Shown piece after piece: positions 1-64,000 of a DNA stretch of 64,000 bases. The DNA is from Williamsia sp. DF01-3 (lineage in GTDB: Bacteria; Actinomycetota; Actinomycetes; Mycobacteriales; Mycobacteriaceae): the NCBI RefSeq assembly GCF_023051145.1, contig NZ_JALKFS010000005.1, forward strand, positions 1,798,001 to 1,862,000, given 5' to 3'. The notes under the pieces are model-generated. The model saw nothing but the letters and a program-made list of their open reading frames with translations. It had not been told where the DNA came from and did no database searches. Made by a program: the position numbers and the translations under genes. The stretch's first letter is position 1, and the number at the start of each line of letters is the position of its first letter.

Positions 1-459
1 ACGACGCATGCTGAGATCGGTGAAGGTCTCGTGAGCGCTGCGGGCGAACTCCAGTTCACCGTATTGATCGGCGACGATGGTGCGATGCACCTGCTCGGTG
101 AGCTGCACGAACCGGATCTGCCGGTGCAGGGCGATGACAGGGAAGGCGAGTGAATGTCCCGCCTCGATGACTGATCTCGGCACCTCGTCGACGTGGACGC
201 CCAGCTCGATGATCAGTCCGACGGCGCCCGCCGCAACCAGCCCGTGCAGGTAGGTGTCCCGCGTAGGCGTGTCGGTCAGCGCGCGGCCGGTGGTGAGTAC
301 CAGCTCGCCGCCCTCGAGCAGATCGGACAGGTCGGCGAGGTCGCTGACGTGCACCCAGCGGACCGGCACATCAAGGGAGCCGTCGGAGATCAGTTCGGGC
401 TGCCCGGCTTGCACCACCGGGAGTGCGAGGATGTCCGCGACGGTTGGCTGCATTGACAT
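1..459 (-). CDS. PucR-family transcriptional regulator, N-terminal part (runs off left edge)
   Basis: The minus strand is open from an ATG at 459 to the window edge, giving the first 153 residues. It begins MSMQPTVADILALPVVQAG and continues through 'RWVHVSDLADLSDLLEGGEL' and 'VLTTGRAL'. This is the typical opening of the PucR N-terminal sensing domain (purine catabolism regulator-like family). The C-terminal helix-turn-helix, normally after residue 400, lies outside the window. The gene diverges from mmsA, about 100 bases away, so it probably controls the mmsA-aminotransferase pair. The family fold is clear; the ligand and target are inferred only from position. A second in-frame ATG at 453 is an alternative start. 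Confidence 0.85.
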   Translation of the reverse strand, partial: MSMQPTVADILALPVVQAGQPELISDGSLDVPVRWVHVSDLADLSDLLEGGELVLTTGRALTDTPTRDTYLHGLVAAGAVGLIIELGVHVDEVPRSVIEAGHSLAFPVIALHRQIRFVQLTEQVHRTIVADQYGELEFARSAHETFTDLSMRR

Positions 460-562
460 AGTGTAAGGCAATCGCAGTTAAAAGATACATACTGTCGGAC
501 TCGTAGGGGCTGGTCAGCGTGGATGCTGGAACCAGAGAAGTCCCTTTGACGATAGGACCCCC

Positions 563-2089
563 GTGACGCAGACCGTTGCCGACAAACCCGCCACCACCGC
601 GTCGACCATCGGCCATTGGAGTGGGGGCCAAGCCTTCGCCGGCGCGGCCGACCGCACTGCCCCGGTCACCAATCCCGCGACCGGTGAGGTCACCGGGAAC
701 GTGGCATTGGCGGATGTCGCCGACGCCCGTGCGGTGATCTATTCGGCGCGAGCGGCATTTCCGGACTGGCGGGACACATCACTGGCCAAGCGCACGTCGG
801 TGCTCTTCGCCTTCCGTGAGCTGCTGAACTCGCGCAAGGGCGAGCTGGCCGAGATCATCACCGCCGAGCACGGCAAGGTGGTCAGTGATGCGCTCGGCGA
901 GATCAGCCGTGGCCAGGAAGTGGTCGAGTTCGCTTGTGGCATAGCCCATCTGCTCAAGGGCGGGATGACCGAGAACGCCTCGACCAAGGTCGATGTCGCC
1001 TCGCTTCGTCAGCCGCTCGGACCGGTCGGCATCATCTCCCCGTTCAATTTCCCGGCCATGGTCCCGATGTGGTTCTTCCCGATCGCCATCGCCGCGGGAA
1101 ACACCGTGGTGCTCAAGCCGAGTGAGAAGGACCCGTCGGCGGCGTTGTGGCTCGCGGAATTGTGGGCCGAGGCAGGTCTGCCGGCGGGCGTGTTCAACGT
1201 GTTGCAGGGCGACACGGTCGCGGTCGATGAATTGCTGACCAATCCTGCGGTCAAAGCCATCTCGTTTGTCGGCTCCACTCCCATTGCGCAGTACGTGTAT
1301 TCGACGGCAACAGCTCACGGCAAGCGAGTGCAGGCGCTCGGCGGCGCCAAGAACCACGCCATCGTTCTTCCCGATGCAGATCTCGATCTGGCAGCCGACG
1401 CCATGGTGAACGCCGGGTTCGGCTCGGCGGGCGAGCGGTGTATGGCCATCTCCGCGCTCGTCGCCGTCGGCGGTATCGCCGATGAACTCGTCGCGAAGAT
1501 CGCAGACCGCACCGTGGGCCTGAAGATCGGCGACGGCACACGCGGCACCGACATGGGGCCGCTGGTCACCAAGGCCCACCGCGACAAGGTTGCCTCCTAC
1601 GTCGATGCCGGTGAAGCCGACGGCGCCACCATCGTGGTGGACGGACGCCAGGTGCAGGCCGACGGTGGCGAGGGCGGATTTTGGCTCGGCCCAACGCTCA
1701 TCGACCACGTGACCACCGACATGAGTGTGTACACCGACGAGATCTTCGGTCCCGTCCTGTCCGTTGTTCGCGTGGACACCTACGACGAGGCCATCGATCT
1801 GGTGAACTCCGGGCCGTTCGGCAACGGCACGGCCATCTTCACCAACGACGGTGGCGCGGCACGTCGGTTCCAGAACGAGATCGAGGTCGGCATGGTGGGC
1901 ATCAACGTTCCGATCCCGGTGCCCACCGCGTACTACAGCTTCGGCGGCTGGAAGAACTCGCTGTTCGGCGACACGCACGCCCACGGCACCGAAGGCGTGC
2001 ACTTCTACACCCGCGCCAAGGTGGTCACCACACGCTGGCTCGACCCGAGCCACGGCGGCATCAATCTCGGCTTCCCGCAGAACAACTGA
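563..2089 (+). CDS. mmsA: methylmalonate-semialdehyde dehydrogenase (CoA-acylating)
   Basis: A 508-residue aldehyde dehydrogenase with a GTG start. It oxidises methylmalonate or malonate semialdehyde with NAD and CoA to propionyl-CoA or acetyl-CoA. Full-length ALDH features are visible: 'GIISPFNFPAMVPMWFFP' near 155, the CoA-dependent signature 'GGAKNHAIVLPDADLD' near 260, and the catalytic cysteine in 'GSAGERCMA' at about residue 293. Other ALDHs carry ELGGK where this has ALGGAKNH, which marks the MMSDH subgroup. It lies 15 bases upstream of a class III aminotransferase in the same direction. The pair would convert an omega-amino acid such as beta-alanine or beta-aminoisobutyrate via the semialdehyde to acyl-CoA. 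It could equally serve valine, inositol or pyrimidine breakdown. Confidence 0.93.
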   Translation: MTQTVADKPATTASTIGHWSGGQAFAGAADRTAPVTNPATGEVTGNVALADVADARAVIYSARAAFPDWRDTSLAKRTSVLFAFRELLNSRKGELAEIITAEHGKVVSDALGEISRGQEVVEFACGIAHLLKGGMTENASTKVDVASLRQPLGPVGIISPFNFPAMVPMWFFPIAIAAGNTVVLKPSEKDPSAALWLAELWAEAGLPAGVFNVLQGDTVAVDELLTNPAVKAISFVGSTPIAQYVYSTATAHGKRVQALGGAKNHAIVLPDADLDLAADAMVNAGFGSAGERCMAISALVAVGGIADELVAKIADRTVGLKIGDGTRGTDMGPLVTKAHRDKVASYVDAGEADGATIVVDGRQVQADGGEGGFWLGPTLIDHVTTDMSVYTDEIFGPVLSVVRVDTYDEAIDLVNSGPFGNGTAIFTNDGGAARRFQNEIEVGMVGINVPIPVPTAYYSFGGWKNSLFGDTHAHGTEGVHFYTRAKVVTTRWLDPSHGGINLGFPQNN

Positions 2090-2104
2090 CGCACGGAGTT
2101 TCCC

Positions 2105-3487
2105 ATGACTGCAGTAGCTTCCACTCTTCCCAGTGGCCAAGACACCGACTCCGCATTGGCCGAAGGTCGCCGTGCTTACGAACTCGATCGTGCACACGTG
2201 TTCCATTCGTGGTCGGCACAGGCCAAGATCGACCCGATGACAATCGTTGCCGCGCAGGGTTCGTACATCTGGGACGGCGAAGGCAACCGGTTGCTCGACT
2301 TTTCCTCGCAGCTGGTCAACACCAACATCGGACACCAGCATCCGAAGGTTGTTGCCGCGATTGCCGAACAGGCGGCGAAGCTGTGCACCGTCGCGCCACA
2401 GCACGTCAACTCGGCACGATCGGAGGCCGCACGGCTGATCGCCGAGCGAACACCCGGCGACCTCAACCGCGTGTTCTTCACCAATGGTGGTGCCGATGCG
2501 GTGGAGCATGCGGTGCGCATGGCGCGACTTCACACCGGGCGATACAAGGTGCTCTCGCGGTATCGCTCCTACCATGGTGGTACCGACACCGCGATCAATC
2601 TGACCGGCGATCCCCGGCGTTGGCCCAACGACTACGGCACCAGTGGCACAGTCCATTTCGATGGTCCTTTCCTGTACCGCTCCTCATTTCATTCCGCTGA
2701 CGAGCAGCAGGAGTGTCAGCGGGCGCTCGAGCATCTCGACAGATTGATCGCCATGGAAGGTCCCGCTTCGATAGCGGCGATCATCCTCGAGTCGGTGCCC
2801 GGGACCGCTGGAATCATGGTGCCGCCACCGGGATATCTGGCGGGAGTCCGTGAGATCTGCGACCGCTACGGGATCATCTACATCGCCGATGAGGTGATGG
2901 CCGGGTTCGGACGGACCGGACAGTGGTTCGCCATCGACAACTTCGACGTCACCCCGGATCTCATCACTTTCGCCAAAGGTGTGAATTCCGGCTATGTCCC
3001 ACTCGGCGGTGTTGCCATCAGCGACGCCATCGCCGCGACCTTCGCCGACCGACCGTACCCTGGCGGTCTGACGTACTCCGGTCATCCACTCGCCACTGCG
3101 GCAGCGGTTGCCACCATCAATGCGATGGAGGACGAGCAGATCGTCCAGAATGCAGCGCGTATCGGTACCGACATCCTCGGACCGGGACTGCGGCACTTGG
3201 CTGCCCGTCACCCGTCGGTCGGCGAAGTACGAGGGCTCGGAGTGTTCTGGGCCATCGAGTTGGTGGCCAACCCGGCCACGCGTGAGCCGATGGCGCCATA
3301 TGGAGGTACCAGCACTGCCATGAACGAGGTGATCGGTGCGTGTAAGTCGAACGGGCTGTTGCCGTTTGCCAACTTCAACCGCATCCACGCGGTGCCGCCG
3401 TGCACGGTGAGCGACGACGAGGTGCGCGAGGGCCTGGCCATCCTCGATGCTGCGCTCACCGTTGCCGACCGGCATGTGGTGTCCTGA
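2105..3487 (+). CDS. class III (omega-amino acid) aminotransferase
   Basis: A 460-residue PLP-dependent aminotransferase of fold type I. The PLP lysine is K291 in 'LITFAKGVNSGYVPLGG', preceded by the class III signature 'IYIADEVMAGFGRTGQW' with the pyridine-binding aspartate. The N-terminal 'YIWDGEGNRLLDFSSQLVN' and 'GGADAVEHAVRMAR' are typical of the beta-alanine/taurine:pyruvate branch. The ATG follows a GGAG-like sequence, 15 bases after mmsA, so the two are co-transcribed. Function by context: transamination of an omega-amino acid to a semialdehyde for MmsA. The exact donor cannot be read from sequence. Family assignment is firm; substrate is inference. Confidence 0.88.
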   Translation: MTAVASTLPSGQDTDSALAEGRRAYELDRAHVFHSWSAQAKIDPMTIVAAQGSYIWDGEGNRLLDFSSQLVNTNIGHQHPKVVAAIAEQAAKLCTVAPQHVNSARSEAARLIAERTPGDLNRVFFTNGGADAVEHAVRMARLHTGRYKVLSRYRSYHGGTDTAINLTGDPRRWPNDYGTSGTVHFDGPFLYRSSFHSADEQQECQRALEHLDRLIAMEGPASIAAIILESVPGTAGIMVPPPGYLAGVREICDRYGIIYIADEVMAGFGRTGQWFAIDNFDVTPDLITFAKGVNSGYVPLGGVAISDAIAATFADRPYPGGLTYSGHPLATAAAVATINAMEDEQIVQNAARIGTDILGPGLRHLAARHPSVGEVRGLGVFWAIELVANPATREPMAPYGGTSTAMNEVIGACKSNGLLPFANFNRIHAVPPCTVSDDEVREGLAILDAALTVADRHVVS

Positions 3488-3522
3488 CAGTCCGCTAACG
3501 CGACGCATTTGCTCACTGTTTT

Positions 3523-3562
3523 CGAGGTTGCTCGTTCTACGGACCGAGCAACCTCGGGTTTT
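3523..3562 (+). terminator. intrinsic terminator after the mmsA-aminotransferase operon
   Basis: A perfect 12-bp inverted repeat (CGAGGTTGCTCG at 3523-3534 and CGAGCAACCTCG at 3545-3556) with a 10-base loop is followed by GGTTTT. It begins 36 bases after the aminotransferase stop codon. The stretch from here to 3736 holds no gene I can support. Confidence 0.85.
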
Positions 3563-3736
3563 GTGAGCGAGCTGTGACTGAAGTTGCCGTTCGGGTAACG
3601 AGCCGCAGAAAGGGGCGGCAGCGGGAGCCGCCGCGCGGTGTACGCGCGTAATCGACGTGAGTTCGTTGTCCGACCCACGGGATGCCCACCGCTGGTGTTA
3701 TCTAGGACCTCGCAAAACGGGTCTCGGCTGAGCCAC

Positions 3737-3985
3737 TCACCACACAGCGTTCATCACAAGGTTGCCGGCGGCGAATCCGACGCCGACAAGTGCTCCACTG
3801 AGTATGGCCCACCCAAGAGATGCCCACCGCTGTGAGAACAAGAGGAAGGAAGTGAAAGCGTAAAGAATTAGCAGAAGGCCATAGGTCGCGAGGCCGGCCA
3901 ACAGGATCAGTACACCGACGACTATGCCGGTCGATTTGGTGAGCGGGTCATCGTGGCGAGATGAAAGAGATTCGGTCGACGTCAT
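3737..3985 (-). CDS. small membrane protein of WXG cassette 1
   Basis: An 82-residue protein starting MTSTESLSSRHDD. I chose the ATG at 3985 because it overlaps the stop of the upstream gene (ATGA), which suggests translational coupling. Two hydrophobic segments are visible: 'GIVVGVLILLAGLATYGLLL' near residue 21 and 'LGWAILSGALVGVGFAAGNL' near 60. It is last in a four-gene minus-strand unit with a WXG100 protein and a large WXG protein. No family is recognised. By position it could anchor, chaperone or give immunity to the secreted pair, but nothing in the sequence proves this. Confidence 0.7.
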   Translation of the reverse strand: MTSTESLSSRHDDPLTKSTGIVVGVLILLAGLATYGLLLILYAFTSFLLFSQRWASLGWAILSGALVGVGFAAGNLVMNAVW

Positions 3986-4281
3986 GAGGATCCTATGATC
4001 GTGAATAATCCGGCAAAACAGAACGCCATGAACGCCGGAAGCATAAGCGAACAAAATGCGATGACGAGCGACTCTGGAGCTGCGAGTCGACTGATTTTTA
4101 AGCCGCCCGCAATTAAGAGTAGGAGACCCATTAAAGACGCCGCAACGGCGAATGTGACTTCGTCACCCCATTCGTTCGCGATTCGAATTAGGACGCTCAA
4201 CGTCAGGCCGGTTGCCAAGGCAACTATGGGCGTGAATGCGCGCGACGAACCACGACGGGGCCGAGCCTTTAGGCGCCTCAC
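3982..4281 (-). CDS. small multi-pass membrane protein of WXG cassette 1
   Basis: A 99-residue protein with a GTG start that overlaps the stop of the preceding large WXG gene (GTGA). It has a basic N-terminus (MRRLKARPRRGSSR) and three hydrophobic stretches around residues 16-32, 41-60 and 70-96, including 'VAASLMGLLLLIAGGLKIS'. The positive-inside rule puts the N-terminus in the cytoplasm. It is unlike any family I can name. The tight overlap on both sides ties it to the WXG proteins. A comparable two-segment membrane protein follows cassette 2 at 18917-19177. Confidence 0.7.
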   Translation of the reverse strand: MRRLKARPRRGSSRAFTPIVALATGLTLSVLIRIANEWGDEVTFAVAASLMGLLLLIAGGLKISRLAAPESLVIAFCSLMLPAFMAFCFAGLFTIIGSS

Positions 4282-5645
4282 GGTGGTGTGAGTTTGGTTG
4301 TGCCGGAGCCGAAGGACGGTTCGTTCACCATCGGGTCGGTGACGATTCGGGGACCAAACTTCCTGTCCATGGCGTCGTAGTCGAGTTCGTTCTGGACGTC
4401 CTGGGGCGGGAGTTGTCCGACAATATGGTACGAGCCGAGTTCGAGGGCGGGGCCAAACTCTGTGTGGTTGTCTTGGTCATCTTGCAACAACGTTGCTGTT
4501 GATCCGTCCGGACGATCGACGTAAATTTCCGTAGACGGATAGTCGCCTATTGTCCCGGACACCTGCGGACCGTCATCGCCGGGCGCCACCAACAAGGTTC
4601 CTTTCACCTGTTTGCCAAGGAGATCAGCTCCATTCACTCCCGCAACGTTCGCCGCGGGATTGGGCGAATTGTAGTCGAGCCGCACAGTGCCGTCGGATGC
4701 CTGGTCAACGCGTACGTCGGGGTTACCTATGGTCTTGGCGCCCGAAGTGTCGACGGTCGGATTTTGCCGGTAGATCACGAACCCATTCTCGTAGTCGATG
4801 ACGAATGCGCCCTTAGCGTCTTGCGGATCGAAGTTGGGATCGAATGTGCGGTCGTTGCCGTAGTCCCGTGTCGAAAACATCGAATCTAGTGACGGCTCAG
4901 ACATGCCAGGGTTGAGCACGGTCTTTTCTTTGATGAATAGTGAGCCACGGACGATTCCTTGTCCGGGAATTGGGTTGATCTTTGCCACGACTACATTCGA
5001 GTCCATTCCGCCGTATAGGTCCTTACTGGTGTTCTCATCGAGAAACTCGGCGAGTGCCCACTCGGACTCCGTTACCGGCTTTCGCCGGTATGTCTTTTCA
5101 AACGCAGCTATTTGATTCTGCTGGCGGTCAGCTTCGCTGACAGGGACCCGTCCGGCGGCCGCCATGATGGCCGTTGCCAGGTCACGATCCGCGTCGTTCG
5201 CCTTGACGAGGATGTCGGCGATGATTTCGTTGGCGGTGTCTGCATTGGCCTCCGCAAGGTCCTTATCTCGCGCACTGAAGAACGGCCCGACAGGCTTTGC
5301 CGTCGTTGCTCCCTCATCGTCGACCAAAACGAGCCCATGGAGGAAAGCGAACGTGCGGGTGTCTGCAACTAGGAGCTGAACCGCTGACATCTCGCTGATG
5401 GCATTTTGCAGGCCTGCTGCGACGCTCGCAGCTTGCTGCCCGTGTTCATCGAGGTCCTTTCGGACTTGACCGATGGCTGACTTCGCCGCACGTCCGCCTT
5501 CACCGGCCCAGTCGGCGACGGAAGCTAGCGCGTCAAGTTCAGTGACTGCGTGCGTGCACTGGTTGCCGCGGACGCCGCACGATTCGAGTGCAGATGCCAG
5601 TTGGTTGAGTTCCCACTGGTCGATTTGAGTGAACGTCGTGATCAT
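4278..5645 (-). CDS. large WXG-type secreted-like protein, cassette 1
   Basis: A 455-residue protein. Residues 1-100 are helical and carry a W-x-G motif ('SVADWAGEGGRAAKSA') at about residue 45, as in WXG100/ESX substrates. There is no Sec signal peptide. The start ATG overlaps the stop of the WXG100 gene by one base (TAATG). Residues from about 180 are collinear with the 412-residue protein at 19181-20419: shared landmarks are '(A/M)E(F/M)LD(E/T)NT', a 'DxNVVVxKI' strand, 'FDPxxDxxD', 'YxNGxVxxRQNP' and a C-terminal 'VxGTLLxxPxDGxPxVxG'. The pair is therefore a paralogous family. It resembles orphan WXG protein pairs of mycobacteria; secretion by an ESX system is inference, as no ESX core gene lies here. 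Confidence 0.75.
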   Translation of the reverse strand: MITTFTQIDQWELNQLASALESCGVRGNQCTHAVTELDALASVADWAGEGGRAAKSAIGQVRKDLDEHGQQAASVAAGLQNAISEMSAVQLLVADTRTFAFLHGLVLVDDEGATTAKPVGPFFSARDKDLAEANADTANEIIADILVKANDADRDLATAIMAAAGRVPVSEADRQQNQIAAFEKTYRRKPVTESEWALAEFLDENTSKDLYGGMDSNVVVAKINPIPGQGIVRGSLFIKEKTVLNPGMSEPSLDSMFSTRDYGNDRTFDPNFDPQDAKGAFVIDYENGFVIYRQNPTVDTSGAKTIGNPDVRVDQASDGTVRLDYNSPNPAANVAGVNGADLLGKQVKGTLLVAPGDDGPQVSGTIGDYPSTEIYVDRPDGSTATLLQDDQDNHTEFGPALELGSYHIVGQLPPQDVQNELDYDAMDRKFGPRIVTDPMVNEPSFGSGTTKLTPP

Positions 5646-5971
5646 TAGAGATTTAGCGACTGATCGCCGCCGCGAACATCCTCAAAGGACCGTCTGGAGT
5701 TGGTCTCGACCTTTGTGTACTCGTCTGAAGATGACTGGTAGCTTTCTGCCAACTGAGTCAGCCGCCGTGAAATGGTGGTATCTGACTGGCCCCACAAATC
5801 GTGCAAATGCAACAGAGCGTTCGCGGTGCGTCCGTTCCAGGATCCCTGAACGCTGGCAATTGTCGCGGTGGCTTCGGCGAACTTGGGGCCGCAGGTGTCG
5901 CGGCAGTCAGTGATTACGGCGCCGCTAACTCTCAGCTGATCCGGGTCGACCCTGAGGTCTCTACTTGGCAC
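5645..5971 (-). CDS. WXG100-family protein, cassette 1
   Basis: A 108-residue protein. I chose the GTG at 5971 because a strong GAGGGGG ribosome site lies just upstream of it (5976-5982). It is all-helical with the central turn motif 'VQGSWNGRTANALLHLHD' at about residue 49, the W-x-G hallmark of ESX substrates, and a C-terminal 'YQSSSDEYTKVE' resembling the YxxxD/E secretion signal. It is the first gene of a minus-strand unit whose next member is also WXG-like, so the two may form a helical hairpin heterodimer. The N-terminus 'SRDLRVDPDQLRVSGAV' matches the pattern of the cassette 2 protein at 20428-20751. Confidence 0.75.
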   Translation of the reverse strand: MPSRDLRVDPDQLRVSGAVITDCRDTCGPKFAEATATIASVQGSWNGRTANALLHLHDLWGQSDTTISRRLTQLAESYQSSSDEYTKVETNSRRSFEDVRGGDQSLNL

Positions 5972-6153
5972 GATTCCCCCTCGGCTTTGTTGCAGTAGTG
6001 CGAGCACCAGGTGCTGATGTCACCTTTGACGCACTGACAGCGACGGTGGTTCCGCTGCGGACGGCCCTTGGGTAACAGATGTTGTTCGGGGACGGACATC
6101 CGTCGCTTGGATTGACCGAGACCCCTCGTGGGGAAGCGGCCCAATAGGCCGAC

Positions 6154-6891
6154 TCACTCCTCAACCCGCAACGACTGTTCCAGATAGTCCAGGTTCTGCC
6201 GCATCCTCGCGATGATGCGGTCAGGCCCGGGTTCTGTTTCATCCGCGTCGGGTTCGAGAACGGAGCTGACGGCCATGTCCGCGAGTTGTTGGGCGACGTC
6301 ACGGTCGCCGTCGGTGTCTCCGGGATGATGCCACCAGGCGATCCAATTCAGCATTCCGATGATGCCGAGTGCCGCGACACGCGGATCTGCCGCACGGAAC
6401 ACCCCGGCTGCAATTCCCTCGTTCATCGCGGTGGTCATCTCCCGCAACACCCGACGACGGCTCTGGCGATAGGTTTCGGCCAGCGCCGACGGTAGCTCGG
6501 CCTCAGAACGGATGAGCAGCCGGAAGCGGTCCTGAGTCTGCATCTGGTGCAAAGCAATCGACATCGCCATCTCGCGGATCTTGGCAGCCGGGTCGAGGTC
6601 AGTGCGCTGGTTGATGTCGTGCAGCAACACCGCCGGCTCTTCGGCGATCTCACTGACCAGCCGGGCGAACAACTCGTCCTTGTTCTTGACGTAGTGGTAC
6701 ATCGCCGGACGGGTCAGGCCGGTGGCGTCAGCGATGTCCTGCAACGTGGTGCTGGCCAGCCCCTTCTCGGCGAAAAGCCGGGTGGCCTGCTCCATGATCT
6801 CGCGCTCAACCAACTCGCGGCGCGAGTTACTGCGGACGCCCGGCTTCCCGGTCGCGGTCGACGGTGTCCCGTCCGGCGTCGACTTGGTCAT
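6154..6891 (-). CDS. TetR-family transcriptional regulator
   Basis: A 245-residue repressor-type protein; ATG at 6891 gives MTKSTPDGTPSTATGKPGVR. A classical TetR helix-turn-helix follows: 'REIMEQATRLFAEKGLASTT' then 'LQDIADATGLTRPAMYHYVK'. The C-terminal part ('LASEI...' to 'VFRAADPRVAALGIIGMLNW') matches the fatty-acid/aromatic-regulator type with a tetracyclin-repressor-like ligand domain. It is the last gene of the minus-strand hyuA-hyuB-ligase-hydroxylase series, 19 bases after the hydroxylase. It probably represses the divergent promoters at 14691-14826 and responds to a CoA ester or the aromatic substrate; that is inference from position. Confidence 0.85.
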   Translation of the reverse strand: MTKSTPDGTPSTATGKPGVRSNSRRELVEREIMEQATRLFAEKGLASTTLQDIADATGLTRPAMYHYVKNKDELFARLVSEIAEEPAVLLHDINQRTDLDPAAKIREMAMSIALHQMQTQDRFRLLIRSEAELPSALAETYRQSRRRVLREMTTAMNEGIAAGVFRAADPRVAALGIIGMLNWIAWWHHPGDTDGDRDVAQQLADMAVSSVLEPDADETEPGPDRIIARMRQNLDYLEQSLRVEE

Positions 6892-6910
6892 GAGCGAACA
6901 ATAGTGCGCG

Positions 6911-8485
6911 TCACACCGTTGCCGCGTGAACGTCCTCGACTGCGCCATCGATCGCGGCCTCATCAACGATGTGCACCAGGTCCGTCCGCTGACTCGCCAA
7001 CCCCGCGGCCAGATCACTGCGGTACGCCTCGGGGGCCTCCACAACGACCACGCGCCCCGTGCTGCGCGCCCGTTCGCCCAGGTCGAGACGCGTGAGCACG
7101 GCGTCGCGGTGCGGCGCACCGGTCAGCCACACAACTCGCCCATGCAGGCCGGCGAGTAGTTCGTCGGCCGGAGCACCCCATGCTGATTCGAGGTCAACAC
7201 TGACAACAGCGGTGTCCGGATCCGACCGTAGCGACGCGTCGGCCAACCGGCTGTCGGCGAAGAACCCATCCCGTGTGAAGGGCTGCACCAGCGCCCACTC
7301 ACTGACACCACTGTCCGGAACTTCGTCGGACGGCACGCCCGCGTAGTCGGCGAGCCCGCGTCGCGCCACGTCTGGAGCCGATTCCGCGAATCGATCCAAG
7401 CTGACCTTTCCCGCGCGGGTCATGTACGCCACCATCAATTGATCGACGGGCATGTCGGTGCGGGTGGGGAACGACTCCCACCACACTTCGCTACGGGTCG
7501 CGATGGTCTGCAGATACTCGACACCAGGCCGGCGCGCCGCCTCGTAGGCCGTTAACGCCTCGTCCAGCGATTCTGCCTCTCGCACAGACCGATTCAGGGC
7601 GATTGCGTCTTCCATGGCCAGCTTGGTGCCAGACCCGATCGAATAGTGCGCTGTATGCGCAGCATCGCCCAGCAACACGACATTGCCCGCGTGCCAGCGT
7701 TCGCACGTCACGGTGCGGAACCTCAGCCACCGTGTGCGGTTGCCGATGAGGGCATGGCCTCCGAGAGTGTCGGCAAAGGCATCCTGGAGATACTTCAGCG
7801 ACTGGGTGTCGCTGTCCAGGGGCCCGACGTTCTCGGTGGTCACATCGAAACCGGCATTGCGCCAGGTGGTCTCGTCGGTCTCGATGAGGAATGTGCTCCG
7901 ATCGGGTGCGTACGGGTACGCGTGAGCAACAAAGGTGCCGTGTTCGGTGGTCGCCGGGGTGAAAATAGCGCTCGGCAGTGCAAAGTCTGTTCCACACCAC
8001 AGGTACAAGCCCTTGCCGGTGGTGATGTTGGGGCGAAACAGATCTGACATCTCAGCCCGCGTCGCGCTACCCACACCGTCAGCAGCGATGATCAGGTCGG
8101 CGTCGAGGTCCGCGACAGTGCGTCGCTGTCCGAACTCCAGGCGCACCCCTGCCTCGGTCGCGTGCCGTTGCAGCACATCCAGCAGGGATGTGCGGGCGAT
8201 GGCCAGCAGTTCGCCGTGCGAGAGCCGGGCCACGGAATCACCGACTCGCATCGACATCTCATGCGCGTGAGAAACGTCGACGATCGCATCGAGCGAAGCC
8301 GGGTCGGCTTCTCGGAGATTGCGCTGAGTCCTCGACGCGAGTCCCACGCCGAACCCGAAAGTCGTATCGGGAGAACCCTGTTCGTACACGGTCACCTCGG
8401 CGTCGGGGTGACTGCGTTTGAAGAGCCGGGCGGCGTAAAGCCCGCCGGGGCCACCGCCGAGCACGGCGACGCGCTGCAATTTCAT
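6911..8485 (-). CDS. FAD-dependent hydroxylase of the salicylyl-CoA/anthraniloyl-CoA monooxygenase type
   Basis: A 524-residue flavoprotein of the group A (PHBH-fold) hydroxylases. The FAD ADP-binding motif 'VAVLGGGPGGLYAARLFKRS' is at residues 7-26. The second FAD motif 'NVVLLGDAAHTAHYSIGSG' near 280 has the exact form seen in hydroxylases that act on salicylyl-CoA and 2-aminobenzoyl-CoA. Those relatives often carry an old-yellow-enzyme domain and reach about 770 residues. Here only about 130 residues follow the hydroxylase core, with 'HGRVVWLTGAPHRDAVLTRL' inside, so the reductase domain is absent or replaced. The upstream AMP-ligase would supply an aryl-CoA substrate. NAD(P)H and O2 use is assumed from family. 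Confidence 0.82.
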   Translation of the reverse strand: MKLQRVAVLGGGPGGLYAARLFKRSHPDAEVTVYEQGSPDTTFGFGVGLASRTQRNLREADPASLDAIVDVSHAHEMSMRVGDSVARLSHGELLAIARTSLLDVLQRHATEAGVRLEFGQRRTVADLDADLIIAADGVGSATRAEMSDLFRPNITTGKGLYLWCGTDFALPSAIFTPATTEHGTFVAHAYPYAPDRSTFLIETDETTWRNAGFDVTTENVGPLDSDTQSLKYLQDAFADTLGGHALIGNRTRWLRFRTVTCERWHAGNVVLLGDAAHTAHYSIGSGTKLAMEDAIALNRSVREAESLDEALTAYEAARRPGVEYLQTIATRSEVWWESFPTRTDMPVDQLMVAYMTRAGKVSLDRFAESAPDVARRGLADYAGVPSDEVPDSGVSEWALVQPFTRDGFFADSRLADASLRSDPDTAVVSVDLESAWGAPADELLAGLHGRVVWLTGAPHRDAVLTRLDLGERARSTGRVVVVEAPEAYRSDLAAGLASQRTDLVHIVDEAAIDGAVEDVHAATV

Positions 8486-8495
8486 CGTTCTGTCC

Positions 8496-10193
8496 TCACT
8501 GGGTCACGGGGACCGACGCGCCGAGCTTGGTCGCCACATCGGCGCGCAGCTGCTTCTTGTCGATCTTTCCCACGTTGGTTTGCGGCAGGGCTGTCAGCCA
8601 TTCGAGCCGTTCGGGCCACTTGAACTTCGCCACTCCCAGCGCATTCAGATGGTTTTGCACGTCAGCCATCGACAGCTGATCACCCTCTGCGGCAACGAGG
8701 TAGGCACATGTTCTCTCTCCGAGCCGGGGGTCGGGCATAGCCACCACCGCGGCATTGGCGATGCCAGGATGCTTGACGAGCAGCAGCTCGATCTCCTCGG
8801 CGTTGATCTTCTCGCCGCCACGGTTGATCAGGTCTTTGATCCGCCCCTCGATCGACACGTAACGGACCCCGTCGATCACCGTGACGCGGGCCAGATCGCC
8901 GGTCCGGTAGAAACCGTCGGACGTGAACGCTGTGCGGTTGTGGTCGGGCGCGTCGAAGTACCCCGGGATGGTGTACGGCCCGCGACAACACAATTCACCC
9001 ACCTCGCCGTCAGCGAGAACAGTCTCTGACCCCGGCTCGAGAATCCGCACTTCGTCGTCTTCGGCGACCGGAGTGCCAACGGTGGTCGATCTGGCCGATG
9101 CCGGCGCGTCCAGAGGGGTCACCAGGAACAGGCCCTCGGACATCCCGAACAGTTGGCCCGCCCGCTGGTCCACGTCACCGTCGGCGCGCGCAAACAATCC
9201 GGAACTCGGCTTCGCGCCGGACAGCACAACAGTTCGCAGATGCGGTCGTGGTTCGTCGAATGCTGCGCTCGTCACTGCCTGGTAATGCCCGTGCCCGATG
9301 AGCACATCGGTCGCGCGTTCGCGAGCCATCAACCGGAATGCGCTCGGCGCATCGGGAGTAGCCAGGACGAGGCACGCTCCCACCGCATGTGCGGCATGCA
9401 ATGCGCACGTGATGCCTGCGTTGTGGATCAGCGGAATGAGATGCGCGACTCGGGATTCCTCGGTCCAGCCGAGTCGCTCGGCGTAGAGCCGTGCGTTGTC
9501 CCAGTATTCGACGTGCCGGCGGGGGATCACCTTGGGTACGCCGGTTGTGCCGCCGGACAACTGGAACGCACAGACGTCGAGTGGATCGATCGTGGCCTGG
9601 ATGCGTTCGACTCGTTCACGTGCGATGTCGTCGGCAATATCCGCACCCAAGGTCTCCACCGCATGCGTTCCGGCTGCAACGTCAGTCGCCCCGACCGTCA
9701 GAACCGTCCGCATCGTCGGATGCCCGTCGGCTTGCTCTTGTGCGAACGACACCAGATCGAAGGAGAGACCCACCTCCACCACATGGGCGACCGCGCCCAC
9801 GGCTCGACTGATGTGTCCGATCTCGTGCCCACGGTGCGCGGCAAGTGTTGCCACCGGCACCAATCCGGCCTTGAGGCAGCCGTACCAGGCGAGAACGGTT
9901 TCGATGCGGTTGGTGGCCTGGAACAGCACCGGATCACCGGGTTCGAGACCCAAGTCGGCCAGACCCGCGGCGATTTGGTTCGTGCGCCGGTCCAGTTCGC
10001 CGTAGGTGAGCGACCCGGATTCGGTGACCACGGCGACCCGGTCGTGGTGGCGTTGCACCGTGTCGTGCAGTCGATCGGCGACGGTCTGGTCGGTCCACGA
10101 CCCTGACCGCCGGTACCGTTCGGCCCGCTCGTCGGGATAGTCGACCAGCCGAGCTCCCCAGCGGGAGCGGCCGGTCGGCGTGGCAACCGTCAT
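8496..10193 (-). CDS. aryl acid-AMP ligase / aryl-CoA synthetase (salicylate/2,3-DHB-AMP ligase type)
   Basis: A 565-residue adenylate-forming enzyme. The ATG at 10193 overlaps the hyuB stop (ATGA). The N-terminal 'YPDERAERYRRSGSWTDQTV' is typical of EntE/DhbE/MbtA-like aryl-acid ligases. P-loop motif A3 is 'LSGGTTGVPKVIPRRH', the hinge motif A8 is 'GRIKDLINRGGEKINAEEIE', and the catalytic A10 lysine is in 'QTNVGKIDKKQLR'. It activates an aromatic carboxylate as an acyl-AMP, here most likely passing it to CoA for the next-door hydroxylase. No siderophore synthetase genes are near, which argues for a catabolic role. The precise aryl acid is unknown. Confidence 0.85.
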   Translation of the reverse strand: MTVATPTGRSRWGARLVDYPDERAERYRRSGSWTDQTVADRLHDTVQRHHDRVAVVTESGSLTYGELDRRTNQIAAGLADLGLEPGDPVLFQATNRIETVLAWYGCLKAGLVPVATLAAHRGHEIGHISRAVGAVAHVVEVGLSFDLVSFAQEQADGHPTMRTVLTVGATDVAAGTHAVETLGADIADDIARERVERIQATIDPLDVCAFQLSGGTTGVPKVIPRRHVEYWDNARLYAERLGWTEESRVAHLIPLIHNAGITCALHAAHAVGACLVLATPDAPSAFRLMARERATDVLIGHGHYQAVTSAAFDEPRPHLRTVVLSGAKPSSGLFARADGDVDQRAGQLFGMSEGLFLVTPLDAPASARSTTVGTPVAEDDEVRILEPGSETVLADGEVGELCCRGPYTIPGYFDAPDHNRTAFTSDGFYRTGDLARVTVIDGVRYVSIEGRIKDLINRGGEKINAEEIELLLVKHPGIANAAVVAMPDPRLGERTCAYLVAAEGDQLSMADVQNHLNALGVAKFKWPERLEWLTALPQTNVGKIDKKQLRADVATKLGASVPVTQ

Positions 10194-12511
10194 TCGCCTG
10201 CCACCGCCGGGAGGAGCTGGGTCAGCTCGGCCACGTGGTCGGGATGGTCGGCGGGCACGATGCCCGAGTACACCGCGGTCCAGCATCCTGGGCAGCACTG
10301 CTGACGGAAAACCACTGGACTGTCGACGTATTCGGCAGGATCCGATGTGACCTGCGGTCCGGCGGTGTGGGAGGGGCCCTCGTACAGCGCCAGCGACAGC
10401 TTGCCCGTCTTGGTGTCGCCGAGGAGGCGCCCGCAGTGCGCGCAACCAACCACTCGGGCGTCGCCGATGGTCACTTCCACGAGGTTGTCGTCGAGCCGCC
10501 TGGCCCGGGTCAGGTCAAGCGTGGACTCCTGCCCGGTGGGCACATCGGAACGCTCACGGCGCTCGTCTTTCAGTGCAGCACGGTGTTGTTCAGTGGCGTC
10601 GGTATCCAGCTCACCGTCTTGCACCACCACGCCGTAACCCACTGCAGCGCCGTCCACCGTCACCTTGCCATTGCGGACATCCAGCGCCACCGACTCGGGG
10701 TCGCGGCGCAGGGGGTCGCCGTAGCCACCACCGCCCTGCCAGTGCATGTACAGCACCTCACCCGGCGCGAGGTAGCTCTCGGCGTAGCAGGCTCCGATCT
10801 CCTTGTTGTCACCCAGATCATCGAGCGAGCCCGGGATGGTGCCGCCCGCCAGCAACTCGGTGATTCCGGAGTTACGCGCGAGGATCTCCAGTCCGGTGTT
10901 GCCGGGCAGACCGCCGGCCAATCCGGAGTTCTGCGCAACCGCCTTGCCGGCGGAGGCGAAGATCAATCCCATCGGCAGACTTGTGCCGTACGGGGTCACG
11001 GCCAACGATGCGCTCACGCCGCCACGATGACGGCCGGGGCCGCCGGAATCGGGTTCTTCTTTGCGCCACAACGTGAGCAGCGGGTAGAGGAACTCGGTCA
11101 TCTCGGTGTCGGGGATGCGACCCATGGGGATGCAGAACAAGCCGCCGGTGTCCATGCCGTCGGCGACAGGTCGCCCGCCGTAGCCACCGCTCATCGGCTC
11201 CATCAGGATGTTCAGGAAGGGCACCGGTTGTTCCCCGCGTTCGTCGAGGCCCGCGACCACCGCGGTATCCCAGGTACCGCAGCACGACGCCATCACGTTC
11301 TTGCCGAGTTCGATGTGGCGGTCGAGCATCTGCGCCAGGCACTCGGCAACGAGGTTTCCTGTTAGCCACGCCGGCCCGATCGGACCGCGACTGACCGCGG
11401 CTGGGAACGTCGCGTTGTTGATGGTGCCCTCTTCGGCGATCAGATCGAAGCATCGCATCAAACCGCCCGCAGACCAGGGGATGTCGCCCGCGAGGATCGG
11501 CAGAAGCGCGAGCATCACCCCGCCGCGCATGCCGGCGTACGTGCAGTTGATGACGCCGGTTTGCGGGTCGGTGCCGGTGAAGTCGAAGGAGAGATGGTTG
11601 TCCTGCTTGGTCATTGCGAGGGTGATCTTGTGGACCTCCCGGTCGCCGACGCTCGACTGGTCCTGATAGCCGGTGGCGTGCCAGGTGCCGTCGGGCAGGT
11701 CGGTCAACTTGGCGCGCAGCCGACTTTCGGCGTCGGCCATCATGCGCTTCATGACCGCTTTGACGGTGTCGGCGCCGTACTGTTCGATGACTGCGAGCAG
11801 CCGCTCACGGCCGACGCTGTTCGCGCCGATCTTCGCGCGCAGGTCCAGCCCCACCAGCATCGGTACGCGGGAGCGTCGTACCCACACGTCGGCGACGTCG
11901 CGTTGTAGCTGGAAGTCCCGGACCACCTTGATCGGTGGCGTCGGAAGTGATTCGGAGAAGACGTCTTTGGCCGCGGGGTCGAACGAGCCGAGTCCTGAGC
12001 CACCGAGGTCGGGCTCGTGGCAGATGGCACTCGTCCAGCCGAACAGCATGCCGTCGTAGAAGACCGGTTGGTACACCATGACGTCACTCTGGTGCAGTCC
12101 GCCGCCCACCCACGGGTCGTTGCAGAGGAACATGTCACCCTCGGTGATGCCAGGGTTGGTGGAACGGTGCTGCAGGGTCCAGTAGATGGCGAGGTCGACG
12201 GCGCCGACGAGCATGGTGTTGTAGAGGCCCACCTGCACTTCTTGTCCGAGTTCGTCGCTGACGGCGAAGTCGAAGTCGTTGGCGTCGGTGACGATCGGCG
12301 ACCCGGACATGCGCTTGAGGGCGTCGCCCATCTCGTCGGTGACCGACCACAGACGGTGCCGGATCACCTCGTAGGTGAGCGGATCGAGCTGGTCGATCTG
12401 TTCCTGGGTGACGGTGTGAACGGGGAGTGACGGGGGCAACGACCTGGCGAGGGCGTCGACATCTATCGGCCGGCTGGAGAAGACTTCTGAGCCGGGGATC
12501 GGTGCGGTCAT
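10190..12511 (-). CDS. hydantoinase B/oxoprolinase-family subunit with C-terminal zinc-like module
   Basis: A 773-residue HyuB-type subunit. It works with the HyuA ATPase encoded 18 bases upstream to cleave an amide ring or carboxylate in an ATP-dependent way. HyuB hallmarks are 'LTYEVIRHRLWSVTDEMG' near residue 45, 'FDFAVSDELGQEVQ', 'MFLCNDPWVGGGLHQSDVMV' and 'YMHWQGGGGYGDPLRRDPE' near 585. After the usual end of the family, residues about 690-765 add 'VVGCAHCGRLLGDTKTGKL' and 'RQQCCPGCWTAVYSGIV', a CxxC...CxxC pattern like the gamma subunit of acetone carboxylase. That suggests a fused metal-binding small subunit. Substrate cannot be assigned: hydantoin, lactam and aryl-ketone carboxylation are all possible. 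Confidence 0.87.
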   Translation of the reverse strand: MTAPIPGSEVFSSRPIDVDALARSLPPSLPVHTVTQEQIDQLDPLTYEVIRHRLWSVTDEMGDALKRMSGSPIVTDANDFDFAVSDELGQEVQVGLYNTMLVGAVDLAIYWTLQHRSTNPGITEGDMFLCNDPWVGGGLHQSDVMVYQPVFYDGMLFGWTSAICHEPDLGGSGLGSFDPAAKDVFSESLPTPPIKVVRDFQLQRDVADVWVRRSRVPMLVGLDLRAKIGANSVGRERLLAVIEQYGADTVKAVMKRMMADAESRLRAKLTDLPDGTWHATGYQDQSSVGDREVHKITLAMTKQDNHLSFDFTGTDPQTGVINCTYAGMRGGVMLALLPILAGDIPWSAGGLMRCFDLIAEEGTINNATFPAAVSRGPIGPAWLTGNLVAECLAQMLDRHIELGKNVMASCCGTWDTAVVAGLDERGEQPVPFLNILMEPMSGGYGGRPVADGMDTGGLFCIPMGRIPDTEMTEFLYPLLTLWRKEEPDSGGPGRHRGGVSASLAVTPYGTSLPMGLIFASAGKAVAQNSGLAGGLPGNTGLEILARNSGITELLAGGTIPGSLDDLGDNKEIGACYAESYLAPGEVLYMHWQGGGGYGDPLRRDPESVALDVRNGKVTVDGAAVGYGVVVQDGELDTDATEQHRAALKDERRERSDVPTGQESTLDLTRARRLDDNLVEVTIGDARVVGCAHCGRLLGDTKTGKLSLALYEGPSHTAGPQVTSDPAEYVDSPVVFRQQCCPGCWTAVYSGIVPADHPDHVAELTQLLPAVAGE

Positions 12512-12529
12512 GAATGGGCTCCTGTGGCT

Positions 12530-14638
12530 TTAGGTCTGGTCGACCGTGATGATGAGGTTGCCGAGGCGATCGATCTCGCCCGTGGTGTTATGCGGCACAA
12601 CAACAGTGGTGGTGGGTACCTCGATCACCGCGGGTCCGCGCAGTACGTGGCCGGCACGCAGGCCTGCGTAGTCGTAGATGTCGGTGTCGACGTATCCCTG
12701 TCGGCCGTCGAGGCACACCTTCCGAACTCCGAGGTGGGCCGCGCTCGCGTCCGGTGAGTCGGCGACCTCCAGTTCAGGGAGCTCCGGGGTGAAGGGGAGG
12801 ACGCCGGTGCCGCGCACCCGGTAGGTGATGGCCTGTATCCCGGCCTCGCGGAAACCGCTGTCTTTGCCGTAGAGCTCGGCGTACCGGTTCTCGAATGTCT
12901 CTGCTGCAGTCGCGACTTCAGCAGAGGTCAACGAGCCCGACGGAATCGGTGTGGCCACCTCGGCCAGCTGCATCGCGTACCGCATGTCGATCTCGCGTTC
13001 GATCTCCACCGATTTGAACGTCAGGCCCTGCCGGTCGAGCTGTTCGCGGACCTGCTCTTCCAAGACCTTGAAGTTCTGCTCCACGCGCGCGGGATCGAGC
13101 GGTAACGCAGCTGGGTCCGAGAGTTCCCGGGCGAGAACGATGTCGGAGGAGGCCAGGCCGTAGGCCGAGAAGGCGGAGGCCACCTGGCCGAGGGGCACCA
13201 CCACCTGCGACACCCCGATCTCCTGGGCGTAGAGCCCGCAGTGCGCGGGGCCGGAACCGCCGAAGGCGTAGACGATGAAGTTGCGGGGATCGTGTCCCGC
13301 CTCCACCACCGTCTTGCGCAGCAGATCTCCGGTTTGAGCGTTCTGTACCGCATAGATCGCTGCGGCGGCTTCTTCGACCGAGAGTCCGAGCGGCTCGGCG
13401 ATGCGGGTGCGGATGGCTTCGCGAGCGAGGTTGAGGTCCAGCGCTTTACGGCCGCCGAGCAGGCCGCGTTCGGGCAGGATGCCGAGGACCAGGTTGGCAT
13501 CGGTATTGGTGGGCTCGGTGCCGCCCTGGCCGTAACACGCCGGACCGGGAACAGCCTGCGCACTGTGCGGTCCGATCTGCAGGTTGCCGCCGGCATCGAG
13601 CCAGGCGATTGCTCCGCCGCCCGCGCCGATCGCGTGGACTTCAAGCGTCGGCACGTTGATGGGGTGATGGTTGATGATGGTGCTGGACGATCGGACCGGT
13701 TCACCGTCGACGATCATGCCGACGAGGAACGTGGTGCCGCCGGCATCGGTGGCAATGATGTTGCTGTGTCCCAGTTGGCGTCCGAGGGACACCGACCCGA
13801 CAACACCTCCCGTCAGCACCGAACCCACGGTGGAGATCGCGTTGCCGGGAGCTTCCGACGCGGCGACCGCGCCACCGTTGCTCTGCATCACCAGCAGGGG
13901 ACCGGCGAGCTTGTGGTTGCGCAGCTTTCCTTCGAGTTCACCGAGGTAGTCGCGCAGGCCGGGCCCGATCTGGGTGCTCATGATTGTTGTTGCGTTGCGC
14001 GCGAACTCGCGGATGCGCGGGCTGACTTCGCTGGAGAGGGACACGAAGACGGTGGGGTCGATTTCGTGGACGATGTCGCGGATGCGTTGTTCGTGTGCGG
14101 GATTGCGGAACGACCACAGGAGCGACACCGCGATGGCTGTGATGCCGTCGTCGAGGAGGGTTCTGACAGTGGCGCGTACCTCGTTTTCGTCGAGCGCCAC
14201 CACCACGCGGCCGTCGCGGTCGACCCGCTCGGTGACCTCGAGCGCGTGTCGCTTGTGCACAAGACCGTGAGACTTGCTCTGCGCCATCACGTTCTGCAGC
14301 TGCTCGGGGGAGCGGCCCAGATACCGGCCCTCCACGTTCATGATGTAGATCGAGTCGCGGTGGCCTTTGGTGGTCAGGAACCCGACGTCGGGCACGTTGC
14401 CCATCACCAGGGCGTTCAGCGACGACGTGGTGCCGTGCGCGATGTGGTGGGTGTTCGCCAGCATCTCGTCGAGCGGCTGACCCAATTGCTCCGCCAGCAC
14501 ACCGAGGACGTCCATGACGCCCTGTGAGTAGTCCGGGGGCGTCGACGGCGACTTGCCGCCGATCAGCAGGCCGTTCCCGTCATCGAGGACGGCATCGGTG
14601 AACGTCCCTCCGACGTCCACTCCGATCACGTATGCCAT
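12530..14638 (-). CDS. hydantoinase A/oxoprolinase-family ATPase subunit
   Basis: A 702-residue HyuA-type protein beginning MAYVIGVDVGGTFTDAV, the ASKHA-fold phosphate-binding motif. Further signatures are 'IAHGTTSSLNALVMGN' near residue 80, 'LLVMQSNGGAVAASEA' near 280, 'DAGGTTFLVGMIVDGEP' near 325 and 'VEAGHDPRNFIVYAFGGSGP' near 470. I chose the ATG at 14638 rather than longer upstream options because the motif then sits at residue 5, as in the family. It is the first gene of the minus-strand catabolic unit, 53 bases downstream of a clear promoter's -10 element. It phosphorylates or activates the substrate acted on by HyuB. Confidence 0.9.
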   Translation of the reverse strand: MAYVIGVDVGGTFTDAVLDDGNGLLIGGKSPSTPPDYSQGVMDVLGVLAEQLGQPLDEMLANTHHIAHGTTSSLNALVMGNVPDVGFLTTKGHRDSIYIMNVEGRYLGRSPEQLQNVMAQSKSHGLVHKRHALEVTERVDRDGRVVVALDENEVRATVRTLLDDGITAIAVSLLWSFRNPAHEQRIRDIVHEIDPTVFVSLSSEVSPRIREFARNATTIMSTQIGPGLRDYLGELEGKLRNHKLAGPLLVMQSNGGAVAASEAPGNAISTVGSVLTGGVVGSVSLGRQLGHSNIIATDAGGTTFLVGMIVDGEPVRSSSTIINHHPINVPTLEVHAIGAGGGAIAWLDAGGNLQIGPHSAQAVPGPACYGQGGTEPTNTDANLVLGILPERGLLGGRKALDLNLAREAIRTRIAEPLGLSVEEAAAAIYAVQNAQTGDLLRKTVVEAGHDPRNFIVYAFGGSGPAHCGLYAQEIGVSQVVVPLGQVASAFSAYGLASSDIVLARELSDPAALPLDPARVEQNFKVLEEQVREQLDRQGLTFKSVEIEREIDMRYAMQLAEVATPIPSGSLTSAEVATAAETFENRYAELYGKDSGFREAGIQAITYRVRGTGVLPFTPELPELEVADSPDASAAHLGVRKVCLDGRQGYVDTDIYDYAGLRAGHVLRGPAVIEVPTTTVVVPHNTTGEIDRLGNLIITVDQT

Positions 14639-14690
14639 GGCCAGGTTCTCCTTCAGTTGCCGCGCAGTTCGTTCATTTACGTCGACGTTG

Positions 14691-14719
14691 AGTATTCGAC
14701 GCCGATGCTCGACTGTCAA
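14691..14719 (-). promoter_or_regulatory. sigma-70-like promoter for hyuA operon
   Basis: Read on the minus strand: TTGACA (14719-14714), a 17-base spacer, then AATACT (14696-14691). The spacer ends GCGTCG, so GCGTCGAATA spans the spacer/-10 junction. The same ten bases occupy the same place in the divergent plus-strand promoter. The element lies about 50 bases before the hyuA ATG. Confidence 0.65.
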
Positions 14720-14797
14720 GCAGAAAATGTGAGCCGCCTCACCGATTGTGCCGCGTGCTTCGAGGTTTGTGCAGCTCAGGACCGTCGAGATTGCGGC

Positions 14798-14826
14798 TTG
14801 ACGAATTGTCGTACGCGTCGAATAAT
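14798..14826 (+). promoter_or_regulatory. sigma-70-like promoter for the maleate isomerase operon
   Basis: TTGACG (14798-14803), a 17-base spacer and AATAAT (14821-14826), 67 bases before the isomerase ATG. The spacer also ends GCGTCG, giving GCGTCGAATA over the -10 junction as in the opposite promoter. The shared block is a good candidate for a common operator, perhaps of the TetR protein at 6154-6891. Confidence 0.65.
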
Positions 14827-14893
14827 CGTCGTAGACGTCAACGCGACGTTCGATGGCGCCGTGTTCGGCGCCTGAACTCGAAAGGACGGCCAG

Positions 14894-15649
14894 ATGAGCG
14901 TTCACCGAATCGGCCTGGTGGTGCCAAGCTCCAACGTCACCGTCGAAACCGAGATGCCGGCCCTGTTGCGGCGACATCCCACCTCGGAGTTCTCGTTTCA
15001 CTCGACCCGCATGCGGATGCACCGGGTGTCGCCGGAGGAACTCGCGGCTATGAATGCCCAGCGTGAGCGGTGCGTGATGGAGATTGCCGACGCCGCGCCG
15101 GAGGCGATCCTCTACGCCTGCCTGGTGGCGCTGATGGTCGGTGGACCGGGGGAGCACCAGCGGGTGGAAGGTGCCGTTGCCGAGCAGTTGGCGACGGGTG
15201 GTTCGGAGGCGATCATCCGGTCGAGTGCCGGAGCGTTGGTTGAGGGTTTGCGTGCCCTCGATGCCAAGCGCATTGCCATCGTGACGCCGTACCTGCGACC
15301 GCTGGCCGAGAAGGTTGTCGAATACCTCGAGGCCGAGGACTTCGCGGTGGTCGACTGGCGCGCACTTGAAGTGGCTGACAACGCCGAGGTCGGCTGCATC
15401 CCCGGCGAACGCGTCATGGAAGCCGCCCGGTCACTTGACCTCACCGACGTGGACGCTGTGGTGCTCTCGTGCTGCGTGCAGATGCCGTCACTTGCACTGA
15501 TCGACGACGCCGAGCGTGAGTTCGGTATTCCCGTGCTGTCGGCTGCGACCGCCGGCGCGTACAGCCTGCTGCGTGGTCTCGGCCTGCCCGTGGCCATCGA
15601 CGGCGCCGGAAGTCTGCTACGCGCAGACGTCGCATCCGTTCCCGCCTGA
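14894..15649 (+). CDS. maleate cis-trans isomerase (Asp/Glu racemase superfamily)
   Basis: A 251-residue cofactor-free isomerase converting maleate to fumarate. Both catalytic cysteines of the characterised enzymes appear at the same positions: C76 in 'ILYACLVALM' and C194 in 'VVLSCCVQMPSL'. The N-terminal substrate loop 'GLVVPSSNVTVETEMPALL' is also typical. A GAAAGGA ribosome site precedes the ATG. Maleate isomerases usually end nicotinate or gentisate-type ring-cleavage routes by feeding fumarate to the TCA cycle, which fits the ligase-hydroxylase-hydantoinase genes on the other strand. Arylmalonate decarboxylase and hydantoin racemase are related but lack this exact pair context. Confidence 0.87.
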   Translation: MSVHRIGLVVPSSNVTVETEMPALLRRHPTSEFSFHSTRMRMHRVSPEELAAMNAQRERCVMEIADAAPEAILYACLVALMVGGPGEHQRVEGAVAEQLATGGSEAIIRSSAGALVEGLRALDAKRIAIVTPYLRPLAEKVVEYLEAEDFAVVDWRALEVADNAEVGCIPGERVMEAARSLDLTDVDAVVLSCCVQMPSLALIDDAEREFGIPVLSAATAGAYSLLRGLGLPVAIDGAGSLLRADVASVPA

Positions 15650-15678
15650 CATCCCAAGCTCAACAGAAGGACGTACTC

Positions 15679-16338
15679 ATGAGCGAACTCGACCACAAGG
15701 TGCGCGGTGTTGACCACGTCGCGTACCCAACATTCGACCCGGCGGGCACGGTCCGCTTTTACCGCGACGTGCTCGGTTTCCCTGTGGTGCATTCGATTTG
15801 CGCCGCTGGCTGGGGTCCGGACAAGCATCCCGACTTCATCCACTTCTTTTTCGACATCGGGAACGACGACCGGCTGGCGTTCTTCTATTACTTCGGCCTC
15901 GAACCGTTCGAGGGTGGACCACAGGGCGACTCGTATTCCCGCTTCGCCGAGGACGTTCCGATCTTCTTCATTCGGTCGCGGCACCTGGCCATCCACGTCG
16001 ACAACGAGGACGACTTGCTCGAATACCGTCGGCGCCTCGACGGCAGTGACTGGCCGGTAGAGATGCAGATCCAGCACGAGACCATCGAGTCGATCTACAC
16101 CCATGACCCCAACGGCTACATGATCGAGATCACCCGAGCGATGCGTCCGGTGACACCCCAGGAGGATCTTGATGCAAACTTGACCATTGACGCGTTGATC
16201 GACGTTGTGTCTGCGCCGAATCCGAGTATGGCCGGTCTGCTGACCCGCAAGGCTGAGCTGATCGTTCAGCGTGCAGCGCAGTGGCAAGAGGAGCAGGACG
16301 CGCAGTCGGCGCTTGATGTGGTGGAGGCCGGACGATGA
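15679..16338 (+). CDS. VOC-family (glyoxalase/extradiol dioxygenase fold) protein
   Basis: A 219-residue protein with two beta-alpha-beta-beta-beta modules. It opens 'VRGVDHVAYPTFDPAGTVRF' with the likely first metal histidine, followed by 'FYRDVLGFPVV'. Module two has 'RHLAIHVDNEDDLLEYRRRL' and ends 'HDPNGYMIEIT' with the last-strand glutamate. A 50-residue helical tail extends beyond the fold. It sits 29 bases after the isomerase. It may be a ring-cleaving dioxygenase, isomerase or lyase of the same pathway. Family is clear; chemistry is not. Confidence 0.75.
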   Translation: MSELDHKVRGVDHVAYPTFDPAGTVRFYRDVLGFPVVHSICAAGWGPDKHPDFIHFFFDIGNDDRLAFFYYFGLEPFEGGPQGDSYSRFAEDVPIFFIRSRHLAIHVDNEDDLLEYRRRLDGSDWPVEMQIQHETIESIYTHDPNGYMIEITRAMRPVTPQEDLDANLTIDALIDVVSAPNPSMAGLLTRKAELIVQRAAQWQEEQDAQSALDVVEAGR

Positions 16339-16580
16339 CCACGTTCTTCATCTTGGATGTGCCCGAGAACAAGGCGGTCGCTGCGGTGGCGGGCGAGGAT
16401 CCGGATGTCACCGTGGATCACGTGGGGCCGTACTACCGGGTGTCGGCTGATTCGGCCATCGTGGTCGACCGGCGAGCCACCGGTTGTCGCCATGCGGTCT
16501 GGTACAGCTGTGTCTCTGGTCTGGCAGCGTCGCGAATCACCCAATGGGACAAAGACGCCTTGAAGGTGGAGCCGCTGTGA
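16335..16580 (+). CDS. small conserved-looking protein in the catabolic operon
   Basis: An 81-residue protein whose ATG overlaps the VOC gene stop and whose TGA overlaps the next start (GTGA), so it is firmly inside a translationally coupled operon. It begins MTTFFILDVPENKAVAAVAG and has two cysteines in 'ATGCRHAVWYSCVSGLAASR'. No family is recognised. A pathway accessory protein or small subunit is possible. Confidence 0.65.
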   Translation: MTTFFILDVPENKAVAAVAGEDPDVTVDHVGPYYRVSADSAIVVDRRATGCRHAVWYSCVSGLAASRITQWDKDALKVEPL

Positions 16581-17821
16581 GTGTTGCTGATGTTGGCGAG
16601 CGGTTAGGCGCAGGCCGGTACATCGAGTCCGCGGAGCAACCGTCGAACACGGTGACGTCGGTGCACGAGCTGACCACGTCTGACGGCGCCAAGGTGTCTG
16701 GGGTGCTGCGGACCGTGCCGTCGGCGCGGACCGTGGTCGCGTTGATGCATCCGCGTCAGGATCTGACCCATCACGTGCTGGTTCCTGAACTGCTGGCCCG
16801 CGGGTTTGCGGTGTGGACGCAGGGCACGAGGTCAGTGAACAACGATCTGAATCTGATTCACGAGCAGGCGCTGCTGGATGTCGCGGCGGGCCAGGTGTTT
16901 CTGCGGGACAGCGGCTTCGAGTCGGTGGTGTCGCTAGGGCATTCCGGGGGTGGGACGTTGTTTGCGTTCTACCATCAGCAGGCGGGGTTGGCGCCCGGGG
17001 ATCGGCTGACGCGGACCCCGGCTGGCAGGCCGATTGATCTTGCGTCGGCGGAGATGCCGGTGCCCGACGGTGCGTTGTTCATGGCGCCGCATCCTGGGCA
17101 GGGGGCGTTGCTCCTGCGGTTGATCGATCCGTCGGTGGTTGACGAGAACGATCCGTTGAGTGTGGACCCGGCGCTGAATCCGTTTGATCCGGCCAACGGA
17201 TTCGTGGATGCTCCTGGTGCGTCGTCGTACGCGCCGGAGTTCATCGACCGGTATCGGGTGGCTCAGCGTGCGCGGGTGGAGCGGCTTGATGACGTCGCTC
17301 GGGCGCGTGTTGCGCTGAGTGCCGATGCGCGTGCGCGATTCAAGGTTTCGGGTGATCCGGTGGATCGACGTGCGGCGTTGGCCCCGCGGCTGATGACGGT
17401 GTATCGAACGGACGCGGATCTGCGGTTTGTGGACCCGTCACTGAGTCCGAATGACCGGCCGTATGGTTCGTTGTTCGGTCGACGGCCGGACCTGACGAAC
17501 TACGGGTTGGTCGGGTTTGGCCGGCTGTCTACTGCGGATGCGTGGTTGTCGACGTGGTCGGGGTTGTCGAGCAATGCCGCCTTCGTTCGTTGTGCGCCGG
17601 GGGTGCAGGTGCCGACGTTGTTCGTCGAATTGACCGGGGATCAAGCATGTTTCCCGGAGGATGCCCTTGAGATGGTTGGTGCCATGGGGTCGGATGACGT
17701 GACGCATGTGCGGGTGGAAGGGACTCACTTTGGTGGGCCCATTCGCGACGAGGCACCGACCGGGGCGAGTCTGGCTGCTGCTGAGATCGGTGGATGGCTG
17801 GGGGAGCGGTTCGAATCCTGA
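16577..17821 (+). CDS. alpha/beta-hydrolase fold protein
   Basis: A 414-residue protein. The GTG at 16577 overlaps the previous stop by four bases and is preferred over upstream in-frame starts. The nucleophile elbow 'SLGHSGGGTLFAFYHQQ' lies near residue 117, after 'VVALMHPRQDLTHHVLVPEL' and 'ARGFAVWTQGTRSVNND'. A late aspartate ('LFVELTGDQACFP') and histidine ('VEGTHFGGP') complete a plausible Ser-Asp-His triad. It is last in the plus-strand operon. It may hydrolyse a ring-cleavage product, amide or thioester. The gene is rich in G at third positions yet reads cleanly throughout. Confidence 0.8.
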   Translation: MSVADVGERLGAGRYIESAEQPSNTVTSVHELTTSDGAKVSGVLRTVPSARTVVALMHPRQDLTHHVLVPELLARGFAVWTQGTRSVNNDLNLIHEQALLDVAAGQVFLRDSGFESVVSLGHSGGGTLFAFYHQQAGLAPGDRLTRTPAGRPIDLASAEMPVPDGALFMAPHPGQGALLLRLIDPSVVDENDPLSVDPALNPFDPANGFVDAPGASSYAPEFIDRYRVAQRARVERLDDVARARVALSADARARFKVSGDPVDRRAALAPRLMTVYRTDADLRFVDPSLSPNDRPYGSLFGRRPDLTNYGLVGFGRLSTADAWLSTWSGLSSNAAFVRCAPGVQVPTLFVELTGDQACFPEDALEMVGAMGSDDVTHVRVEGTHFGGPIRDEAPTGASLAAAEIGGWLGERFES

Positions 17822-17854
17822 CGTCCGCCCCGCCGGGCGATATGGGCGTGGGCA

Positions 17855-18373
17855 CTAGTTCCCGCCGGTCACCTGTCGCTGGATTCCTCGGTAGTACTCC
17901 TGCTGGGCGGGGTAGTAGTCTTCGAAGTCGATGGCACTCGGGTCGGCACCGGTCAGTGCGGCGACCAAGCGGTCGAGGTAGTACTCCCACCCTGGCCCGG
18001 TGTTCTCGATTGTTGTTGCGTCGTCGATGATTTGACTCAGCGTCAGGGTTGTGACCCCGTCGGCCTCTGACAGTTCGACGATGAGGTCCCACGTCCCGAA
18101 GTCATCAGTGGTGCGCACCCGCAGCACTCGTGGTGGCTCGCAGCGTTCGATGTTGTAGCGGGCGGGCGTGACGTCGTCGCCTTCGGCGTTCATGGTGAAC
18201 TCGACGTAGCCCTGTTCAGGGTCGCCGGTGAAGAAGCCGATCCACCGTGCGAGCCGGTCGGATTCGGTGACGGCTGCCCACACATCGTCTATCGGGGCGC
18301 GGAAGGTGCGGACGAACGCCACTGCGTCGCCCTCGTCGCGCGGGGTAAACGATCCAGTCGGTGTGATGGTCAT
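17855..18373 (-). CDS. SRPBCC (AHSA1-like) domain protein
   Basis: A 172-residue START/Bet v1-fold protein. Typical strands are seen in 'RTFRAPIDDVWAAVTESDRL' (residues 24-43), 'ARWIGFFTGDPEQGYVEFTM' and 'TTLTLSQIIDD'. Its ATG overlaps the stop of the ArsR gene. ArsR-SRPBCC pairs are very common in Actinobacteria; the partner is usually a ligand-binding protein of unknown function. The predicted role is lipid or small-molecule binding. Confidence 0.85.
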   Translation of the reverse strand: MTITPTGSFTPRDEGDAVAFVRTFRAPIDDVWAAVTESDRLARWIGFFTGDPEQGYVEFTMNAEGDDVTPARYNIERCEPPRVLRVRTTDDFGTWDLIVELSEADGVTTLTLSQIIDDATTIENTGPGWEYYLDRLVAALTGADPSAIDFEDYYPAQQEYYRGIQRQVTGGN

Positions 18374-18792
18374 GCGGACTCCTCGTCGTGGGTGGTGGAT
18401 CGGGCTTGACGCGGTGTGCTGCGACGTTGCTTGACGGTGCGGCGCACCTCGGTGTCGAGAGCGTCGAGGGCTGATTCGGGGATCGGCAGGCGACCCTCGC
18501 TGGCACTTGGCGCCGGCTGGATCTCCTCTGCGGACGTCAGTTCGTCGATGAACCGACGGACTTCGTCGATGGGCCGTGCGTCCAGTCGGTAGTGCCGCTC
18601 ACGTCCTCTGTCTTCGGCAATCACCAGTCCGGCTTCTGTGAGCACCCGTAGGTGGCGGCTCACCGCGGGACGTGAGATCGGCCGCGCCTCAGACAGATTC
18701 GAACAGAGATCGACCACCCGCGTGGGGCCGCCGACGAGTGTGAGCAGGATGCTGCGCCGCACGGGATCGGCCAGTGCCTCGAACACGCTCAC
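18370..18792 (-). CDS. ArsR-family winged-helix repressor
   Basis: A 140-residue regulator with a GTG start. It opens 'MSVFEALADPVRRSILLTLV', and the recognition helix is in 'ISRPAVSRHLRVLTEAGLVI' near residue 40. No cysteine cluster for metal sensing is seen, so it belongs to the non-metal ArsR group paired with SRPBCC proteins. A perfect inverted repeat sits eight bases upstream of the start codon and is the likely autoregulatory site. Confidence 0.88.
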   Translation of the reverse strand: MSVFEALADPVRRSILLTLVGGPTRVVDLCSNLSEARPISRPAVSRHLRVLTEAGLVIAEDRGRERHYRLDARPIDEVRRFIDELTSAEEIQPAPSASEGRLPIPESALDALDTEVRRTVKQRRSTPRQARSTTHDEESA

Positions 18793-18799
18793 AACATAA

Positions 18800-18819
18800 T
18801 GGTAACCGATCAGTTACCA
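18800..18819. promoter_or_regulatory. palindromic operator in front of arsR
   Basis: TGGTAAC and GTTACCA form a perfect 7-bp inverted repeat around a 6-base spacer. It ends only eight bases before the GTG at 18792, leaving no room for a ribosome site. The mRNA is therefore probably leaderless or nearly so, with the repressor covering the core promoter. Confidence 0.7.
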
Positions 18820-18916
18820 ATATGCCAGTGGTCCACTGGCACGGACCACGCGGGGTCGAATACGCACTTGGTCGCACCGTCGGCCAGTGGCGTCCGCACC
18901 CCGGGTGGCCGTTCAA

Positions 18917-19177
18917 CTACTCCTGCTGCGGGCTTCTTGCCCTGCGCTTTAGGAGGAACCGGCCTCCTATCGACAGAAGCAACCATGTTCCTGGTATCCA
19001 GAGGTAGCAGCCCAGTCCGTACAAGATGCTGAAGTAGAACAGTCCATCGGATATGTCAAAGAATGTGCGCTCCACGAGCATGAGCAGGACGATAAGGCCG
19101 AACACAAACGCGACGTAACTGATCGGCACCGACAGAACAAACAGACCAAAAGAAAAGGGCCGCAACAACCTTTTCAT
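18917..19177 (-). CDS. small membrane protein of WXG cassette 2
   Basis: An 86-residue protein with two strong hydrophobic segments: 'FVFGLIVLLMLV' (about 24-36) and 'YLWIPGTWLLLSIGGRFLL' (about 58-76). It has a basic C-terminus (KRRARSPQQE). The ATG comes three bases after the stop of the large WXG gene. It resembles the 99-residue protein at 22282-22581 in layout (membrane segment, Asp-Gly turn, membrane segment, basic tail). It may give immunity or aid secretion; this is inference. Confidence 0.68.
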   Translation of the reverse strand: MKRLLRPFSFGLFVLSVPISYVAFVFGLIVLLMLVERTFFDISDGLFYFSILYGLGCYLWIPGTWLLLSIGGRFLLKRRARSPQQE

Positions 19178-19180
19178 GAC

Positions 19181-20419
19181 TTACGGCACCTCGTGGTGGC
19201 CGGGCAAGTGCCGCAGTGGGCCCCAAGGGTCGGTTCTGGCGGGCATGTATTGGTACATCGGAGTGGTCACCCCTGAAGGGCTATCGTTGTACACCTCCCA
19301 CGCGGGATAATTCGAGAGTTGACCCTCGACTTCGGGAGCGCCGTCAAGAGGCGAGGTGATCAAGGTCCCACGGACAGTCACCCCTAACGTACTGGCGACG
19401 TAGTCGCCCACCTTCTGATCATGAAATGGCGCAAACGGGTCCAAGGCCTCGAACGTAACCTGAACGCGCTCATCATCTTGAGCAACGCCGAAGGTTGGTG
19501 TGTCGACTTTAACTGCACCGGAGTGGGTTTCGATAGAGGGGTTCTGTCGCATCACGACGACGCCGTTGTCGTAATCAACGTAGATCGAGACCCTGCTGTC
19601 CTCGGCGTCGGCTGCGGGATCGAACCCGCGGTCGTCACCACGGTTTAGATGGGGAATGTTGTGCACATTATCGCGCGGAATGAAGGCGTTGATTCGCTGC
19701 AGCCCGCCGCCTGGAACTTTATCGATCGTCTTCACGACAACGGCAGAGTCGAGCCCCTTATATTTTGGATGGTAAGTGTTCGTATCGAGCATCTCTGCCA
19801 TTCGCCAATCGTTGGCCGACACCGGGTTGCGGCCGAACTGATCATTGAATGCTTGCGTCTGATTTGCCTTCCGCGCGATGCTACTTGTGCCGTCTAGTGG
19901 GTCTACATCCTTGACGGGTAAGTCACCGTCGGCGCCGTCGATCGCAGCCGCGAGATTCTTGTCCACGTTCTCAGCGGACAACAACAGGCCGTCGAGCTGC
20001 TCCTGCAGCTGAGCCTTGATGGCGTAATACTTCGATTGGGCTGCACTGTCCCACGAATCGAAACTCGCCGGAAGTGGCCCGTCGACCCGGCCATCTGGCG
20101 AAACGGTCAACGACTGCGCTGCGGCATCCGTTCGGATGGCGGCAAGCTTCTGCTTGACGGCGTCGATATCGTCGGCCGCTTCCTTCGCGGCGTTTGCAAT
20201 TACCGCGGCCTCTTCCTTGTGGTCAGTGAAATCCAGGATGGTTCCGCTGACTGATGTTTTGGCCGCTTCGGCGGTCTGGCCGGACCATTGTCCGAAGACC
20301 GACAAGTTGGTGAACTGGGCGACCATGGTGTCGCACGCGGCGATCTGCTTCTGGGTTCGGTGAAAGACTTCCCTTACCTGCTCGGAGTTCCAGCGGTCTA
20401 TGTCTGCAACGGTGACCAC
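19181..20419 (-). CDS. large WXG-type secreted-like protein, cassette 2
   Basis: A 412-residue protein with a GTG start. The helical N-terminal 100 residues carry 'SVFGQWSGQTAEAAKTS' with W-x-G at about residue 45 and are rich in Ala and charged residues ('DHKEEAAVIANAAKEAADD'). From about 170 it parallels the 455-residue protein at 4278-5645, including 'NDWRMAEMLDTNTYHPKY', 'LDSAVVVKTIDKVPGGGLQR' and 'VDYDNGVVVMRQNPSIETHS'. The C-terminus differs in the last 40 residues. There is no signal peptide or clear enzyme motif. It is probably an ESX-type substrate or polymorphic effector paired with the next WXG100 protein. Confidence 0.72.
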   Translation of the reverse strand: MVTVADIDRWNSEQVREVFHRTQKQIAACDTMVAQFTNLSVFGQWSGQTAEAAKTSVSGTILDFTDHKEEAAVIANAAKEAADDIDAVKQKLAAIRTDAAAQSLTVSPDGRVDGPLPASFDSWDSAAQSKYYAIKAQLQEQLDGLLLSAENVDKNLAAAIDGADGDLPVKDVDPLDGTSSIARKANQTQAFNDQFGRNPVSANDWRMAEMLDTNTYHPKYKGLDSAVVVKTIDKVPGGGLQRINAFIPRDNVHNIPHLNRGDDRGFDPAADAEDSRVSIYVDYDNGVVVMRQNPSIETHSGAVKVDTPTFGVAQDDERVQVTFEALDPFAPFHDQKVGDYVASTLGVTVRGTLITSPLDGAPEVEGQLSNYPAWEVYNDSPSGVTTPMYQYMPARTDPWGPLRHLPGHHEVP

Positions 20420-20427
20420 AGTACGTC

Positions 20428-20751
20428 TTAGAGATTCAGCGACGACGTGTTGGTGGCCGCCAGCTCTATCGCATGGCTGGAAGCGTCGTCGGTGTCGGTG
20501 TACTCAAGCGCCGCTGATGAAAACCCCTGGGAGTGCACGAGAACTTGGCTGAGCAACGCGCGGTGTTTACCTTGCCATCGAGCCGACAGGCTGGTCATCG
20601 ACTCTTTCGAGCTCCCAGTCCAGCCCTGTTCGGTCGCCACGCCGATTACTTGCAGCGAGTCCGCGAACACCGCCGCACAGTCGTCGTGCCAGGTGCGAAC
20701 TTGTTTCGCTGCGTGAAGTAAGTCAGCCGAATGTACTAGTAGTTCCCCCAT
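20428..20751 (-). CDS. WXG100-family protein, cassette 2
   Basis: A 107-residue helical protein. I chose the ATG at 20751 (MGELLVHSADLLHAAKQVRT) because it aligns with the start of the cassette 1 protein. The W-x-G turn is in 'TEQGWTGSSKESMTSLSARW' near residue 42. It ends 'ATNTSSLNL', close to the 'DQSLNL' ending of the cassette 1 protein. It leads the three-gene unit and probably pairs with the 412-residue protein eight bases downstream. Confidence 0.68.
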   Translation of the reverse strand: MGELLVHSADLLHAAKQVRTWHDDCAAVFADSLQVIGVATEQGWTGSSKESMTSLSARWQGKHRALLSQVLVHSQGFSSAALEYTDTDDASSHAIELAATNTSSLNL

Positions 20752-21147
20752 TGGGTGAACTTTACAGGGGCCACCACAACCGCAGTGCGCGTGGCGGTGG
20801 CACTGTGCCAGCAGTCGACGTGTCCCGGTTCCTTGCGGCGGTTCGCGCGTAGTCCGCGGCAGGGACGTGCGGCCTGGCATTCCGCGGACGTCCGAGAGTG
20901 GTTGTCTAATAGAGCCTTCGGTCGTTTGTCTGCGCGCATGTGCCTCCTGTCGGAAGATCGGCAATCGTCCGCGAACTAGTCTTCACGGACTGTGTATTGG
21001 GTACACCGCGGTCCGGTTCAGGGACGGCATCGTCAGGGCCACCGAAGATTCTCAGGTTGTTCACTGACGTTGGCCGCGTGTGCCAGTAAGTCGACTGCGA
21101 CTAGGATCGGCTGTTGGGAACAGTCGTTTCGTCTGCCGGGGGGCATG
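20752..21147. other. non-coding stretch between divergent WXG-type loci
   Basis: No gene I can support. Short open frames occur on both strands but have arginine-rich, out-of-frame composition. Both flanking sets point away from here, so promoters for each are expected. I could not pick a convincing -35/-10 pair. Confidence 0.4.
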
Positions 21148-21402
21148 GTGTGGGTAGATCCAGAGTTGGTGTTGCAGCTTGGTCGACGTATGTCGCATCG
21201 TCGGATGTCGGACCGCACTGGGGCCCGAAGATCGAATTCCCACTACCAGAGCAGTGTCTGCGACTACTACATCGGGGATACGACGGATAGCTCACCACCC
21301 GAGCAGTCCCCGGGCCGGGGCGATCCGCTCCACGAGCGGTGGGCTCGGAACTTCGACGTCGCGGGATCATCGGACACCTTTGCCGTCGGGTATCCACGAT
21401 GA
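21148..21402 (+). CDS. hypothetical small protein, possibly eroded WXG-type N-terminus
   Basis: An 84-residue open frame starting GTG after a CGGGGGG stretch (21137-21143). It begins MWVDPELVLQLGRRM, which recalls WXG-type openings, but no W-x-G turn follows. The final 50 residues ('DYYIGDTTDSSPPEQSPGRG' onward) have high third-position GC in this frame. The TGA overlaps the next ATG (ATGA at 21399-21402), favouring real coding. The arginine-rich middle may reflect compensating indels. It may be a broken remnant. Confidence 0.35.
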   Translation: MWVDPELVLQLGRRMSHRRMSDRTGARRSNSHYQSSVCDYYIGDTTDSSPPEQSPGRGDPLHERWARNFDVAGSSDTFAVGYPR

Positions 21403-21897
21403 GCGGTGAGATTCAGCGTGCGATCCGTGCGGTTTGGCGTTGGTACACAGGCAAGTTCGGGATTCTACTCACCTGCGTTCTGCTGGCATTCGTTGCAGCA
21501 ATGTGGTGGCTCCTCCGTCCGGGCGATGATCAGGCAGCGGACATCACGAAGCAACTTGGCATCGACATCCCTTCGAACGCGTCCGACGTCATCACCGACG
21601 ATCCAGCTGTTGCGCTGCAGGGTGGATGTTCAGGTGTGGAGTTCTTGATGCCGACGGCCGAATGGCGCGAGTATGTCGGCGAGTACGTCGATGTTGCGAC
21701 GCTGGAACCGACGTTCAACGTCGCTACCTCGTGCGGGAACACTCTGATCGAATGTGAACAGACATACAACACGCAACCCGGCAGTGACTCCCGGCTACCA
21801 AGCTTCCGATCGCATCGGCGGAAATTACCGCGGTGTGGTTGCCTTCCCGGACTGCGTCAAGGACAAGACCAAGATTGCCTGGTCGATCGCCGACTAG
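21399..21897 (+). pseudogene. single-pass membrane/secreted protein gene with frameshift
   Basis: The frame from ATG 21399 encodes a basic N-terminus, a membrane helix 'GILLTCVLLAFVAAMWWLL' and an extracellular part with two cysteine-containing blocks ('QGGCSGVEF', 'ATSCGNTLIECEQTYNT'). After about residue 126 this frame turns arginine-rich. The +1 frame continues sensibly as 'VTPGYQASDRIGGNYRGVVA' then 'FPDCVKDKTKIAWSIAD' and a stop at 21895-21897. Removing one C from the CCC at about 21787 restores a single frame of about 165 residues. It is either a sequencing error or a decayed gene. It belongs to the third, plus-strand WXG-like set. Function unknown. Confidence 0.6.
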
Positions 21898-22281
21898 CTG
21901 TTGACCTTCTCCATGGGTCGCTGCGAAAGACTATGAGGGACGAAACCGAGACAACGTTGGGTGCGTCAGATTGGTGGAGAGCACGTTGACAATCGAGAAG
22001 CGGGTTACTGACGACGTCGGCATACGAAGGCAGCATGTCGGCAGGCGTCTGCCATACAGTCAAGACGGGATGGCCAGCACTCTGACGAACTGCGGTTGGA
22101 CGACTCTCGAGTGGGGGCCACTCAAGGATTTTTCTGTTGACCCCGAAACCCAAAGCCGGATCGGACGATCTACAGATTGTCGATTGCCTACGGGATCGCA
22201 GCCGGGCACGTCGCCACGGCCTAGTATCGAGCTTCGGTCCCATGTTGACCCACCGCGGCTGAAACTCGTCGAGCATCGAAA
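21898..22281. other. stretch without a clear gene
   Basis: An open frame at 21971-22285 (starting with ATG, or with TTG at 21986) ends in an ATGA overlap with the next gene. Its composition is mixed and it matches no family I know. It may be a remnant of the large WXG gene expected here by analogy with the other cassettes, or simply leader DNA. Confidence 0.3.
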
Positions 22282-22581
22282 ATGACGCTGCAGCCAAGGA
22301 GGCGCTCCTTCTGGCGCCTGTGGGGATCGTCGTTGATGTGGGCAATACCAGCTACGTACATTGTCTGCGCTTTTGGCACAGTGGCTGCGTTCGTGATCCT
22401 AATGATCCGCGTCAGCTACCCGGATGGGTTCGGCGACTATGTCAACGTGGTGGGAGCGGGAATACTTTGGGGCACAGTCATCTTCATCGGAACCTGCTAC
22501 ATCACAGTACCGATGTTCAGCCTGGTCATCGCGATCGTTCGGTATGCAGTGTGGGGGCGTCATCGGAAACGTGAGTCATAG
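22282..22581 (+). CDS. small two-segment membrane protein
   Basis: A 99-residue protein with a basic N-terminus (MTLQPRRRSFWRLWG), hydrophobic segments 'AIPATYIVCAFGTVAAFVIL' (about 21-40) and 'GTVIFIGTCYITVPMFSLVI' (about 64-83), and a basic tail GRHRKRES. It lies next to the eroded third WXG-like set, as the membrane proteins at 3737-4281 and 18917-19177 lie next to intact sets. Function is unknown; an accessory or immunity role is inference. Confidence 0.62.
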   Translation: MTLQPRRRSFWRLWGSSLMWAIPATYIVCAFGTVAAFVILMIRVSYPDGFGDYVNVVGAGILWGTVIFIGTCYITVPMFSLVIAIVRYAVWGRHRKRES

Positions 22582-22605
22582 CAGATGCCGCTTCTGTCCA
22601 AGCGG

Positions 22606-23310
22606 CTAGTCAGGCATCAGGGCTTCGAACCGAGCCTCGACCGACGCCGAAATACTGATGCGCTCAGGCCGTAGGGACGGGGAAGGTTGATCCTCACCGC
22701 CCATGTCGGCCGGTAGTCCCATTGCTGCGGGTGGCGCTGCCATAATTCTCTCGTGGTGGGGCTCGGCCGCCACGATACCCAGCATTCCGGGATCAGCGAT
22801 GGCCACCGCATGAAACGTGTTGTAGCCCAAACTTGCTGTGTAGCCCTTGGCCTTTGCCAGCGCGTCGAGTACCGCTTGATCGCGGACGCGGGCAGTGCGC
22901 TTGAGCGTCGCCTTCCGCATCAGCCACCAGTCCAGGTGCCCGACGGTAACTGACTCGACGTCCGCAACCTGCGCAACAAAGGGCGCGATTGCCTCGAATT
23001 CGACGAAGGTCACGGTGATCGTGGCGGACGAGTAGTACTGCCAAGCACGCTTCTTGCCGTCTCGATCATACGGTCGGTGCCTGCTGTGCTGGACCTGGTC
23101 AAATGTCCACCGAGAAACAGGGCTGGCCGGCCGATCGTGCAGGGTTGTGACGATGTCGGTTACCTCCCTGACAGCCGTATCTGCACGGTCGGCAGCTGCT
23201 GCGCGGCTCGACCCGTCGGCACTCACACGCACACGAACGGTGCAGCGATTCGGGGCGAACTGACGCCTGGCATGTCCGCGAACGGTGATCGTGACTGGGG
23301 GAGTGCTCAT
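22606..23310 (-). CDS. SIMPL (DUF541) domain protein
   Basis: A 234-residue protein beginning 'VTITVRGHARRQFAPNRCTV', the characteristic first strand of the SIMPL/DUF541 family. Later 'YYSSATITVTFVEFEAIAPF' and 'DQAVLDALAKAKGYTASLG' follow the family order. It ends 'RPERISISASVEARFEALMPD' as in other members. No signal peptide is seen, so unlike many Gram-negative members it is likely cytoplasmic. Biological role is unclear in the family. It is a single gene convergent with the membrane protein to its left. Confidence 0.82.
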   Translation of the reverse strand: MSTPPVTITVRGHARRQFAPNRCTVRVRVSADGSSRAAAADRADTAVREVTDIVTTLHDRPASPVSRWTFDQVQHSRHRPYDRDGKKRAWQYYSSATITVTFVEFEAIAPFVAQVADVESVTVGHLDWWLMRKATLKRTARVRDQAVLDALAKAKGYTASLGYNTFHAVAIADPGMLGIVAAEPHHERIMAAPPAAMGLPADMGGEDQPSPSLRPERISISASVEARFEALMPD

Positions 23311-23494
23311 GGAGTGAGTGTGTCAACGGGGTCGGACATTCTTCTGCGACTCGAACCTGTGCGTGAACCGGTAAGTGCGCCGTCTCGACATTCGATTGAG
23401 TGCCGCACGCCTCAGGTAGCGGCTGGTTTGTCACCGATTCTGTCGGTACCTGGAGCTATGTTGTCAGCAGACAGCACATCGAGAGGGGCCCAGC

Positions 23495-23947
23495 ATGGAT
23501 GAGCCAGATCAAACATCGGACATTCATGACTGGTCCGACATGGCGTCATGGCTCGCTGAGTCACTCGTCGACAAACCGGTCGGTTTCATCGTCGAGATGG
23601 GTCCGAGTGGGTACGTCGACTATGACGGCACGGACGACGACGAAGACGATGTTGTGTGCGTCCAGATCCAGATGCTCGCAGACGGAGTGATGATGCTGCG
23701 GCGATCACGATCGGTGCTGGGGCACTTGCTCATTGCGGACTTTTCCTCCGACAAGCTGCCGTTGAACACCTGGCTGTTCAACGACAACTTCGACGACTGC
23801 ACCGACGGCTACATCTTCAGTCGCGACGTGCAGCTCCTGGCCGACGTCTGCGTCACCTGGTTCCGCGACAACGGCGGTGCCCGCTCCACCGATGACCTCG
23901 GTATGGAATACCGCTACCCGGACGAGCTTCTCCCGCCGACCGACTGA
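23495..23947 (+). CDS. acidic hypothetical protein, possibly YbjN/secretion-chaperone-like
   Basis: A 150-residue, very acidic protein. GAGAGGGG lies six bases before the ATG. It has a 'DDDEDD' run and a block 'WLFNDNFDDCTDGYIFSRDV' followed by 'QLLADVCVTWFRDNGGA'. The predicted alternating strands and C-terminal helix recall YbjN/type III chaperone-fold proteins that are common beside ESX loci in Actinobacteria. I could not confirm any motif. It is monocistronic by spacing. Confidence 0.6.
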   Translation: MDEPDQTSDIHDWSDMASWLAESLVDKPVGFIVEMGPSGYVDYDGTDDDEDDVVCVQIQMLADGVMMLRRSRSVLGHLLIADFSSDKLPLNTWLFNDNFDDCTDGYIFSRDVQLLADVCVTWFRDNGGARSTDDLGMEYRYPDELLPPTD

Positions 23948-24035
23948 GATTGCCGCCACCGTAGTGGTGTCGGTCTGGGGTCGTTGACGGTGTCTGGGCT
24001 TCACACCGCTCGATTGCTGTTTGTGAGGAGTGCCC

Positions 24036-25106
24036 GTGGAAGAGTTGATGCACGCACTGTGCAGAGCGACAACCACATTGCCCAAACCGGTGATCGAGTG
24101 GATGGTCGGTACGGCCAGCCCGTTGCTTCAGCCATGGTGTGACCTCGTGCGTCGGCCTGAACTCACTGACCAGCAAGCGTGGGACTGCCTGTGGCGTGAC
24201 GACGCGTTGATCAAGTCGGCGATGAAGATTCCGGGCAAGTGGACGGCGAACGCGAGGTCGGAAGACTTGGCCGGGTCAGTGGCTCTGTATCTGTCGCGAC
24301 CGAATGTGCCCTCAGGTCGGATTACGTTGCTGCGAACCCGACTCGATGTGGACCAGCTTCGTCGAATCGACCTGTTGCGGGCGGTCACTCAGCTTGGTGG
24401 CAGCGACCTGGTTTGTCGAGAGATCGTCGCCGAGCCGCCACCGGGTTCGACACGGGAGGAACATGTCGGTCCGCGGGAAATCGCGCTGATCGAGCGCTAC
24501 CGGACGTCCGCGCGGGAAGCAGTAGTCGATCGCGAAGCCAAGACTTGGCAGGCGGTCGCACAGATAGAGCGGGAGGACGGACTGATTGCACGGGCTGCTA
24601 GAGCTCGCATGATGGAGCCGGCCGACCAGCTGCAGGCGCTTCGTGCCTGCTTGTTCGGTCGGGGCTCGGTGGCAGCTCGTCCCGAGGACGCGGACTGGGT
24701 GACGGTGCAGTACCTGCTGGTTCTCGGCCGTGGTGCGTCGACGTACCAACACAGCGACGAGGGGCTGGGGGAGACGTTGTCGGTGCTTCGCCCGATCCTT
24801 CGGGCATACATCGACCAGGTGTATACGCGGCCACGTCGGTGGGCGACCGAGCGTCTGTTGACGTTCGGCGAGGCAGGTGTTGTCCCGCTGGGTTATTCGA
24901 TCTACGCCGACGAGGGGGACTATCTGAACCGGCGGTTCGGTCCGAGTGTGAGGAAGTACCGCGCGCTGGGCGAGCTCATCAAAAACAATCGGGACGTGCC
25001 ACTGCGAGATCTGTGTGACCGCGTGGAGACCGCGGTTCTGGCGCGTGACCGGTGGATCGTCAATCAGTCACAAAAGGAAAACAGAGGTGGGTTTGACCAT
25101 GAATGA
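24036..25106 (+). CDS. hypothetical protein
   Basis: A 356-residue protein. GTGAGGAG at 24023-24030 favours the GTG at 24036 (MEELMHALCR). It is helical, without signal peptide or membrane segment. Conserved-looking stretches are 'QQAWDCLWRDDALIKSAM' and 'VYTRPRRWATERLLTFGEAG'. No family recognised. Its end overlaps the HD-domain gene by eight bases, so the two are translationally coupled and may act together. Confidence 0.65.
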   Translation: MEELMHALCRATTTLPKPVIEWMVGTASPLLQPWCDLVRRPELTDQQAWDCLWRDDALIKSAMKIPGKWTANARSEDLAGSVALYLSRPNVPSGRITLLRTRLDVDQLRRIDLLRAVTQLGGSDLVCREIVAEPPPGSTREEHVGPREIALIERYRTSAREAVVDREAKTWQAVAQIEREDGLIARAARARMMEPADQLQALRACLFGRGSVAARPEDADWVTVQYLLVLGRGASTYQHSDEGLGETLSVLRPILRAYIDQVYTRPRRWATERLLTFGEAGVVPLGYSIYADEGDYLNRRFGPSVRKYRALGELIKNNRDVPLRDLCDRVETAVLARDRWIVNQSQKENRGGFDHE

Positions 25107-25578
25107 GGACATGAGTTCCGGCATCGTCGCCATCGCGGACGCCATAGCGGTCGAGGCGCACGCAGGCCAAACTGACAAGCTTGGTAATGAGTACATTCAC
25201 CATCCGAGATCCGTTGCACGGCGGGTGGACCAGAGCGATGACGTCGCCGTAGCTGCGGCGCTCCTGCATGATGTCGTCGAGGATTCGGATGTGACGCCGG
25301 AGGACCTGGCGGAACGCGGCATTCCTGCGAATGTGATCGCAGCTGTCGAGCTGCTCACTCGACGTCGTAACGTTCCGGACGGTGACTACTACGAAGCTAT
25401 TGCGAAAGACCCTGTGGCACTGCAGGTGAAGCTGGCAGACCTCGCTGACAACACCGACCCAGCCCGATTGGGGTTGTTGGATGAGGCGACGCAACGCAAG
25501 CTGATCACGAAGTACACGAAGGCGTACCGTGCGTTGGGTCGGGAGGACCTCGCGACACGGTTGGCACAGCGTATGTGA
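25099..25578 (+). CDS. HD-domain phosphohydrolase (ppGpp hydrolase/MESH1-like)
   Basis: A 159-residue stand-alone HD protein. Metal ligands are visible in order: 'EYIHHPRSVARRV' (H34/H35), 'AALLHDVVEDSDVTPEDL' (H57, D58) and 'VKLADLADNTDPARL' with the late aspartate. This matches the hydrolase half of RelA/SpoT and small alarmone hydrolases. No synthetase domain is present. It probably hydrolyses (p)ppGpp or another nucleotide. Coupling to the unknown gene upstream is unusual for housekeeping enzymes and may hint at a stress or defence role, which is speculative. Confidence 0.82.
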   Translation: MNEDMSSGIVAIADAIAVEAHAGQTDKLGNEYIHHPRSVARRVDQSDDVAVAAALLHDVVEDSDVTPEDLAERGIPANVIAAVELLTRRRNVPDGDYYEAIAKDPVALQVKLADLADNTDPARLGLLDEATQRKLITKYTKAYRALGREDLATRLAQRM

Positions 25579-26274
25579 GGTAAAGGCCCGAGGCGTTACG
25601 TTGCTTTCGGTCCTAGGGTGAGGAACTGGGGTGTTTTGTCCAGGCAGTTCTTGCGGCCTAGGGGCCGGCTGACAAAGCTTGCCTCTGTCGGGTCGCGACA
25701 AGTTTCAACGGGCCTGCACTTTGTAGTAGTCCGACCACGGTGCGAAGCCGCCGTTGATTGGCAGATCAGCATCGCCGAGTCGTCAAGCGAGTCCTGCGCC
25801 GCATGTCTCGACCGAAGCCACGCTCATGTTCGTCCGGCCAGGCCCTGGCGCCGTTCCACGGCGCCGTCGGGCGGATGTCCTTCGACCCTTGAACAGGACT
25901 CCTAGGCCTCGGCCGCCACTTCGATCGTGCTCATCGGTCCGGAGATGCCTGGGCGGCAGTTGCGCGCGTCTACCTATGTCTCTCGAAGCCCTCTGGGCTC
26001 AGAAGGGAGGGAGATGCCATGCACGAAGTCGACGACGGTGTCGTTCATGTAGAGATAGAGGCTTTTTCTTATCGATTGACTCGGCCCTGTGATTAGTATG
26101 GCGATTCGACAGAGGCGATCCTCAACTCTGAAAGTATATGGACGGTCTCAGGTCTGCTCCGACCACCTCACCGGAGTGCACCTCGCGCGAGCTAGGTGCA
26201 GCAGTAACGAAACGGCCCGTTGCGTCGATTTTATGGAAGACAGCATCTCAATGGCAGCAAGGGTAGGCAACTAT
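25579..26274. other. long non-coding stretch
   Basis: About 700 bases with no gene I can support. Open frames here are short and out of codon-usage pattern. Composition becomes more AT-rich toward the caspase-like gene, suggesting a junction of acquired DNA. No repeat, tRNA or attachment-site pair was seen. Confidence 0.45.
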
Positions 26275-26889
26275 ATGAGCAAGGCTCCAGGGGTATTTTG
26301 CTTAGAGGGAGACTGGGAGCTATCGATGGAGAGTCGTATCAGCGTCGAACCAGCGCTCCGCCTGTTGGAGGCGCAGGACTCCATCCGTTTGGTTCATCGC
26401 GATGTCGCGACGCTAGCTGAATTGAAATACTACCTCGCGCGTTGGTTAGGGGCCCAGATGCGCGGTTATACATTTGGATATTTCGGTTTTCATGGTAGTG
26501 CTGAAACGCTCTACATCGGCGACGATGAACTTGCTTTGTCCGAGCTCGAAGAGATGCTCGCTGGCCGCTGTGAAGGCAGGGTCATCTATTTTGGATCGTG
26601 CAGTGTGTTGAAAGCTGAGGGCGAAGTCCTTCAGCGATTCTGTCGCACGACGAGTGCTCGGGCTGTCGTGGGATTCACTCGGGATGTTGATTGGGTTGAA
26701 GCCGCGGCCTTTGAGATCCTCCTCGTACAAAAGCTCGCGTGGGCCAAAAACATGAAACCGGCTTACGATTGGCTGACTCGCGAGTACCCAGACCTCACAA
26801 ATAAGCTCGGATTTCGAATGGCGCACTCGCGGTGGTCTTCTGACCGAACGATCGCGGTTCAGGCGGCGAACGACGCACATAAGGGCTGA
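26275..26889 (+). CDS. stand-alone caspase-like/CHAT-like protease fold protein (DUF6642-like)
   Basis: A 204-residue protein. I chose the ATG at 26275 (MSKAPGVFCLEGDWEL) since AAGGGTAGG lies seven bases upstream. The core has a caspase-type dyad: histidine H73 in 'TFGYFGFHGSAETL' after a hydrophobic strand, and cysteine C109 in 'RVIYFGSCSVLKAE' after the next strand. This is the order and spacing expected of CHAT/caspase folds. The N-terminal 'GVFCLEGDW...SVEPALRLLE' is the opening I associate with DUF6642. There is no sensor or effector partner directly adjacent. Codon usage is more AT-rich than neighbours, suggesting transfer. It could be a protease effector of a defence system. Confidence 0.7.
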   Translation: MSKAPGVFCLEGDWELSMESRISVEPALRLLEAQDSIRLVHRDVATLAELKYYLARWLGAQMRGYTFGYFGFHGSAETLYIGDDELALSELEEMLAGRCEGRVIYFGSCSVLKAEGEVLQRFCRTTSARAVVGFTRDVDWVEAAAFEILLVQKLAWAKNMKPAYDWLTREYPDLTNKLGFRMAHSRWSSDRTIAVQAANDAHKG

Positions 26890-27211
26890 CGAGGCTCCTA
26901 TCGTCGACCGCGCGTCGGGAGATAATCAATTGGGGAATTGAGCGATCGGTGGGGTTTAATGCATCGAAGAAGATGTATATGCGCTTTGCGAGGTATGCCT
27001 AATCACAGCGATGAATGCGGTGTTTTCTATTCATTGGTGTCGTAGTATTTCCGGCGGCTGGCCAAGTCTACGGTCGAGAGTCCGATCGGTCCAAAGGTGC
27101 GAGTCTCGAACGGGATGGTCGATCGGGATTTGCCACTCGCTCGGATAGTTGAAATCTCAGGTAGTTAACCGCCATTTTGTCCCCTGCCTGGCTGAGGGGT
27201 TCCGATGAAAC
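26890..27211. other. non-coding stretch between convergent genes
   Basis: Relatively AT-rich DNA of about 320 bases between the caspase-like gene and the DUF4268 gene. No coding frame, hairpin terminator or repeat is convincing. Confidence 0.4.
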
Positions 27212-28180
27212 CTAGGAGGGGATCGCGTCCGGCGCCCCGCCCACCGATGAAATGGCTCTTCTAAGACGTATTTGACGATCAAGAAGCCAATCGATGTAGT
27301 CATTCCACTCGCCCGCATTCTCAACATCTGCACCGGGAAGGTAATCCGCGATTCGCGTTGACTTGCGAGACGGAATAGCTTGCCATTCGAGAGGGCTGCC
27401 GTAAGCTGCTTCCAGCGATGCCTTCTGTGTTTGGAGGATATTCAGTCGCGCGGTGTTGATTGCTGCGTCTGCAGACTCAAACACCAGCTCACTCGACAAT
27501 CCTTGCTTTGTGAAGGTGGTGTAGTAGGTTGCATTCGACACGCCTGTGGGAACTCTTAACCAATTGTCTTTCGGGGGACGATTGACTCCTGACCAGTGGA
27601 GTTGTTCGGCACGAAGGCGACCCAGCCACCTTGTCCAGAACTCGCGGTATAATTGTTGTTTCCCTGACAGGGCGTCCGCTTGGTTGGTAGCAGCTCGGAC
27701 CGTCTTCTCCCAGTCGTTTGGCTCGGCGACCAGCCGAAACGCAGGTGCGGGCTGCGAGTCGCCGATTCTGACTACTCCCAGTTCAACGCCGAAAAACCGG
27801 GTGTCTTCGTCTGTTCGGGTGTTCAGCCAATCGAGCGCGGCCCGATGTTCCGGACGGATCGATGCGGCGATCCAAACGACTGTCGTGGGGTCAGTTCCCG
27901 CTGCGTATGTGAGCAGCTGACCGAGGTGAGTGTGATCGGAGGGCTGGAGCTGGTTCTCCACGATCACAGTTTCACCGCTCGATTGGTCGCGGCCCTTCAA
28001 GTCCAGCCTGAACCCACCGACCGGATGCTCGGCTATCTCCAGAATCAAGTCCATCCCGAGTAGGTCGCCCAGGACATCGGCATTCTGCAGCAGCCAAGGC
28101 GTGAAGTCACGTGCTTCGTGTGGCCACACGGTTTCGGGACTTACCGGTACCAACCTGCCAAGCGTAACGGGTGAGCTCAT
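27212..28180 (-). CDS. DUF4268 protein with nuclease-like N-terminal region
   Basis: A 322-residue protein. Residues about 15-140 resemble a PD-(D/E)XK fold: 'LLGMDLILEIAEHPVGGFRL', then 'DLKGRDQSSGETVIVENQLQ' (acidic residue followed by E-x-Q) and 'THLGQLLTYAAGTD'. The C-terminal half contains 'YREFWTRWLGRL' and ends 'WNDYIDWLLDRQIRLRRAIS', which fits DUF4268 proteins. Such proteins are often found in mobile or defence DNA as suspected nucleases. It is a lone gene. Catalysis is not proven because the lysine of the motif is replaced by Q. Confidence 0.72.
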   Translation of the reverse strand: MSSPVTLGRLVPVSPETVWPHEARDFTPWLLQNADVLGDLLGMDLILEIAEHPVGGFRLDLKGRDQSSGETVIVENQLQPSDHTHLGQLLTYAAGTDPTTVVWIAASIRPEHRAALDWLNTRTDEDTRFFGVELGVVRIGDSQPAPAFRLVAEPNDWEKTVRAATNQADALSGKQQLYREFWTRWLGRLRAEQLHWSGVNRPPKDNWLRVPTGVSNATYYTTFTKQGLSSELVFESADAAINTARLNILQTQKASLEAAYGSPLEWQAIPSRKSTRIADYLPGADVENAGEWNDYIDWLLDRQIRLRRAISSVGGAPDAIPS

Positions 28181-28911
28181 ATATCCAGCCTGTCACCACT
28201 TTTGCCCAATAGCTACGGTTTCGAATCTGCCGGCCGAGTCGACGTGAATAGCTGACACCCCTGAAGCCTTTGTCGGAGACCACGCGCGTGAGTTCCGACA
28301 ACTCCGAGTCGGCGTTTGCCATCGCGGTCTCCTTCTCGTTGCGGATCTACGGACGGGCGCGGCTGGATTCGGTCCCCAGGGTTTCTGCGATGTCTGTGTT
28401 CGTCGAACCGCCCGCATTTCTCCGTCCCAGGGCATCAGGGTGGTGGTGAGATACTCCCCGCTGCAACGCTTCTCGGTCAGCTTCTAAATGTATGCCAGGT
28501 AGGTCGAGGAGTTCGATCACTGTGACTGTATCCAGCTGACCAACAACTTCTACGAGCAATTGGTGGGCTCGACCGGGCAATCGTCCTTCGTTCGCTTCGC
28601 GGTCTAACCGTACTGGTCAAGCGCTCCTTGGGCGTGCCAAAGGTCGAGTCGCGAGATGATCCATCGACGACCGGAAAGCTGGCCTCTGCGAGTCTCCCGG
28701 CCAGTTACTGGACTTCCGTCCCCGGCTTCATCCATTCTCAACAGGCATGGAAAAAGTCACTCGGATTTTGTGGACACGGGACGTCTGGAACGTTAGCGGC
28801 TGTCTGTCGAATGCTTTCCGAATCTCATCTTCGAAGGGCACGACATGCTGCCAGCGGTAGTCGATGTCGACACTAACGGCGGCAAGAGGGTCACAAGAGG
28901 GTGCCGATCGC
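28181..28911. other. long stretch without a supported gene
   Basis: About 730 bases. On the minus strand near 28195-28322 two frames together would read MANADSELSELTRVVSDKGF and then GVSAIHVDSAGRFETVAIGQ, possibly a small gene split by an indel, but either half alone is too short to support. The rest holds no convincing frame. Confidence 0.4.
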
Positions 28912-29403
28912 TTACGCGGACGTTTCTGCTTTGTCGAGGAGGTAACTGGTCACGGCCGGCCAGTCAGGGAACTTGTCAGAGCCGAAGTGGACGTGCTCCC
29001 CGTTGAAGTCCTTGACGCCGTTCTTGTCTCGGTCATCGACAATGTAGTCCCCGTGGTTGAGGTTCTTATGGTGGGACAAGATCAACCGCTTCCAGGCCGG
29101 GGTCCCCTCGTCCTTGCCGAAGTACTTCTGAACCCACTCAAGCTTGTCTGACCAGGCAGTGGGGTTGTTCCAGGGTGCTGTCGACAGGATGTAAGTGTCG
29201 TAGACCGTCGACAGCGTCGTGAACGCCTCGATCGCGCCGTCAAGCGGGATCATGGTGCCGAAGATCCCGGGTGCATCGTCGTACGCATCTCTGTACGTGT
29301 CGGCATCCTCCTCGCTGAGGAGGGATATCCCGTGCTTGAAGTCGACGAGGGTGTTGTCCATGTCGATGTACAGGATCTTCTTGGTTGCTGCTTGCTCCGT
29401 CAC
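28912..29403 (-). CDS. HAD-superfamily 5'(3')-deoxyribonucleotidase-like protein
   Basis: A 163-residue phosphatase-like protein starting GTG at 29403 (MTEQAATKKILYIDMDNTLV). The nucleophile motif DxD is D15/D17 in 'YIDMDNTLVDF'. Motif II is 'YILSTAPWNNPTAW' near residue 70. The late acidic motif is 'DYIVDDRDKNGVKDF' near 118. These match the NT5C family of small 5'(3')-deoxyribonucleotidases that dephosphorylate dNMPs. It is a single gene. A nucleotide-pool or phage-related function is possible; the enzyme class is well supported. Confidence 0.82.
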   Translation of the reverse strand: MTEQAATKKILYIDMDNTLVDFKHGISLLSEEDADTYRDAYDDAPGIFGTMIPLDGAIEAFTTLSTVYDTYILSTAPWNNPTAWSDKLEWVQKYFGKDEGTPAWKRLILSHHKNLNHGDYIVDDRDKNGVKDFNGEHVHFGSDKFPDWPAVTSYLLDKAETSA

Positions 29404-29819
29404 ACCGCTGATTATCGCGGCACGGTGTGACACCAGCAGTTCGATTGCGCCGAATCGGTCGGTGCCCGTCCGGTGTGCTCCTGCGCTGCAATCTCGTGAA
29501 TGCATCTGAGGGTTGCGGGCACGGCGCCAACGACCAGGTGCGCCCGACAGCGGCAGGTCGTTCGGGACGCGTCGACCCTCACGCTTCATCTCGCCCGGAT
29601 CGACGCGGACGCGTCAGCATTAAGTCCAGGTGGACCGCTCCACGCAGGTCATTCGCGGGAAAGGTTCGCAACGCAACTCGAGCCGCGCTTCGTCAGCAGC
29701 GTTGTGAGCCTGCGCCGCATGTACTCGTCAGTCGAAAAACTTTGGCTACGCATCCTGAACCGACCGCGCATTTCGTCTGTTGCAGAGACGGTGTCGGGAC
29801 CCTCTGAGACGATAGGCGA
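29404..29819. other. divergent intergenic stretch without a gene
   Basis: About 415 bases between the nucleotidase and the next plus-strand gene. Open frames on both strands have shadow-like arginine/proline-rich translations. Promoters for both neighbours are expected here but I could not define them. Confidence 0.4.
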
Positions 29820-31064
29820 ATGAGCGAAGAGCTGACGCCGATTGATGCGGCCACCGAACTGACCGTCAACGTCGAAGAGGAGGGGGTCCTGGTAGTCGGC
29901 GCACCCGAAGTCGTTGATTCGTACATCAGAAGGATTCGAGACATCTCCGGTGATGAAGCGAAGGATGTCGGTCTTGACGCAGCTGGGGTGGCAACGGCTG
30001 GCGCGGCTGCTGCCGGTGTAGCCAACATTGCCATGCAACGAGGGCGGTTCGTGATGCTCTCCCCGAACAGCATGGCGAATCTCAGGAAGTACAACGTCGT
30101 TCCCGCGGGGAACGGGTACAACCGGATGACGGTCGTTGATTCGGCGAAGCAGTTTCGCGGACAACTGGCCTGGAAGCGTGTTCCCATCGGCCCGTCGCAG
30201 GTGGCGGCGGTGCAAATGCTTGCGGTGCAGATGGCGCTCAAGACTGCGATCGCCTCGGTCGAAGAGGCAGTTGAGCGGGTGGAAGACAAGGTCGACGAGG
30301 TACTGGCCTTGGCGAAGGCACAGGTCGCCGGCGACGTCATCGGCAATCACGGAGTGCTGAAGCGTCTCGACTCCGAGGTGAAACGCAACGACTCATTGCC
30401 GACGGCCGACTGGGAATCGATAGCGGGCCTAGGCCCTGGCCTGGAAGTCGGAATCGAACGCTTGCGGGCATACATCACGCAGAAAGTCCGCCCCCTCGAT
30501 GCCGACAACTCTGTACAGGACCGCGCCGTCGTGGTTCACAAGTTGGTCGCTGACAACAAGATTGGTGAGGCTCTGCAACTGCTGGTTATCGCGGAGCAGT
30601 CACTTTTTCTGTGGCAGCAGCTGCGTCTGCGGAGGGTGATTGACACCGATCCGCGCAATCGCGAAGCGGTTGCGGTCTCGGTGCGCGAGGTACTCCGCGA
30701 GCAAGTGGCGCGTGACGGCGAGCTCTGGAACGCGATCGGGAAAGAGATGGAAACCTATGGACGGATCGCACCGCTCGACCGCGTTCACTTCTTCGGCATC
30801 GACAAGTTCAAGCAGGATGTGAAGGCGTTGCAGGACGACCTCGACGCGTTTGGTGCTGCCCGGCGCATGCAGGTTCTCGGCTGGGAGGACCACAAGGTTC
30901 CCTCGGTACAGGAGACCATCTCGGAGATCGGGACCCAAATCTCACGGACGTGGGGGACTGGCGTGAAGCTTGGAGAGAAGGGGATGCGGTCCCTGGGTGG
31001 TCGCTTTCAACGCGGGCCCAGCGGCGATGTGGTCACTGAGGCTGAGGACAAGCAGGCGACCTGA
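29820..31064 (+). CDS. hypothetical protein with helical/coiled-coil centre
   Basis: A 414-residue protein. Residues 55-75 are Ala/Gly-rich and mildly hydrophobic ('GVATAGAAAAGVANIAM'). A long amphipathic helix with coiled-coil character follows ('IASVEEAVERVEDKVDEVLA', near 150). The C-terminal half is helical with charged heptads. No catalytic motif or family is recognised. It could be a membrane-associated or regulatory protein. It is a lone gene, and codon usage fits a real gene throughout. Confidence 0.7.
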   Translation: MSEELTPIDAATELTVNVEEEGVLVVGAPEVVDSYIRRIRDISGDEAKDVGLDAAGVATAGAAAAGVANIAMQRGRFVMLSPNSMANLRKYNVVPAGNGYNRMTVVDSAKQFRGQLAWKRVPIGPSQVAAVQMLAVQMALKTAIASVEEAVERVEDKVDEVLALAKAQVAGDVIGNHGVLKRLDSEVKRNDSLPTADWESIAGLGPGLEVGIERLRAYITQKVRPLDADNSVQDRAVVVHKLVADNKIGEALQLLVIAEQSLFLWQQLRLRRVIDTDPRNREAVAVSVREVLREQVARDGELWNAIGKEMETYGRIAPLDRVHFFGIDKFKQDVKALQDDLDAFGAARRMQVLGWEDHKVPSVQETISEIGTQISRTWGTGVKLGEKGMRSLGGRFQRGPSGDVVTEAEDKQAT

Positions 31065-31363
31065 GAGGGCCCTTTCGTGCTGTCACGCGCCTCGGTGAAC
31101 GGGTTCTCACGGGTCTGTGTGTCATTCTGGCCGTGCAAAATCAGACTCGGTGAGCGTCCCCGCGATGCTGTCGTAGATTGCGTGCTTTCTGCCGACAGAG
31201 GCCTCCGGCGTATGGGCAACAGTGGGTAGTGGCCCGCTGCTGGCCGTGCGGCCCAACTCCTTTCGGCGGTGTATTCCTCAGGCACTCAGGCAGCTGTTGG
31301 CACGATGTGTAACGCCGTGCGAGACGGGCACGAATAAAGACCAACACGAAGGAGTGATCCCGT

Positions 31364-32103
31364 TTGGACTCTCATCCGCCCCGACATCAACGATCGCCAG
31401 GCTGGTATCCCGCCCCTCTTCACCGGAATTGCGCTGGTGGGATGGTCAGCACTGGACGTCCGATACCCAACCTTTGCCCAACCCGTCTCTTGGCTATCGC
31501 GGACCGCCTACGGGTCCGCAGCGTGGTCGGGCGGGACGGTACGTGGCCATCATCGGGGCGGTCATCGTTTTGATCGTCGGGGCGCTGATAGCGGTCTCTT
31601 TTGTGATCGCAGACAACGACGGGGAAATCGCATCAGGTGCCGACAACCCGGCAACAGCCAACCCATTACCGCGCGACCCGCTACCAGGCAGGGCTTGGGC
31701 GGAATCCCAACAGGTCGACTTGATCGAAACTGGTGACCCACCTGAGTTTCCGACACGTCTCGAGCAGTGGGCGCTGCAGCAGACCTGGGACGCGACCCCG
31801 CGCGCGTTCAAGGGCCAGGAGACAGCAGTACCAGGTCCCGGCTTCACGAAATTCCCGGCAACGATGAACGGCTGCGACAACCAGCGGTTCCTGGTGCGGT
31901 GGCGGGTCCTCAATCCCGACGCGACGGTTGTCGCCTCGCTCGCAGACGTCAACGGAACGGTGGTCAACAACGCAACCGGCTCTGCGGGCCGAATGGACTT
32001 GGATGGCTGCCTCACACCACAATTCGAGTTCGCCGAGAGCGGCGACGCGTCGAACCTGACGGACATCACGGTCGCGGTGCAGCAATGGAGTCCGTCGCCC
32101 TGA
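31364..32103 (+). pseudogene. DUF2510 membrane protein gene with frameshift
   Basis: A TTG start at 31364 has an AAGGAG ribosome site nine bases upstream and encodes 'MDSHPPRHQRSPGWYPAP', the first half of the DUF2510 signature. The second half, 'SPELRWWDGQHWTSD', continues in another frame. Adding one C to the CCCC run near 31416 joins them into the canonical PGWYP...RWWDGQHWT motif. The rest reads cleanly: one membrane helix 'YVAIIGAVIVLIVGALIAVS' and an outside domain of about 170 residues with two cysteines ('MNGCDNQ', 'LDGCLTP'). The protein would be about 246 residues. Function unknown; DUF2510 is a short domain common before membrane helices in Actinobacteria. Confidence 0.72.
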
Positions 32104-32171
32104 CGGCGGGACGAACGGCTGCCCTCAATCAAGAAGTCGCGGATTGTGTTGAGAAGGGAGCTACTTTCACC

Positions 32172-32939
32172 ATGACGTTCGAACCGCCAAGTGCTGCCCC
32201 GGGATGGTATCCGGACCCGCAGTCCGCGGGAATACGTTGGTGGGATGGGTGTAACTGGACTCAGCATGTTTCCCCGCCCCAGGGCCACATGCTGCCACCT
32301 CAGATGCCGACGCAGCCTGCCGTGGTCTTCAACTCGCCTTCCGCACGCAGGTGGCCGACCCTCAACACGTACCGGAACTCCTATCGCGGTCGATTGATGG
32401 TGCGGTTGCTTGTCGCGCTGCTGGTCGCGATTGCTTCTGGTCTGCTGATCTCCGGATTTGTCAACAACGTCTCCTTGATCTTCGGCGGTATGGGCAGACC
32501 CGAAAATTACGTGGGTGCCGTGCTGTCCCCGGCTCTACTATTCGGTCTTTGGTTTCTTGCGAGAATGACCGCGCTGAGGATTGCGACCTATGCAACACAT
32601 TTTGGTCAGAGCAATAGGAGTACCACGTATAGAACGACGCTGACGATCACCATCGTTTTGGCAGCGCTTGTTGCGATCGTCGGCATCGCAGACACCAAAG
32701 ATGGCGCTCGCCCAACCATTTCCGGATCCGCACTGCAATCAGAGCTTCGAGGTAATCTTGCCCCCGCTGCAGGATCTCCCGTCGTCGTGAGCACCATCCG
32801 ATGCCCTGTGTCGAAAGATTACGGAGACGGCGACGTCGCACGCTGTACGGCCTCGACCGGCACGGGTAGTGCTGCGGTGTTCCTGGTGACGGTTATGCGC
32901 GACGGCGGAGAGTGGCGCTACACAATCGATGTCGAATGA
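32172..32939 (+). CDS. DUF2510 membrane protein with DUF4333-like C-terminus
   Basis: A 255-residue protein. The DUF2510 motif 'APGWYPDPQSAGIRWWDG' is at residues 9-26. Three hydrophobic segments follow: 'LLVALLVAIASGLLISGFV' (near 80), 'YVGAVLSPALLFGLWFLARM' (near 115) and 'ITIVLAALVAIVGIA' (near 160). The last 65 residues have the DUF4333 pattern: 'STIRCPVSKDYGDGDVARCT' with two cysteines and a final 'GGEWRYTIDVE'. It follows the frameshifted DUF2510 gene by 68 bases and is probably its partner. Role unknown; cell-envelope location is likely. Confidence 0.72.
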   Translation: MTFEPPSAAPGWYPDPQSAGIRWWDGCNWTQHVSPPQGHMLPPQMPTQPAVVFNSPSARRWPTLNTYRNSYRGRLMVRLLVALLVAIASGLLISGFVNNVSLIFGGMGRPENYVGAVLSPALLFGLWFLARMTALRIATYATHFGQSNRSTTYRTTLTITIVLAALVAIVGIADTKDGARPTISGSALQSELRGNLAPAAGSPVVVSTIRCPVSKDYGDGDVARCTASTGTGSAAVFLVTVMRDGGEWRYTIDVE

Positions 32940-33225
32940 TCACCGTCTGTCGCGGGTCGGTCGAAGAAAGTACCCACGGGTTGACTTTGGGCCCGCCACG
33001 ACTCCGGCGAGTTTACAGCGGGCTCGGTACCGGGTGTGATTGAAGACTTGACCGTATCGGTAACGGCGCGAGCTGAATCTGCGACGATCTCCACGTGATA
33101 CACATGGCGTGCCCACGAGGCCACGGGGAATCGACCGCGAAGATCCCGCCCGCAGCGACGGGTCTGAGTTCCGTTGCCGACGCGAGACAATTGATCAACG
33201 TGCAGGTGTCACAGTCGGTTGCCAG

Positions 33226-34179
33226 ATGAGTGGCCCGCATGGTCCGTACCAGCCGTCGGGACAATCGTTCGAGTGGAATCGACCACCGGTGCCCCAAAAG
33301 CGCTGGACAAAACCGAGACTGTTCGCGGTAGGTGCCGTCGGAGTTCTGATATTTGCGATCATCGGAAGCTGCATCGACTCACCGAGCGACAACAAGACGC
33401 CGGGTGCGGCGACAGTGTCTGATACTTCTACAACGTCGCCGCCACCGCCTGGCGCGGCTGATGGCTACACCTTCGATGAATTGGATACGAAGCAAATCTT
33501 GGTCGGAACTGTCGAATCGATTTCGTTTAGCGAGGTTTCCGTCGGCTTCGAGGTAGACGAAGACGACACCGCGAAGACGTCGATGGATTTCGAGCTGGCG
33601 CTGATCGGGGCCGCCAAGTGCTACGCAATGTCCGAACCGCTGGGTAAGGCGGTGGTCGAGGCGTTGCCGGTCGGTTCACATGTCACGGTCGTCAGAACTG
33701 CAGAGAAAGCATCGAGCACTGAGCTAGGCGACGAAGCTTTCATTCATCTCGCGGCCCCGGGCAATATGGCTACCGACACCGCTTTTGGGCCGAGCGTAAA
33801 CGAACAGCTTGTCGCACAGGGATCGGCATCGCTCATGCCCGGGTTTGATCGAGCTCCGGATGCGCCGGCGCTGTCAGTACAGATTGAGACGGTCCGCGCT
33901 TCCGTTCCTGTTCAGTCGGAGCCTTATGTCGACCCGATTGCTGCCGCGGACATCAAAGCTTGGGACGAGCGCGTTGGCTTGGCCGGCGTCTGCCGTGCGA
34001 GTTGGGAAAAGATAGCGCGTGAGGCGGAGGAGTCACAACGGCGGATCTACGGCCCTGACGGGATTCCCGATACCGACGACGATCCGAACAACAACTACAA
34101 CGTTCCGGGCTACGTCCCGGGAACGGGCGGTGGCAGTGGCGGAGGAGGGGGCGGTTTCTGCCGCTCGCGCTTCTGTTGA
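33226..34179 (+). CDS. membrane-anchored or secreted protein with Gly-rich cysteine tail
   Basis: A 317-residue protein from ATG 33226 (MSGPHGPYQPSGQSFEW). A single hydrophobic anchor 'LFAVGAVGVLIFAIIGSC' lies near residues 32-49 and may be a lipobox-like or plain anchor, followed by a Ser/Thr/Pro linker. The central part (about 80-200) has strands and 'VNEQLVAQGSASLMPGFD', distantly like staphylococcal nuclease folds but without its Arg/Glu catalytic set. The C-terminus has 'GPDGIPDTDDDPNNNYNVPG', then a polyglycine stretch and FCRSRFC. No clear function. It may be a cell-surface protein. Confidence 0.62.
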   Translation: MSGPHGPYQPSGQSFEWNRPPVPQKRWTKPRLFAVGAVGVLIFAIIGSCIDSPSDNKTPGAATVSDTSTTSPPPPGAADGYTFDELDTKQILVGTVESISFSEVSVGFEVDEDDTAKTSMDFELALIGAAKCYAMSEPLGKAVVEALPVGSHVTVVRTAEKASSTELGDEAFIHLAAPGNMATDTAFGPSVNEQLVAQGSASLMPGFDRAPDAPALSVQIETVRASVPVQSEPYVDPIAAADIKAWDERVGLAGVCRASWEKIAREAEESQRRIYGPDGIPDTDDDPNNNYNVPGYVPGTGGGSGGGGGGFCRSRFC

Positions 34180-34354
34180 GTACTGAGTGTTGGTCCACTG
34201 CGCCAGGACATTGGCGTCCGAGCTGGCGTTCTCTCCGCCTGAACGAAGTTGCCGTGTATCCCCAGCTTGGCTGCCCGGGCGCTGGCATGTTCGACAACGC
34301 TGTCGAGCGTGCGACCAACGAAGTTGGTCTGCGTATCACTCGCCGGCCGGTTGG

Positions 34355-34837
34355 TCAGCTCTTCGTGCGACTCAACTTCTGAGCGAAATGACCAAGTGCA
34401 GAGGAAGTCTTGGTATACGAGCCGGCCTCTATCAACTCCTCGATCCGTTGCCACGAAATGATTCGTCTGAGCGCGCCACACTGCGACGCGGGATTTTTGC
34501 CGGCGGCCTCGACCGCTGACACGGCGCGTCCGACGGTCTTCGGGTCCTCGCCGAGCGCTTCGGCGAGCCACAGGAGTCCCGCAGCGCACTTGAAGTGGGT
34601 GTAGAAGAACCGAGCGTCGCGATCGAAGCTCTGGCGGTTGTAGAAACCAGGAGAATTGTATTGCCCTAGCCAGCCTTCGACGTGCTCTTTCTGACTCTTA
34701 TACCAAACGTGCCCCCCAAACGCGCCCAGATTGTGACGGCGCTCGTAATCGTCGGTCACGGGGCAACGCTCGGACAGTGAAACAACGATCTTTCTGAGCT
34801 GTTCTGCAGACATGGCTGACTTGGTCACGAAGCCCAT
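34355..34837 (-). CDS. hypothetical protein beside the defence island
   Basis: A 160-residue protein starting ATG 34837 (MGFVTKSAMSAEQLRK); ATG 34813 is an alternative. The sequence 'DYERRHNLGAFGGHVWYKSQ' and 'ARFFYTHFKCAAGLLWLAEA' gives a mixed helical protein with no motif I recognise. It lies divergent from the vsr-led operon, about 260 bases away. It could be a regulator or an unrelated resident gene. Confidence 0.58.
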   Translation of the reverse strand: MGFVTKSAMSAEQLRKIVVSLSERCPVTDDYERRHNLGAFGGHVWYKSQKEHVEGWLGQYNSPGFYNRQSFDRDARFFYTHFKCAAGLLWLAEALGEDPKTVGRAVSAVEAAGKNPASQCGALRRIISWQRIEELIEAGSYTKTSSALGHFAQKLSRTKS

Positions 34838-35096
34838 CGTCGCAGATCGGTTGTGGTGTCGCTCTCGGTTCAAATGAGGGCAATGAATTTGAGGTCGTGT
34901 CAACGGAGGTTCGCCTCAGTTCGAAACGAAGGGGTCAGGGGCCAGGAAAACCGCCTGAAATTGCGCGACTCTGACCGGTTCCACGCGCGCCTGGCGCACG
35001 TGGGGCGTGCTCTTGTAGAACCGCTCGGATGCGCCGGGTCTTGACGCCGCCACCTCTTGCTCATCGATGACTAGAGGTTTGTCGTAGTCTCCGGTG

Positions 35097-35558
35097 ATGG
35101 AGGACGAACAACCGCCCGGGTTTGCCTCCGGTCGGCCGCGTGCATCTTCGGAATCCGTTCGTAGCCGGATGAGTCGTCAGCGTAGAAAGAACACCGCACC
35201 CGAGGTTGAGGTACGCCGCGAGCTGCACGCAAGGGGCGTGCGGTTCCGAACCGATGTCAAACTCGAACGAGATCTACGAACCAGGGCTGACATTGCTTGG
35301 CGTCGGCTGAAACTCGCAATCTTCATCGACGGATGCTTCTGGCACGGCTGCCCCGAACATGCGACGCGGCCCGCCGCGAACGCCGAGTGGTGGGCAGTCA
35401 AGCTGGACGGCAACATTGCCCGTGATCGGCGCACGGACGCGATTCTCGCCGATCGAGGGTGGACGGTGCTCAGATTCTGGGAGCATCAAGCTCCGGCTGA
35501 CGTCGCCGACGCCATAGTCGCAGTTCTCAGGGGCTTGCGGAACGAGGGGAACAGGTGA
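35097..35558 (+). CDS. vsr: Vsr-like very-short-patch-repair endonuclease, first gene of defence operon
   Basis: A 153-residue nuclease. Vsr landmarks are all present: 'RMSRQRRKNTAPEVEVRREL', 'GVRFRTDVKLERDLRTRADI' with the catalytic aspartate in 'RADIAW', then 'IFIDGCFWHGCPEHATRP' with the zinc-binding and histidine residues. 'DRGWTVLRFWEHQ' closes the fold. Classical Vsr nicks T:G mismatches left by deaminated 5-methylcytosine and sits beside a cytosine methylase. None is seen here; the only methylase in the operon has an adenine-type motif. It overlaps the next gene by four bases (GTGA), so it is part of the defence operon. GTG 35094 is an alternative start. Confidence 0.86.
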   Translation: MEDEQPPGFASGRPRASSESVRSRMSRQRRKNTAPEVEVRRELHARGVRFRTDVKLERDLRTRADIAWRRLKLAIFIDGCFWHGCPEHATRPAANAEWWAVKLDGNIARDRRTDAILADRGWTVLRFWEHQAPADVADAIVAVLRGLRNEGNR

Positions 35559-36577
35559 GAAGTAGCCTCAACTACTACAGGTCCCGGCATCTCGGACTGG
35601 ACCAACGATCTCAGTCGATCTTCACGGCGCTTGGCCGGGGAGAGCTCGATATGACGAAGGGCCTGGCTGCGGTCTTGGCTGACTCGCCGTCCTTGGCTGT
35701 CGACCTGATCGAGAAGACCCCTTTGAAGGACGGCGCCCTCAGCGTTGGCGTCGATCTGGATGAGTTGAGGACTTCGACGGACCTGACAGTCGACTCCGAA
35801 GAACGTCAGGTCGCCGGCGTTGGTCCACGTCGGGATCTCGTTCTTCGCTTCCTCCGTGACGGAGCCCGACTCTTGACGGTCATCATTGAAGCCAAACACA
35901 CGGATCTCAAGGCGAACGACACGGTCCTGGACCAACTCGCTGGTTACGTCGACGTCGAGGGCAAGTTGGACATGCAAGACGACCGAAAGGTCGGGCTGAC
36001 GCTCACCAAGGCGCAGCTGGTGCCGGTGTCCGCGGGCATCGCATCGATCACCTGGACCCGCTTGACAGAGATCCTCAGCGCATCGAAGTCGACGCTGGCA
36101 CATCAATTTGCAATGCATGTGAGGGAGAGCATGAGTCTGAAACACTTCGAGGTAGAGGTCTACAGCGTGCCGGCGGCCGGCACTGCAACGGCGATCGAGG
36201 AGCACTTCGTCCATGCGTTTCCGCAGCACTACTCTGCGCCGATTTGCCTGTTCCTGGCACCGCGGCAGGGAGGTGGTGGCGCGATCCCGAAGCTCTACCG
36301 CGTCCTCAAGGTCTATGACGTGTCGGATGCCCAGCTGAAAGAACAGATCGCTCGGATCGACGAAGAGGATCCCGCTGTCGGAGCACGGATGAGGGGCTAC
36401 TTCGCGGATCGGTTGAACGGGACCCTGGTCGCAGACGAACAGCTGCGCGTGTTCGTCCTTGAGCCCAAGCCCATCGTCCTCGAGCACAAACCTCGGCCGA
36501 AGCGGAACAATCCGTTCAAGACGAGCAGATGGTCACTGGCTGACCTGTTGGACAGCTCATCCAAGATTCTGCCCTGA
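35555..36577 (+). CDS. PD-(D/E)XK nuclease-like protein of the defence operon
   Basis: A 340-residue protein with a GTG start overlapping the vsr stop. A PD-(D/E)XK-like core is seen at about residues 88-120: an acidic 'PRRDLVLRFLRDG' strand, then 'LLTVIIEAKHTDLKANDTVL' (E-x-K) and 'QLAGYVDVEGKLDM' on the following helix. The remainder ('AHQFAMHVRESMSLKHFEVE' and later) is of unknown fold, ending in a basic tail 'KPRPKRNNPFKTSRW'. By position it may be the nuclease effector missing from the DISARM set (no DrmC). The nuclease call is inference from motif shape. Confidence 0.65.
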   Translation: MRSSLNYYRSRHLGLDQRSQSIFTALGRGELDMTKGLAAVLADSPSLAVDLIEKTPLKDGALSVGVDLDELRTSTDLTVDSEERQVAGVGPRRDLVLRFLRDGARLLTVIIEAKHTDLKANDTVLDQLAGYVDVEGKLDMQDDRKVGLTLTKAQLVPVSAGIASITWTRLTEILSASKSTLAHQFAMHVRESMSLKHFEVEVYSVPAAGTATAIEEHFVHAFPQHYSAPICLFLAPRQGGGGAIPKLYRVLKVYDVSDAQLKEQIARIDEEDPAVGARMRGYFADRLNGTLVADEQLRVFVLEPKPIVLEHKPRPKRNNPFKTSRWSLADLLDSSSKILP

Positions 36578-36816
36578 GTTTGAGGCGAGTGATGCTATCT
36601 GTTCGCCAGCAACTTGCACAGCCATCGTTCGGACCACAAGAACGTCGTGGCGCCCAGATTGCCTCTGCTGGAGCGAAATTGAGGTGTCGCTGAGCCCCAT
36701 TGTCGGTGTGGGAGGGTAGTAATACATCGAGTGGCTCCGAATCATCGAAGTCAGGGATGCCGCCCGGTCTGAGAAACAACCGCCGCGCAGTCAGGGTCTT
36801 TGAGAGAGTGAAGCTG

Positions 36817-38625
36817 ATGACGGATGTGGTGGCGATCGAGCTCGACGAGGATCAGCGCCGCGTCGTCGAAGCAGACGCCGAAGCGCGTCTCGTGGTGCTC
36901 GCAGGTGCCGGCCAGGGCAAAACCGAGGTAGTCGCGTCACGTATCGCACATCTGATCGACAGCGACGGACTCTCGGCGTCGAGTGAAATCCTCGTCCTGA
37001 GCTTTTCGCGTGCTGCAGTCCACGCCGTGCGAACCAGGCTGGCGGATCGGGACGCCGCCGCAACTGCCAACGTGCGTACGTTCGATTCATTCGCCTCGGT
37101 CCTGCTCCTCGAAGAAGACCAGGAACCCACCGGATCGTTCGAACAGCGAATCCGCCAGGCCACCGAGCTTCTACGAACCGCCGTCGACACCCCGTTTCTT
37201 CTCGATGACCTGCGCCACGTCATCCTCGACGAAGTTCAGGACCTCGTCGGTGACCGAGCTGTCTTCGTCTTGGCGGTCTTGAAGCACCTGGCCGGGGAGG
37301 CGGGATTCACGGTGCTCGGCGATCCGTTGCAGGGCATATACGACTTCGTCCTGGATGAATCCGAAAACGCAACGACGTTCAACGACGTATTGGCGGCACT
37401 GGAGACGGATTTCGACGCTCAGCGGTTGAACCTGACGGGCAACTACCGCGCGCGAGGCGAGGGCCCCCTACGGGTCGCACAGGCTGCGAATGCCCTCCGT
37501 TCAGCCTCGGGGCCGGCCGACGCTTTGCAGACACTTGATTCGCTCGAAGCGTCCCTTCCGAGACGGAGCGAGATCGACGACTGGCACTTCCTCGACACCT
37601 ATCCGGGCAGGTCAGCGGTGCTCTGTCGCAGCAATGCCGACGTGATGCGGGTATCTCGTGAGATGTCTGCGCAGGGCGTGCGGCACGTTGTCCGTAGGCA
37701 GGCTCAGGATTTCGGTGCTGCGCGATGGATTGCGGCATCGCTGTCTGCTCTCGCCGGTCCGGTCGAGACGCGCGATGCCGTCGAGTCCGCCCTGTTCGGC
37801 GCCGCAACTGTCGACACGCCTGACGGTGCTTGGTACCTCCTCAAAGCCGCCGAGGGCGACTTTCGGAAGTACTCCCAGCTCAACATGGGACGGCTCCGGA
37901 CGCGTGTCGGTTCCGGATCAGTGCCCCTGACCTTGACCCAAGGTGACGACGCAGCGATCACCGTCTCCACGGTTCACCGAGCCAAAGGCCTTGAGTTCGA
38001 GAACGTATTGATCGTGGATCAGCGGTACCCGTCGGATGACGAGGATCAGTGGCAAGACGTGCGCCGTCGCTACGTCGCGCTGAGTCGTGCACGTGACAAC
38101 GTCGAGCTTGTGGACATCAGACGGTCGCGGTCGTCGATCAGGTCGGAGGAATGGCTCGACGAGCGCTTGGTGGAGTCCGCGGGCCCGATGGGCAAGCGGC
38201 GTGCGCGCGCCATTGAGTTCCGATCCGGAGACGTCTACAGCGACCGCCCGGTCGCCGGCGGAAACATGGATGCGTCGACAATTCAGAAGACGCTGGCGGA
38301 CCTGCCGAACGGCGCGATCGTCGATGGCGTGATCGACGTCGAACTGTCCAATCGCGAGCGCCCGGTCTACTCGCTCGTCGTTGATGGGAACCCAATTGGG
38401 CGAACCGGCGAGAGCTTTGGCGATGACTTCGCGAAGGCGTTCAAGGTGCGGCGCGGAGTTTGGCCGGCAGAGATCTCCGATCTGATGCTCGTCTCGGTGG
38501 AGACCACGACAGGTGATCCTCGACTGAGCGAGCAGGCAGGTGTGGGTCCCGGCGGGTTCTGGCTGGTGCCGCGCGTGGTCGGACTGGCAAAGCCGATATG
38601 GGAAGTGATGGAGAGAGTCGGATGA
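36817..38625 (+). CDS. SF1 UvrD-like helicase/ATPase, copy 1
   Basis: A 602-residue superfamily 1 ATPase (ATG 36817). Motifs: Q-like 'ELDEDQRRVVEADAEARLVV', an unusual Walker A 'LAGAGQGKTEVVASRI' (residues 28-43, GAGQGKT), motif II 'HVILDEVQDLVGDRAVF' (near 135), motif V 'TVHRAKGLEFENVLIVDQ' (near 387) and motif VI 'YVALSRARDNVELV' (near 419). After the motor come about 170 residues ending 'SVETTTGDPRLSEQAGVGPG' and 'FWLVPRVVG'. The same tail closes the gene at 59508-61303. It is shorter than UvrD and lacks much of the 2B region. Its stop overlaps drmA's start. Probable role: DNA-translocating partner of the defence complex. Confidence 0.82.
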   Translation: MTDVVAIELDEDQRRVVEADAEARLVVLAGAGQGKTEVVASRIAHLIDSDGLSASSEILVLSFSRAAVHAVRTRLADRDAAATANVRTFDSFASVLLLEEDQEPTGSFEQRIRQATELLRTAVDTPFLLDDLRHVILDEVQDLVGDRAVFVLAVLKHLAGEAGFTVLGDPLQGIYDFVLDESENATTFNDVLAALETDFDAQRLNLTGNYRARGEGPLRVAQAANALRSASGPADALQTLDSLEASLPRRSEIDDWHFLDTYPGRSAVLCRSNADVMRVSREMSAQGVRHVVRRQAQDFGAARWIAASLSALAGPVETRDAVESALFGAATVDTPDGAWYLLKAAEGDFRKYSQLNMGRLRTRVGSGSVPLTLTQGDDAAITVSTVHRAKGLEFENVLIVDQRYPSDDEDQWQDVRRRYVALSRARDNVELVDIRRSRSSIRSEEWLDERLVESAGPMGKRRARAIEFRSGDVYSDRPVAGGNMDASTIQKTLADLPNGAIVDGVIDVELSNRERPVYSLVVDGNPIGRTGESFGDDFAKAFKVRRGVWPAEISDLMLVSVETTTGDPRLSEQAGVGPGGFWLVPRVVGLAKPIWEVMERVG

Positions 38626-41600
38626 CTGAAGTGAATCCACTGGATGAGAAGTATCGATTCCGCGGCGAGATGGTCGATGCACTGCGGGTTGATCTCGTCG
38701 GGCCATCGGGTGGCGAAGAGGAACTGATCGAGGAAGCGCCGCTGAGTCGGTACATCGTCGGCGCACTGTGGCCCAAGACCGACGACGAGCCAGATCTCCC
38801 GGACCCGGACAGTGCCGAAGCCGACTCCGAAGCCGCTGACGAAGGCAGCCCTGTCGCCCAAGCGCGCATGCGTTTTCCATCCTCGATGGGGATGACGTTT
38901 TCGGTTCGCGCCACGGCGGGTGCGATCACGATTGCACCGACGGCGGCCCGGTACGAGCTGAAGACGGACGACGACCAGGCCTCGCTCGGCTGGAAACGGA
39001 TTCCACTGAAAGCGCAGTCCTACAGCCAGAAACTGGACAGACCCGGTGTGTACCGCACCGAGGTCGAACCCGGCCTGGAGCTCTACCGATTCGTCCGCCC
39101 AGAGCGGGATGGATCTGTGACGGTGTCGGTTGCGCTCAACAACATCAATACGTCCGTGAAAGGTGACCTCCGAGACGAGGCCTCGTGGTTCCAGGTCGGG
39201 TTCCGGGTCGACACGCACCTCGCGGACATCGTCGACCGAACCGCTCCTCGAAACCTCGGTCACGACGCTGACCTGGACAGCGCAGCGCTCATGTATCGCA
39301 ATGCCTTCAACTACGCGATCGGACACGGATGCAGTGCCGAGTGGGACGCGGACGGCATCATCGACGGCGCTGTGTCGAATGTCGAAACCACGTTCATTCC
39401 GTCGCACGAGGTTCACAGAGCCAGGCCCGGTGCACTCGACGGTGTCGATCTGCGAATGGCATTCTTGGCGGACGCGCCGATAAGTGAAGTCGCCGTCAAC
39501 CTTCGAGCGATGGTCAGCCGATACCGTGATTGGATCACCGGGCTCGTGGCCGGTCTCGAATCGGGTACCGCAGGCGTACCCGACGAACTACTCGGTGTTG
39601 CCGACGGCCACATTCATGAGATGAACCGCGCGGCCGACCGCATCGAGGCAGGCATCCGATTACTAGAGGCCGACGGTGAGGCCGAGCGAGCGTTTCGCCT
39701 GGCCAACCGCTCGATGCAATTGCAGCGAGCACGTCAAGACTGGATTCGATCTGGGACAGAGGGGCCGGTTGGTAATGGCTCGGCCGCTGCATGGCGTCCC
39801 TTCCAGATTGCGTACATCCTCCTCAACCTCCCCGGAATCGCGGACCCGAAGCACGACGACCGCGATGTTGCCGATCTGCTCTGGTTCCCTACCGGCGGCG
39901 GAAAGACGGAGGCGTACCTGGGCCTGGTCGCGTTCGTCATCCTGCTGCGCCGAATTCGGAATTCTTCAGCGATGGGTGTCGCCGTCATCATGCGTTACAC
40001 GCTACGACTGCTGACAATCCAACAGTTCGAGCGGGCATCGATGCTCATGTGCTCGTTGGAGACGGTGCGAAAGGACAACCCAGACCTCGGGGCCGGGAGA
40101 TTCTCGATTGGTCTCTGGGTTGGAGCGGGCGCAACCCCGAACTCGTTGAAGGATGCCAAAGCATCGCTCCGGCGCCTAAAGAATCACGAGGAGCTGGCCG
40201 AGAAGAATCCCGTACAACTCACCCAATGCCCTTGGTGTGGGGCGTTGATGAACCACGAGAACTACTCAGTTCAAACTCGGCCGGAGCAGTACCTTCGAAT
40301 CGCCTGCGGAACACCGACGTGCGATTTCCGTGATGGACTACCCGTTCACGTGGTCGACGAAGACGTCTATCGCGCACGGCCCGAACTGGTCCTCGGAACA
40401 GTCGACAAGTTCGCGATGATGGCCTGGAATGAGAACGTAGGCAAGCTTTTCGCGCGTGACGGCGAAGGATCCCCTCCGGCGCTGATCATCCAGGATGAGC
40501 TGCACCTCATCTCGGGACCTCTGGGGTCGATGGTCGGACTGTACGAGACTGCGGTCGACGCTGCGTGCACGATAACGACGGTGAGCGACGAGGCAAATCG
40601 CGCACGGCCGAAGGTGATCGCGTCAACAGCGACCATCAGGCGTGCAGAAAAGCAGATCCAGTCGGTGTTCGCCCGCCGGGCAGCACTGTTCCCTCCGCCT
40701 GGGATAGATCCGGATCAGTCGTTCTTCGCCGAACCCGCAACCCGAGATGAGTTGGGCACCAGGCGATACGTCGGTGTGATGGCATCCGGTACCAGCCACG
40801 CAACACTCTTGGTCCGCGTCTACGCTGCGCTACTACAAGCGGCCGCCGACGTGGAGGGCGAGGATGCAACCCGCGATCCGTACTGGACCCTGTTGGGCTA
40901 CTTCAACAGTCTCCGAGTTCTGGGTAGTGCGAATCTTCAGGTCGAAGGCGATGTCCGCGAACGCCTGGGCGTGGTCGCCGGCAGGTCCAACTCGTCGAAA
41001 CGCGAACTCGGCGCGATAAATGAGCTCACCAGCCGTGTTCCCTCTCCGGAGATCCCTGAGCGTCTGAAAGCCTTGGAGCGCAGGCTCGGCGGCCCTGTGG
41101 CGCCTGACGACGTCGTGCTGGCCACAAACATGATCTCTGTCGGTGTCGACATCGACCGGCTGGGGCTCATGACGGTGATGGGACAACCGCAAGCCAGCGC
41201 GGAGTACATCCAAGCGACAAGTCGTGTCGGCCGCCAGCACCCGGGCCTCGTCGTGACAATCTTCAACTCGGCGCGATCGCGTGACCGCTCGCACTACGAG
41301 AGTTTCCGGCCATTCCATCAGGCCCTCTATCGGGCGGTCGAAGCAACGAGCGCAACGCCATTCGCTGCCCGCGCACGGGACAGGGGCCTTCACGGCGTAC
41401 TGGTGGCGATGGCCAGGCTGCTCATACCGGAGCTGGCAGGCAACGACTCGGCGTATCTCGCCGGAGAATATTGGGACGATCTCCGAGAGCTCGCGACCCT
41501 CATCGAAGGGAGGGTTGCGCTGGTCGACAAAGGCGAGTTGGACGCGACGTGTGACGAGGTCGATGCTCTGCTGGACGTGTGGTCGAAAGCCGGCGATGAG

Positions 41601-41786
41601 CGGCCATACATGAAGTACCAGAACAAGAATCGCGAAGCAGCGTTGATGATCCGGCCAGAAGACGCCCTGACAGACGACGACATCGAGTACTCGCAGCGAG
41701 AGGTCCCGTGGCCGACGTTGCAGAGTATGCGAGATGTGGACGCTGAAAGCACGCTGTATCAGATCCCGATGAAGAGGAAGTCATGA
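38622..41786 (+). CDS. drmA: DISARM DrmA helicase
   Basis: A 1,054-residue SF2-type helicase of the DISARM core. Walker A is 'LLWFPTGGGKTEAYLGLVAF' near residue 423. The DExH-type motif is 'LIIQDELHLISGPLGSMVG' near 624. 'KVIASTATIRRAEKQ' is motif III. Motifs V/VI are 'ATNMISVGVDIDRLGLMTV' and 'YIQATSRVGRQHPG' near 865, the form seen in DrmA proteins. A four-cysteine cluster lies at 'QCPWCGALM' and 'IACGTPTCDF' (near 540-570). It starts within the stop of the upstream UvrD-like gene and ends within drmB's start. In DISARM, DrmA and DrmB form a complex that loads on invading DNA. Confidence 0.93.
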   Translation: MTEVNPLDEKYRFRGEMVDALRVDLVGPSGGEEELIEEAPLSRYIVGALWPKTDDEPDLPDPDSAEADSEAADEGSPVAQARMRFPSSMGMTFSVRATAGAITIAPTAARYELKTDDDQASLGWKRIPLKAQSYSQKLDRPGVYRTEVEPGLELYRFVRPERDGSVTVSVALNNINTSVKGDLRDEASWFQVGFRVDTHLADIVDRTAPRNLGHDADLDSAALMYRNAFNYAIGHGCSAEWDADGIIDGAVSNVETTFIPSHEVHRARPGALDGVDLRMAFLADAPISEVAVNLRAMVSRYRDWITGLVAGLESGTAGVPDELLGVADGHIHEMNRAADRIEAGIRLLEADGEAERAFRLANRSMQLQRARQDWIRSGTEGPVGNGSAAAWRPFQIAYILLNLPGIADPKHDDRDVADLLWFPTGGGKTEAYLGLVAFVILLRRIRNSSAMGVAVIMRYTLRLLTIQQFERASMLMCSLETVRKDNPDLGAGRFSIGLWVGAGATPNSLKDAKASLRRLKNHEELAEKNPVQLTQCPWCGALMNHENYSVQTRPEQYLRIACGTPTCDFRDGLPVHVVDEDVYRARPELVLGTVDKFAMMAWNENVGKLFARDGEGSPPALIIQDELHLISGPLGSMVGLYETAVDAACTITTVSDEANRARPKVIASTATIRRAEKQIQSVFARRAALFPPPGIDPDQSFFAEPATRDELGTRRYVGVMASGTSHATLLVRVYAALLQAAADVEGEDATRDPYWTLLGYFNSLRVLGSANLQVEGDVRERLGVVAGRSNSSKRELGAINELTSRVPSPEIPERLKALERRLGGPVAPDDVVLATNMISVGVDIDRLGLMTVMGQPQASAEYIQATSRVGRQHPGLVVTIFNSARSRDRSHYESFRPFHQALYRAVEATSATPFAARARDRGLHGVLVAMARLLIPELAGNDSAYLAGEYWDDLRELATLIEGRVALVDKGELDATCDEVDALLDVWSKAGDERPYMKYQNKNREAALMIRPEDALTDDDIEYSQREVPWPTLQSMRDVDAESTLYQIPMKRKS

Positions 41787-43510
41787 GCGCCGCAGATCCA
41801 AAGGCCCGCCGCAGCCAACTTCTGAGCACCTACGGTATCGGTGGCCTTTTCCCCTCCGAGACTTCGAGTTTCATGATCGTCGGACTCGACGAGTGGAAAG
41901 AGGACCGGGCGCCGGTGGTGAGTGAACCGCGTCTTGCACGTTCCCTGGGCGTACAGGAGCTGAAGTCGCCGCCCGCGGGAGGTCGGCGGGATGTTCCAGT
42001 CGTTCGCTTCCCCCGGACCCAAATCTGTCCTGCGTGTCGAAAGATCGGTACCAACCATGAGCTGGGTGGCGACTGGAACGCCTCGAACTGCAGGTGCAAA
42101 GACAAAGCTGCACTCTCTCCGTTTCGTCTGATCACCGCTTGCCCTCGCGGTCACATCGACGAGTTTCCTTTCTTCCGGTGGTTGCACAAGAGTCATTCGG
42201 TCACGCCAGGCGACAAGCACAAGATGAAAATGGTGTCGTTGGGCAAAACATCATCCTTGAACGACCTTGTCTTGCAGTGCAGCTGCGATGTTCCTGACAG
42301 GACTTTGGACGGCGCTTCGACGGCAAAAGCCATGGCCGGGGTGATCACGTGCAGCGGCCTTCGGCCCTGGCTAGGACTGGACCACACGGAGCAGTGCGGT
42401 GAGACGCCGCGCGTACTCCAGCGTGGCGCGTCCAATGTGTGGTTTCCCGCCGTTCGTTCTGCGATCTCGATTCCGCCGTATTCGGAGGCGCTCGCAAAGT
42501 TCGTCGACCGACACTGGGCGGCTTTCGAGGACCCCGAAGCCGTCACGGAACCACTCCTGAAGAGCATTGCGAAGCGATCGCACGGCCGCTTCACCGTCGA
42601 CCAGATCGTCGCCGAGATCGAACGTCGGCGCAACGACGAAAAAAACGGCGACCTGGGCGAGGAAGAGCTGCGGCGCCAAGAATATGGTGCCCTCGTCGAA
42701 GGGCGCGAGGAGACCCGCGACGAGTCCGACTTCGTCTGCGAGATCGTCCCTCCGGACGGTCATCTTCCCAGCGAGGTTCCGGACCTCATCACGGGGCTAC
42801 GTAAAGTCACTCGGCTCCGTGAGGTGCGGGCGCTTAACGGATTCACCCGTCTGAGTGGTTCGGCCGATGCGCTGTGCACGCTGTCCGCCGAGCCCAAGTA
42901 CTGGTTGCCTGCCATCGAAGTCATCGGCGAAGGGATCTTCATGGCAATGGATCCTGAATTGTTGAAGACCTGGGCGGCCACGTCGTTTGCGAGGCGGCGG
43001 CAGAAGCTATTGCAGGGTGCTGCAGATCGGCACGCGGCTGCGTTTGACCGGGCCGCCGAGAAGGTGGATATCGCCAAGGTGGCAGTCCACACGTTCGCGC
43101 ACGTGCTGATCGATCAGTTGTCTCTGGACGCCGGCTACCCCGCATCGTCTCTTCGCGAACGCCTTTTTGTGGACAACGACATGGCCGGGCTGCTCATCTA
43201 CACGGCGAGCTCCGACTCGGCAGGCAGCCTGGGCGGAGTGGCATCACAGGCAGACCCCGATCATTTTGTTGCCGCTGTCCGAGAGGGCCTCACCCGGCTC
43301 TCGTGGTGCTCCTCGGATCCGGTCTGCATCGAGTCCACCGCGTCGGGCACCGATGCACTGAACCTCGCTGCCTGCCATGCATGTGTGCTGGCGCCGGAGA
43401 CCTCATGCGAGTTGAACAACACCTACCTCGACCGGGCTCTCCTGTTCGGCACCCACGATGATGGTGACGAGGACGCCGGTCTGTTCAGCGGGTACCTGGC
43501 GCACGCATAG
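41783..43510 (+). CDS. drmB: DISARM DrmB (DUF1998) protein
   Basis: A 575-residue DUF1998 protein that starts inside the drmA stop. The N-terminal 'LLSTYGIGGLFPSETSSFMI' is typical of DrmB. A zinc cluster is formed by 'TQICPACRKIG' near residue 82, 'SNCRCKDKAALSPF' and 'LITACPRGHIDEFPFFRWLH'. The C-terminal DUF1998 region has 'VHTFAHVLIDQLSLDAGYPA' near 435, 'LLIYTASSDSAGSLGGV' and 'NLAACHACVLAPETSC'. Known role: partner of DrmA, proposed to gate DNA entry in the complex. The order drmA-drmB is the DISARM core. Confidence 0.92.
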   Translation: MSAADPKARRSQLLSTYGIGGLFPSETSSFMIVGLDEWKEDRAPVVSEPRLARSLGVQELKSPPAGGRRDVPVVRFPRTQICPACRKIGTNHELGGDWNASNCRCKDKAALSPFRLITACPRGHIDEFPFFRWLHKSHSVTPGDKHKMKMVSLGKTSSLNDLVLQCSCDVPDRTLDGASTAKAMAGVITCSGLRPWLGLDHTEQCGETPRVLQRGASNVWFPAVRSAISIPPYSEALAKFVDRHWAAFEDPEAVTEPLLKSIAKRSHGRFTVDQIVAEIERRRNDEKNGDLGEEELRRQEYGALVEGREETRDESDFVCEIVPPDGHLPSEVPDLITGLRKVTRLREVRALNGFTRLSGSADALCTLSAEPKYWLPAIEVIGEGIFMAMDPELLKTWAATSFARRRQKLLQGAADRHAAAFDRAAEKVDIAKVAVHTFAHVLIDQLSLDAGYPASSLRERLFVDNDMAGLLIYTASSDSAGSLGGVASQADPDHFVAAVREGLTRLSWCSSDPVCIESTASGTDALNLAACHACVLAPETSCELNNTYLDRALLFGTHDDGDEDAGLFSGYLAHA

Positions 43511-43544
43511 ATTTACGGTCGACTCAAGCATAGGGAGACAGACG

Positions 43545-46361
43545 GTGGCAGATATCGCGGCGGGCGAGCGCGTGATCATCCGGGACGAAGAGTGGTTGGT
43601 TCGTGCCGTTCGCTCGACGGAACGCGACGGCACCCGGGTCGAGGTGACGGGTGTCAGCGAGCTGGTCCGAGACCAGGACGCGGTCTTCTTCGACCATCCG
43701 GAACTCGACACCATCGACCGGCTGGATCCCCGTGATGGAAAGCTAGTCGCCGACACTTCCAGTCAACTGCGCCAAACGCGACTGTGGCTGGAGTCGGTTC
43801 GTCGCGGTAGCCCGATACCTGCAGCGGACACCCGGATCGTCGTCGGTCACCGCGCCCTGCTCGACCGGATGGACTACCAGCTCCGGCCGGCGGCCCAAGC
43901 GCTGCAAAATCTCCGGCCGCGAATCCTGATCGGTGATGCCGTCGGGCTGGGTAAGACGCTGGAAATCGGGGTTTTGCTTTCCGAGCTGATTCGCCGCGGT
44001 CGGGGAGAACGGATCCTCGTCGTCACACCGCGCGCGGTGCTGGAGCAGTTTCAGCAGGAGTTGTGGACACGCTTCGCCATCCCGTTGATCAGGCTCGACT
44101 CAGCGGGTATCCAGAAGGTCAAGCGAGACCTACCGAGCTCGCGGAACCCGTTCAGTTACTACAAACGCGTGATCGTGTCGATCGACACCTTGAAGAACCC
44201 TCAGCGGTACAAGCATCACCTCAAGAACCAGCACTGGGATGCTGTGGTCATCGACGAATGCCACAACCTCATCAACCGCGGCACACAGAACAACGAGTTG
44301 GCCAGATTGCTTGCTGCACAGACTGATGCGCTGATCTTGGCAAGCGCCACTCCTCACAACGGCAAGAAGGAATCGTTCGCGGAGCTCGTCAACCTTTTGG
44401 ATCCGACCGCGATCGCTGACCCGAAAGACTATGTAGCGAAGGACATCGAACACCTCTACGTCCGTCGACATCGCAACTCAGCTGACGTCAAACTGGACGT
44501 CGCACACAAGTGGAAAGAACGACTGCAGCCAGAAATCATCGGGGTGAAGCCCACGCCGGCGGAGATGGATGTGCTCCGCGAGCTCGAGAACGTTTGGCTA
44601 CGTCCACCAGGTGAATCCGTGATCACAGGTCAAGGACGCCAGCTCTTTCCATGGACGCTCTACAAAGCGTTCTTGTCTTCACCGAGAGCATTGCGTGCCA
44701 GCGTCGGACGCCGACTCAAGAACATCGATGGTGGCTCGGGACGCGAGGCCGATGCGCTTCGCCGACTCGATGACCTGGCGACGGCCGCAGATGACGGAGC
44801 TCCCGGCAAGCTGACTGCGCTGATCGGTCACCTCGAAAGCATCGGGGTCGGCAAGAACTCAGAGACCCGCGTAGTCATCTTCTCCGAGCGCATCGACACT
44901 CTCGACTGGTTGACCGGTGAGATCCAGAAGCGGCTGAAGTTCTCTTCCGAGGTTGTCAACGGGCTTGCCGCGGTCGAGGTCCTGCATGCCGGACTCTCCG
45001 ACGAAAAGATCCAGTCGGTTGTCGAGGGCTTTGGTCAGAGCGCCGCACCCATCCGCGTGCTGGCGGCCTCCGACATGGCGTCTGAGGGTCTCAATCTGCA
45101 CAAGGAATGTCATCACCTCATCCACTACGACCTTCCCTGGTCGTTCATCCGGATTCAACAGCGCAACGGCCGAATCGACCGGTACGGACAACTACATCAG
45201 CCCCAGATCACTGCACTCGCTTTGACCGCCGACGCAGACGTCACGGACGATCTGAACGTGGTGACCAAGCTGTTGGTCAAAGAGGACGAGGCGAATCGAG
45301 CCCTCGGAGACGCCGGGGTCTTGCTCGACGTGCACGACGCCCAGATCGAAGAAGAAACAGTCATGAAAGCGATCCGGGATCACAAGGATCTCGACGAGAT
45401 TGTCCCGGAGCCGGCCCCGACATCGCTCAACCCCTTTGCCGCGCTCATGGTCTCCGGGGGTACCCACGCCGCAGACCCAGCGCCCGAGACAGGGGAGTGG
45501 CTGTCGTTCTTCGACGATGACGACAACTACCTCGCAGATGAACTGACCGACATCGGGTCGGACAAAGGCGGTGTAGACCTCGATGTGCACCGCGACGAAG
45601 ACAGCGATCTGATCGCATTCAACCCACCGACCGATCTGGTCGGCAGGTTCCGTGACCTCCCGCCTGACTATCTCGACGAGCAAGGGATCGCGGACCGCCT
45701 ACGGCTGACCGGCAGTAAGTCGGTTGCCCAACAGCGACTGACTCTGGCCCAAAAGGCGGAGGAAACGTCCTGGCCGGATGTCCACTTTCTGGCACCTATC
45801 CATCCCGTGCTCGACTGGGCAGGCGACAGAGCTATCGGTCGCTTCGGCCGGAATGAGATCCCGGTCGTGGCCGGCAACGTGTCTGCGACGTACTTTCTGA
45901 CGCAGGCAGTCTGGTCGAACGACATCGGACGCCCGGCCATCGCGCACTGGGGAGCCGTCAAGGCGCCGTTCGGTGAGACCGATGTGTACGACTTCGATGA
46001 CATCGTCCTCGACGCCGGACTCGGGGAAGGCGCCAAGAACTTCGGCCTCACGAATGTCGACATCGCCGAGCTGGGAAAGCTCGTGCCTGCCGCGATCGAT
46101 GCGGCAACCGCACATCTCCGCACGCGTAGAGACGACTTCGAGGCAGACCTGCTCGAGAGGGTGGACGTCTACCGTCGAAGTCTGAAGCTCTGGCAACAGA
46201 CAGCTCTTGCGGTTGTATCAGCTCCCGGCTCGCGCTCTGACACGAGGCTCGAAGTCGAACGGACCGTCGATGATTGGACCAGCCTGATCGACTCGCTCGC
46301 GGCGTCGGGCGACCCATTCATTCGCGTTGTGGCCGTCATCGTTCCGAGGGCAGGTGGATGA
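43545..46361 (+). CDS. drmD: DISARM class 1 DrmD (SNF2-like helicase)
   Basis: A 938-residue SNF2-family helicase. I chose the GTG at 43545 because GGGAG precedes it by eight bases. Walker A is 'LIGDAVGLGKTLEIGVLLSE' near residue 130. The DExH box is 'AVVIDECHNLINRGTQNN' near 235. 'LILASATPHNGKKESF' follows, and motif VI is 'RIQQRNGRIDRYGQLHQP' near 540. An acidic insert ('DDDDNYLADELTDIGSDKGG') lies near 665. DrmD marks class 1 DISARM, which also has the DrmMI adenine methylase found next here. It is 34 bases after drmB and four before the methylase. Confidence 0.9.
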   Translation: MADIAAGERVIIRDEEWLVRAVRSTERDGTRVEVTGVSELVRDQDAVFFDHPELDTIDRLDPRDGKLVADTSSQLRQTRLWLESVRRGSPIPAADTRIVVGHRALLDRMDYQLRPAAQALQNLRPRILIGDAVGLGKTLEIGVLLSELIRRGRGERILVVTPRAVLEQFQQELWTRFAIPLIRLDSAGIQKVKRDLPSSRNPFSYYKRVIVSIDTLKNPQRYKHHLKNQHWDAVVIDECHNLINRGTQNNELARLLAAQTDALILASATPHNGKKESFAELVNLLDPTAIADPKDYVAKDIEHLYVRRHRNSADVKLDVAHKWKERLQPEIIGVKPTPAEMDVLRELENVWLRPPGESVITGQGRQLFPWTLYKAFLSSPRALRASVGRRLKNIDGGSGREADALRRLDDLATAADDGAPGKLTALIGHLESIGVGKNSETRVVIFSERIDTLDWLTGEIQKRLKFSSEVVNGLAAVEVLHAGLSDEKIQSVVEGFGQSAAPIRVLAASDMASEGLNLHKECHHLIHYDLPWSFIRIQQRNGRIDRYGQLHQPQITALALTADADVTDDLNVVTKLLVKEDEANRALGDAGVLLDVHDAQIEEETVMKAIRDHKDLDEIVPEPAPTSLNPFAALMVSGGTHAADPAPETGEWLSFFDDDDNYLADELTDIGSDKGGVDLDVHRDEDSDLIAFNPPTDLVGRFRDLPPDYLDEQGIADRLRLTGSKSVAQQRLTLAQKAEETSWPDVHFLAPIHPVLDWAGDRAIGRFGRNEIPVVAGNVSATYFLTQAVWSNDIGRPAIAHWGAVKAPFGETDVYDFDDIVLDAGLGEGAKNFGLTNVDIAELGKLVPAAIDAATAHLRTRRDDFEADLLERVDVYRRSLKLWQQTALAVVSAPGSRSDTRLEVERTVDDWTSLIDSLAASGDPFIRVVAVIVPRAGG

Positions 46362-46365
46362 TCCC

Positions 46366-49300
46366 ATGTTCGATTCGGTCAACAACGTAAACGATTTCCT
46401 CTCCGAACATTGGTTGGCGGAAGTCTTCCCCGCCAAGCTCAGAGAACTCGGCAAGGAGTGGCGAGAGTGCGCCGAGCGGGGAAAGGACACCCCTGTCCGC
46501 GGGCTCGCCGCAACCGCCGGGGCGTACGCCAAAGAACTTGGTGACCTCCCTTCGTCCGCCGCATCAGACTTTGTTGATCGGGTAACTGCAGCCCACAAGA
46601 GCCTGCTCCGTGCAGCAGGCTTCCAAGTGGAGCTAGAGGTGCTCGAGACCGTCCAAGCCGATACCCGCATCGACGTCCCCTTGTTGGGTCGGTTCCCGAG
46701 TGCGACGTCCACAGACTCGGTCCACATCCTCCAAGCGGTGCCAGTTAACTCTGTAGATGCGTTGTTCGGAGGCGAAGCCGAACTACTGGAACCGATCTCC
46801 TTGCACCTGACGAACACGAAGGTGGAGCCGCTCAAAGGTGTGAGCGAAGCGATCACCCAGATCTTCATCACCGACCACGCCCCGCGTTACCTGCTGGCGG
46901 TCGCGGGGAGCGTCGTCCTGCTGACCGACGCCGCGAGATGGTCTGAAGGTAGGTACTTGGCCTTCGACGTCGCCACTGCACTGGATCGCCGCGACGACAA
47001 GGTCGCAGGAGAACTGGCCTACCACGCGGGTCTGTGGTCGTCCGATGCTCTGCTGCCAGACGACGACGGTAAAACCGGCCTGGATCGCTATACCGAGGAT
47101 TCAGAGAAGCACGCAGTCGGCGTGAGCGAAGACCTTCGTGAAGGCCTCCGCATCTCGATCGAGAAGATCGCCAACGAGGTACTCGCCCGAAGGCGTGCAG
47201 CAGGGCTACAGGTTGAGGATCTGCCTGAACTGCCCCAGGACGTCACAACTCAATCACTGCGGTTTCTGTACCGAATCTTGTTTCTGCTCTTCGCTGAGGC
47301 GCGACCAGAGCTGGGTGTGCTGCCGGTCGGCACTGCTGAGTACGAATCTGGTTACGGGCTGGATCGCCTCCGTGAACTCGTCCAGGTTCCACTCACCGGC
47401 CGTTCCGCGGAAGGTCACCACCTCCACGACTCCCTTCACCTCCTCTTCGGTTTGGTCAACGCGGGCCACAACCCCGGTATCAAAGACGTGGATGGGCTCG
47501 CCTTCGAGCCGCTACGCAGCGATCTGTTCGACCCCGAAAAGACGCCGCTCATCGACGGCGAGGGAATGAGGCTCAGCAACAGGGTTCTTCAAGAAGTCCT
47601 CAACCTGCTGTTGCTGTCGAAGCCATCGAAGAACAAGAACAAGCAGCGCGGCTACATCTCCTACGCTCAACTCGGCATCAACCAGCTCGGTGCCGTATAC
47701 GAAGGATTGATGTCCTATTCCGGCCTCATCGCGACCGACAACATGGTCGAGGTGGCGAAAGATGGCAACCCTGACAAAGGCTCGTGGTTGGTGCCGTCGG
47801 CAAAGTCTGCCGATTACGACGAAAACGACATCGTCTGGCGCGAAGACAGGCTCACCGGAAGCAAGGATGTCGTCCGACATCCCAAGGGCAGCTTCGTGTT
47901 CAGACTCTCCGGTCGAGACCGTCAACGTAGTGCCTCCTATTACACGCCCGAGGTCCTCACCAAGTGCGTGGTCAAACACTCCCTTGCCGAACTGATCACC
48001 GACGAGACATCGGCCTCAGACATCCTTGACTATCGGCTTTGTGAGCCGGCGCTCGGAAGCGGCGCCTTCCTCAACGAAGCGATCAATCAGCTCGCGACGG
48101 AGTACCTGAGCCGCCGCCAGGATGAGTTGAAGGAGCGCATCAAACCTGAGGAATACACCACCGAGTTGCAGAAGGTTAAGGCCTATCTCGCTCTTCACCG
48201 CGCCTACGGTGTGGACCTGAACTCGACCGCAGTGGAACTTGCCGAGGTCTCACTCTGGCTCAATGTCATGCACCCCGGCCTGCAGGCTCCATGGTTCGGC
48301 CTGCACCTCCGTCGTGGCAACTCGTTGATCGGAGCGCGCAGGGCCACCTACGATTTCACGGCACTGGGCCGCGCGAAGAAGAACTGGTTGAAGACTCCGC
48401 CAACAGACCGGTCTCTCTCGGAGGGCGGAATCGGCAAAGGGGAGATCCATCACTTCCTGCTGCCCGCCGAGGGGTGGGCCGCGGTCGCCGACGCGAAGCA
48501 GGCGAAAGAACTCGCTCCCGAACAAGCTGCGGCGCTGAAGAACTGGCGCAAACAAGTCACCAAGAAACCGGATCCCAAGCAGCTGGATCGCCTCAGAGCG
48601 CTTGCTACCCGTGTCGAAAGACTATGGGAACTGGTCTTGCGTCGGCTCGAGATCAGCGAGCAACAGATTTCTCGTGCGATCGATGTATGGGGTGCGGATG
48701 TGCAAGCCCCGGAGGACGCGGTCGACAGGAAGCGTGTCGAGGAAGAACTCCACGATCCTGAAGGTCCTTTCGAGCGTCTACGGCTGGCGATGGATGCCTG
48801 GTGTGCCATGTGGTTCTGGCCGCTCACCGGTTCGGTGACGGATTCCGAACAAGGTCATCCCGGGCCGCCAAACCTCGATGAATGGATCATCACACTCGAA
48901 GAGCTCCTCGGTGCCGCCGGCATCAAGAAGGTCGCTGAAGGCCAAGGCATGTTCCAGGATCTTGCCGAAGGGTTCGCCGAACTGGCGCAGATCGACCAGC
49001 AGGAGCGCGAGTTCTCGGGCATGCGGTCGATCCCGAACCTCTTGACCCGGCACCAGTGGCTGGGAACGGCACGCGAAATCGCGCAAAACCAGGGGTTCTT
49101 TCATTGGGAATTGGACTTTGCCCAGATCTTCGAACGCGGCGGATTTGATCTGCAGGTGGGTAACCCGCCATGGGTGCAGCCGAAGTGGCAGGACGACGTC
49201 ACGCTCTCTGAGTTCGACCCCTACTTCGCCTTGGTCGAGAAGATTTCGGCGCCTGAGTTTCGTAGGCGCCGAGACTCGACCCTGGTAGTCGAGGGAAATT

Positions 49301-51083
49301 GTAGCGATTACCTATCTGATTTGTGTGCATGGGCAGGTGCTGCCAAGAATCTCGGATCTTCAGTCGAACACAAGGCGCTCGCCGGTGTGCAGACCAACCT
49401 GTATACGAATTTCATGGAGCGCTGCTGGCGTAGTTCCACAAATAATGGGATAGTCGGGTTGCTGCACCCAGAGGGGCATTTTACCGACCCAAAGGCGGGT
49501 GTTTTTCGTGCGGCCACATATTCGAGACTGCGTAGGCACTGGCAGTTTGGAAATAACCTCCTCCTTTTTCCGGAAATTGATAACAATATTATTTTCGGGG
49601 TGTCGGTGTACGGAGCAGTGCGGAGTGCCTCGTTCTTAAACATGTGCACGGTGCAGGATCCGGCAACCGTTGATGGATCGCTTGCGGATGATTTTGGGGA
49701 GGGGAGGTGCCGGGTACCCAGTTTGCTTGGGGTGGATGGGATCTGAGGCCGCACAAATCACGTGTGACCTTGGTCGATGAGCCGACTCTTGATGAATGGG
49801 GGCGGCTATTTGATCCGCCGGGTACTCCTGCGTTGCAATCGAGGCTTCTCCGGCCGCTGACCGCCGAGCATATCGACGTACTCGCTACGTTGGCTCGGCA
49901 GCCGAAGCGACTGAGTGACGTTGGGTATCGGTGGACCCGATGCTTCGACGAAGATAAGGGCAAGAAGGATGGGTACATAGAGTGGCGCACGGAAAACGCT
50001 GATTCGTGGAGTGAGGTCGTTTTGCAGGGGCCTCACTTTACTGTCGGTAATCCGCTAGTGCGCGAACCCAACAACCCTTGCAAGTCGAACAAGGACTGGA
50101 CGATGCTCGACCTCGAAGCCCTTCCGGAGTCGGTGATCCCGCGGACCAACTATCAGAGGGCGACTGATCGGGACACCTACGAAGCCGGGATACCTCGGTG
50201 GGGGAATCGTCCTGCAACCGACTACTGGCGGGTTGCGTGGCGGCGTATGACGCAACCGGGTCTCGAACGATCGCTACATGCGGCGCTGATCCCGCCGGGG
50301 GCAGCACATGTAAACACGATCAACTCGTTGATCGTGTGTACATGTGCTGGCACCTGTAAACAGCTTGACGGTGAGGAAGGTGTAGCCGACCTCGCGAAGA
50401 CGGCTTTGGTTGCAGGGCTATGGAGTTCGCTGCCATACGATTATTTGGTGAAAGTGAGCGGAAAAGCGGATGTGCAAGCCGAGCTGATTGATCGATTTCC
50501 GGCGCCCGTTGATCACCCCGCCGCCGACATGCTTCTCTTGCGCACGCTGAGGTTGAATTGTTTGACCACGGACTATGCTCCGCTCTGGGAGTCGCTTTAC
50601 AAGAGAAGCTTTAATGATTTGGCGTGGTCGAGTGCTTTTGCTGGCATGTGCGGGTCCATGGCCATCGGTGCTGGGGCGTGGTCGATGAAGACACCTCTTC
50701 GCACTGACTTCGAACGCCGCGCAGCATTGGTCGAGATCGATGCCCTTGCGGCACTCATGTTGGGACTGACGGCTGAGCATCTTGCGTTGGTGTTCCGGGC
50801 CCAGTTCCCTGTTCTCCGCAAGTACGAGTACGAGATGTACTTTGATGCCGACGGTCGCAAGATCGCCAAAGATTATCACACACAAGGAGTTCGGCAGCAG
50901 AAGGATGACTACAAGCTGTTGATGGCCTGGATGGACGGGGAGGATTCCGGAGATTTCCTGGAGCGCCACACACCATTTGAGCCGGATGGAGATCACGATC
51001 GACCGTGGTTTTACAAGGCTGATCGTGAGACCGAGATGCGTGCAGCGTATGCGGACTTCGAACAGCGGTTGGCCAGCGAATGA
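46366..51083 (+). pseudogene. drmMI: DrmMI-type adenine DNA methylase, interrupted by one frameshift
   Basis: Frame one runs 46366-49746; the remainder continues in the next frame to 51083. Adding one G to the GGGG run near 49701 joins '...LADDFGEGE' to '[20 protein letters not shown]', giving about 1,572 residues, a normal length for DrmMI. The SAM motif is 'LCEPALGSGAFLNEAINQL' near residue 558; the catalytic motif IV is 'VGNPPWVQPKWQDD' near 932, the NPP(F/Y/W) type of N6-adenine methylases. The ATG at 46366 has AGGTGG eight bases upstream. The last part (from about 49290) would be the target-recognition domain and uses noticeably more A/T-ending codons. In DISARM this enzyme marks host DNA as self. 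It may be intact in the cell if the indel is a read error. The final stop overlaps the next start. Confidence 0.85.
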
Positions 51084-54000
51084 CCAATTCAGAGCCGACT
51101 TTTCCCTCCCTTCTGGCGGAAGAAGCGCGTGGATCGATCGTCGAGTACCTGTCGACGACATTCGCTCTGTCAGATCCCGGTGCACAGTCAGCTCTACGAA
51201 CGTTCCTCGGTGACCCGGCGACGGGGATCTTTCGCGGGCCGTACCTAAAGATCCGCACACCCTACCGCCCCGTGGGTCCAGGTTGGGTGTCGCCACTCGA
51301 ATGGCTTCCACAGGGCTTCAGGCCATTTCAGCACCAGGCGGAGGCGTTCCAGAGGCTCTCGACCAACGGGAAGCCAGCACAACCGACCATTCTCACCACG
51401 GGTACGGGTTCAGGTAAGACGGAGTCTTTTCTGGTACCTCTTCTCGATCACGCAAGACGGGCGCGAGCTCGAGGTGAGTCTGGAATCAAAGCGATCATTC
51501 TGTACCCGATGAACGCCTTGGTTACTGACCAGGCGCGTCGGCTCGCGGCGTACATTCACGACGATCCGGCTCTGAACGGTGTGACCGCAGGTGTCTACAT
51601 CGGCGGCGAGGGAAGACGTCGAATCGCAACGAAGTACGCACTTGTCGACCATCGCGACACTCTGCGGCAGAACCCACCTGACATCTTACTGACGAATTAT
51701 CGGATGCTCGATCTGCTGCTCCTGCGCCAGGCAGACACCTCGTTGTGGGCGAACGCCGCGACTTCCCTGCAGTTCTTGGTTCTCGATGAGTTCCATACCT
51801 ATGACGGAGCCCAGGGAACCGATGTCGCAATGCTTATCCGCCGGCTCGGCGCGAAGATCGGCGTTGCGGGCGAAGGACGGCCGCTAGGACGCGTGACTCC
51901 GGTCGCCACATCGGCGACACTTGGTGGTGGGTCCCGATCGCAAGACCTTCGCGACTTCGCGGAGACCGTTTTCGGTACCCCTTTCGATCCTGCCTCGCTT
52001 GTTGTTGAAACAGCTCTGTCAGCAACAGATCTCGTACCAAACGTCGACTTTGCGCTCGACATCCCGGCAGTCGAGGCGATCCTAGATACCCCGATTCCGG
52101 AGTCGGCAAAGCCGGAATCATGGACCGCGCTGGCACAGGTCGTATCCACGGCGGCCGGCGGCGAGGCAGATGGAGGGTTAGGTGACCCCATTGCGGTGGG
52201 CGAAGCGCTCCAGAAGCACTTCCTCACCAGGGTCGTCATCGATGTGCTCAAGGATGATCCACTGACCGTGACGGATGCGGTAGCTCGGATCACGCAGGCA
52301 GGCATCCTGCCGTGGGGCGTTCACAATGCGACTCGACCAGATGAAGTCGAAGCTGCTCTGATGCGCTTCCTTGCGTTGCTCTCCGTTGCGCGAGTGCGGG
52401 ATGCGCAGGGATACGTTCGACCTCTGGTGAACATTCAGGTGCAGATCTGGGTGCGCGAGGTCAGCCGGATGCTTCGTACCGTCTCGGCGGAACCTGACTT
52501 CCGATGGTGGCACGATGGTCCGGAGACGGGCACCCGACATCTTCCTGCCGCCTACTGCCGCGTGTGTGGACGCTCCGGCTGGATGGCTGCGACCACCGAA
52601 CTCGGCGATACGCTGTCAGACGAGGCGGTTGCGGTCTGGCGCAACAGTGTGAGGCCCTCGAGTCGTTCGAAGACCCGAGCCTTACTGGTCGCCGAGGAGG
52701 GCGAACAGGGAGTTCGGCATCTGGACACCGAGACCTTCGAGATACAGACGGCGTCCGGTGACAGCACGATCCCGGTGCACGTATCCGACTCCGACGAAGA
52801 TGCGGCCAACGAGGTGTGTCCCTCCTGTGCGGCCCGCAACTCGATTCGCTTCATGGGGTCCAGCGTTGCCACCTTGCTCAGCGTGGGGTTGACCACCGAA
52901 TTCGGCTCGCACTTGTTGGCGACCGATGAGAAGAAGACCCTTGTCTTCACCGACTCGGTCCAAGATGCCGCTCACCGGGCCGCCTTCATCGAAGGTAGAG
53001 CGTTCGCCTTCAATTTCCGATCGGCTCTGTTTCGCGGCGTCGGCGGCGAAACAGCAACCCTCGCTGATGCCATTGATCGATTGGCCGGTGACACCTCGAC
53101 GGATGATCTTTATGCCATCGCTCCACCAGATTTTGCGCGCCGCCTAGGCGTCGATGCCGATTGGCTAGACCACGATCCGGGGAACCGAACCCGTCGCCTC
53201 CTCGCCATTCGATTGGCGTTTCAAGCACAACTCGAGGTCGGGCTCGGATCGCGGACCGGACGCACGCTCGAGCTGACCTCGGCACTGTCGGTCGACGTCG
53301 ACGTCGATCTAGACGTCTTCGGTCAACGAGCACGCGAGGCACATCAGAATCTCCCACAACTCAGTCTCGCCGCCGCCCTGCCCTCCGGTGCGTACCGGAC
53401 CTGGCTGCTCGGACTCCTCGACCACCTCCGCGTCAACGGCGGAATACTCCATCCGTGGCTCAACACCTACATCAAGGATGAGGGCAAGCGATGGTCGATC
53501 TGGGGCGGAAGCGCCGAGGGGATGCCCAAGTTCCCGCGAGGACGACCGGCGCCGGCGTTCTATACGACCGGGACCGTCGGAGACAGTGACTTTCAGTCGG
53601 TCAACCCTCGTGGCGAGTCCTGGCTCACCGACTGGGCGAAACGTTGCCTCGGGGTCACGACCGGCGAGGCCAAGACCCTGACGGCAGCGGCCGTCGATCT
53701 GTTGGCTAGCGCCGATGGCCCCGTCCAGCGGCGATCGGGCGAGAAGGGGTCCCACATCTATGGTCTGTCTCCGGAGTCGCTGGTCCTCAGTTCCGTAGAC
53801 GTCGCTCGACTCGGATGCCCGGTGTGCCACCACGTTCAGCCATCTCCGCGAGCGCGTGTCTCGCTCTGGGAAGGTGCACCCTGCCCGCGCATGCGTTGCA
53901 CGGGAACACTTTCGATTGCGCCGATCGAGCCCACCAACTTCTACCGATCCATGTATCGCGGAGGCAGTATCCGGCGGATCGTCAGCGCAGAGCACACCGG

Positions 54001-57000
54001 CCTGCTGTCTCGCGATGAACGGGAGGACGTGGAGGCGCGGTTCAAGGTGGGCGGATCTGCCACGGACCCGAACATCCTGGCGTGCACTCCAACGCTCGAG
54101 CTCGGTATCGACATCGGCGACCTCAGTACAGTCGCACTCGCGTCACTGCCGAGATCGACCGCGAGTTATCTCCAGCGCGTGGGACGCGCCGGGCGCTCGA
54201 CCGGTAACGCATTCATCCTGGCCGCCGTACCGACCTCGCCGCGCGATCTCTACTACTTCGCCGAGCCCGCGCATCTGCTGGCCGGCGAGGTTCTGCCGCC
54301 CGGTGCATACCTCGATGCGACAGAACTGTTGCAGCGCCAATACTTCGCCTACTGCCTGGACCGATTGGCAACAGGCAAACTCGATGTGCCGCAACCAATG
54401 CCGACCCGGTTGACCGAATGCCTCGAAGCCGGGATGGACCAGGGCAACTGGTTACGGTCGGTCGTCGACGCAGTCACGACCGACGCTGACGCCCTTCTCG
54501 ATGAGTACCTACTGCTCTTCGGGACGCAGCTCGCGGCCGACTCACGCGAACGACTCCGTGAGTACGCCGTGGGTGGATTACGCATCATGGTGGCGGAGGC
54601 GGCGGCCAGATGGACCTCCGAGTCGAACGACATCCGGGAGCGGATGGCCGGCCTCGCCGACACCCTTGCCGAGATCGACAAACACGGCCACCTCGGCGAG
54701 ACCGAGAAGGAAGACCGCAAACGCTGTGCGGGCGAGTACAAGGCGTTGAGTGAGCAACTCTACGAGCGAAGTACCGTCGAAACCCTCACCGGACTATCCG
54801 GCGTTGGGTTGCTACCGAACTACAACCTCCTCGACGACTCGACGACCCTGGACGTCCATTTGTGGTGGACCAACCCGGGCAAGACACCCCAGGATCGAGG
54901 CGAGTCCCAAGCACTCGACCTGACATACGAGCGCGGCAGTGCGAATGCGCTCACCGAACTCGCTCCCGGCGCAGTCTTCTACGCCGGCGGTAAGCGGGTC
55001 GAAATCGATGCCCTTGACGTCGGACCGACCGCGAAGCCACACTGGTCCGCCACTCGGTTGTGTCCTGACTGTGGTTGGGGTGCTTCAGCTTCCGCACCTT
55101 CCGGAGGGTCATGCCCCCGGTGTCACTCGGCATCCGTCGCTGACGCCGGGGCCGTACACGACGTGATCAGACTACGGAAGGTCTCTGCGGTCCACCGGCT
55201 CGACGATGTGCTGATCGATGAGGATGCCGAGGACCGCACGAGAACGTTCTTCGGAACGATCACCGGTGTCGACATCGCCACGGGAGACATCACGAAGGCA
55301 TGGCGGTTAAAAGACAAGGCTTTTGGCGCGGAGTACGCACGCACCGCGCTGGTCCGCACGATCAACACCGGTTTCGGTGATGCCGCCGGCGAAGACATCA
55401 CGGTCGCGGGGGAGACAAAGAATGCTCCCGGTTTCACGACCTGTGCTCATTGTGGTGTGGTCGCGCGTCGTCGATCGGTCACCGCGGACGTGCGCCACCG
55501 CGGGTACTGCGTCACGCGCCGCGGCGGTGATGAGCAGTGGGTCCGCCTGTTGCTGTCGCACGAACTCAACACGCAGGCCGTACGATTGCTGCTTCCGGTG
55601 TCGCTGTTGCATTTCGAGACCACTCTGGCGTCGTTCAAGGGCGCGCTTCTTCTCGGGCTTCGTAAAGACTTCGGGGGTGACCCGCAGCATCTCGCCGTCG
55701 TGGCGTCGAGCATGACCGACTCCGGCGGCTCGGTCCGACGCTTCCTTGTCTTGCATGACACGGTGCCGGGCGGCACCGGCTACCTCGATCGCTTCGGCGA
55801 ACCTGAACGGCTTCGCCACATACTCACGCTTGCTCGGGATGCGCTTGCGCAGTGTCCGTGTCGCACGGAGGCACGCGCAGCCTGCCATCGGTGCCTCTAC
55901 GGTGTCCTTTCTCCTCGCGAGATGCCGAATGCGTCGCGGGAGTCTGCGTTGCGGCTGCTCGAAGAGTTCCTCAACGAGTGGGATGTCGAGGAAATCGAGA
56001 CGGTAACCGGCGTCGACATCGGTAAGGTGCAGCTGAGCGAACTCGAGATCAGGTTCCGGGAGGCACTCAAAGTCCGCATTGACCAGCGCGAGGGTTGGTC
56101 GTACGAGGTGTCGTTGGGGTCGAAAGGCGAGGAACTCGACATCCGGCTTCGGGGGTCGGATGGAGACGTACGGCGTTGGCGGATGCGCCCTCTGGTCCAG
56201 ATGGTCGAACTAGGTGTCGCTACAGAGCCCGACTTCTTGCTGACTCGCGTCGATGCGCAGACAGCGGACATCGCGATCTATCTCGACGGTAAACAGTTTC
56301 ATGCGAGTGTGGAGCACAACCGGACAGCCGACGATGCCCGGAAGCGTGACGCACTCAGACGTGCCGACAAGCGCGTCTGGTCGATTTCCTGGGACGACGT
56401 AGCCGCGTTCGAAGCGACGAGTCGCAAGGCAGAGATCGCCGACCTCGTCCATCAACACGTGAAGAACGCGGCCGGCGAACAGGGACTGGACAATCGGGTC
56501 CGGCACATGTGGGACAACCCGATCGATTTCCTCATCGAGTACATGACAGATCCCGATGCCGAGATCTGGGGCGCGGGCGCCGAGGCGACCATTCTTGCGA
56601 TGGTCAACCCGTCGGTGAATCACGGTGAATCGGGACCGGTTCAGGTCAGCGTGGCCGATGTCGGTGCGGCGCTGTCAGCGGTGGTCAAGGGTTCAGCTCC
56701 TCCGACGGATACGGCCAGCTCGGTCGTGATCGTCCCTCGGTTCGGGTTGAGCAAGCTCCCGGTGTACATCTGCGCCGATTCCTCGGACTTCCAACCCACG
56801 CTCAGTGTGCTCGCAGTCCTCGACGACTCGGATACCGAGGTCGGAGGTGCACAGCACGAAGCGAGATGGCGCGACTGGTTGCGGTGGTCGAACATCCTGC
56901 AGTTCTTGACCCTTCCGACATTCGGAGCAACGATGCCGCGGCGGATGGCCGCTGTGTGGACGAAGAAGTCGATCGGCGAGTTTCTCGCTCACCCGGTGCC

Positions 57001-57346
57001 GCTGTCGTTGGTCTCTGCCGGTAGAACCGACTTCGCATTCAAGATGTCTGACGAATGGGAACAAGTCGTCAAGTACACCGATCCTGCGGCGTCGGAGGTC
57101 ATCGATGTGCTGGCACGGACTGACGTGCCGGTGCCTGAACCTGGTGCCGAAGTGGGGCCTGACGAGTCGGTGTGGCAGGTGGAGATGGCGTGGGAGGAGC
57201 CGAGAGTTGCGGTGGTCCTCGACGTCGACGAAAACCGGGACCGATGGTTGTCTGAGAACGCATGGCACGTCTTCCGGGTCGACGGCGAGGACGGTGGTTC
57301 CACCGCGGGTCAGGTTGTTGAAATGGTGAAGGGAGGGCGAGCATGA
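51080..57346 (+). CDS. DruE-like giant DEAD/DEAH helicase with DUF1998 region and nuclease-like C-terminus
   Basis: A 2,088-residue protein. SF2 motifs: Walker A '[20 protein letters not shown]' near residue 108, '[19 protein letters not shown]' near 235, '[12 protein letters not shown]' near 275, and '[18 protein letters not shown]' near 1033. Zinc-type cysteine pairs recur ('YCRVCGRSG' near 493, 'CPSCAARN' near 580, 'CPVCHHV' near 913, 'CPDCGWG' and 'CPRCHS' near 1330, '[10 protein letters not shown]' near 1454). The DUF1998/MrfA-like cluster is '[19 protein letters not shown]' near 1592. Residues about 1715-1790 look like a Vsr/DUF559 nuclease: '[20 protein letters not shown]', '[20 protein letters not shown]', 'VWSISWDDV'. 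Size and order match DruE of Druantia rather than any DISARM core gene. It overlaps the genes on both sides by four bases. Confidence 0.85.
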
Positions 57347-59511
57347 CCAAGTACGTACAGATGCACGAGTTGTTCCAGGACTCGTACGGAAAGCTCGACG
57401 GCAGCATCAAGTCGCGTGTTCTGAACTTCATGGTGAAGTTGCAGCAAGATCCCGATGGGACAGGTCTCGACTTCAAGAAGCCCAGAGGAGCCACGAACAA
57501 GTACATCCGGACTGCACGGGTGACTGACAACTATCGCGCGGTGTTGCTGGACCCGGGCGGAGACAGCGAATCCGACTCCACGCTCTACCTGGTGGCGGTG
57601 AAGAAGCACGATGACGCCTACGCATTGGCTGAATCGCTCACGGCTGAGGTGAACGCCAGGACTGGCGCAGCAGAGATCTATGATCCCATCGCCCTCAAGA
57701 AGGCGATCGACGATGCCCCGACGAAGGTGGCCAAGGGCCCCAAGCCCTATATGCCGGCGTCGGTGCGGCAGAGCGACCTGGAACGTTTTGGTGTGGCGGC
57801 TGAGATCGCAAAGAAGCTCAAAGTGGTTGTGGGAGAATCGCCGTTCCTCGCCATTGCCGAGGCGCTACCGAGCACTCAGGGAAGCGCCGTCCTCGACCTC
57901 GCGTTCGGCAAGAGTCCCGACGAGGTCTGGAGTGACCATGCAATCGACGATTCGGGCCCCATCGACGTCGAAGATATGCAAGGTGCGCTGAAACGCCCTG
58001 TCTCCAGGCTGAGTTTCACCGCGGCGGATGCAGACAACGAGGCCGAACTCCGCGCTGTGCTAGAAGGCGATTTCGCGAAGTGGCGCGTATGGCTTCATCC
58101 GCTGCAGCGGAAGCTGGCCCTGCACGACGGTTGGAACGGACCGTTTCGGGTCACCGGCGGCGCGGGAACCGGCAAGACCGTGACTGCGATTCACCGGGTC
58201 CGCCACCTCGCCGAGCGATTGGAATCGGAAGAAACCTCGAAAAAGGTTCTGCTGACGACGTATACAAGGAACCTGGTCCGCGCCATCGAGGCCCAGCTGG
58301 TGCAACTCGCGGGACCGGACATCACGAAGCGGGTCGACATCCTGAATGTGGACGCGTTGGCGCGGGCAATCGTCTCTGCCACCGATGCCGGACGAACCCT
58401 GGTCAACCACTCGACGCTCGTTCAGGACGATGACGGCAAGGTGGCCGAACTCTGGAAGACTGCGGCCTATGTCGCGAGCGGCACCTGGGATCCCGCGTTT
58501 CTGAATGAAGAATGGTCCCTGGTTGTGCTGGGCAATTCGATCGAGGACGAGACCGGGTATCTACGGGTAGCTCGGAGCGGGCGGTCGCAGCGGCTGAGCC
58601 GTCCGCAGCGTGCGGACGTCTGGAAGGTGATCGAACAATTCCAGCGCCTTATGCGTGCGGAAGGACTGATCACCTTCACGGAGTTGGCTGCTCGGGCCGC
58701 GGCTGCGCTACATGGTGATCCGAAACTGCGCGACCAGTTCAACTATCGGCACGCAGTTGTCGATGAGGCGCAGGACTTGCATCCGGCGCACTGGAAGATG
58801 CTGCGTACGTTGATCAAAGAGGGCACCGATGATCTCTTCATCGTCGGTGATGCACACCAACGGATCTACGGGAGGCCGACTCCGCTCTCACGGTATGGGA
58901 TCGAGACACGCGGCCGGTCACGGCGCCTGACGATCAACTACCGGACCAGCCGCGAAATCCTGAAGTGGACACTTCTCGTCGCAGATCCCGAGGTGGACGA
59001 TCTCGATGTCGAGTCGGATTCGCTTGCCGGAGCACGGTCGGTGTTTGGCGGACCTGAGCCCGAGCGTCTTGAGTTTGCCAACGAAGCGAAGGAGAATCAG
59101 GGCATCGCCGCGACGGTGAAGGCCTGGCAGGCTGAAGGGCTCAGCTCGGGCGATATTGCTGTCTTCACGTACGAAAAGCGAAATGCTGAAGCCATCTCCG
59201 GCGCTCTGACCAGCGAGGGGATCTCGAACAGTATTGTCGGTGCAGACACCCGCGAGGAGAAGCTCGGCGACGTGGTCAGAGTGATGACGATGCACCGCGC
59301 CAAGGGACTTGAGTATCGAGGCGTAATCCTCGCTCGGCTGGGCGACAAACACTTTCCGCCGCACTACATTGCGAATAAGACCGGACCTGAGTTCGAGCGA
59401 GAGCTGAAGAAGCTCCGAAGTGTTCTGTACGTTGCCGGCTCAAGGGCTCGTGAGCGCATGGCGGTCACCCACGCAGGCCCGCCGACGGAGCTGCTGGGTG
59501 CGGCGGGATGA
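57343..59511 (+). CDS. RelE-like toxin domain fused to UvrD-family helicase
   Basis: A 722-residue fusion. Residues 1-100 look like a RelE/HigB-fold mRNA interferase: 'YGKLDGSIKSRVLNFMVKLQ', 'RTARVTDNYRAVLLDPGG' and the closing 'YLVAVKKHDDAYALAE' with the H-x3-Y typical of the fold. A helical linker follows, then an SF1 motor: Walker A 'FRVTGGAGTGKTVTAIHRV' near 270, motif II 'HAVVDEAQDLHPAHWKM' near 472, 'FIVGDAHQRIYG', motif V 'MTMHRAKGLEYRGVILARLG' near 650 and motif VI 'LYVAGSRARERMAV'. It starts in the stop of the giant helicase gene and ends in the start of the next UvrD gene. The domain could cut ribosome-bound mRNA or serve as a binding module; activity is untested. Confidence 0.82.
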   Translation: MTKYVQMHELFQDSYGKLDGSIKSRVLNFMVKLQQDPDGTGLDFKKPRGATNKYIRTARVTDNYRAVLLDPGGDSESDSTLYLVAVKKHDDAYALAESLTAEVNARTGAAEIYDPIALKKAIDDAPTKVAKGPKPYMPASVRQSDLERFGVAAEIAKKLKVVVGESPFLAIAEALPSTQGSAVLDLAFGKSPDEVWSDHAIDDSGPIDVEDMQGALKRPVSRLSFTAADADNEAELRAVLEGDFAKWRVWLHPLQRKLALHDGWNGPFRVTGGAGTGKTVTAIHRVRHLAERLESEETSKKVLLTTYTRNLVRAIEAQLVQLAGPDITKRVDILNVDALARAIVSATDAGRTLVNHSTLVQDDDGKVAELWKTAAYVASGTWDPAFLNEEWSLVVLGNSIEDETGYLRVARSGRSQRLSRPQRADVWKVIEQFQRLMRAEGLITFTELAARAAAALHGDPKLRDQFNYRHAVVDEAQDLHPAHWKMLRTLIKEGTDDLFIVGDAHQRIYGRPTPLSRYGIETRGRSRRLTINYRTSREILKWTLLVADPEVDDLDVESDSLAGARSVFGGPEPERLEFANEAKENQGIAATVKAWQAEGLSSGDIAVFTYEKRNAEAISGALTSEGISNSIVGADTREEKLGDVVRVMTMHRAKGLEYRGVILARLGDKHFPPHYIANKTGPEFERELKKLRSVLYVAGSRARERMAVTHAGPPTELLGAAG

Positions 59512-61303
59512 CAGGTTCGGAGTCCGGGGCCATCGAACTCAACCCCGAGCAGGCAGCTGTTGCCGAGGCGCCCGCGGACTCGCGGCTGCTGGTGATCGCC
59601 GGCGCCGGCCAGGGGAAAACCGAGGTCGTCGCGTCCAGGGTTGAGCACTTGGCAACCGAGGAAGGTCTGTCGCCGTCTACCGAGATGCTGGTGCTGAGTT
59701 TCTCACGTGCGGCGGTGCATGCTGTCCGCTCGCGTATCGCGAATCGTGAGATGGCGGAGACCAATGTGCGTACGTTCGACTCATTCGCCTCTTACCTGTT
59801 GGTCGAGAATGACATCGAGCCGGTGGGAGACTTCGAGAGTCGCATCAGGCAGGCGACAAAGCTACTCAGCGATGGAGACGACGACATCTACGGTGTCGAG
59901 GATATCCAGCACGTCATCCTCGACGAGGTCCAGGATCTCGTAGGTGATCGCGCCGAGATGGTGTTGGCAATCCTAGAAAATCTGCACGAAGACGCGGGAT
60001 TCACAGCGCTCGGTGATCCACTACAGGCTGTCTACGACTTCACACTCGCCAACTCTCGTAGCAAGACGACGTCGACCCAGTTCATCACGGCATTGACCGA
60101 TCGATTCAACGCCGAACGGGTCTCGTTGGGGCCGAATTACAGAGCGCGCGGTGCCTTCCCAAAGCGAGTCGTCTCCCTGGGGAATGTGCTTCGCGAGGAT
60201 CATGTTGTCGCCGGGGCTCAACAGCGGATCAAGACGTTCGAAGACACCCTTCCGCACTCGGGCGTCGTCGATGATTGGGGTTTCCTGCGTGAGCCGGCAG
60301 GCAAGACCGCCATCCTGTGCAAGTCAAACGCTGAGGTACTGAGGGTCTCGCGTGTGCTGACGAAACACGATGTCAGACACGTGGTCAGGCGCCAAGCCAC
60401 CGATTTCGGCGCTGCAAGGTGGATAGCCGGAGTCTTGGCCCCCTTGCCGGCCCTGACGTCAGCCGAACCGATATCGAGTTTGCGGCAGACCAATTGACGT
60501 CGTCAGCCCTCGAGAGTGACGAAGTCTGGTACCTCCTGAAGGGAGCCGAAGCCAACAAGCGCTCACTGCACCAGCTCAACCTCAATCGTGTGCGGGAGAA
60601 GATCAGGGCAGGCACAATCCCGTTGACGCTCACGCAGCCGGATTCGGCGGACGTCATCGTTTCGACGATTCATCGGGCCAAAGGTCTTGAGTTCGAGAGA
60701 ATATTCTTCGTTCATCCCAACTTCACCCATGAAGACGGTGATGCGTGGGCAGAGATTCGCGAACGATATGTGGCGCTGAGCCGAGCGCGGGATGACGTCG
60801 GGGTCATCGACATCCCGAACGAGTGGTCTTGGTTCGAGAACAGACAAGGCCGTCAGCGTGAACGAAAGAAGAGCAAGCAGAAGAAGTCGTACACCGCGTC
60901 GTTCGAGTTTCAATCCCGCGACGTGGCAACCGAATCACCGATGTTCGGCGACATTTCGCGGTCTGCTGCTATTCAAGATGCCCTCGTGGCGCTCGACCCC
61001 GGCACCGACCTGTCGGCACGCTTCGAAACGATGATGAATGACGACGTACCGGTCTTCACCCTCGTGACTCCAAAGGGTTTCGAAGTTGGCCAGACCAGCG
61101 AAGTGTTCGGGAGGACCATCGACTATGAGTTCGGCTATCGATACAAGGACGGGTGGGAGGGCGTAGCTGTTCGCGGCCTGAAACTCGTCTCCGTAGAGAC
61201 GGCCGCGGGCGACCCCAGGTTCACCGAAGAGGCGGGACTCGGCAGCTCGGGCTTCTGGTTGGTTCCTCGAGTTGGTGGCCTGGCGGTCCCGTACGAGGCC
61301 TGA
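59508..61303 (+). pseudogene. SF1 UvrD-like helicase/ATPase, copy 2, interrupted by one frameshift
   Basis: Frame one starts ATG/TTG-region at 59508 (MTGSESGAIELNPEQAAVAE) and stops at 60497; the rest is in another frame to 61303. Adding one C to the CCCCC run near 60440 restores '...GVLAPLAGPDVSRTDIEF' and a 598-residue protein collinear with the one at 36817-38625. Shared elements: Walker A 'IAGAGQGKTEVVASRV' near residue 30, 'ILDEVQDLVGDRAE', 'TIHRAKGLEFERIFFV', 'YVALSRARDDVGVID', and the tail 'SVETAAGDPRFTEEAGLGSS' with 'FWLVPRVGGLAVP'. It is the last gene of the operon. Break is probably a sequencing error, given identical breaks elsewhere in the window; otherwise this copy is dead. Confidence 0.85.
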
Positions 61304-61305
61304 GA

Positions 61306-63663
61306 TCACTTCTTGTTCCGGCGAAATCGCTCTCGAACCTGCTCCAGGGTTTCGTTGGTCCGTTCGAGCCGCCAGTCTTTCCACCCGTTTCTGCTGTTTC
61401 CTACGACGTTCGACAGCGCTCCAGACGGGCTGGCGAACTCGCGTCCGCCGACCACGAACCTACCTTCGCGCCCGATGCTTGCTCTGAAGGAAAGCCCTTT
61501 GCGAGGTTGATCGTGATATACCTGATCGCCCTCCTCGAGGTAACCGGCAATGATCAGCTGCTGCATTGTCTCGTCATGCGTGATGCGAGTTCGGCCGTCT
61601 GATTCGGACTGCTCCGGCTCGGTCCACGCGGTAGCTGGTTGTTCGGCGTGCTCTGCCTCCTGCTCTGCGGATTCGGGTGCGGGGATGGCGCCGGCGGTCT
61701 TCTCGATGTAGAGGTCGCCATTCACTTCTCGGAACACGTAGCCGTCGGCCGGGTCGGCAGAAAGTGCCGCCAGTAGTTCGTCATGAATGGGCGTTTCTTC
61801 GATTGGTACCGTCTCCTCGACACGGGACACGGTGCCCGTCGGCATGCCCGTGAAGAACCCCCGAATCCCGCTCCACATCGAGTTGACCCAGTCCGAGTCG
61901 TCCGTCGCGCCGGGGTCTTTGGCAGCCGAGTCGCCTGTCGGTTGCTTGACCACGGTGTGGGGGTGCGGCCAACAACGAACGAAGCCCTCCGCGAGGTTTG
62001 CTCCGCGAGCGGTGAGTTCTACCTCGGTCAGGTCGTCTGGCAGGTAAGCATCGATGAGCAGCATGGAGCTGTCGAAAAACTCCCGGCGCTCCTCCCAGTG
62101 AGCCGCGGATGCCAAACCTTTCGGCCGCGGAGTCGATATCAGTGAGAGGTTCCCGATCGACCCCCGCGAATCGTCGGAAACCGTTCCGTCTGCCACCAGT
62201 AGCGGCACCACGTCATGGTTGATCAGGTCAGTGGGTGCGGTTGTGCCCGCGTCGATTCGCAGGCCGTGTTCACATCCGCGAAGGATCAGTCGAGTCCGGG
62301 CTCGCGTGAGTTGTTTGAAGATCGGAGCGGTAACCAGCGCCTCACGAATTTCGTCATCGGTGGGCCAGCGCCCGGATTCGGAGGTGTTCGAGAGCAGGAA
62401 CTCCCGAACCGCGGGCGCGTATGGAGCTTCGGACCGTTTGAGTACCTGCAGCAGGTCGAGGAGCATGCGGTTGTAGTTCTTGCTTGTCGAGCGGAGCACC
62501 GCCCGTCGCACCAACCACGATTCGATGTACCCGAACGCTTGCGTCCGGTCTTCCCTGGCTGCGTGGTGGTCGAGAAACAGCACCACCGGCGAGATGACCG
62601 ATGTGTCCAGCACGTCGGCGGTCTCGAGTAGTTGGTTGTGCTCGCCGTCCGCCGATCGGTCGACTATCTCGCGGTAAAGATCGCTGTTTTCCGCGATCTC
62701 GCGGGTCAGGTCGACCAGCTGATCACGGGTCATTCCACCGGCGAGTTCCTTGAATCGGGTGAAGAGCGACGTGGCCAAGACTTCGTTACCGGTTCGCATG
62801 GTGAGAAAGTGAGCGAAGAAGGCGTCCAGGCGCGACCTGATCAGGCGACCTTGGCGTATGTCTTGCTGCCAGAAGGGTGTCTCCAACCGGCGCCAGTGCT
62901 CGTCGAAAATGCGTTCAACGTCTGCGCCGTGACGCTCGAGCATCTGGAAGAGGGAGTTCTTCACCAGATCACTGGGCAACAGCGGAGTGCCCCGGTCGTT
63001 CAAACTCTCGAAGATGACTTGTGCGTTGTCGTTACCGGTGAGTTCGATGACGACCAACTGCAGACCGACACGTAAGACCTTGACCAGGTTGGTGACCCGC
63101 TGGGGATCTGTTTCTGCTTCGTCGAGCCACACCATGGCGGCCTCGTAGAAGTAGTCGAAGGCATCACGCAACCGAGAATCGCCATCGATGGTGTTGTCGT
63201 CGCCGGGTTCAGCGCTGTCGACAATGGATTTCAGGGCGGCACGATCGCGGAGCGTCGGCCAGACCTTGTACGAGGCGTATTCAGCGTCCGAGAGCGCGTC
63301 CTCGTTGCGCGTCATCCGGGTCAGAGTTGCTACCTGCTTGGTGTCGGCTCCGGCCGTCACCAGTGCGTCACGAACTGCGCAGAGGACAACCTGGAGCGTG
63401 GTAACCCGTTGTTGTCCGTCGATCACCTGCCGAATACTGAGGTCCGCGGAGTCCTTTTCGCTGCTGTCGAGGACGACCGCACCCAGGAAATGCGGTTCTG
63501 AATCCGGGTCAGTCGAAAATGCGTCGACCATTGTGAGGATGTCAGCCCATAGCGGTTCCCAATTCTTGACGCGGTTCCACACGTAGGGTCGCTGGAATAC
63601 GGGGACCACAAGGCACTGCTCGCCTTCGAACAGCTGGCGGATGCGTTGCGCCCGAGCTTCCAT
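61306..63663 (-). CDS. DUF262 (GmrS-like) protein with C-terminal RAMA domain
   Basis: A 785-residue protein. The DUF262 ParB-like NTPase motifs are 'CLVVPVFQRPYVWNRVKNWE' (residues 17-36) and 'IRQVIDGQQRVTTLQVV' near 77. A middle region has 'SIGNLSLISTPRPKGLASAA', the position of the DUF1524 HNH part of GmrSD, but the expected EHxxPQ is only seen as 'INHDVVPLLV', so the nuclease may be degenerate. After an acidic low-complexity linker, residues about 690-785 form a RAMA domain: 'QQLIIAGYLEEGDQVYHDQP' and 'FASPSGALSNVVGNSRNGWK'. RAMA domains accompany restriction and adenine methylase systems. It converges on the operon end with two bases between stops and diverges from the next helicase. Likely role: modified-DNA restriction. 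Confidence 0.85.
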   Translation of the reverse strand: MEARAQRIRQLFEGEQCLVVPVFQRPYVWNRVKNWEPLWADILTMVDAFSTDPDSEPHFLGAVVLDSSEKDSADLSIRQVIDGQQRVTTLQVVLCAVRDALVTAGADTKQVATLTRMTRNEDALSDAEYASYKVWPTLRDRAALKSIVDSAEPGDDNTIDGDSRLRDAFDYFYEAAMVWLDEAETDPQRVTNLVKVLRVGLQLVVIELTGNDNAQVIFESLNDRGTPLLPSDLVKNSLFQMLERHGADVERIFDEHWRRLETPFWQQDIRQGRLIRSRLDAFFAHFLTMRTGNEVLATSLFTRFKELAGGMTRDQLVDLTREIAENSDLYREIVDRSADGEHNQLLETADVLDTSVISPVVLFLDHHAAREDRTQAFGYIESWLVRRAVLRSTSKNYNRMLLDLLQVLKRSEAPYAPAVREFLLSNTSESGRWPTDDEIREALVTAPIFKQLTRARTRLILRGCEHGLRIDAGTTAPTDLINHDVVPLLVADGTVSDDSRGSIGNLSLISTPRPKGLASAAHWEERREFFDSSMLLIDAYLPDDLTEVELTARGANLAEGFVRCWPHPHTVVKQPTGDSAAKDPGATDDSDWVNSMWSGIRGFFTGMPTGTVSRVEETVPIEETPIHDELLAALSADPADGYVFREVNGDLYIEKTAGAIPAPESAEQEAEHAEQPATAWTEPEQSESDGRTRITHDETMQQLIIAGYLEEGDQVYHDQPRKGLSFRASIGREGRFVVGGREFASPSGALSNVVGNSRNGWKDWRLERTNETLEQVRERFRRNKK

Positions 63664-63745
63664 CTTTTGTCATCCCCGTCGGTATCTATTGATCTAATGG
63701 CTTGAAGATCAACCTATCGGACCAGGACGACATGGGAGGCCCGGA

Positions 63746-64000
63746 TTGGACACGCTCGCGATAGCCATGCTGCGTGAGTTGAGGCGTGTCGGCGCGCTCG
63801 CCTCGGAAGACTTGGCCGCGCGACTCCAACAGCCGCTCGAACTGGTCCAGCGCGAATTGCTCGGCAACGACTTCGTGTTCTCGCCGAGCGGGGGAGAACG
63901 GAAGTGGTCGGTGATCGGCCCGGCCGAGTTCGCCGCAGCTCTGCAGATGCGCCGGCAACTGCGACCATGGCAAGTGGACGCAATGCAGGAATGGTTGGTC
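63746..64000 (+). CDS. winged-helix helicase-like protein, N-terminal part (runs off right edge)
   Basis: A TTG start at 63746 has GGGAGG six bases upstream. The frame is open to the window edge (85 residues). Residues 1-70 look like a winged helix ('MLRELRRVGALASEDLAARL', 'LVQRELLGNDFVFSPSGGER'). They are followed by 'RRQLRPWQVDAMQEWLV', the start of a helicase Q-motif region. It is divergent from the DUF262-RAMA gene, with 82 bases between starts. It extends the defence island rightward. The helicase class is not determinable from this part. Confidence 0.65.
   Translation, partial: MDTLAIAMLRELRRVGALASEDLAARLQQPLELVQRELLGNDFVFSPSGGERKWSVIGPAEFAAALQMRRQLRPWQVDAMQEWLV

Follow-up and report, generated by a model that had tools for sequence, protein, structure and literature searches.

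A putative hybrid defence unit joining UvrD-DrmA-DrmB to an ARMADA type II gene set in Williamsia sp. DF01-3 and other genera

Analysis of a 64,000-nt stretch of the Williamsia sp. DF01-3 genome (the window) revealed a plus-strand gene run at 35094-61303 in which an ARMADA type II gene set is preceded by a UvrD-DrmA-DrmB cassette and followed by a second UvrD gene. The favored reading, held with a probability of about 0.6, is that these parts are joined as one gene run and as one inherited unit that would act by direct attack on phage DNA, and the unit is read as a single inherited hybrid, a new variant of known systems (ARMADA II). The gene identities, their order in several genera, the ArmA clade, and the residues tested in E. 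coli come from the sequences themselves, and we infer the mode of protection and the joint action of the parts. A preprint describes ARMADA type II as a strictly ordered set of ArmA (BrxHII/RapA-like), ArmB (a PglX-like methylase), ArmC (a YprA-like helicase with a C-terminal Vsr nuclease), and ArmD (a GajB-like helicase fused to a RelE-like domain), and reports that in E. coli it provides direct, non-abortive protection for which all four genes are needed (Bell et al., 2025; PMC12458937). A literature search returned no description of UvrD-DrmAB joined to ARMADA; supplementary material may hold one.

The genes of the run are, in order, vsr, a 340-aa gene, UvrD-a, drmA, drmB, armA, armB, armC, armD, and UvrD-b, with armB and UvrD-b each broken into two frames in the window such that 12 ORFs represent 10 genes. 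A sequence-only reading of the same DNA had described ten plus-strand genes joined mostly by 4-base overlaps, of which the run, most gene kinds, and the overlaps were confirmed (vsr/340-aa gene at 35555-35558, drmA/drmB at 41783-41786, armB/armC at 51080-51083, armC/armD at 57343-57346, and armD/UvrD-b at 59508-59511). With starts trimmed to those of homologues, UvrD-a and drmA would also overlap by 4 bases (ATG 38622; stop ending at 38625) and armA and armB would lie 4 bases apart. The vsr/340-aa pair stands apart from the remainder, about 239 nt before UvrD-a when ATG 36817 is taken as the start of the latter, and a simple scan of 34700-37000 for promoters and terminators detected neither a promoter on the plus strand nor more terminators than expected; promoters of other types escape such scans. 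The proteins of the run include six motors (UvrD-a, DrmA, ArmA, ArmC, ArmD, and UvrD-b) rather than the four or five first counted.

The unit had also been taken to extend to 64000, but the operon ends at 61303 and is followed by a convergent minus-strand gene of the GmrSD type carrying GmrSD_N and RAMA domains (61306..63663; PF03235, 9.8e-33; PF18755, 9.2e-13) that lies outside the operon. A GmrSD-type gene was likewise found near the joined unit in G347, G282, G239, and Tsukamurella. Past the window end were a large helicase-like plus-strand ORF (by eye), then a minus-strand Dcm (57% to the query Dcm), and then metabolic-looking genes. At the other end of the run, vsr (35094..35558) encodes a stand-alone Vsr-type nicking endonuclease regarded as accessory (Pfam PF03852, 5.8e-15; PADLOC Vsr, 4.9e-12), also located directly upstream of UvrD-a in Gordonia and G004, with identities of 77, 72, and 66% in G347, G282, and G004, respectively. 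The 340-aa protein (35555..36577) had been labeled PD-(D/E)XK-like, which was not borne out by any Pfam match at E<=1 or PADLOC match at E<=0.1; no homologue was identified in the regions compared, and a relationship to a Tsukamurella gene at a similar place was rejected after comparison.

The genes first read as drmD, drmMI, a giant helicase, and RelE-UvrD are by homology armA, armB, armC, and armD, which together make up the full ARMADA type II set. Compared with the ARMADA II locus of E. coli ATCC 8739, identities were 30-35% over most of each protein. The Swi2/Snf2 RapA-like helicase ArmA (43458..46361, with the start probably a little downstream of 43458) scored 490 bits at 35% identity. 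The PglX-like N6-adenine methyltransferase ArmB, with GxG and NPPW motifs, was encoded by a proximal piece (46327..49746; PADLOC PDLC03611 profile positions 4-1116 of 1532; 35% and 598 bits) and a distal piece in another frame (49707..51083; profile positions 1121-1529; 185 bits). ArmC (51080..57346; 2088 aa) is a YprA/DruE-like SF2 helicase with Pfam DEAD, Helicase_C, and MZB domains that scored 713 bits against E. coli ArmC; against the neighboring E. coli DruE the best piece reached 115 bits, ruling out Druantia. ArmD (57343..59511; 722 aa) is a GajB-like UvrD helicase (PF00580, 2.6e-27) aligned with E. coli ArmD at 33% over residues 2-720 (325 bits). The UvrD part of the earlier RelE-UvrD label was thus supported by Pfam, whereas a RelE domain had no Pfam match in ArmD and the label for its N-terminal region, termed RelE-like in the ARMADA preprint, rests on this homology to E. 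coli ArmD.

All eight residues mutated in E. coli were the same in the window (ArmA K166 and D266; ArmB G577 and N946; ArmC K113 and D236; ArmD K278 and D474), the mutations being those given for strain NCTC 12900 in the preprint (PMC12458937). The same numbering was applied to ATCC 8739, whose residues at these positions belong to the expected motifs. A putative Vsr-type nuclease at the C-terminus of ArmC was identified by its conserved motif, of which all 20 sequences compared shared D1718, D1736, H1741, D1752, and R1756, while 19 of the 20 shared K1755.

The matching genes of DISARM-like loci scored far lower, at most 174 bits for the former drmD and at most 113 bits for the former drmMI (53 and 52 loci with a match, respectively), these loci (L078-L145) being termed DISARM-like from DrmA, DrmB, and gene order alone, with drmC not part of that call. 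A quick ArmA/DrmD tree of 53 proteins, built with 25 of the 46 usable DISARM-like rows and with E. coli on a long branch, placed the ArmA of seven joined loci in one clade and the 25 DISARM-like DrmD in another (both SH-aLRT 100) with a long branch between them; ArmB and DrmMI were compared by score only.

Upstream of armA, the conserved core begins with UvrD-a (36817..38625), an SF1 helicase with a further C-terminal domain (PF00580, 1.1e-21) whose ORF opens at 36700 and whose likely start is ATG 36817. It is followed by drmA (38622..41786; ORF 38598-41786), encoding a YprA-family SF2 helicase (PADLOC DrmA, 3.5e-239; PDB 7s9v, 2.1e-163), and by drmB (41783..43510), encoding its DUF1998/MZB partner (PADLOC DrmB, 1.6e-65; PF09369, 7.8e-08). 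By alignment and tree, this DrmAB belongs to an actinobacterial DrmAB lineage, the cassette in the window having no drmC, and a UvrD-a homologue was found upstream of drmA in 12 of 12 loci of that lineage. The window DrmA lacks the N-terminal ~130 aa (EVE-like part) of the long DISARM-like DrmA and is ~250 aa below the DISARM-like median length, while the alignment displayed the acidic loop and the SMRDV motif as kept. The first ~130 reference positions were filled at 0.06-0.08 in 23 lineage rows versus 0.91-0.99 in 50 DISARM-like rows, the latter being those of 1280-1345 aa chosen by length out of 68. DrmC was absent among the matches listed for the operon proteins in PADLOC and Pfam searches, and the four PLDc_2 matches of the Williamsia genome all lay outside the window. 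The run closes with UvrD-b, a paralogue of UvrD-a, in a proximal (59508..60497; PF00580, 4.6e-24) and a distal piece (60419..61303; PF13538, 6.7e-09).

The interpretation first given to these genes, in which a DruE-like helicase had joined a class 1 DISARM, is consistent with the presence of drmA and drmB and with PADLOC matches that include DrmD and DrmMI models for the two genes behind drmB. It is nevertheless extremely improbable, as the cassette has no drmC in the operon, the gene order differs, the two genes behind drmB are much closer to ArmA and ArmB of E. coli than to DrmD and DrmMI of DISARM-like loci, the DruE score is far below that of ArmC, and class 1 DISARM was ruled out by the ArmA/DrmD tree, the alignment of the DrmA N-terminus, and the bit scores.

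The joined unit UvrD-drmA-drmB-armA-armB-armC-armD was identified at eight loci including the window, the others being in G347, G282 (likely Gordonia aichiensis), G239, G080 (likely Prescottella agglutinans), G378 (Mycolicibacterium setense), M. peregrinum, and Tsukamurella tyrosinosolvens. The identities of the G239 locus are very close to the Tsukamurella locus, and the two are possibly from one genus. UvrD-b stands at the end of the unit in the window, G347, G282, G239, and Tsukamurella, and none was seen after armD in P. agglutinans or both Mycolicibacterium loci. The sequence-only reading had proposed a search for the gene order in other genomes, and its recurrence in other genera contradicts an association found only in this genome, argues that the order is not due to chance, and suggests that the pairing is functional rather than accidental.

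ArmA matches at E<=1e-100 were present in 67 of 401 genomes of the family, six of them (own genome included) at 71-100% identity and the other 61 at <=55%, and drmAB was directly before armA in all six genomes of the matching ArmA group in this sample. Among 394 genomes of the class, no further ArmA match above 57% was found (that one partial), and the best near full-length match was 54% in G508, which encodes ArmABCD at 46-58% and had no DrmAB match in 19 kb upstream. Plasmid carriage of the joined unit was rejected, since just one of the 27 plasmid records that matched ArmA did so above 60% identity and that record ('plasmid 10' of Tsukamurella) was read as chromosomal because it carries rnc, mutM, and smc.

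Across the 401 family genomes, with DrmA and ArmA counts apparently from one draw, ArmA was found in 12 of 18 genomes with the close DrmAB lineage (DrmA at least 60%; own genome included) versus 55 of the remaining 383 (odds ratio 11.9, p 1.6e-6; uncorrected for kinship and with the cut set after seeing the list). Adding 11 matches at 45-50% gave 16 of 28 versus 51 of 373 genomes (odds ratio 8.4, p 4e-7, also uncorrected for kinship). One of the 18 close-lineage genomes, G355, is a contig fragment. In the 12 close pairs DrmAB and ArmA are encoded near each other and in the same orientation; six pairs are joined, the others being separated by 0.6 to ~11 kb, and six of the 12 have other sequence, often a dcm gene, between drmB and armA. 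According to the tree, the pairs of G295a/G465 and of G201/G013/G212/G358 carry ArmA of branches other than the joined clade, and the association has therefore arisen more than once. In G104, armA likewise stands behind a distant DrmAB (29 and 34%). Fifty-five of the 67 family genomes with ArmA have no close-lineage DrmA, and in the 45-50% lineage drmB was without a full armA behind it in 11 of 11 loci read, with a 184-residue ArmA piece at that place in G071. Defence genes cluster in general, and the association is therefore support rather than proof.

Five loci lack armABC and maintain an intact armD within ~3 kb of drmB (G004 of the same genus, Nocardia acidivorans, N. vulneris, G362, and G298). 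In the first three, armD follows drmB by 7 to 115 bases (ORF ends) and the genomes gave no ArmA match at E<=1e-100. In the ArmD tree a single clade (100/100) held these three and seven joined loci, the three falling at two places within it, and a tree holding the seven joined ArmD together was rejected (p-AU 0.002). In G362, armD is 0.7 kb from drmB and the locus is collinear with G465 save for ~15.2 kb holding armABC. In G298, armD is 3 kb from drmB with a Dcm between, and collinearity with G201 breaks off shortly after entering armA and starts again at armD; this locus appears to be a mosaic rather than a simple deletion because identity to G201 falls from 98% to 88% and 72% along the way. 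Pairs of armD gave dN/dS of 0.06-0.19, with dS near saturation in several. We read armD as likely useful beside drmAB without armABC, and other selection on a leftover gene is also possible. Its retention next to drmAB at loci without armABC raises the possibility that ArmD works with DrmAB as well as with ArmC. These loci are ready-made deletion experiments on which parts can work together.

In the window, the armB frame breaks at ~49.69-49.72 kb and that of UvrD-b near 60.44 kb, both in G- or C-rich runs as judged by eye. An unbroken armB ORF was present in 25 of 27 other rows compared (E. coli included; one contig is represented twice, as RhodMAG and as G358; the exceptions are G025, rearranged by inversion, and G201, cut at the end of the fetched stretch), ruling out a programmed frameshift as a shared feature, and in G347, G282, and G239 UvrD-b is unbroken, with a length of 597-603 aa. 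Five of ten other window ORFs scanned match a Pfam family nearly end to end, and thus the breaks are not spread over the window. They may have been caused by assembly error or by real decay, and because of them the local copy may be inactive or misassembled. That the cluster is a decaying remnant, inactive in its own genome and with a gene order recording past function, is conceivable though short of even odds: the two breaks, along with the annotation of armC as two genes in T. tyrosinosolvens too, are in its favor, against which armB is unbroken in six further joined loci compared, the eight tested catalytic positions are intact, and breaks in such G- or C-rich runs may be assembly errors. 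This reading concerns the local copy only and is compatible with the unit as one inherited hybrid.

In the favored model of an inherited hybrid, the unit would protect the cell, without its suicide, by attacking incoming or replicating phage DNA directly. DrmAB and UvrD-a would recognize exposed ends, load on single-stranded ends, and pass the substrate to the ARMADA machine, in which ArmA and ArmC would translocate and the Vsr-type domain of ArmC may cut in place of the missing DrmC. ArmB would mark or check self DNA by adenine methylation in place of DrmMI, and ArmD with UvrD-b could process the unwound strands. As ArmA and ArmB stand at the places of DrmD and DrmMI in DISARM, the hybrid would restore, from other parts, functions missing in the DrmAB cassette. 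ARMADA was earlier proposed as a link between DISARM and Druantia via shared gene families, and the presence, in several genera, of a DISARM-type DrmAB within the very operon of ARMADA offers a natural test of two YprA-family motors cooperating on one phage DNA.

A tentative possibility, held below even odds, is one machine of seven or eight proteins in which two YprA-family motors (the split DrmA-DrmB and the one-piece ArmC) share ArmA, ArmB, and ArmD, with ArmD as the common effector, UvrD-DrmA-DrmB-ArmD alone as a functional minimal system, and the armABC block moving in and out. It is rather unlikely that UvrD-DrmAB and ARMADA II are two independent defences that would each act on phage DNA alone and are joined in one operon only for co-expression or co-transfer, maybe with a shared promoter. 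Each half is found without the other and ARMADA II is often near another YprA-family helicase, as in 6 of 15 relatives whose fetched flanks contained ArmC-like matches other than armC. The armA gene of E. coli ATCC 8739 is preceded, at a distance of 223 bp, by a same-strand gene pair, which the preprint counts as Druantia III, reporting synergy of separate systems in that strain (PMC12458937). Against independence are the overlaps or very short gaps throughout the window unit, the single clade of joined ArmA, and the maintenance of armD near drmAB where armABC is gone. The earlier claim of a single hybrid, not two systems, therefore holds as far as one co-inherited hybrid unit is concerned, given the recurring order and the drmB-armA adjacency in six of six genomes, while a strict single system is unproven because the UvrD-DrmAB and ARMADA halves also occur apart. 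The translational coupling then claimed for drmMI and the giant helicase finds its overlap at 51080-51083, but the ORF overlapping armC is only the distal piece of the broken armB.

Compared with known systems, the window shares with Gabija the PADLOC GajB models that head the matches of UvrD-a, UvrD-b, and ArmD, and no GajA nuclease was among the matches listed for the operon proteins. Class 1 DISARM, represented by Serratia DrmAB (PDB 7s9v), has in common the DrmA and DrmB homologues, the acidic loop, the SMR(D/E)V motif, and a Vsr or Dcm gene near some loci (vsr in 24 and dcm in 16 of 68 DISARM-like loci); the Serratia study describes activation by DNA with a 5' overhang and lower activity on methylated DNA (PMC9142583). 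The window differs from it in that DrmC and the N-terminal EVE-like part of DrmA are missing, drmA-drmB come first, and the methylase and Swi2/Snf2 genes are those of ArmB and ArmA. There is also likeness to ARMADA type II of E. coli NCTC 12900 and ATCC 8739, with the same four genes in the same order, the tested positions, and a Vsr-type motif near the ArmC C-terminus, while the window set is preceded by UvrD-drmA-drmB in one run, has a second UvrD behind it, and carries a broken armB. No DruH was among the matches listed for the operon proteins and ArmC is nearer E. coli ArmC than DruE, yet Druantia III (DruH-DruE) also possesses a YprA-family giant helicase and in E. coli ATCC 8739 is located directly upstream of armA, the slot taken by DrmAB in the window.

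The UvrD-drmAB genes of G298 (L195, L225), a genome that carries armD without armABC, were near-identical (98% DNA) to those of its ARMADA II (armABCD)-bearing counterpart G201 (L193, L223). Downstream of these genes, G201 encoded ARMADA II whereas G298 had armD only, with a stepwise drop in identity between the two along the locus; this difference reflects a recent mosaic exchange. In the ARMADA II loci of two further genomes, G033 (L033/L048) and G025 (L036/L051), a second copy of the C-terminal part of ArmB adjoined armB in inverted orientation, and the inversion split armB itself in G025. These inverted copies look like a putative invertible specificity module conferring phase variation.

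A GmrSD_N and RAMA gene (61306-63663, minus strand) was convergent with, and 2 bases from, the second UvrD gene (UvrD-b) that ends the operon. Among joined loci with UvrD-b, homologues were directly convergent as in the window in G347 (59%) and located approximately 1-3.5 kb past UvrD-b in G282 (60%), G239 (56%), and Tsukamurella tyrosinosolvens (56%), while G004 from the same genus as the window, with armD after drmB and lacking armABC, carried a homologue at 45%. The armC gene of T. tyrosinosolvens NCTC13231 (L216 27529-33788) was annotated as two genes, and rnc, mutM, and smc were present on the record of this strain titled 'plasmid 10'.

Upstream of the operon, genes coding for DUF6642 (26089-26889, plus strand) and DUF4268 (27212-28180, minus strand) are perhaps additional island genes. 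A Dcm-type cytosine methylase in the same genome (L062 3742-4857, minus strand; approximately 66742-67857 in window numbering, outside the window) matched at 57% a Dcm near a different locus of the actinobacterial UvrD-DrmAB lineage; vsr is situated at the opposite island end from this methylase.

The 1545-aa protein encoded at L047 621-5258 has a TmtA-like N-terminus (PADLOC), which also gave a Sacsin-like match under the Pfam cut-off, and an SF2 helicase at its C-terminus. In eight of the 12 lineage loci, this protein or a related one was encoded upstream of UvrD-drmA-drmB, which suggests an older DISARM-like system of four genes.
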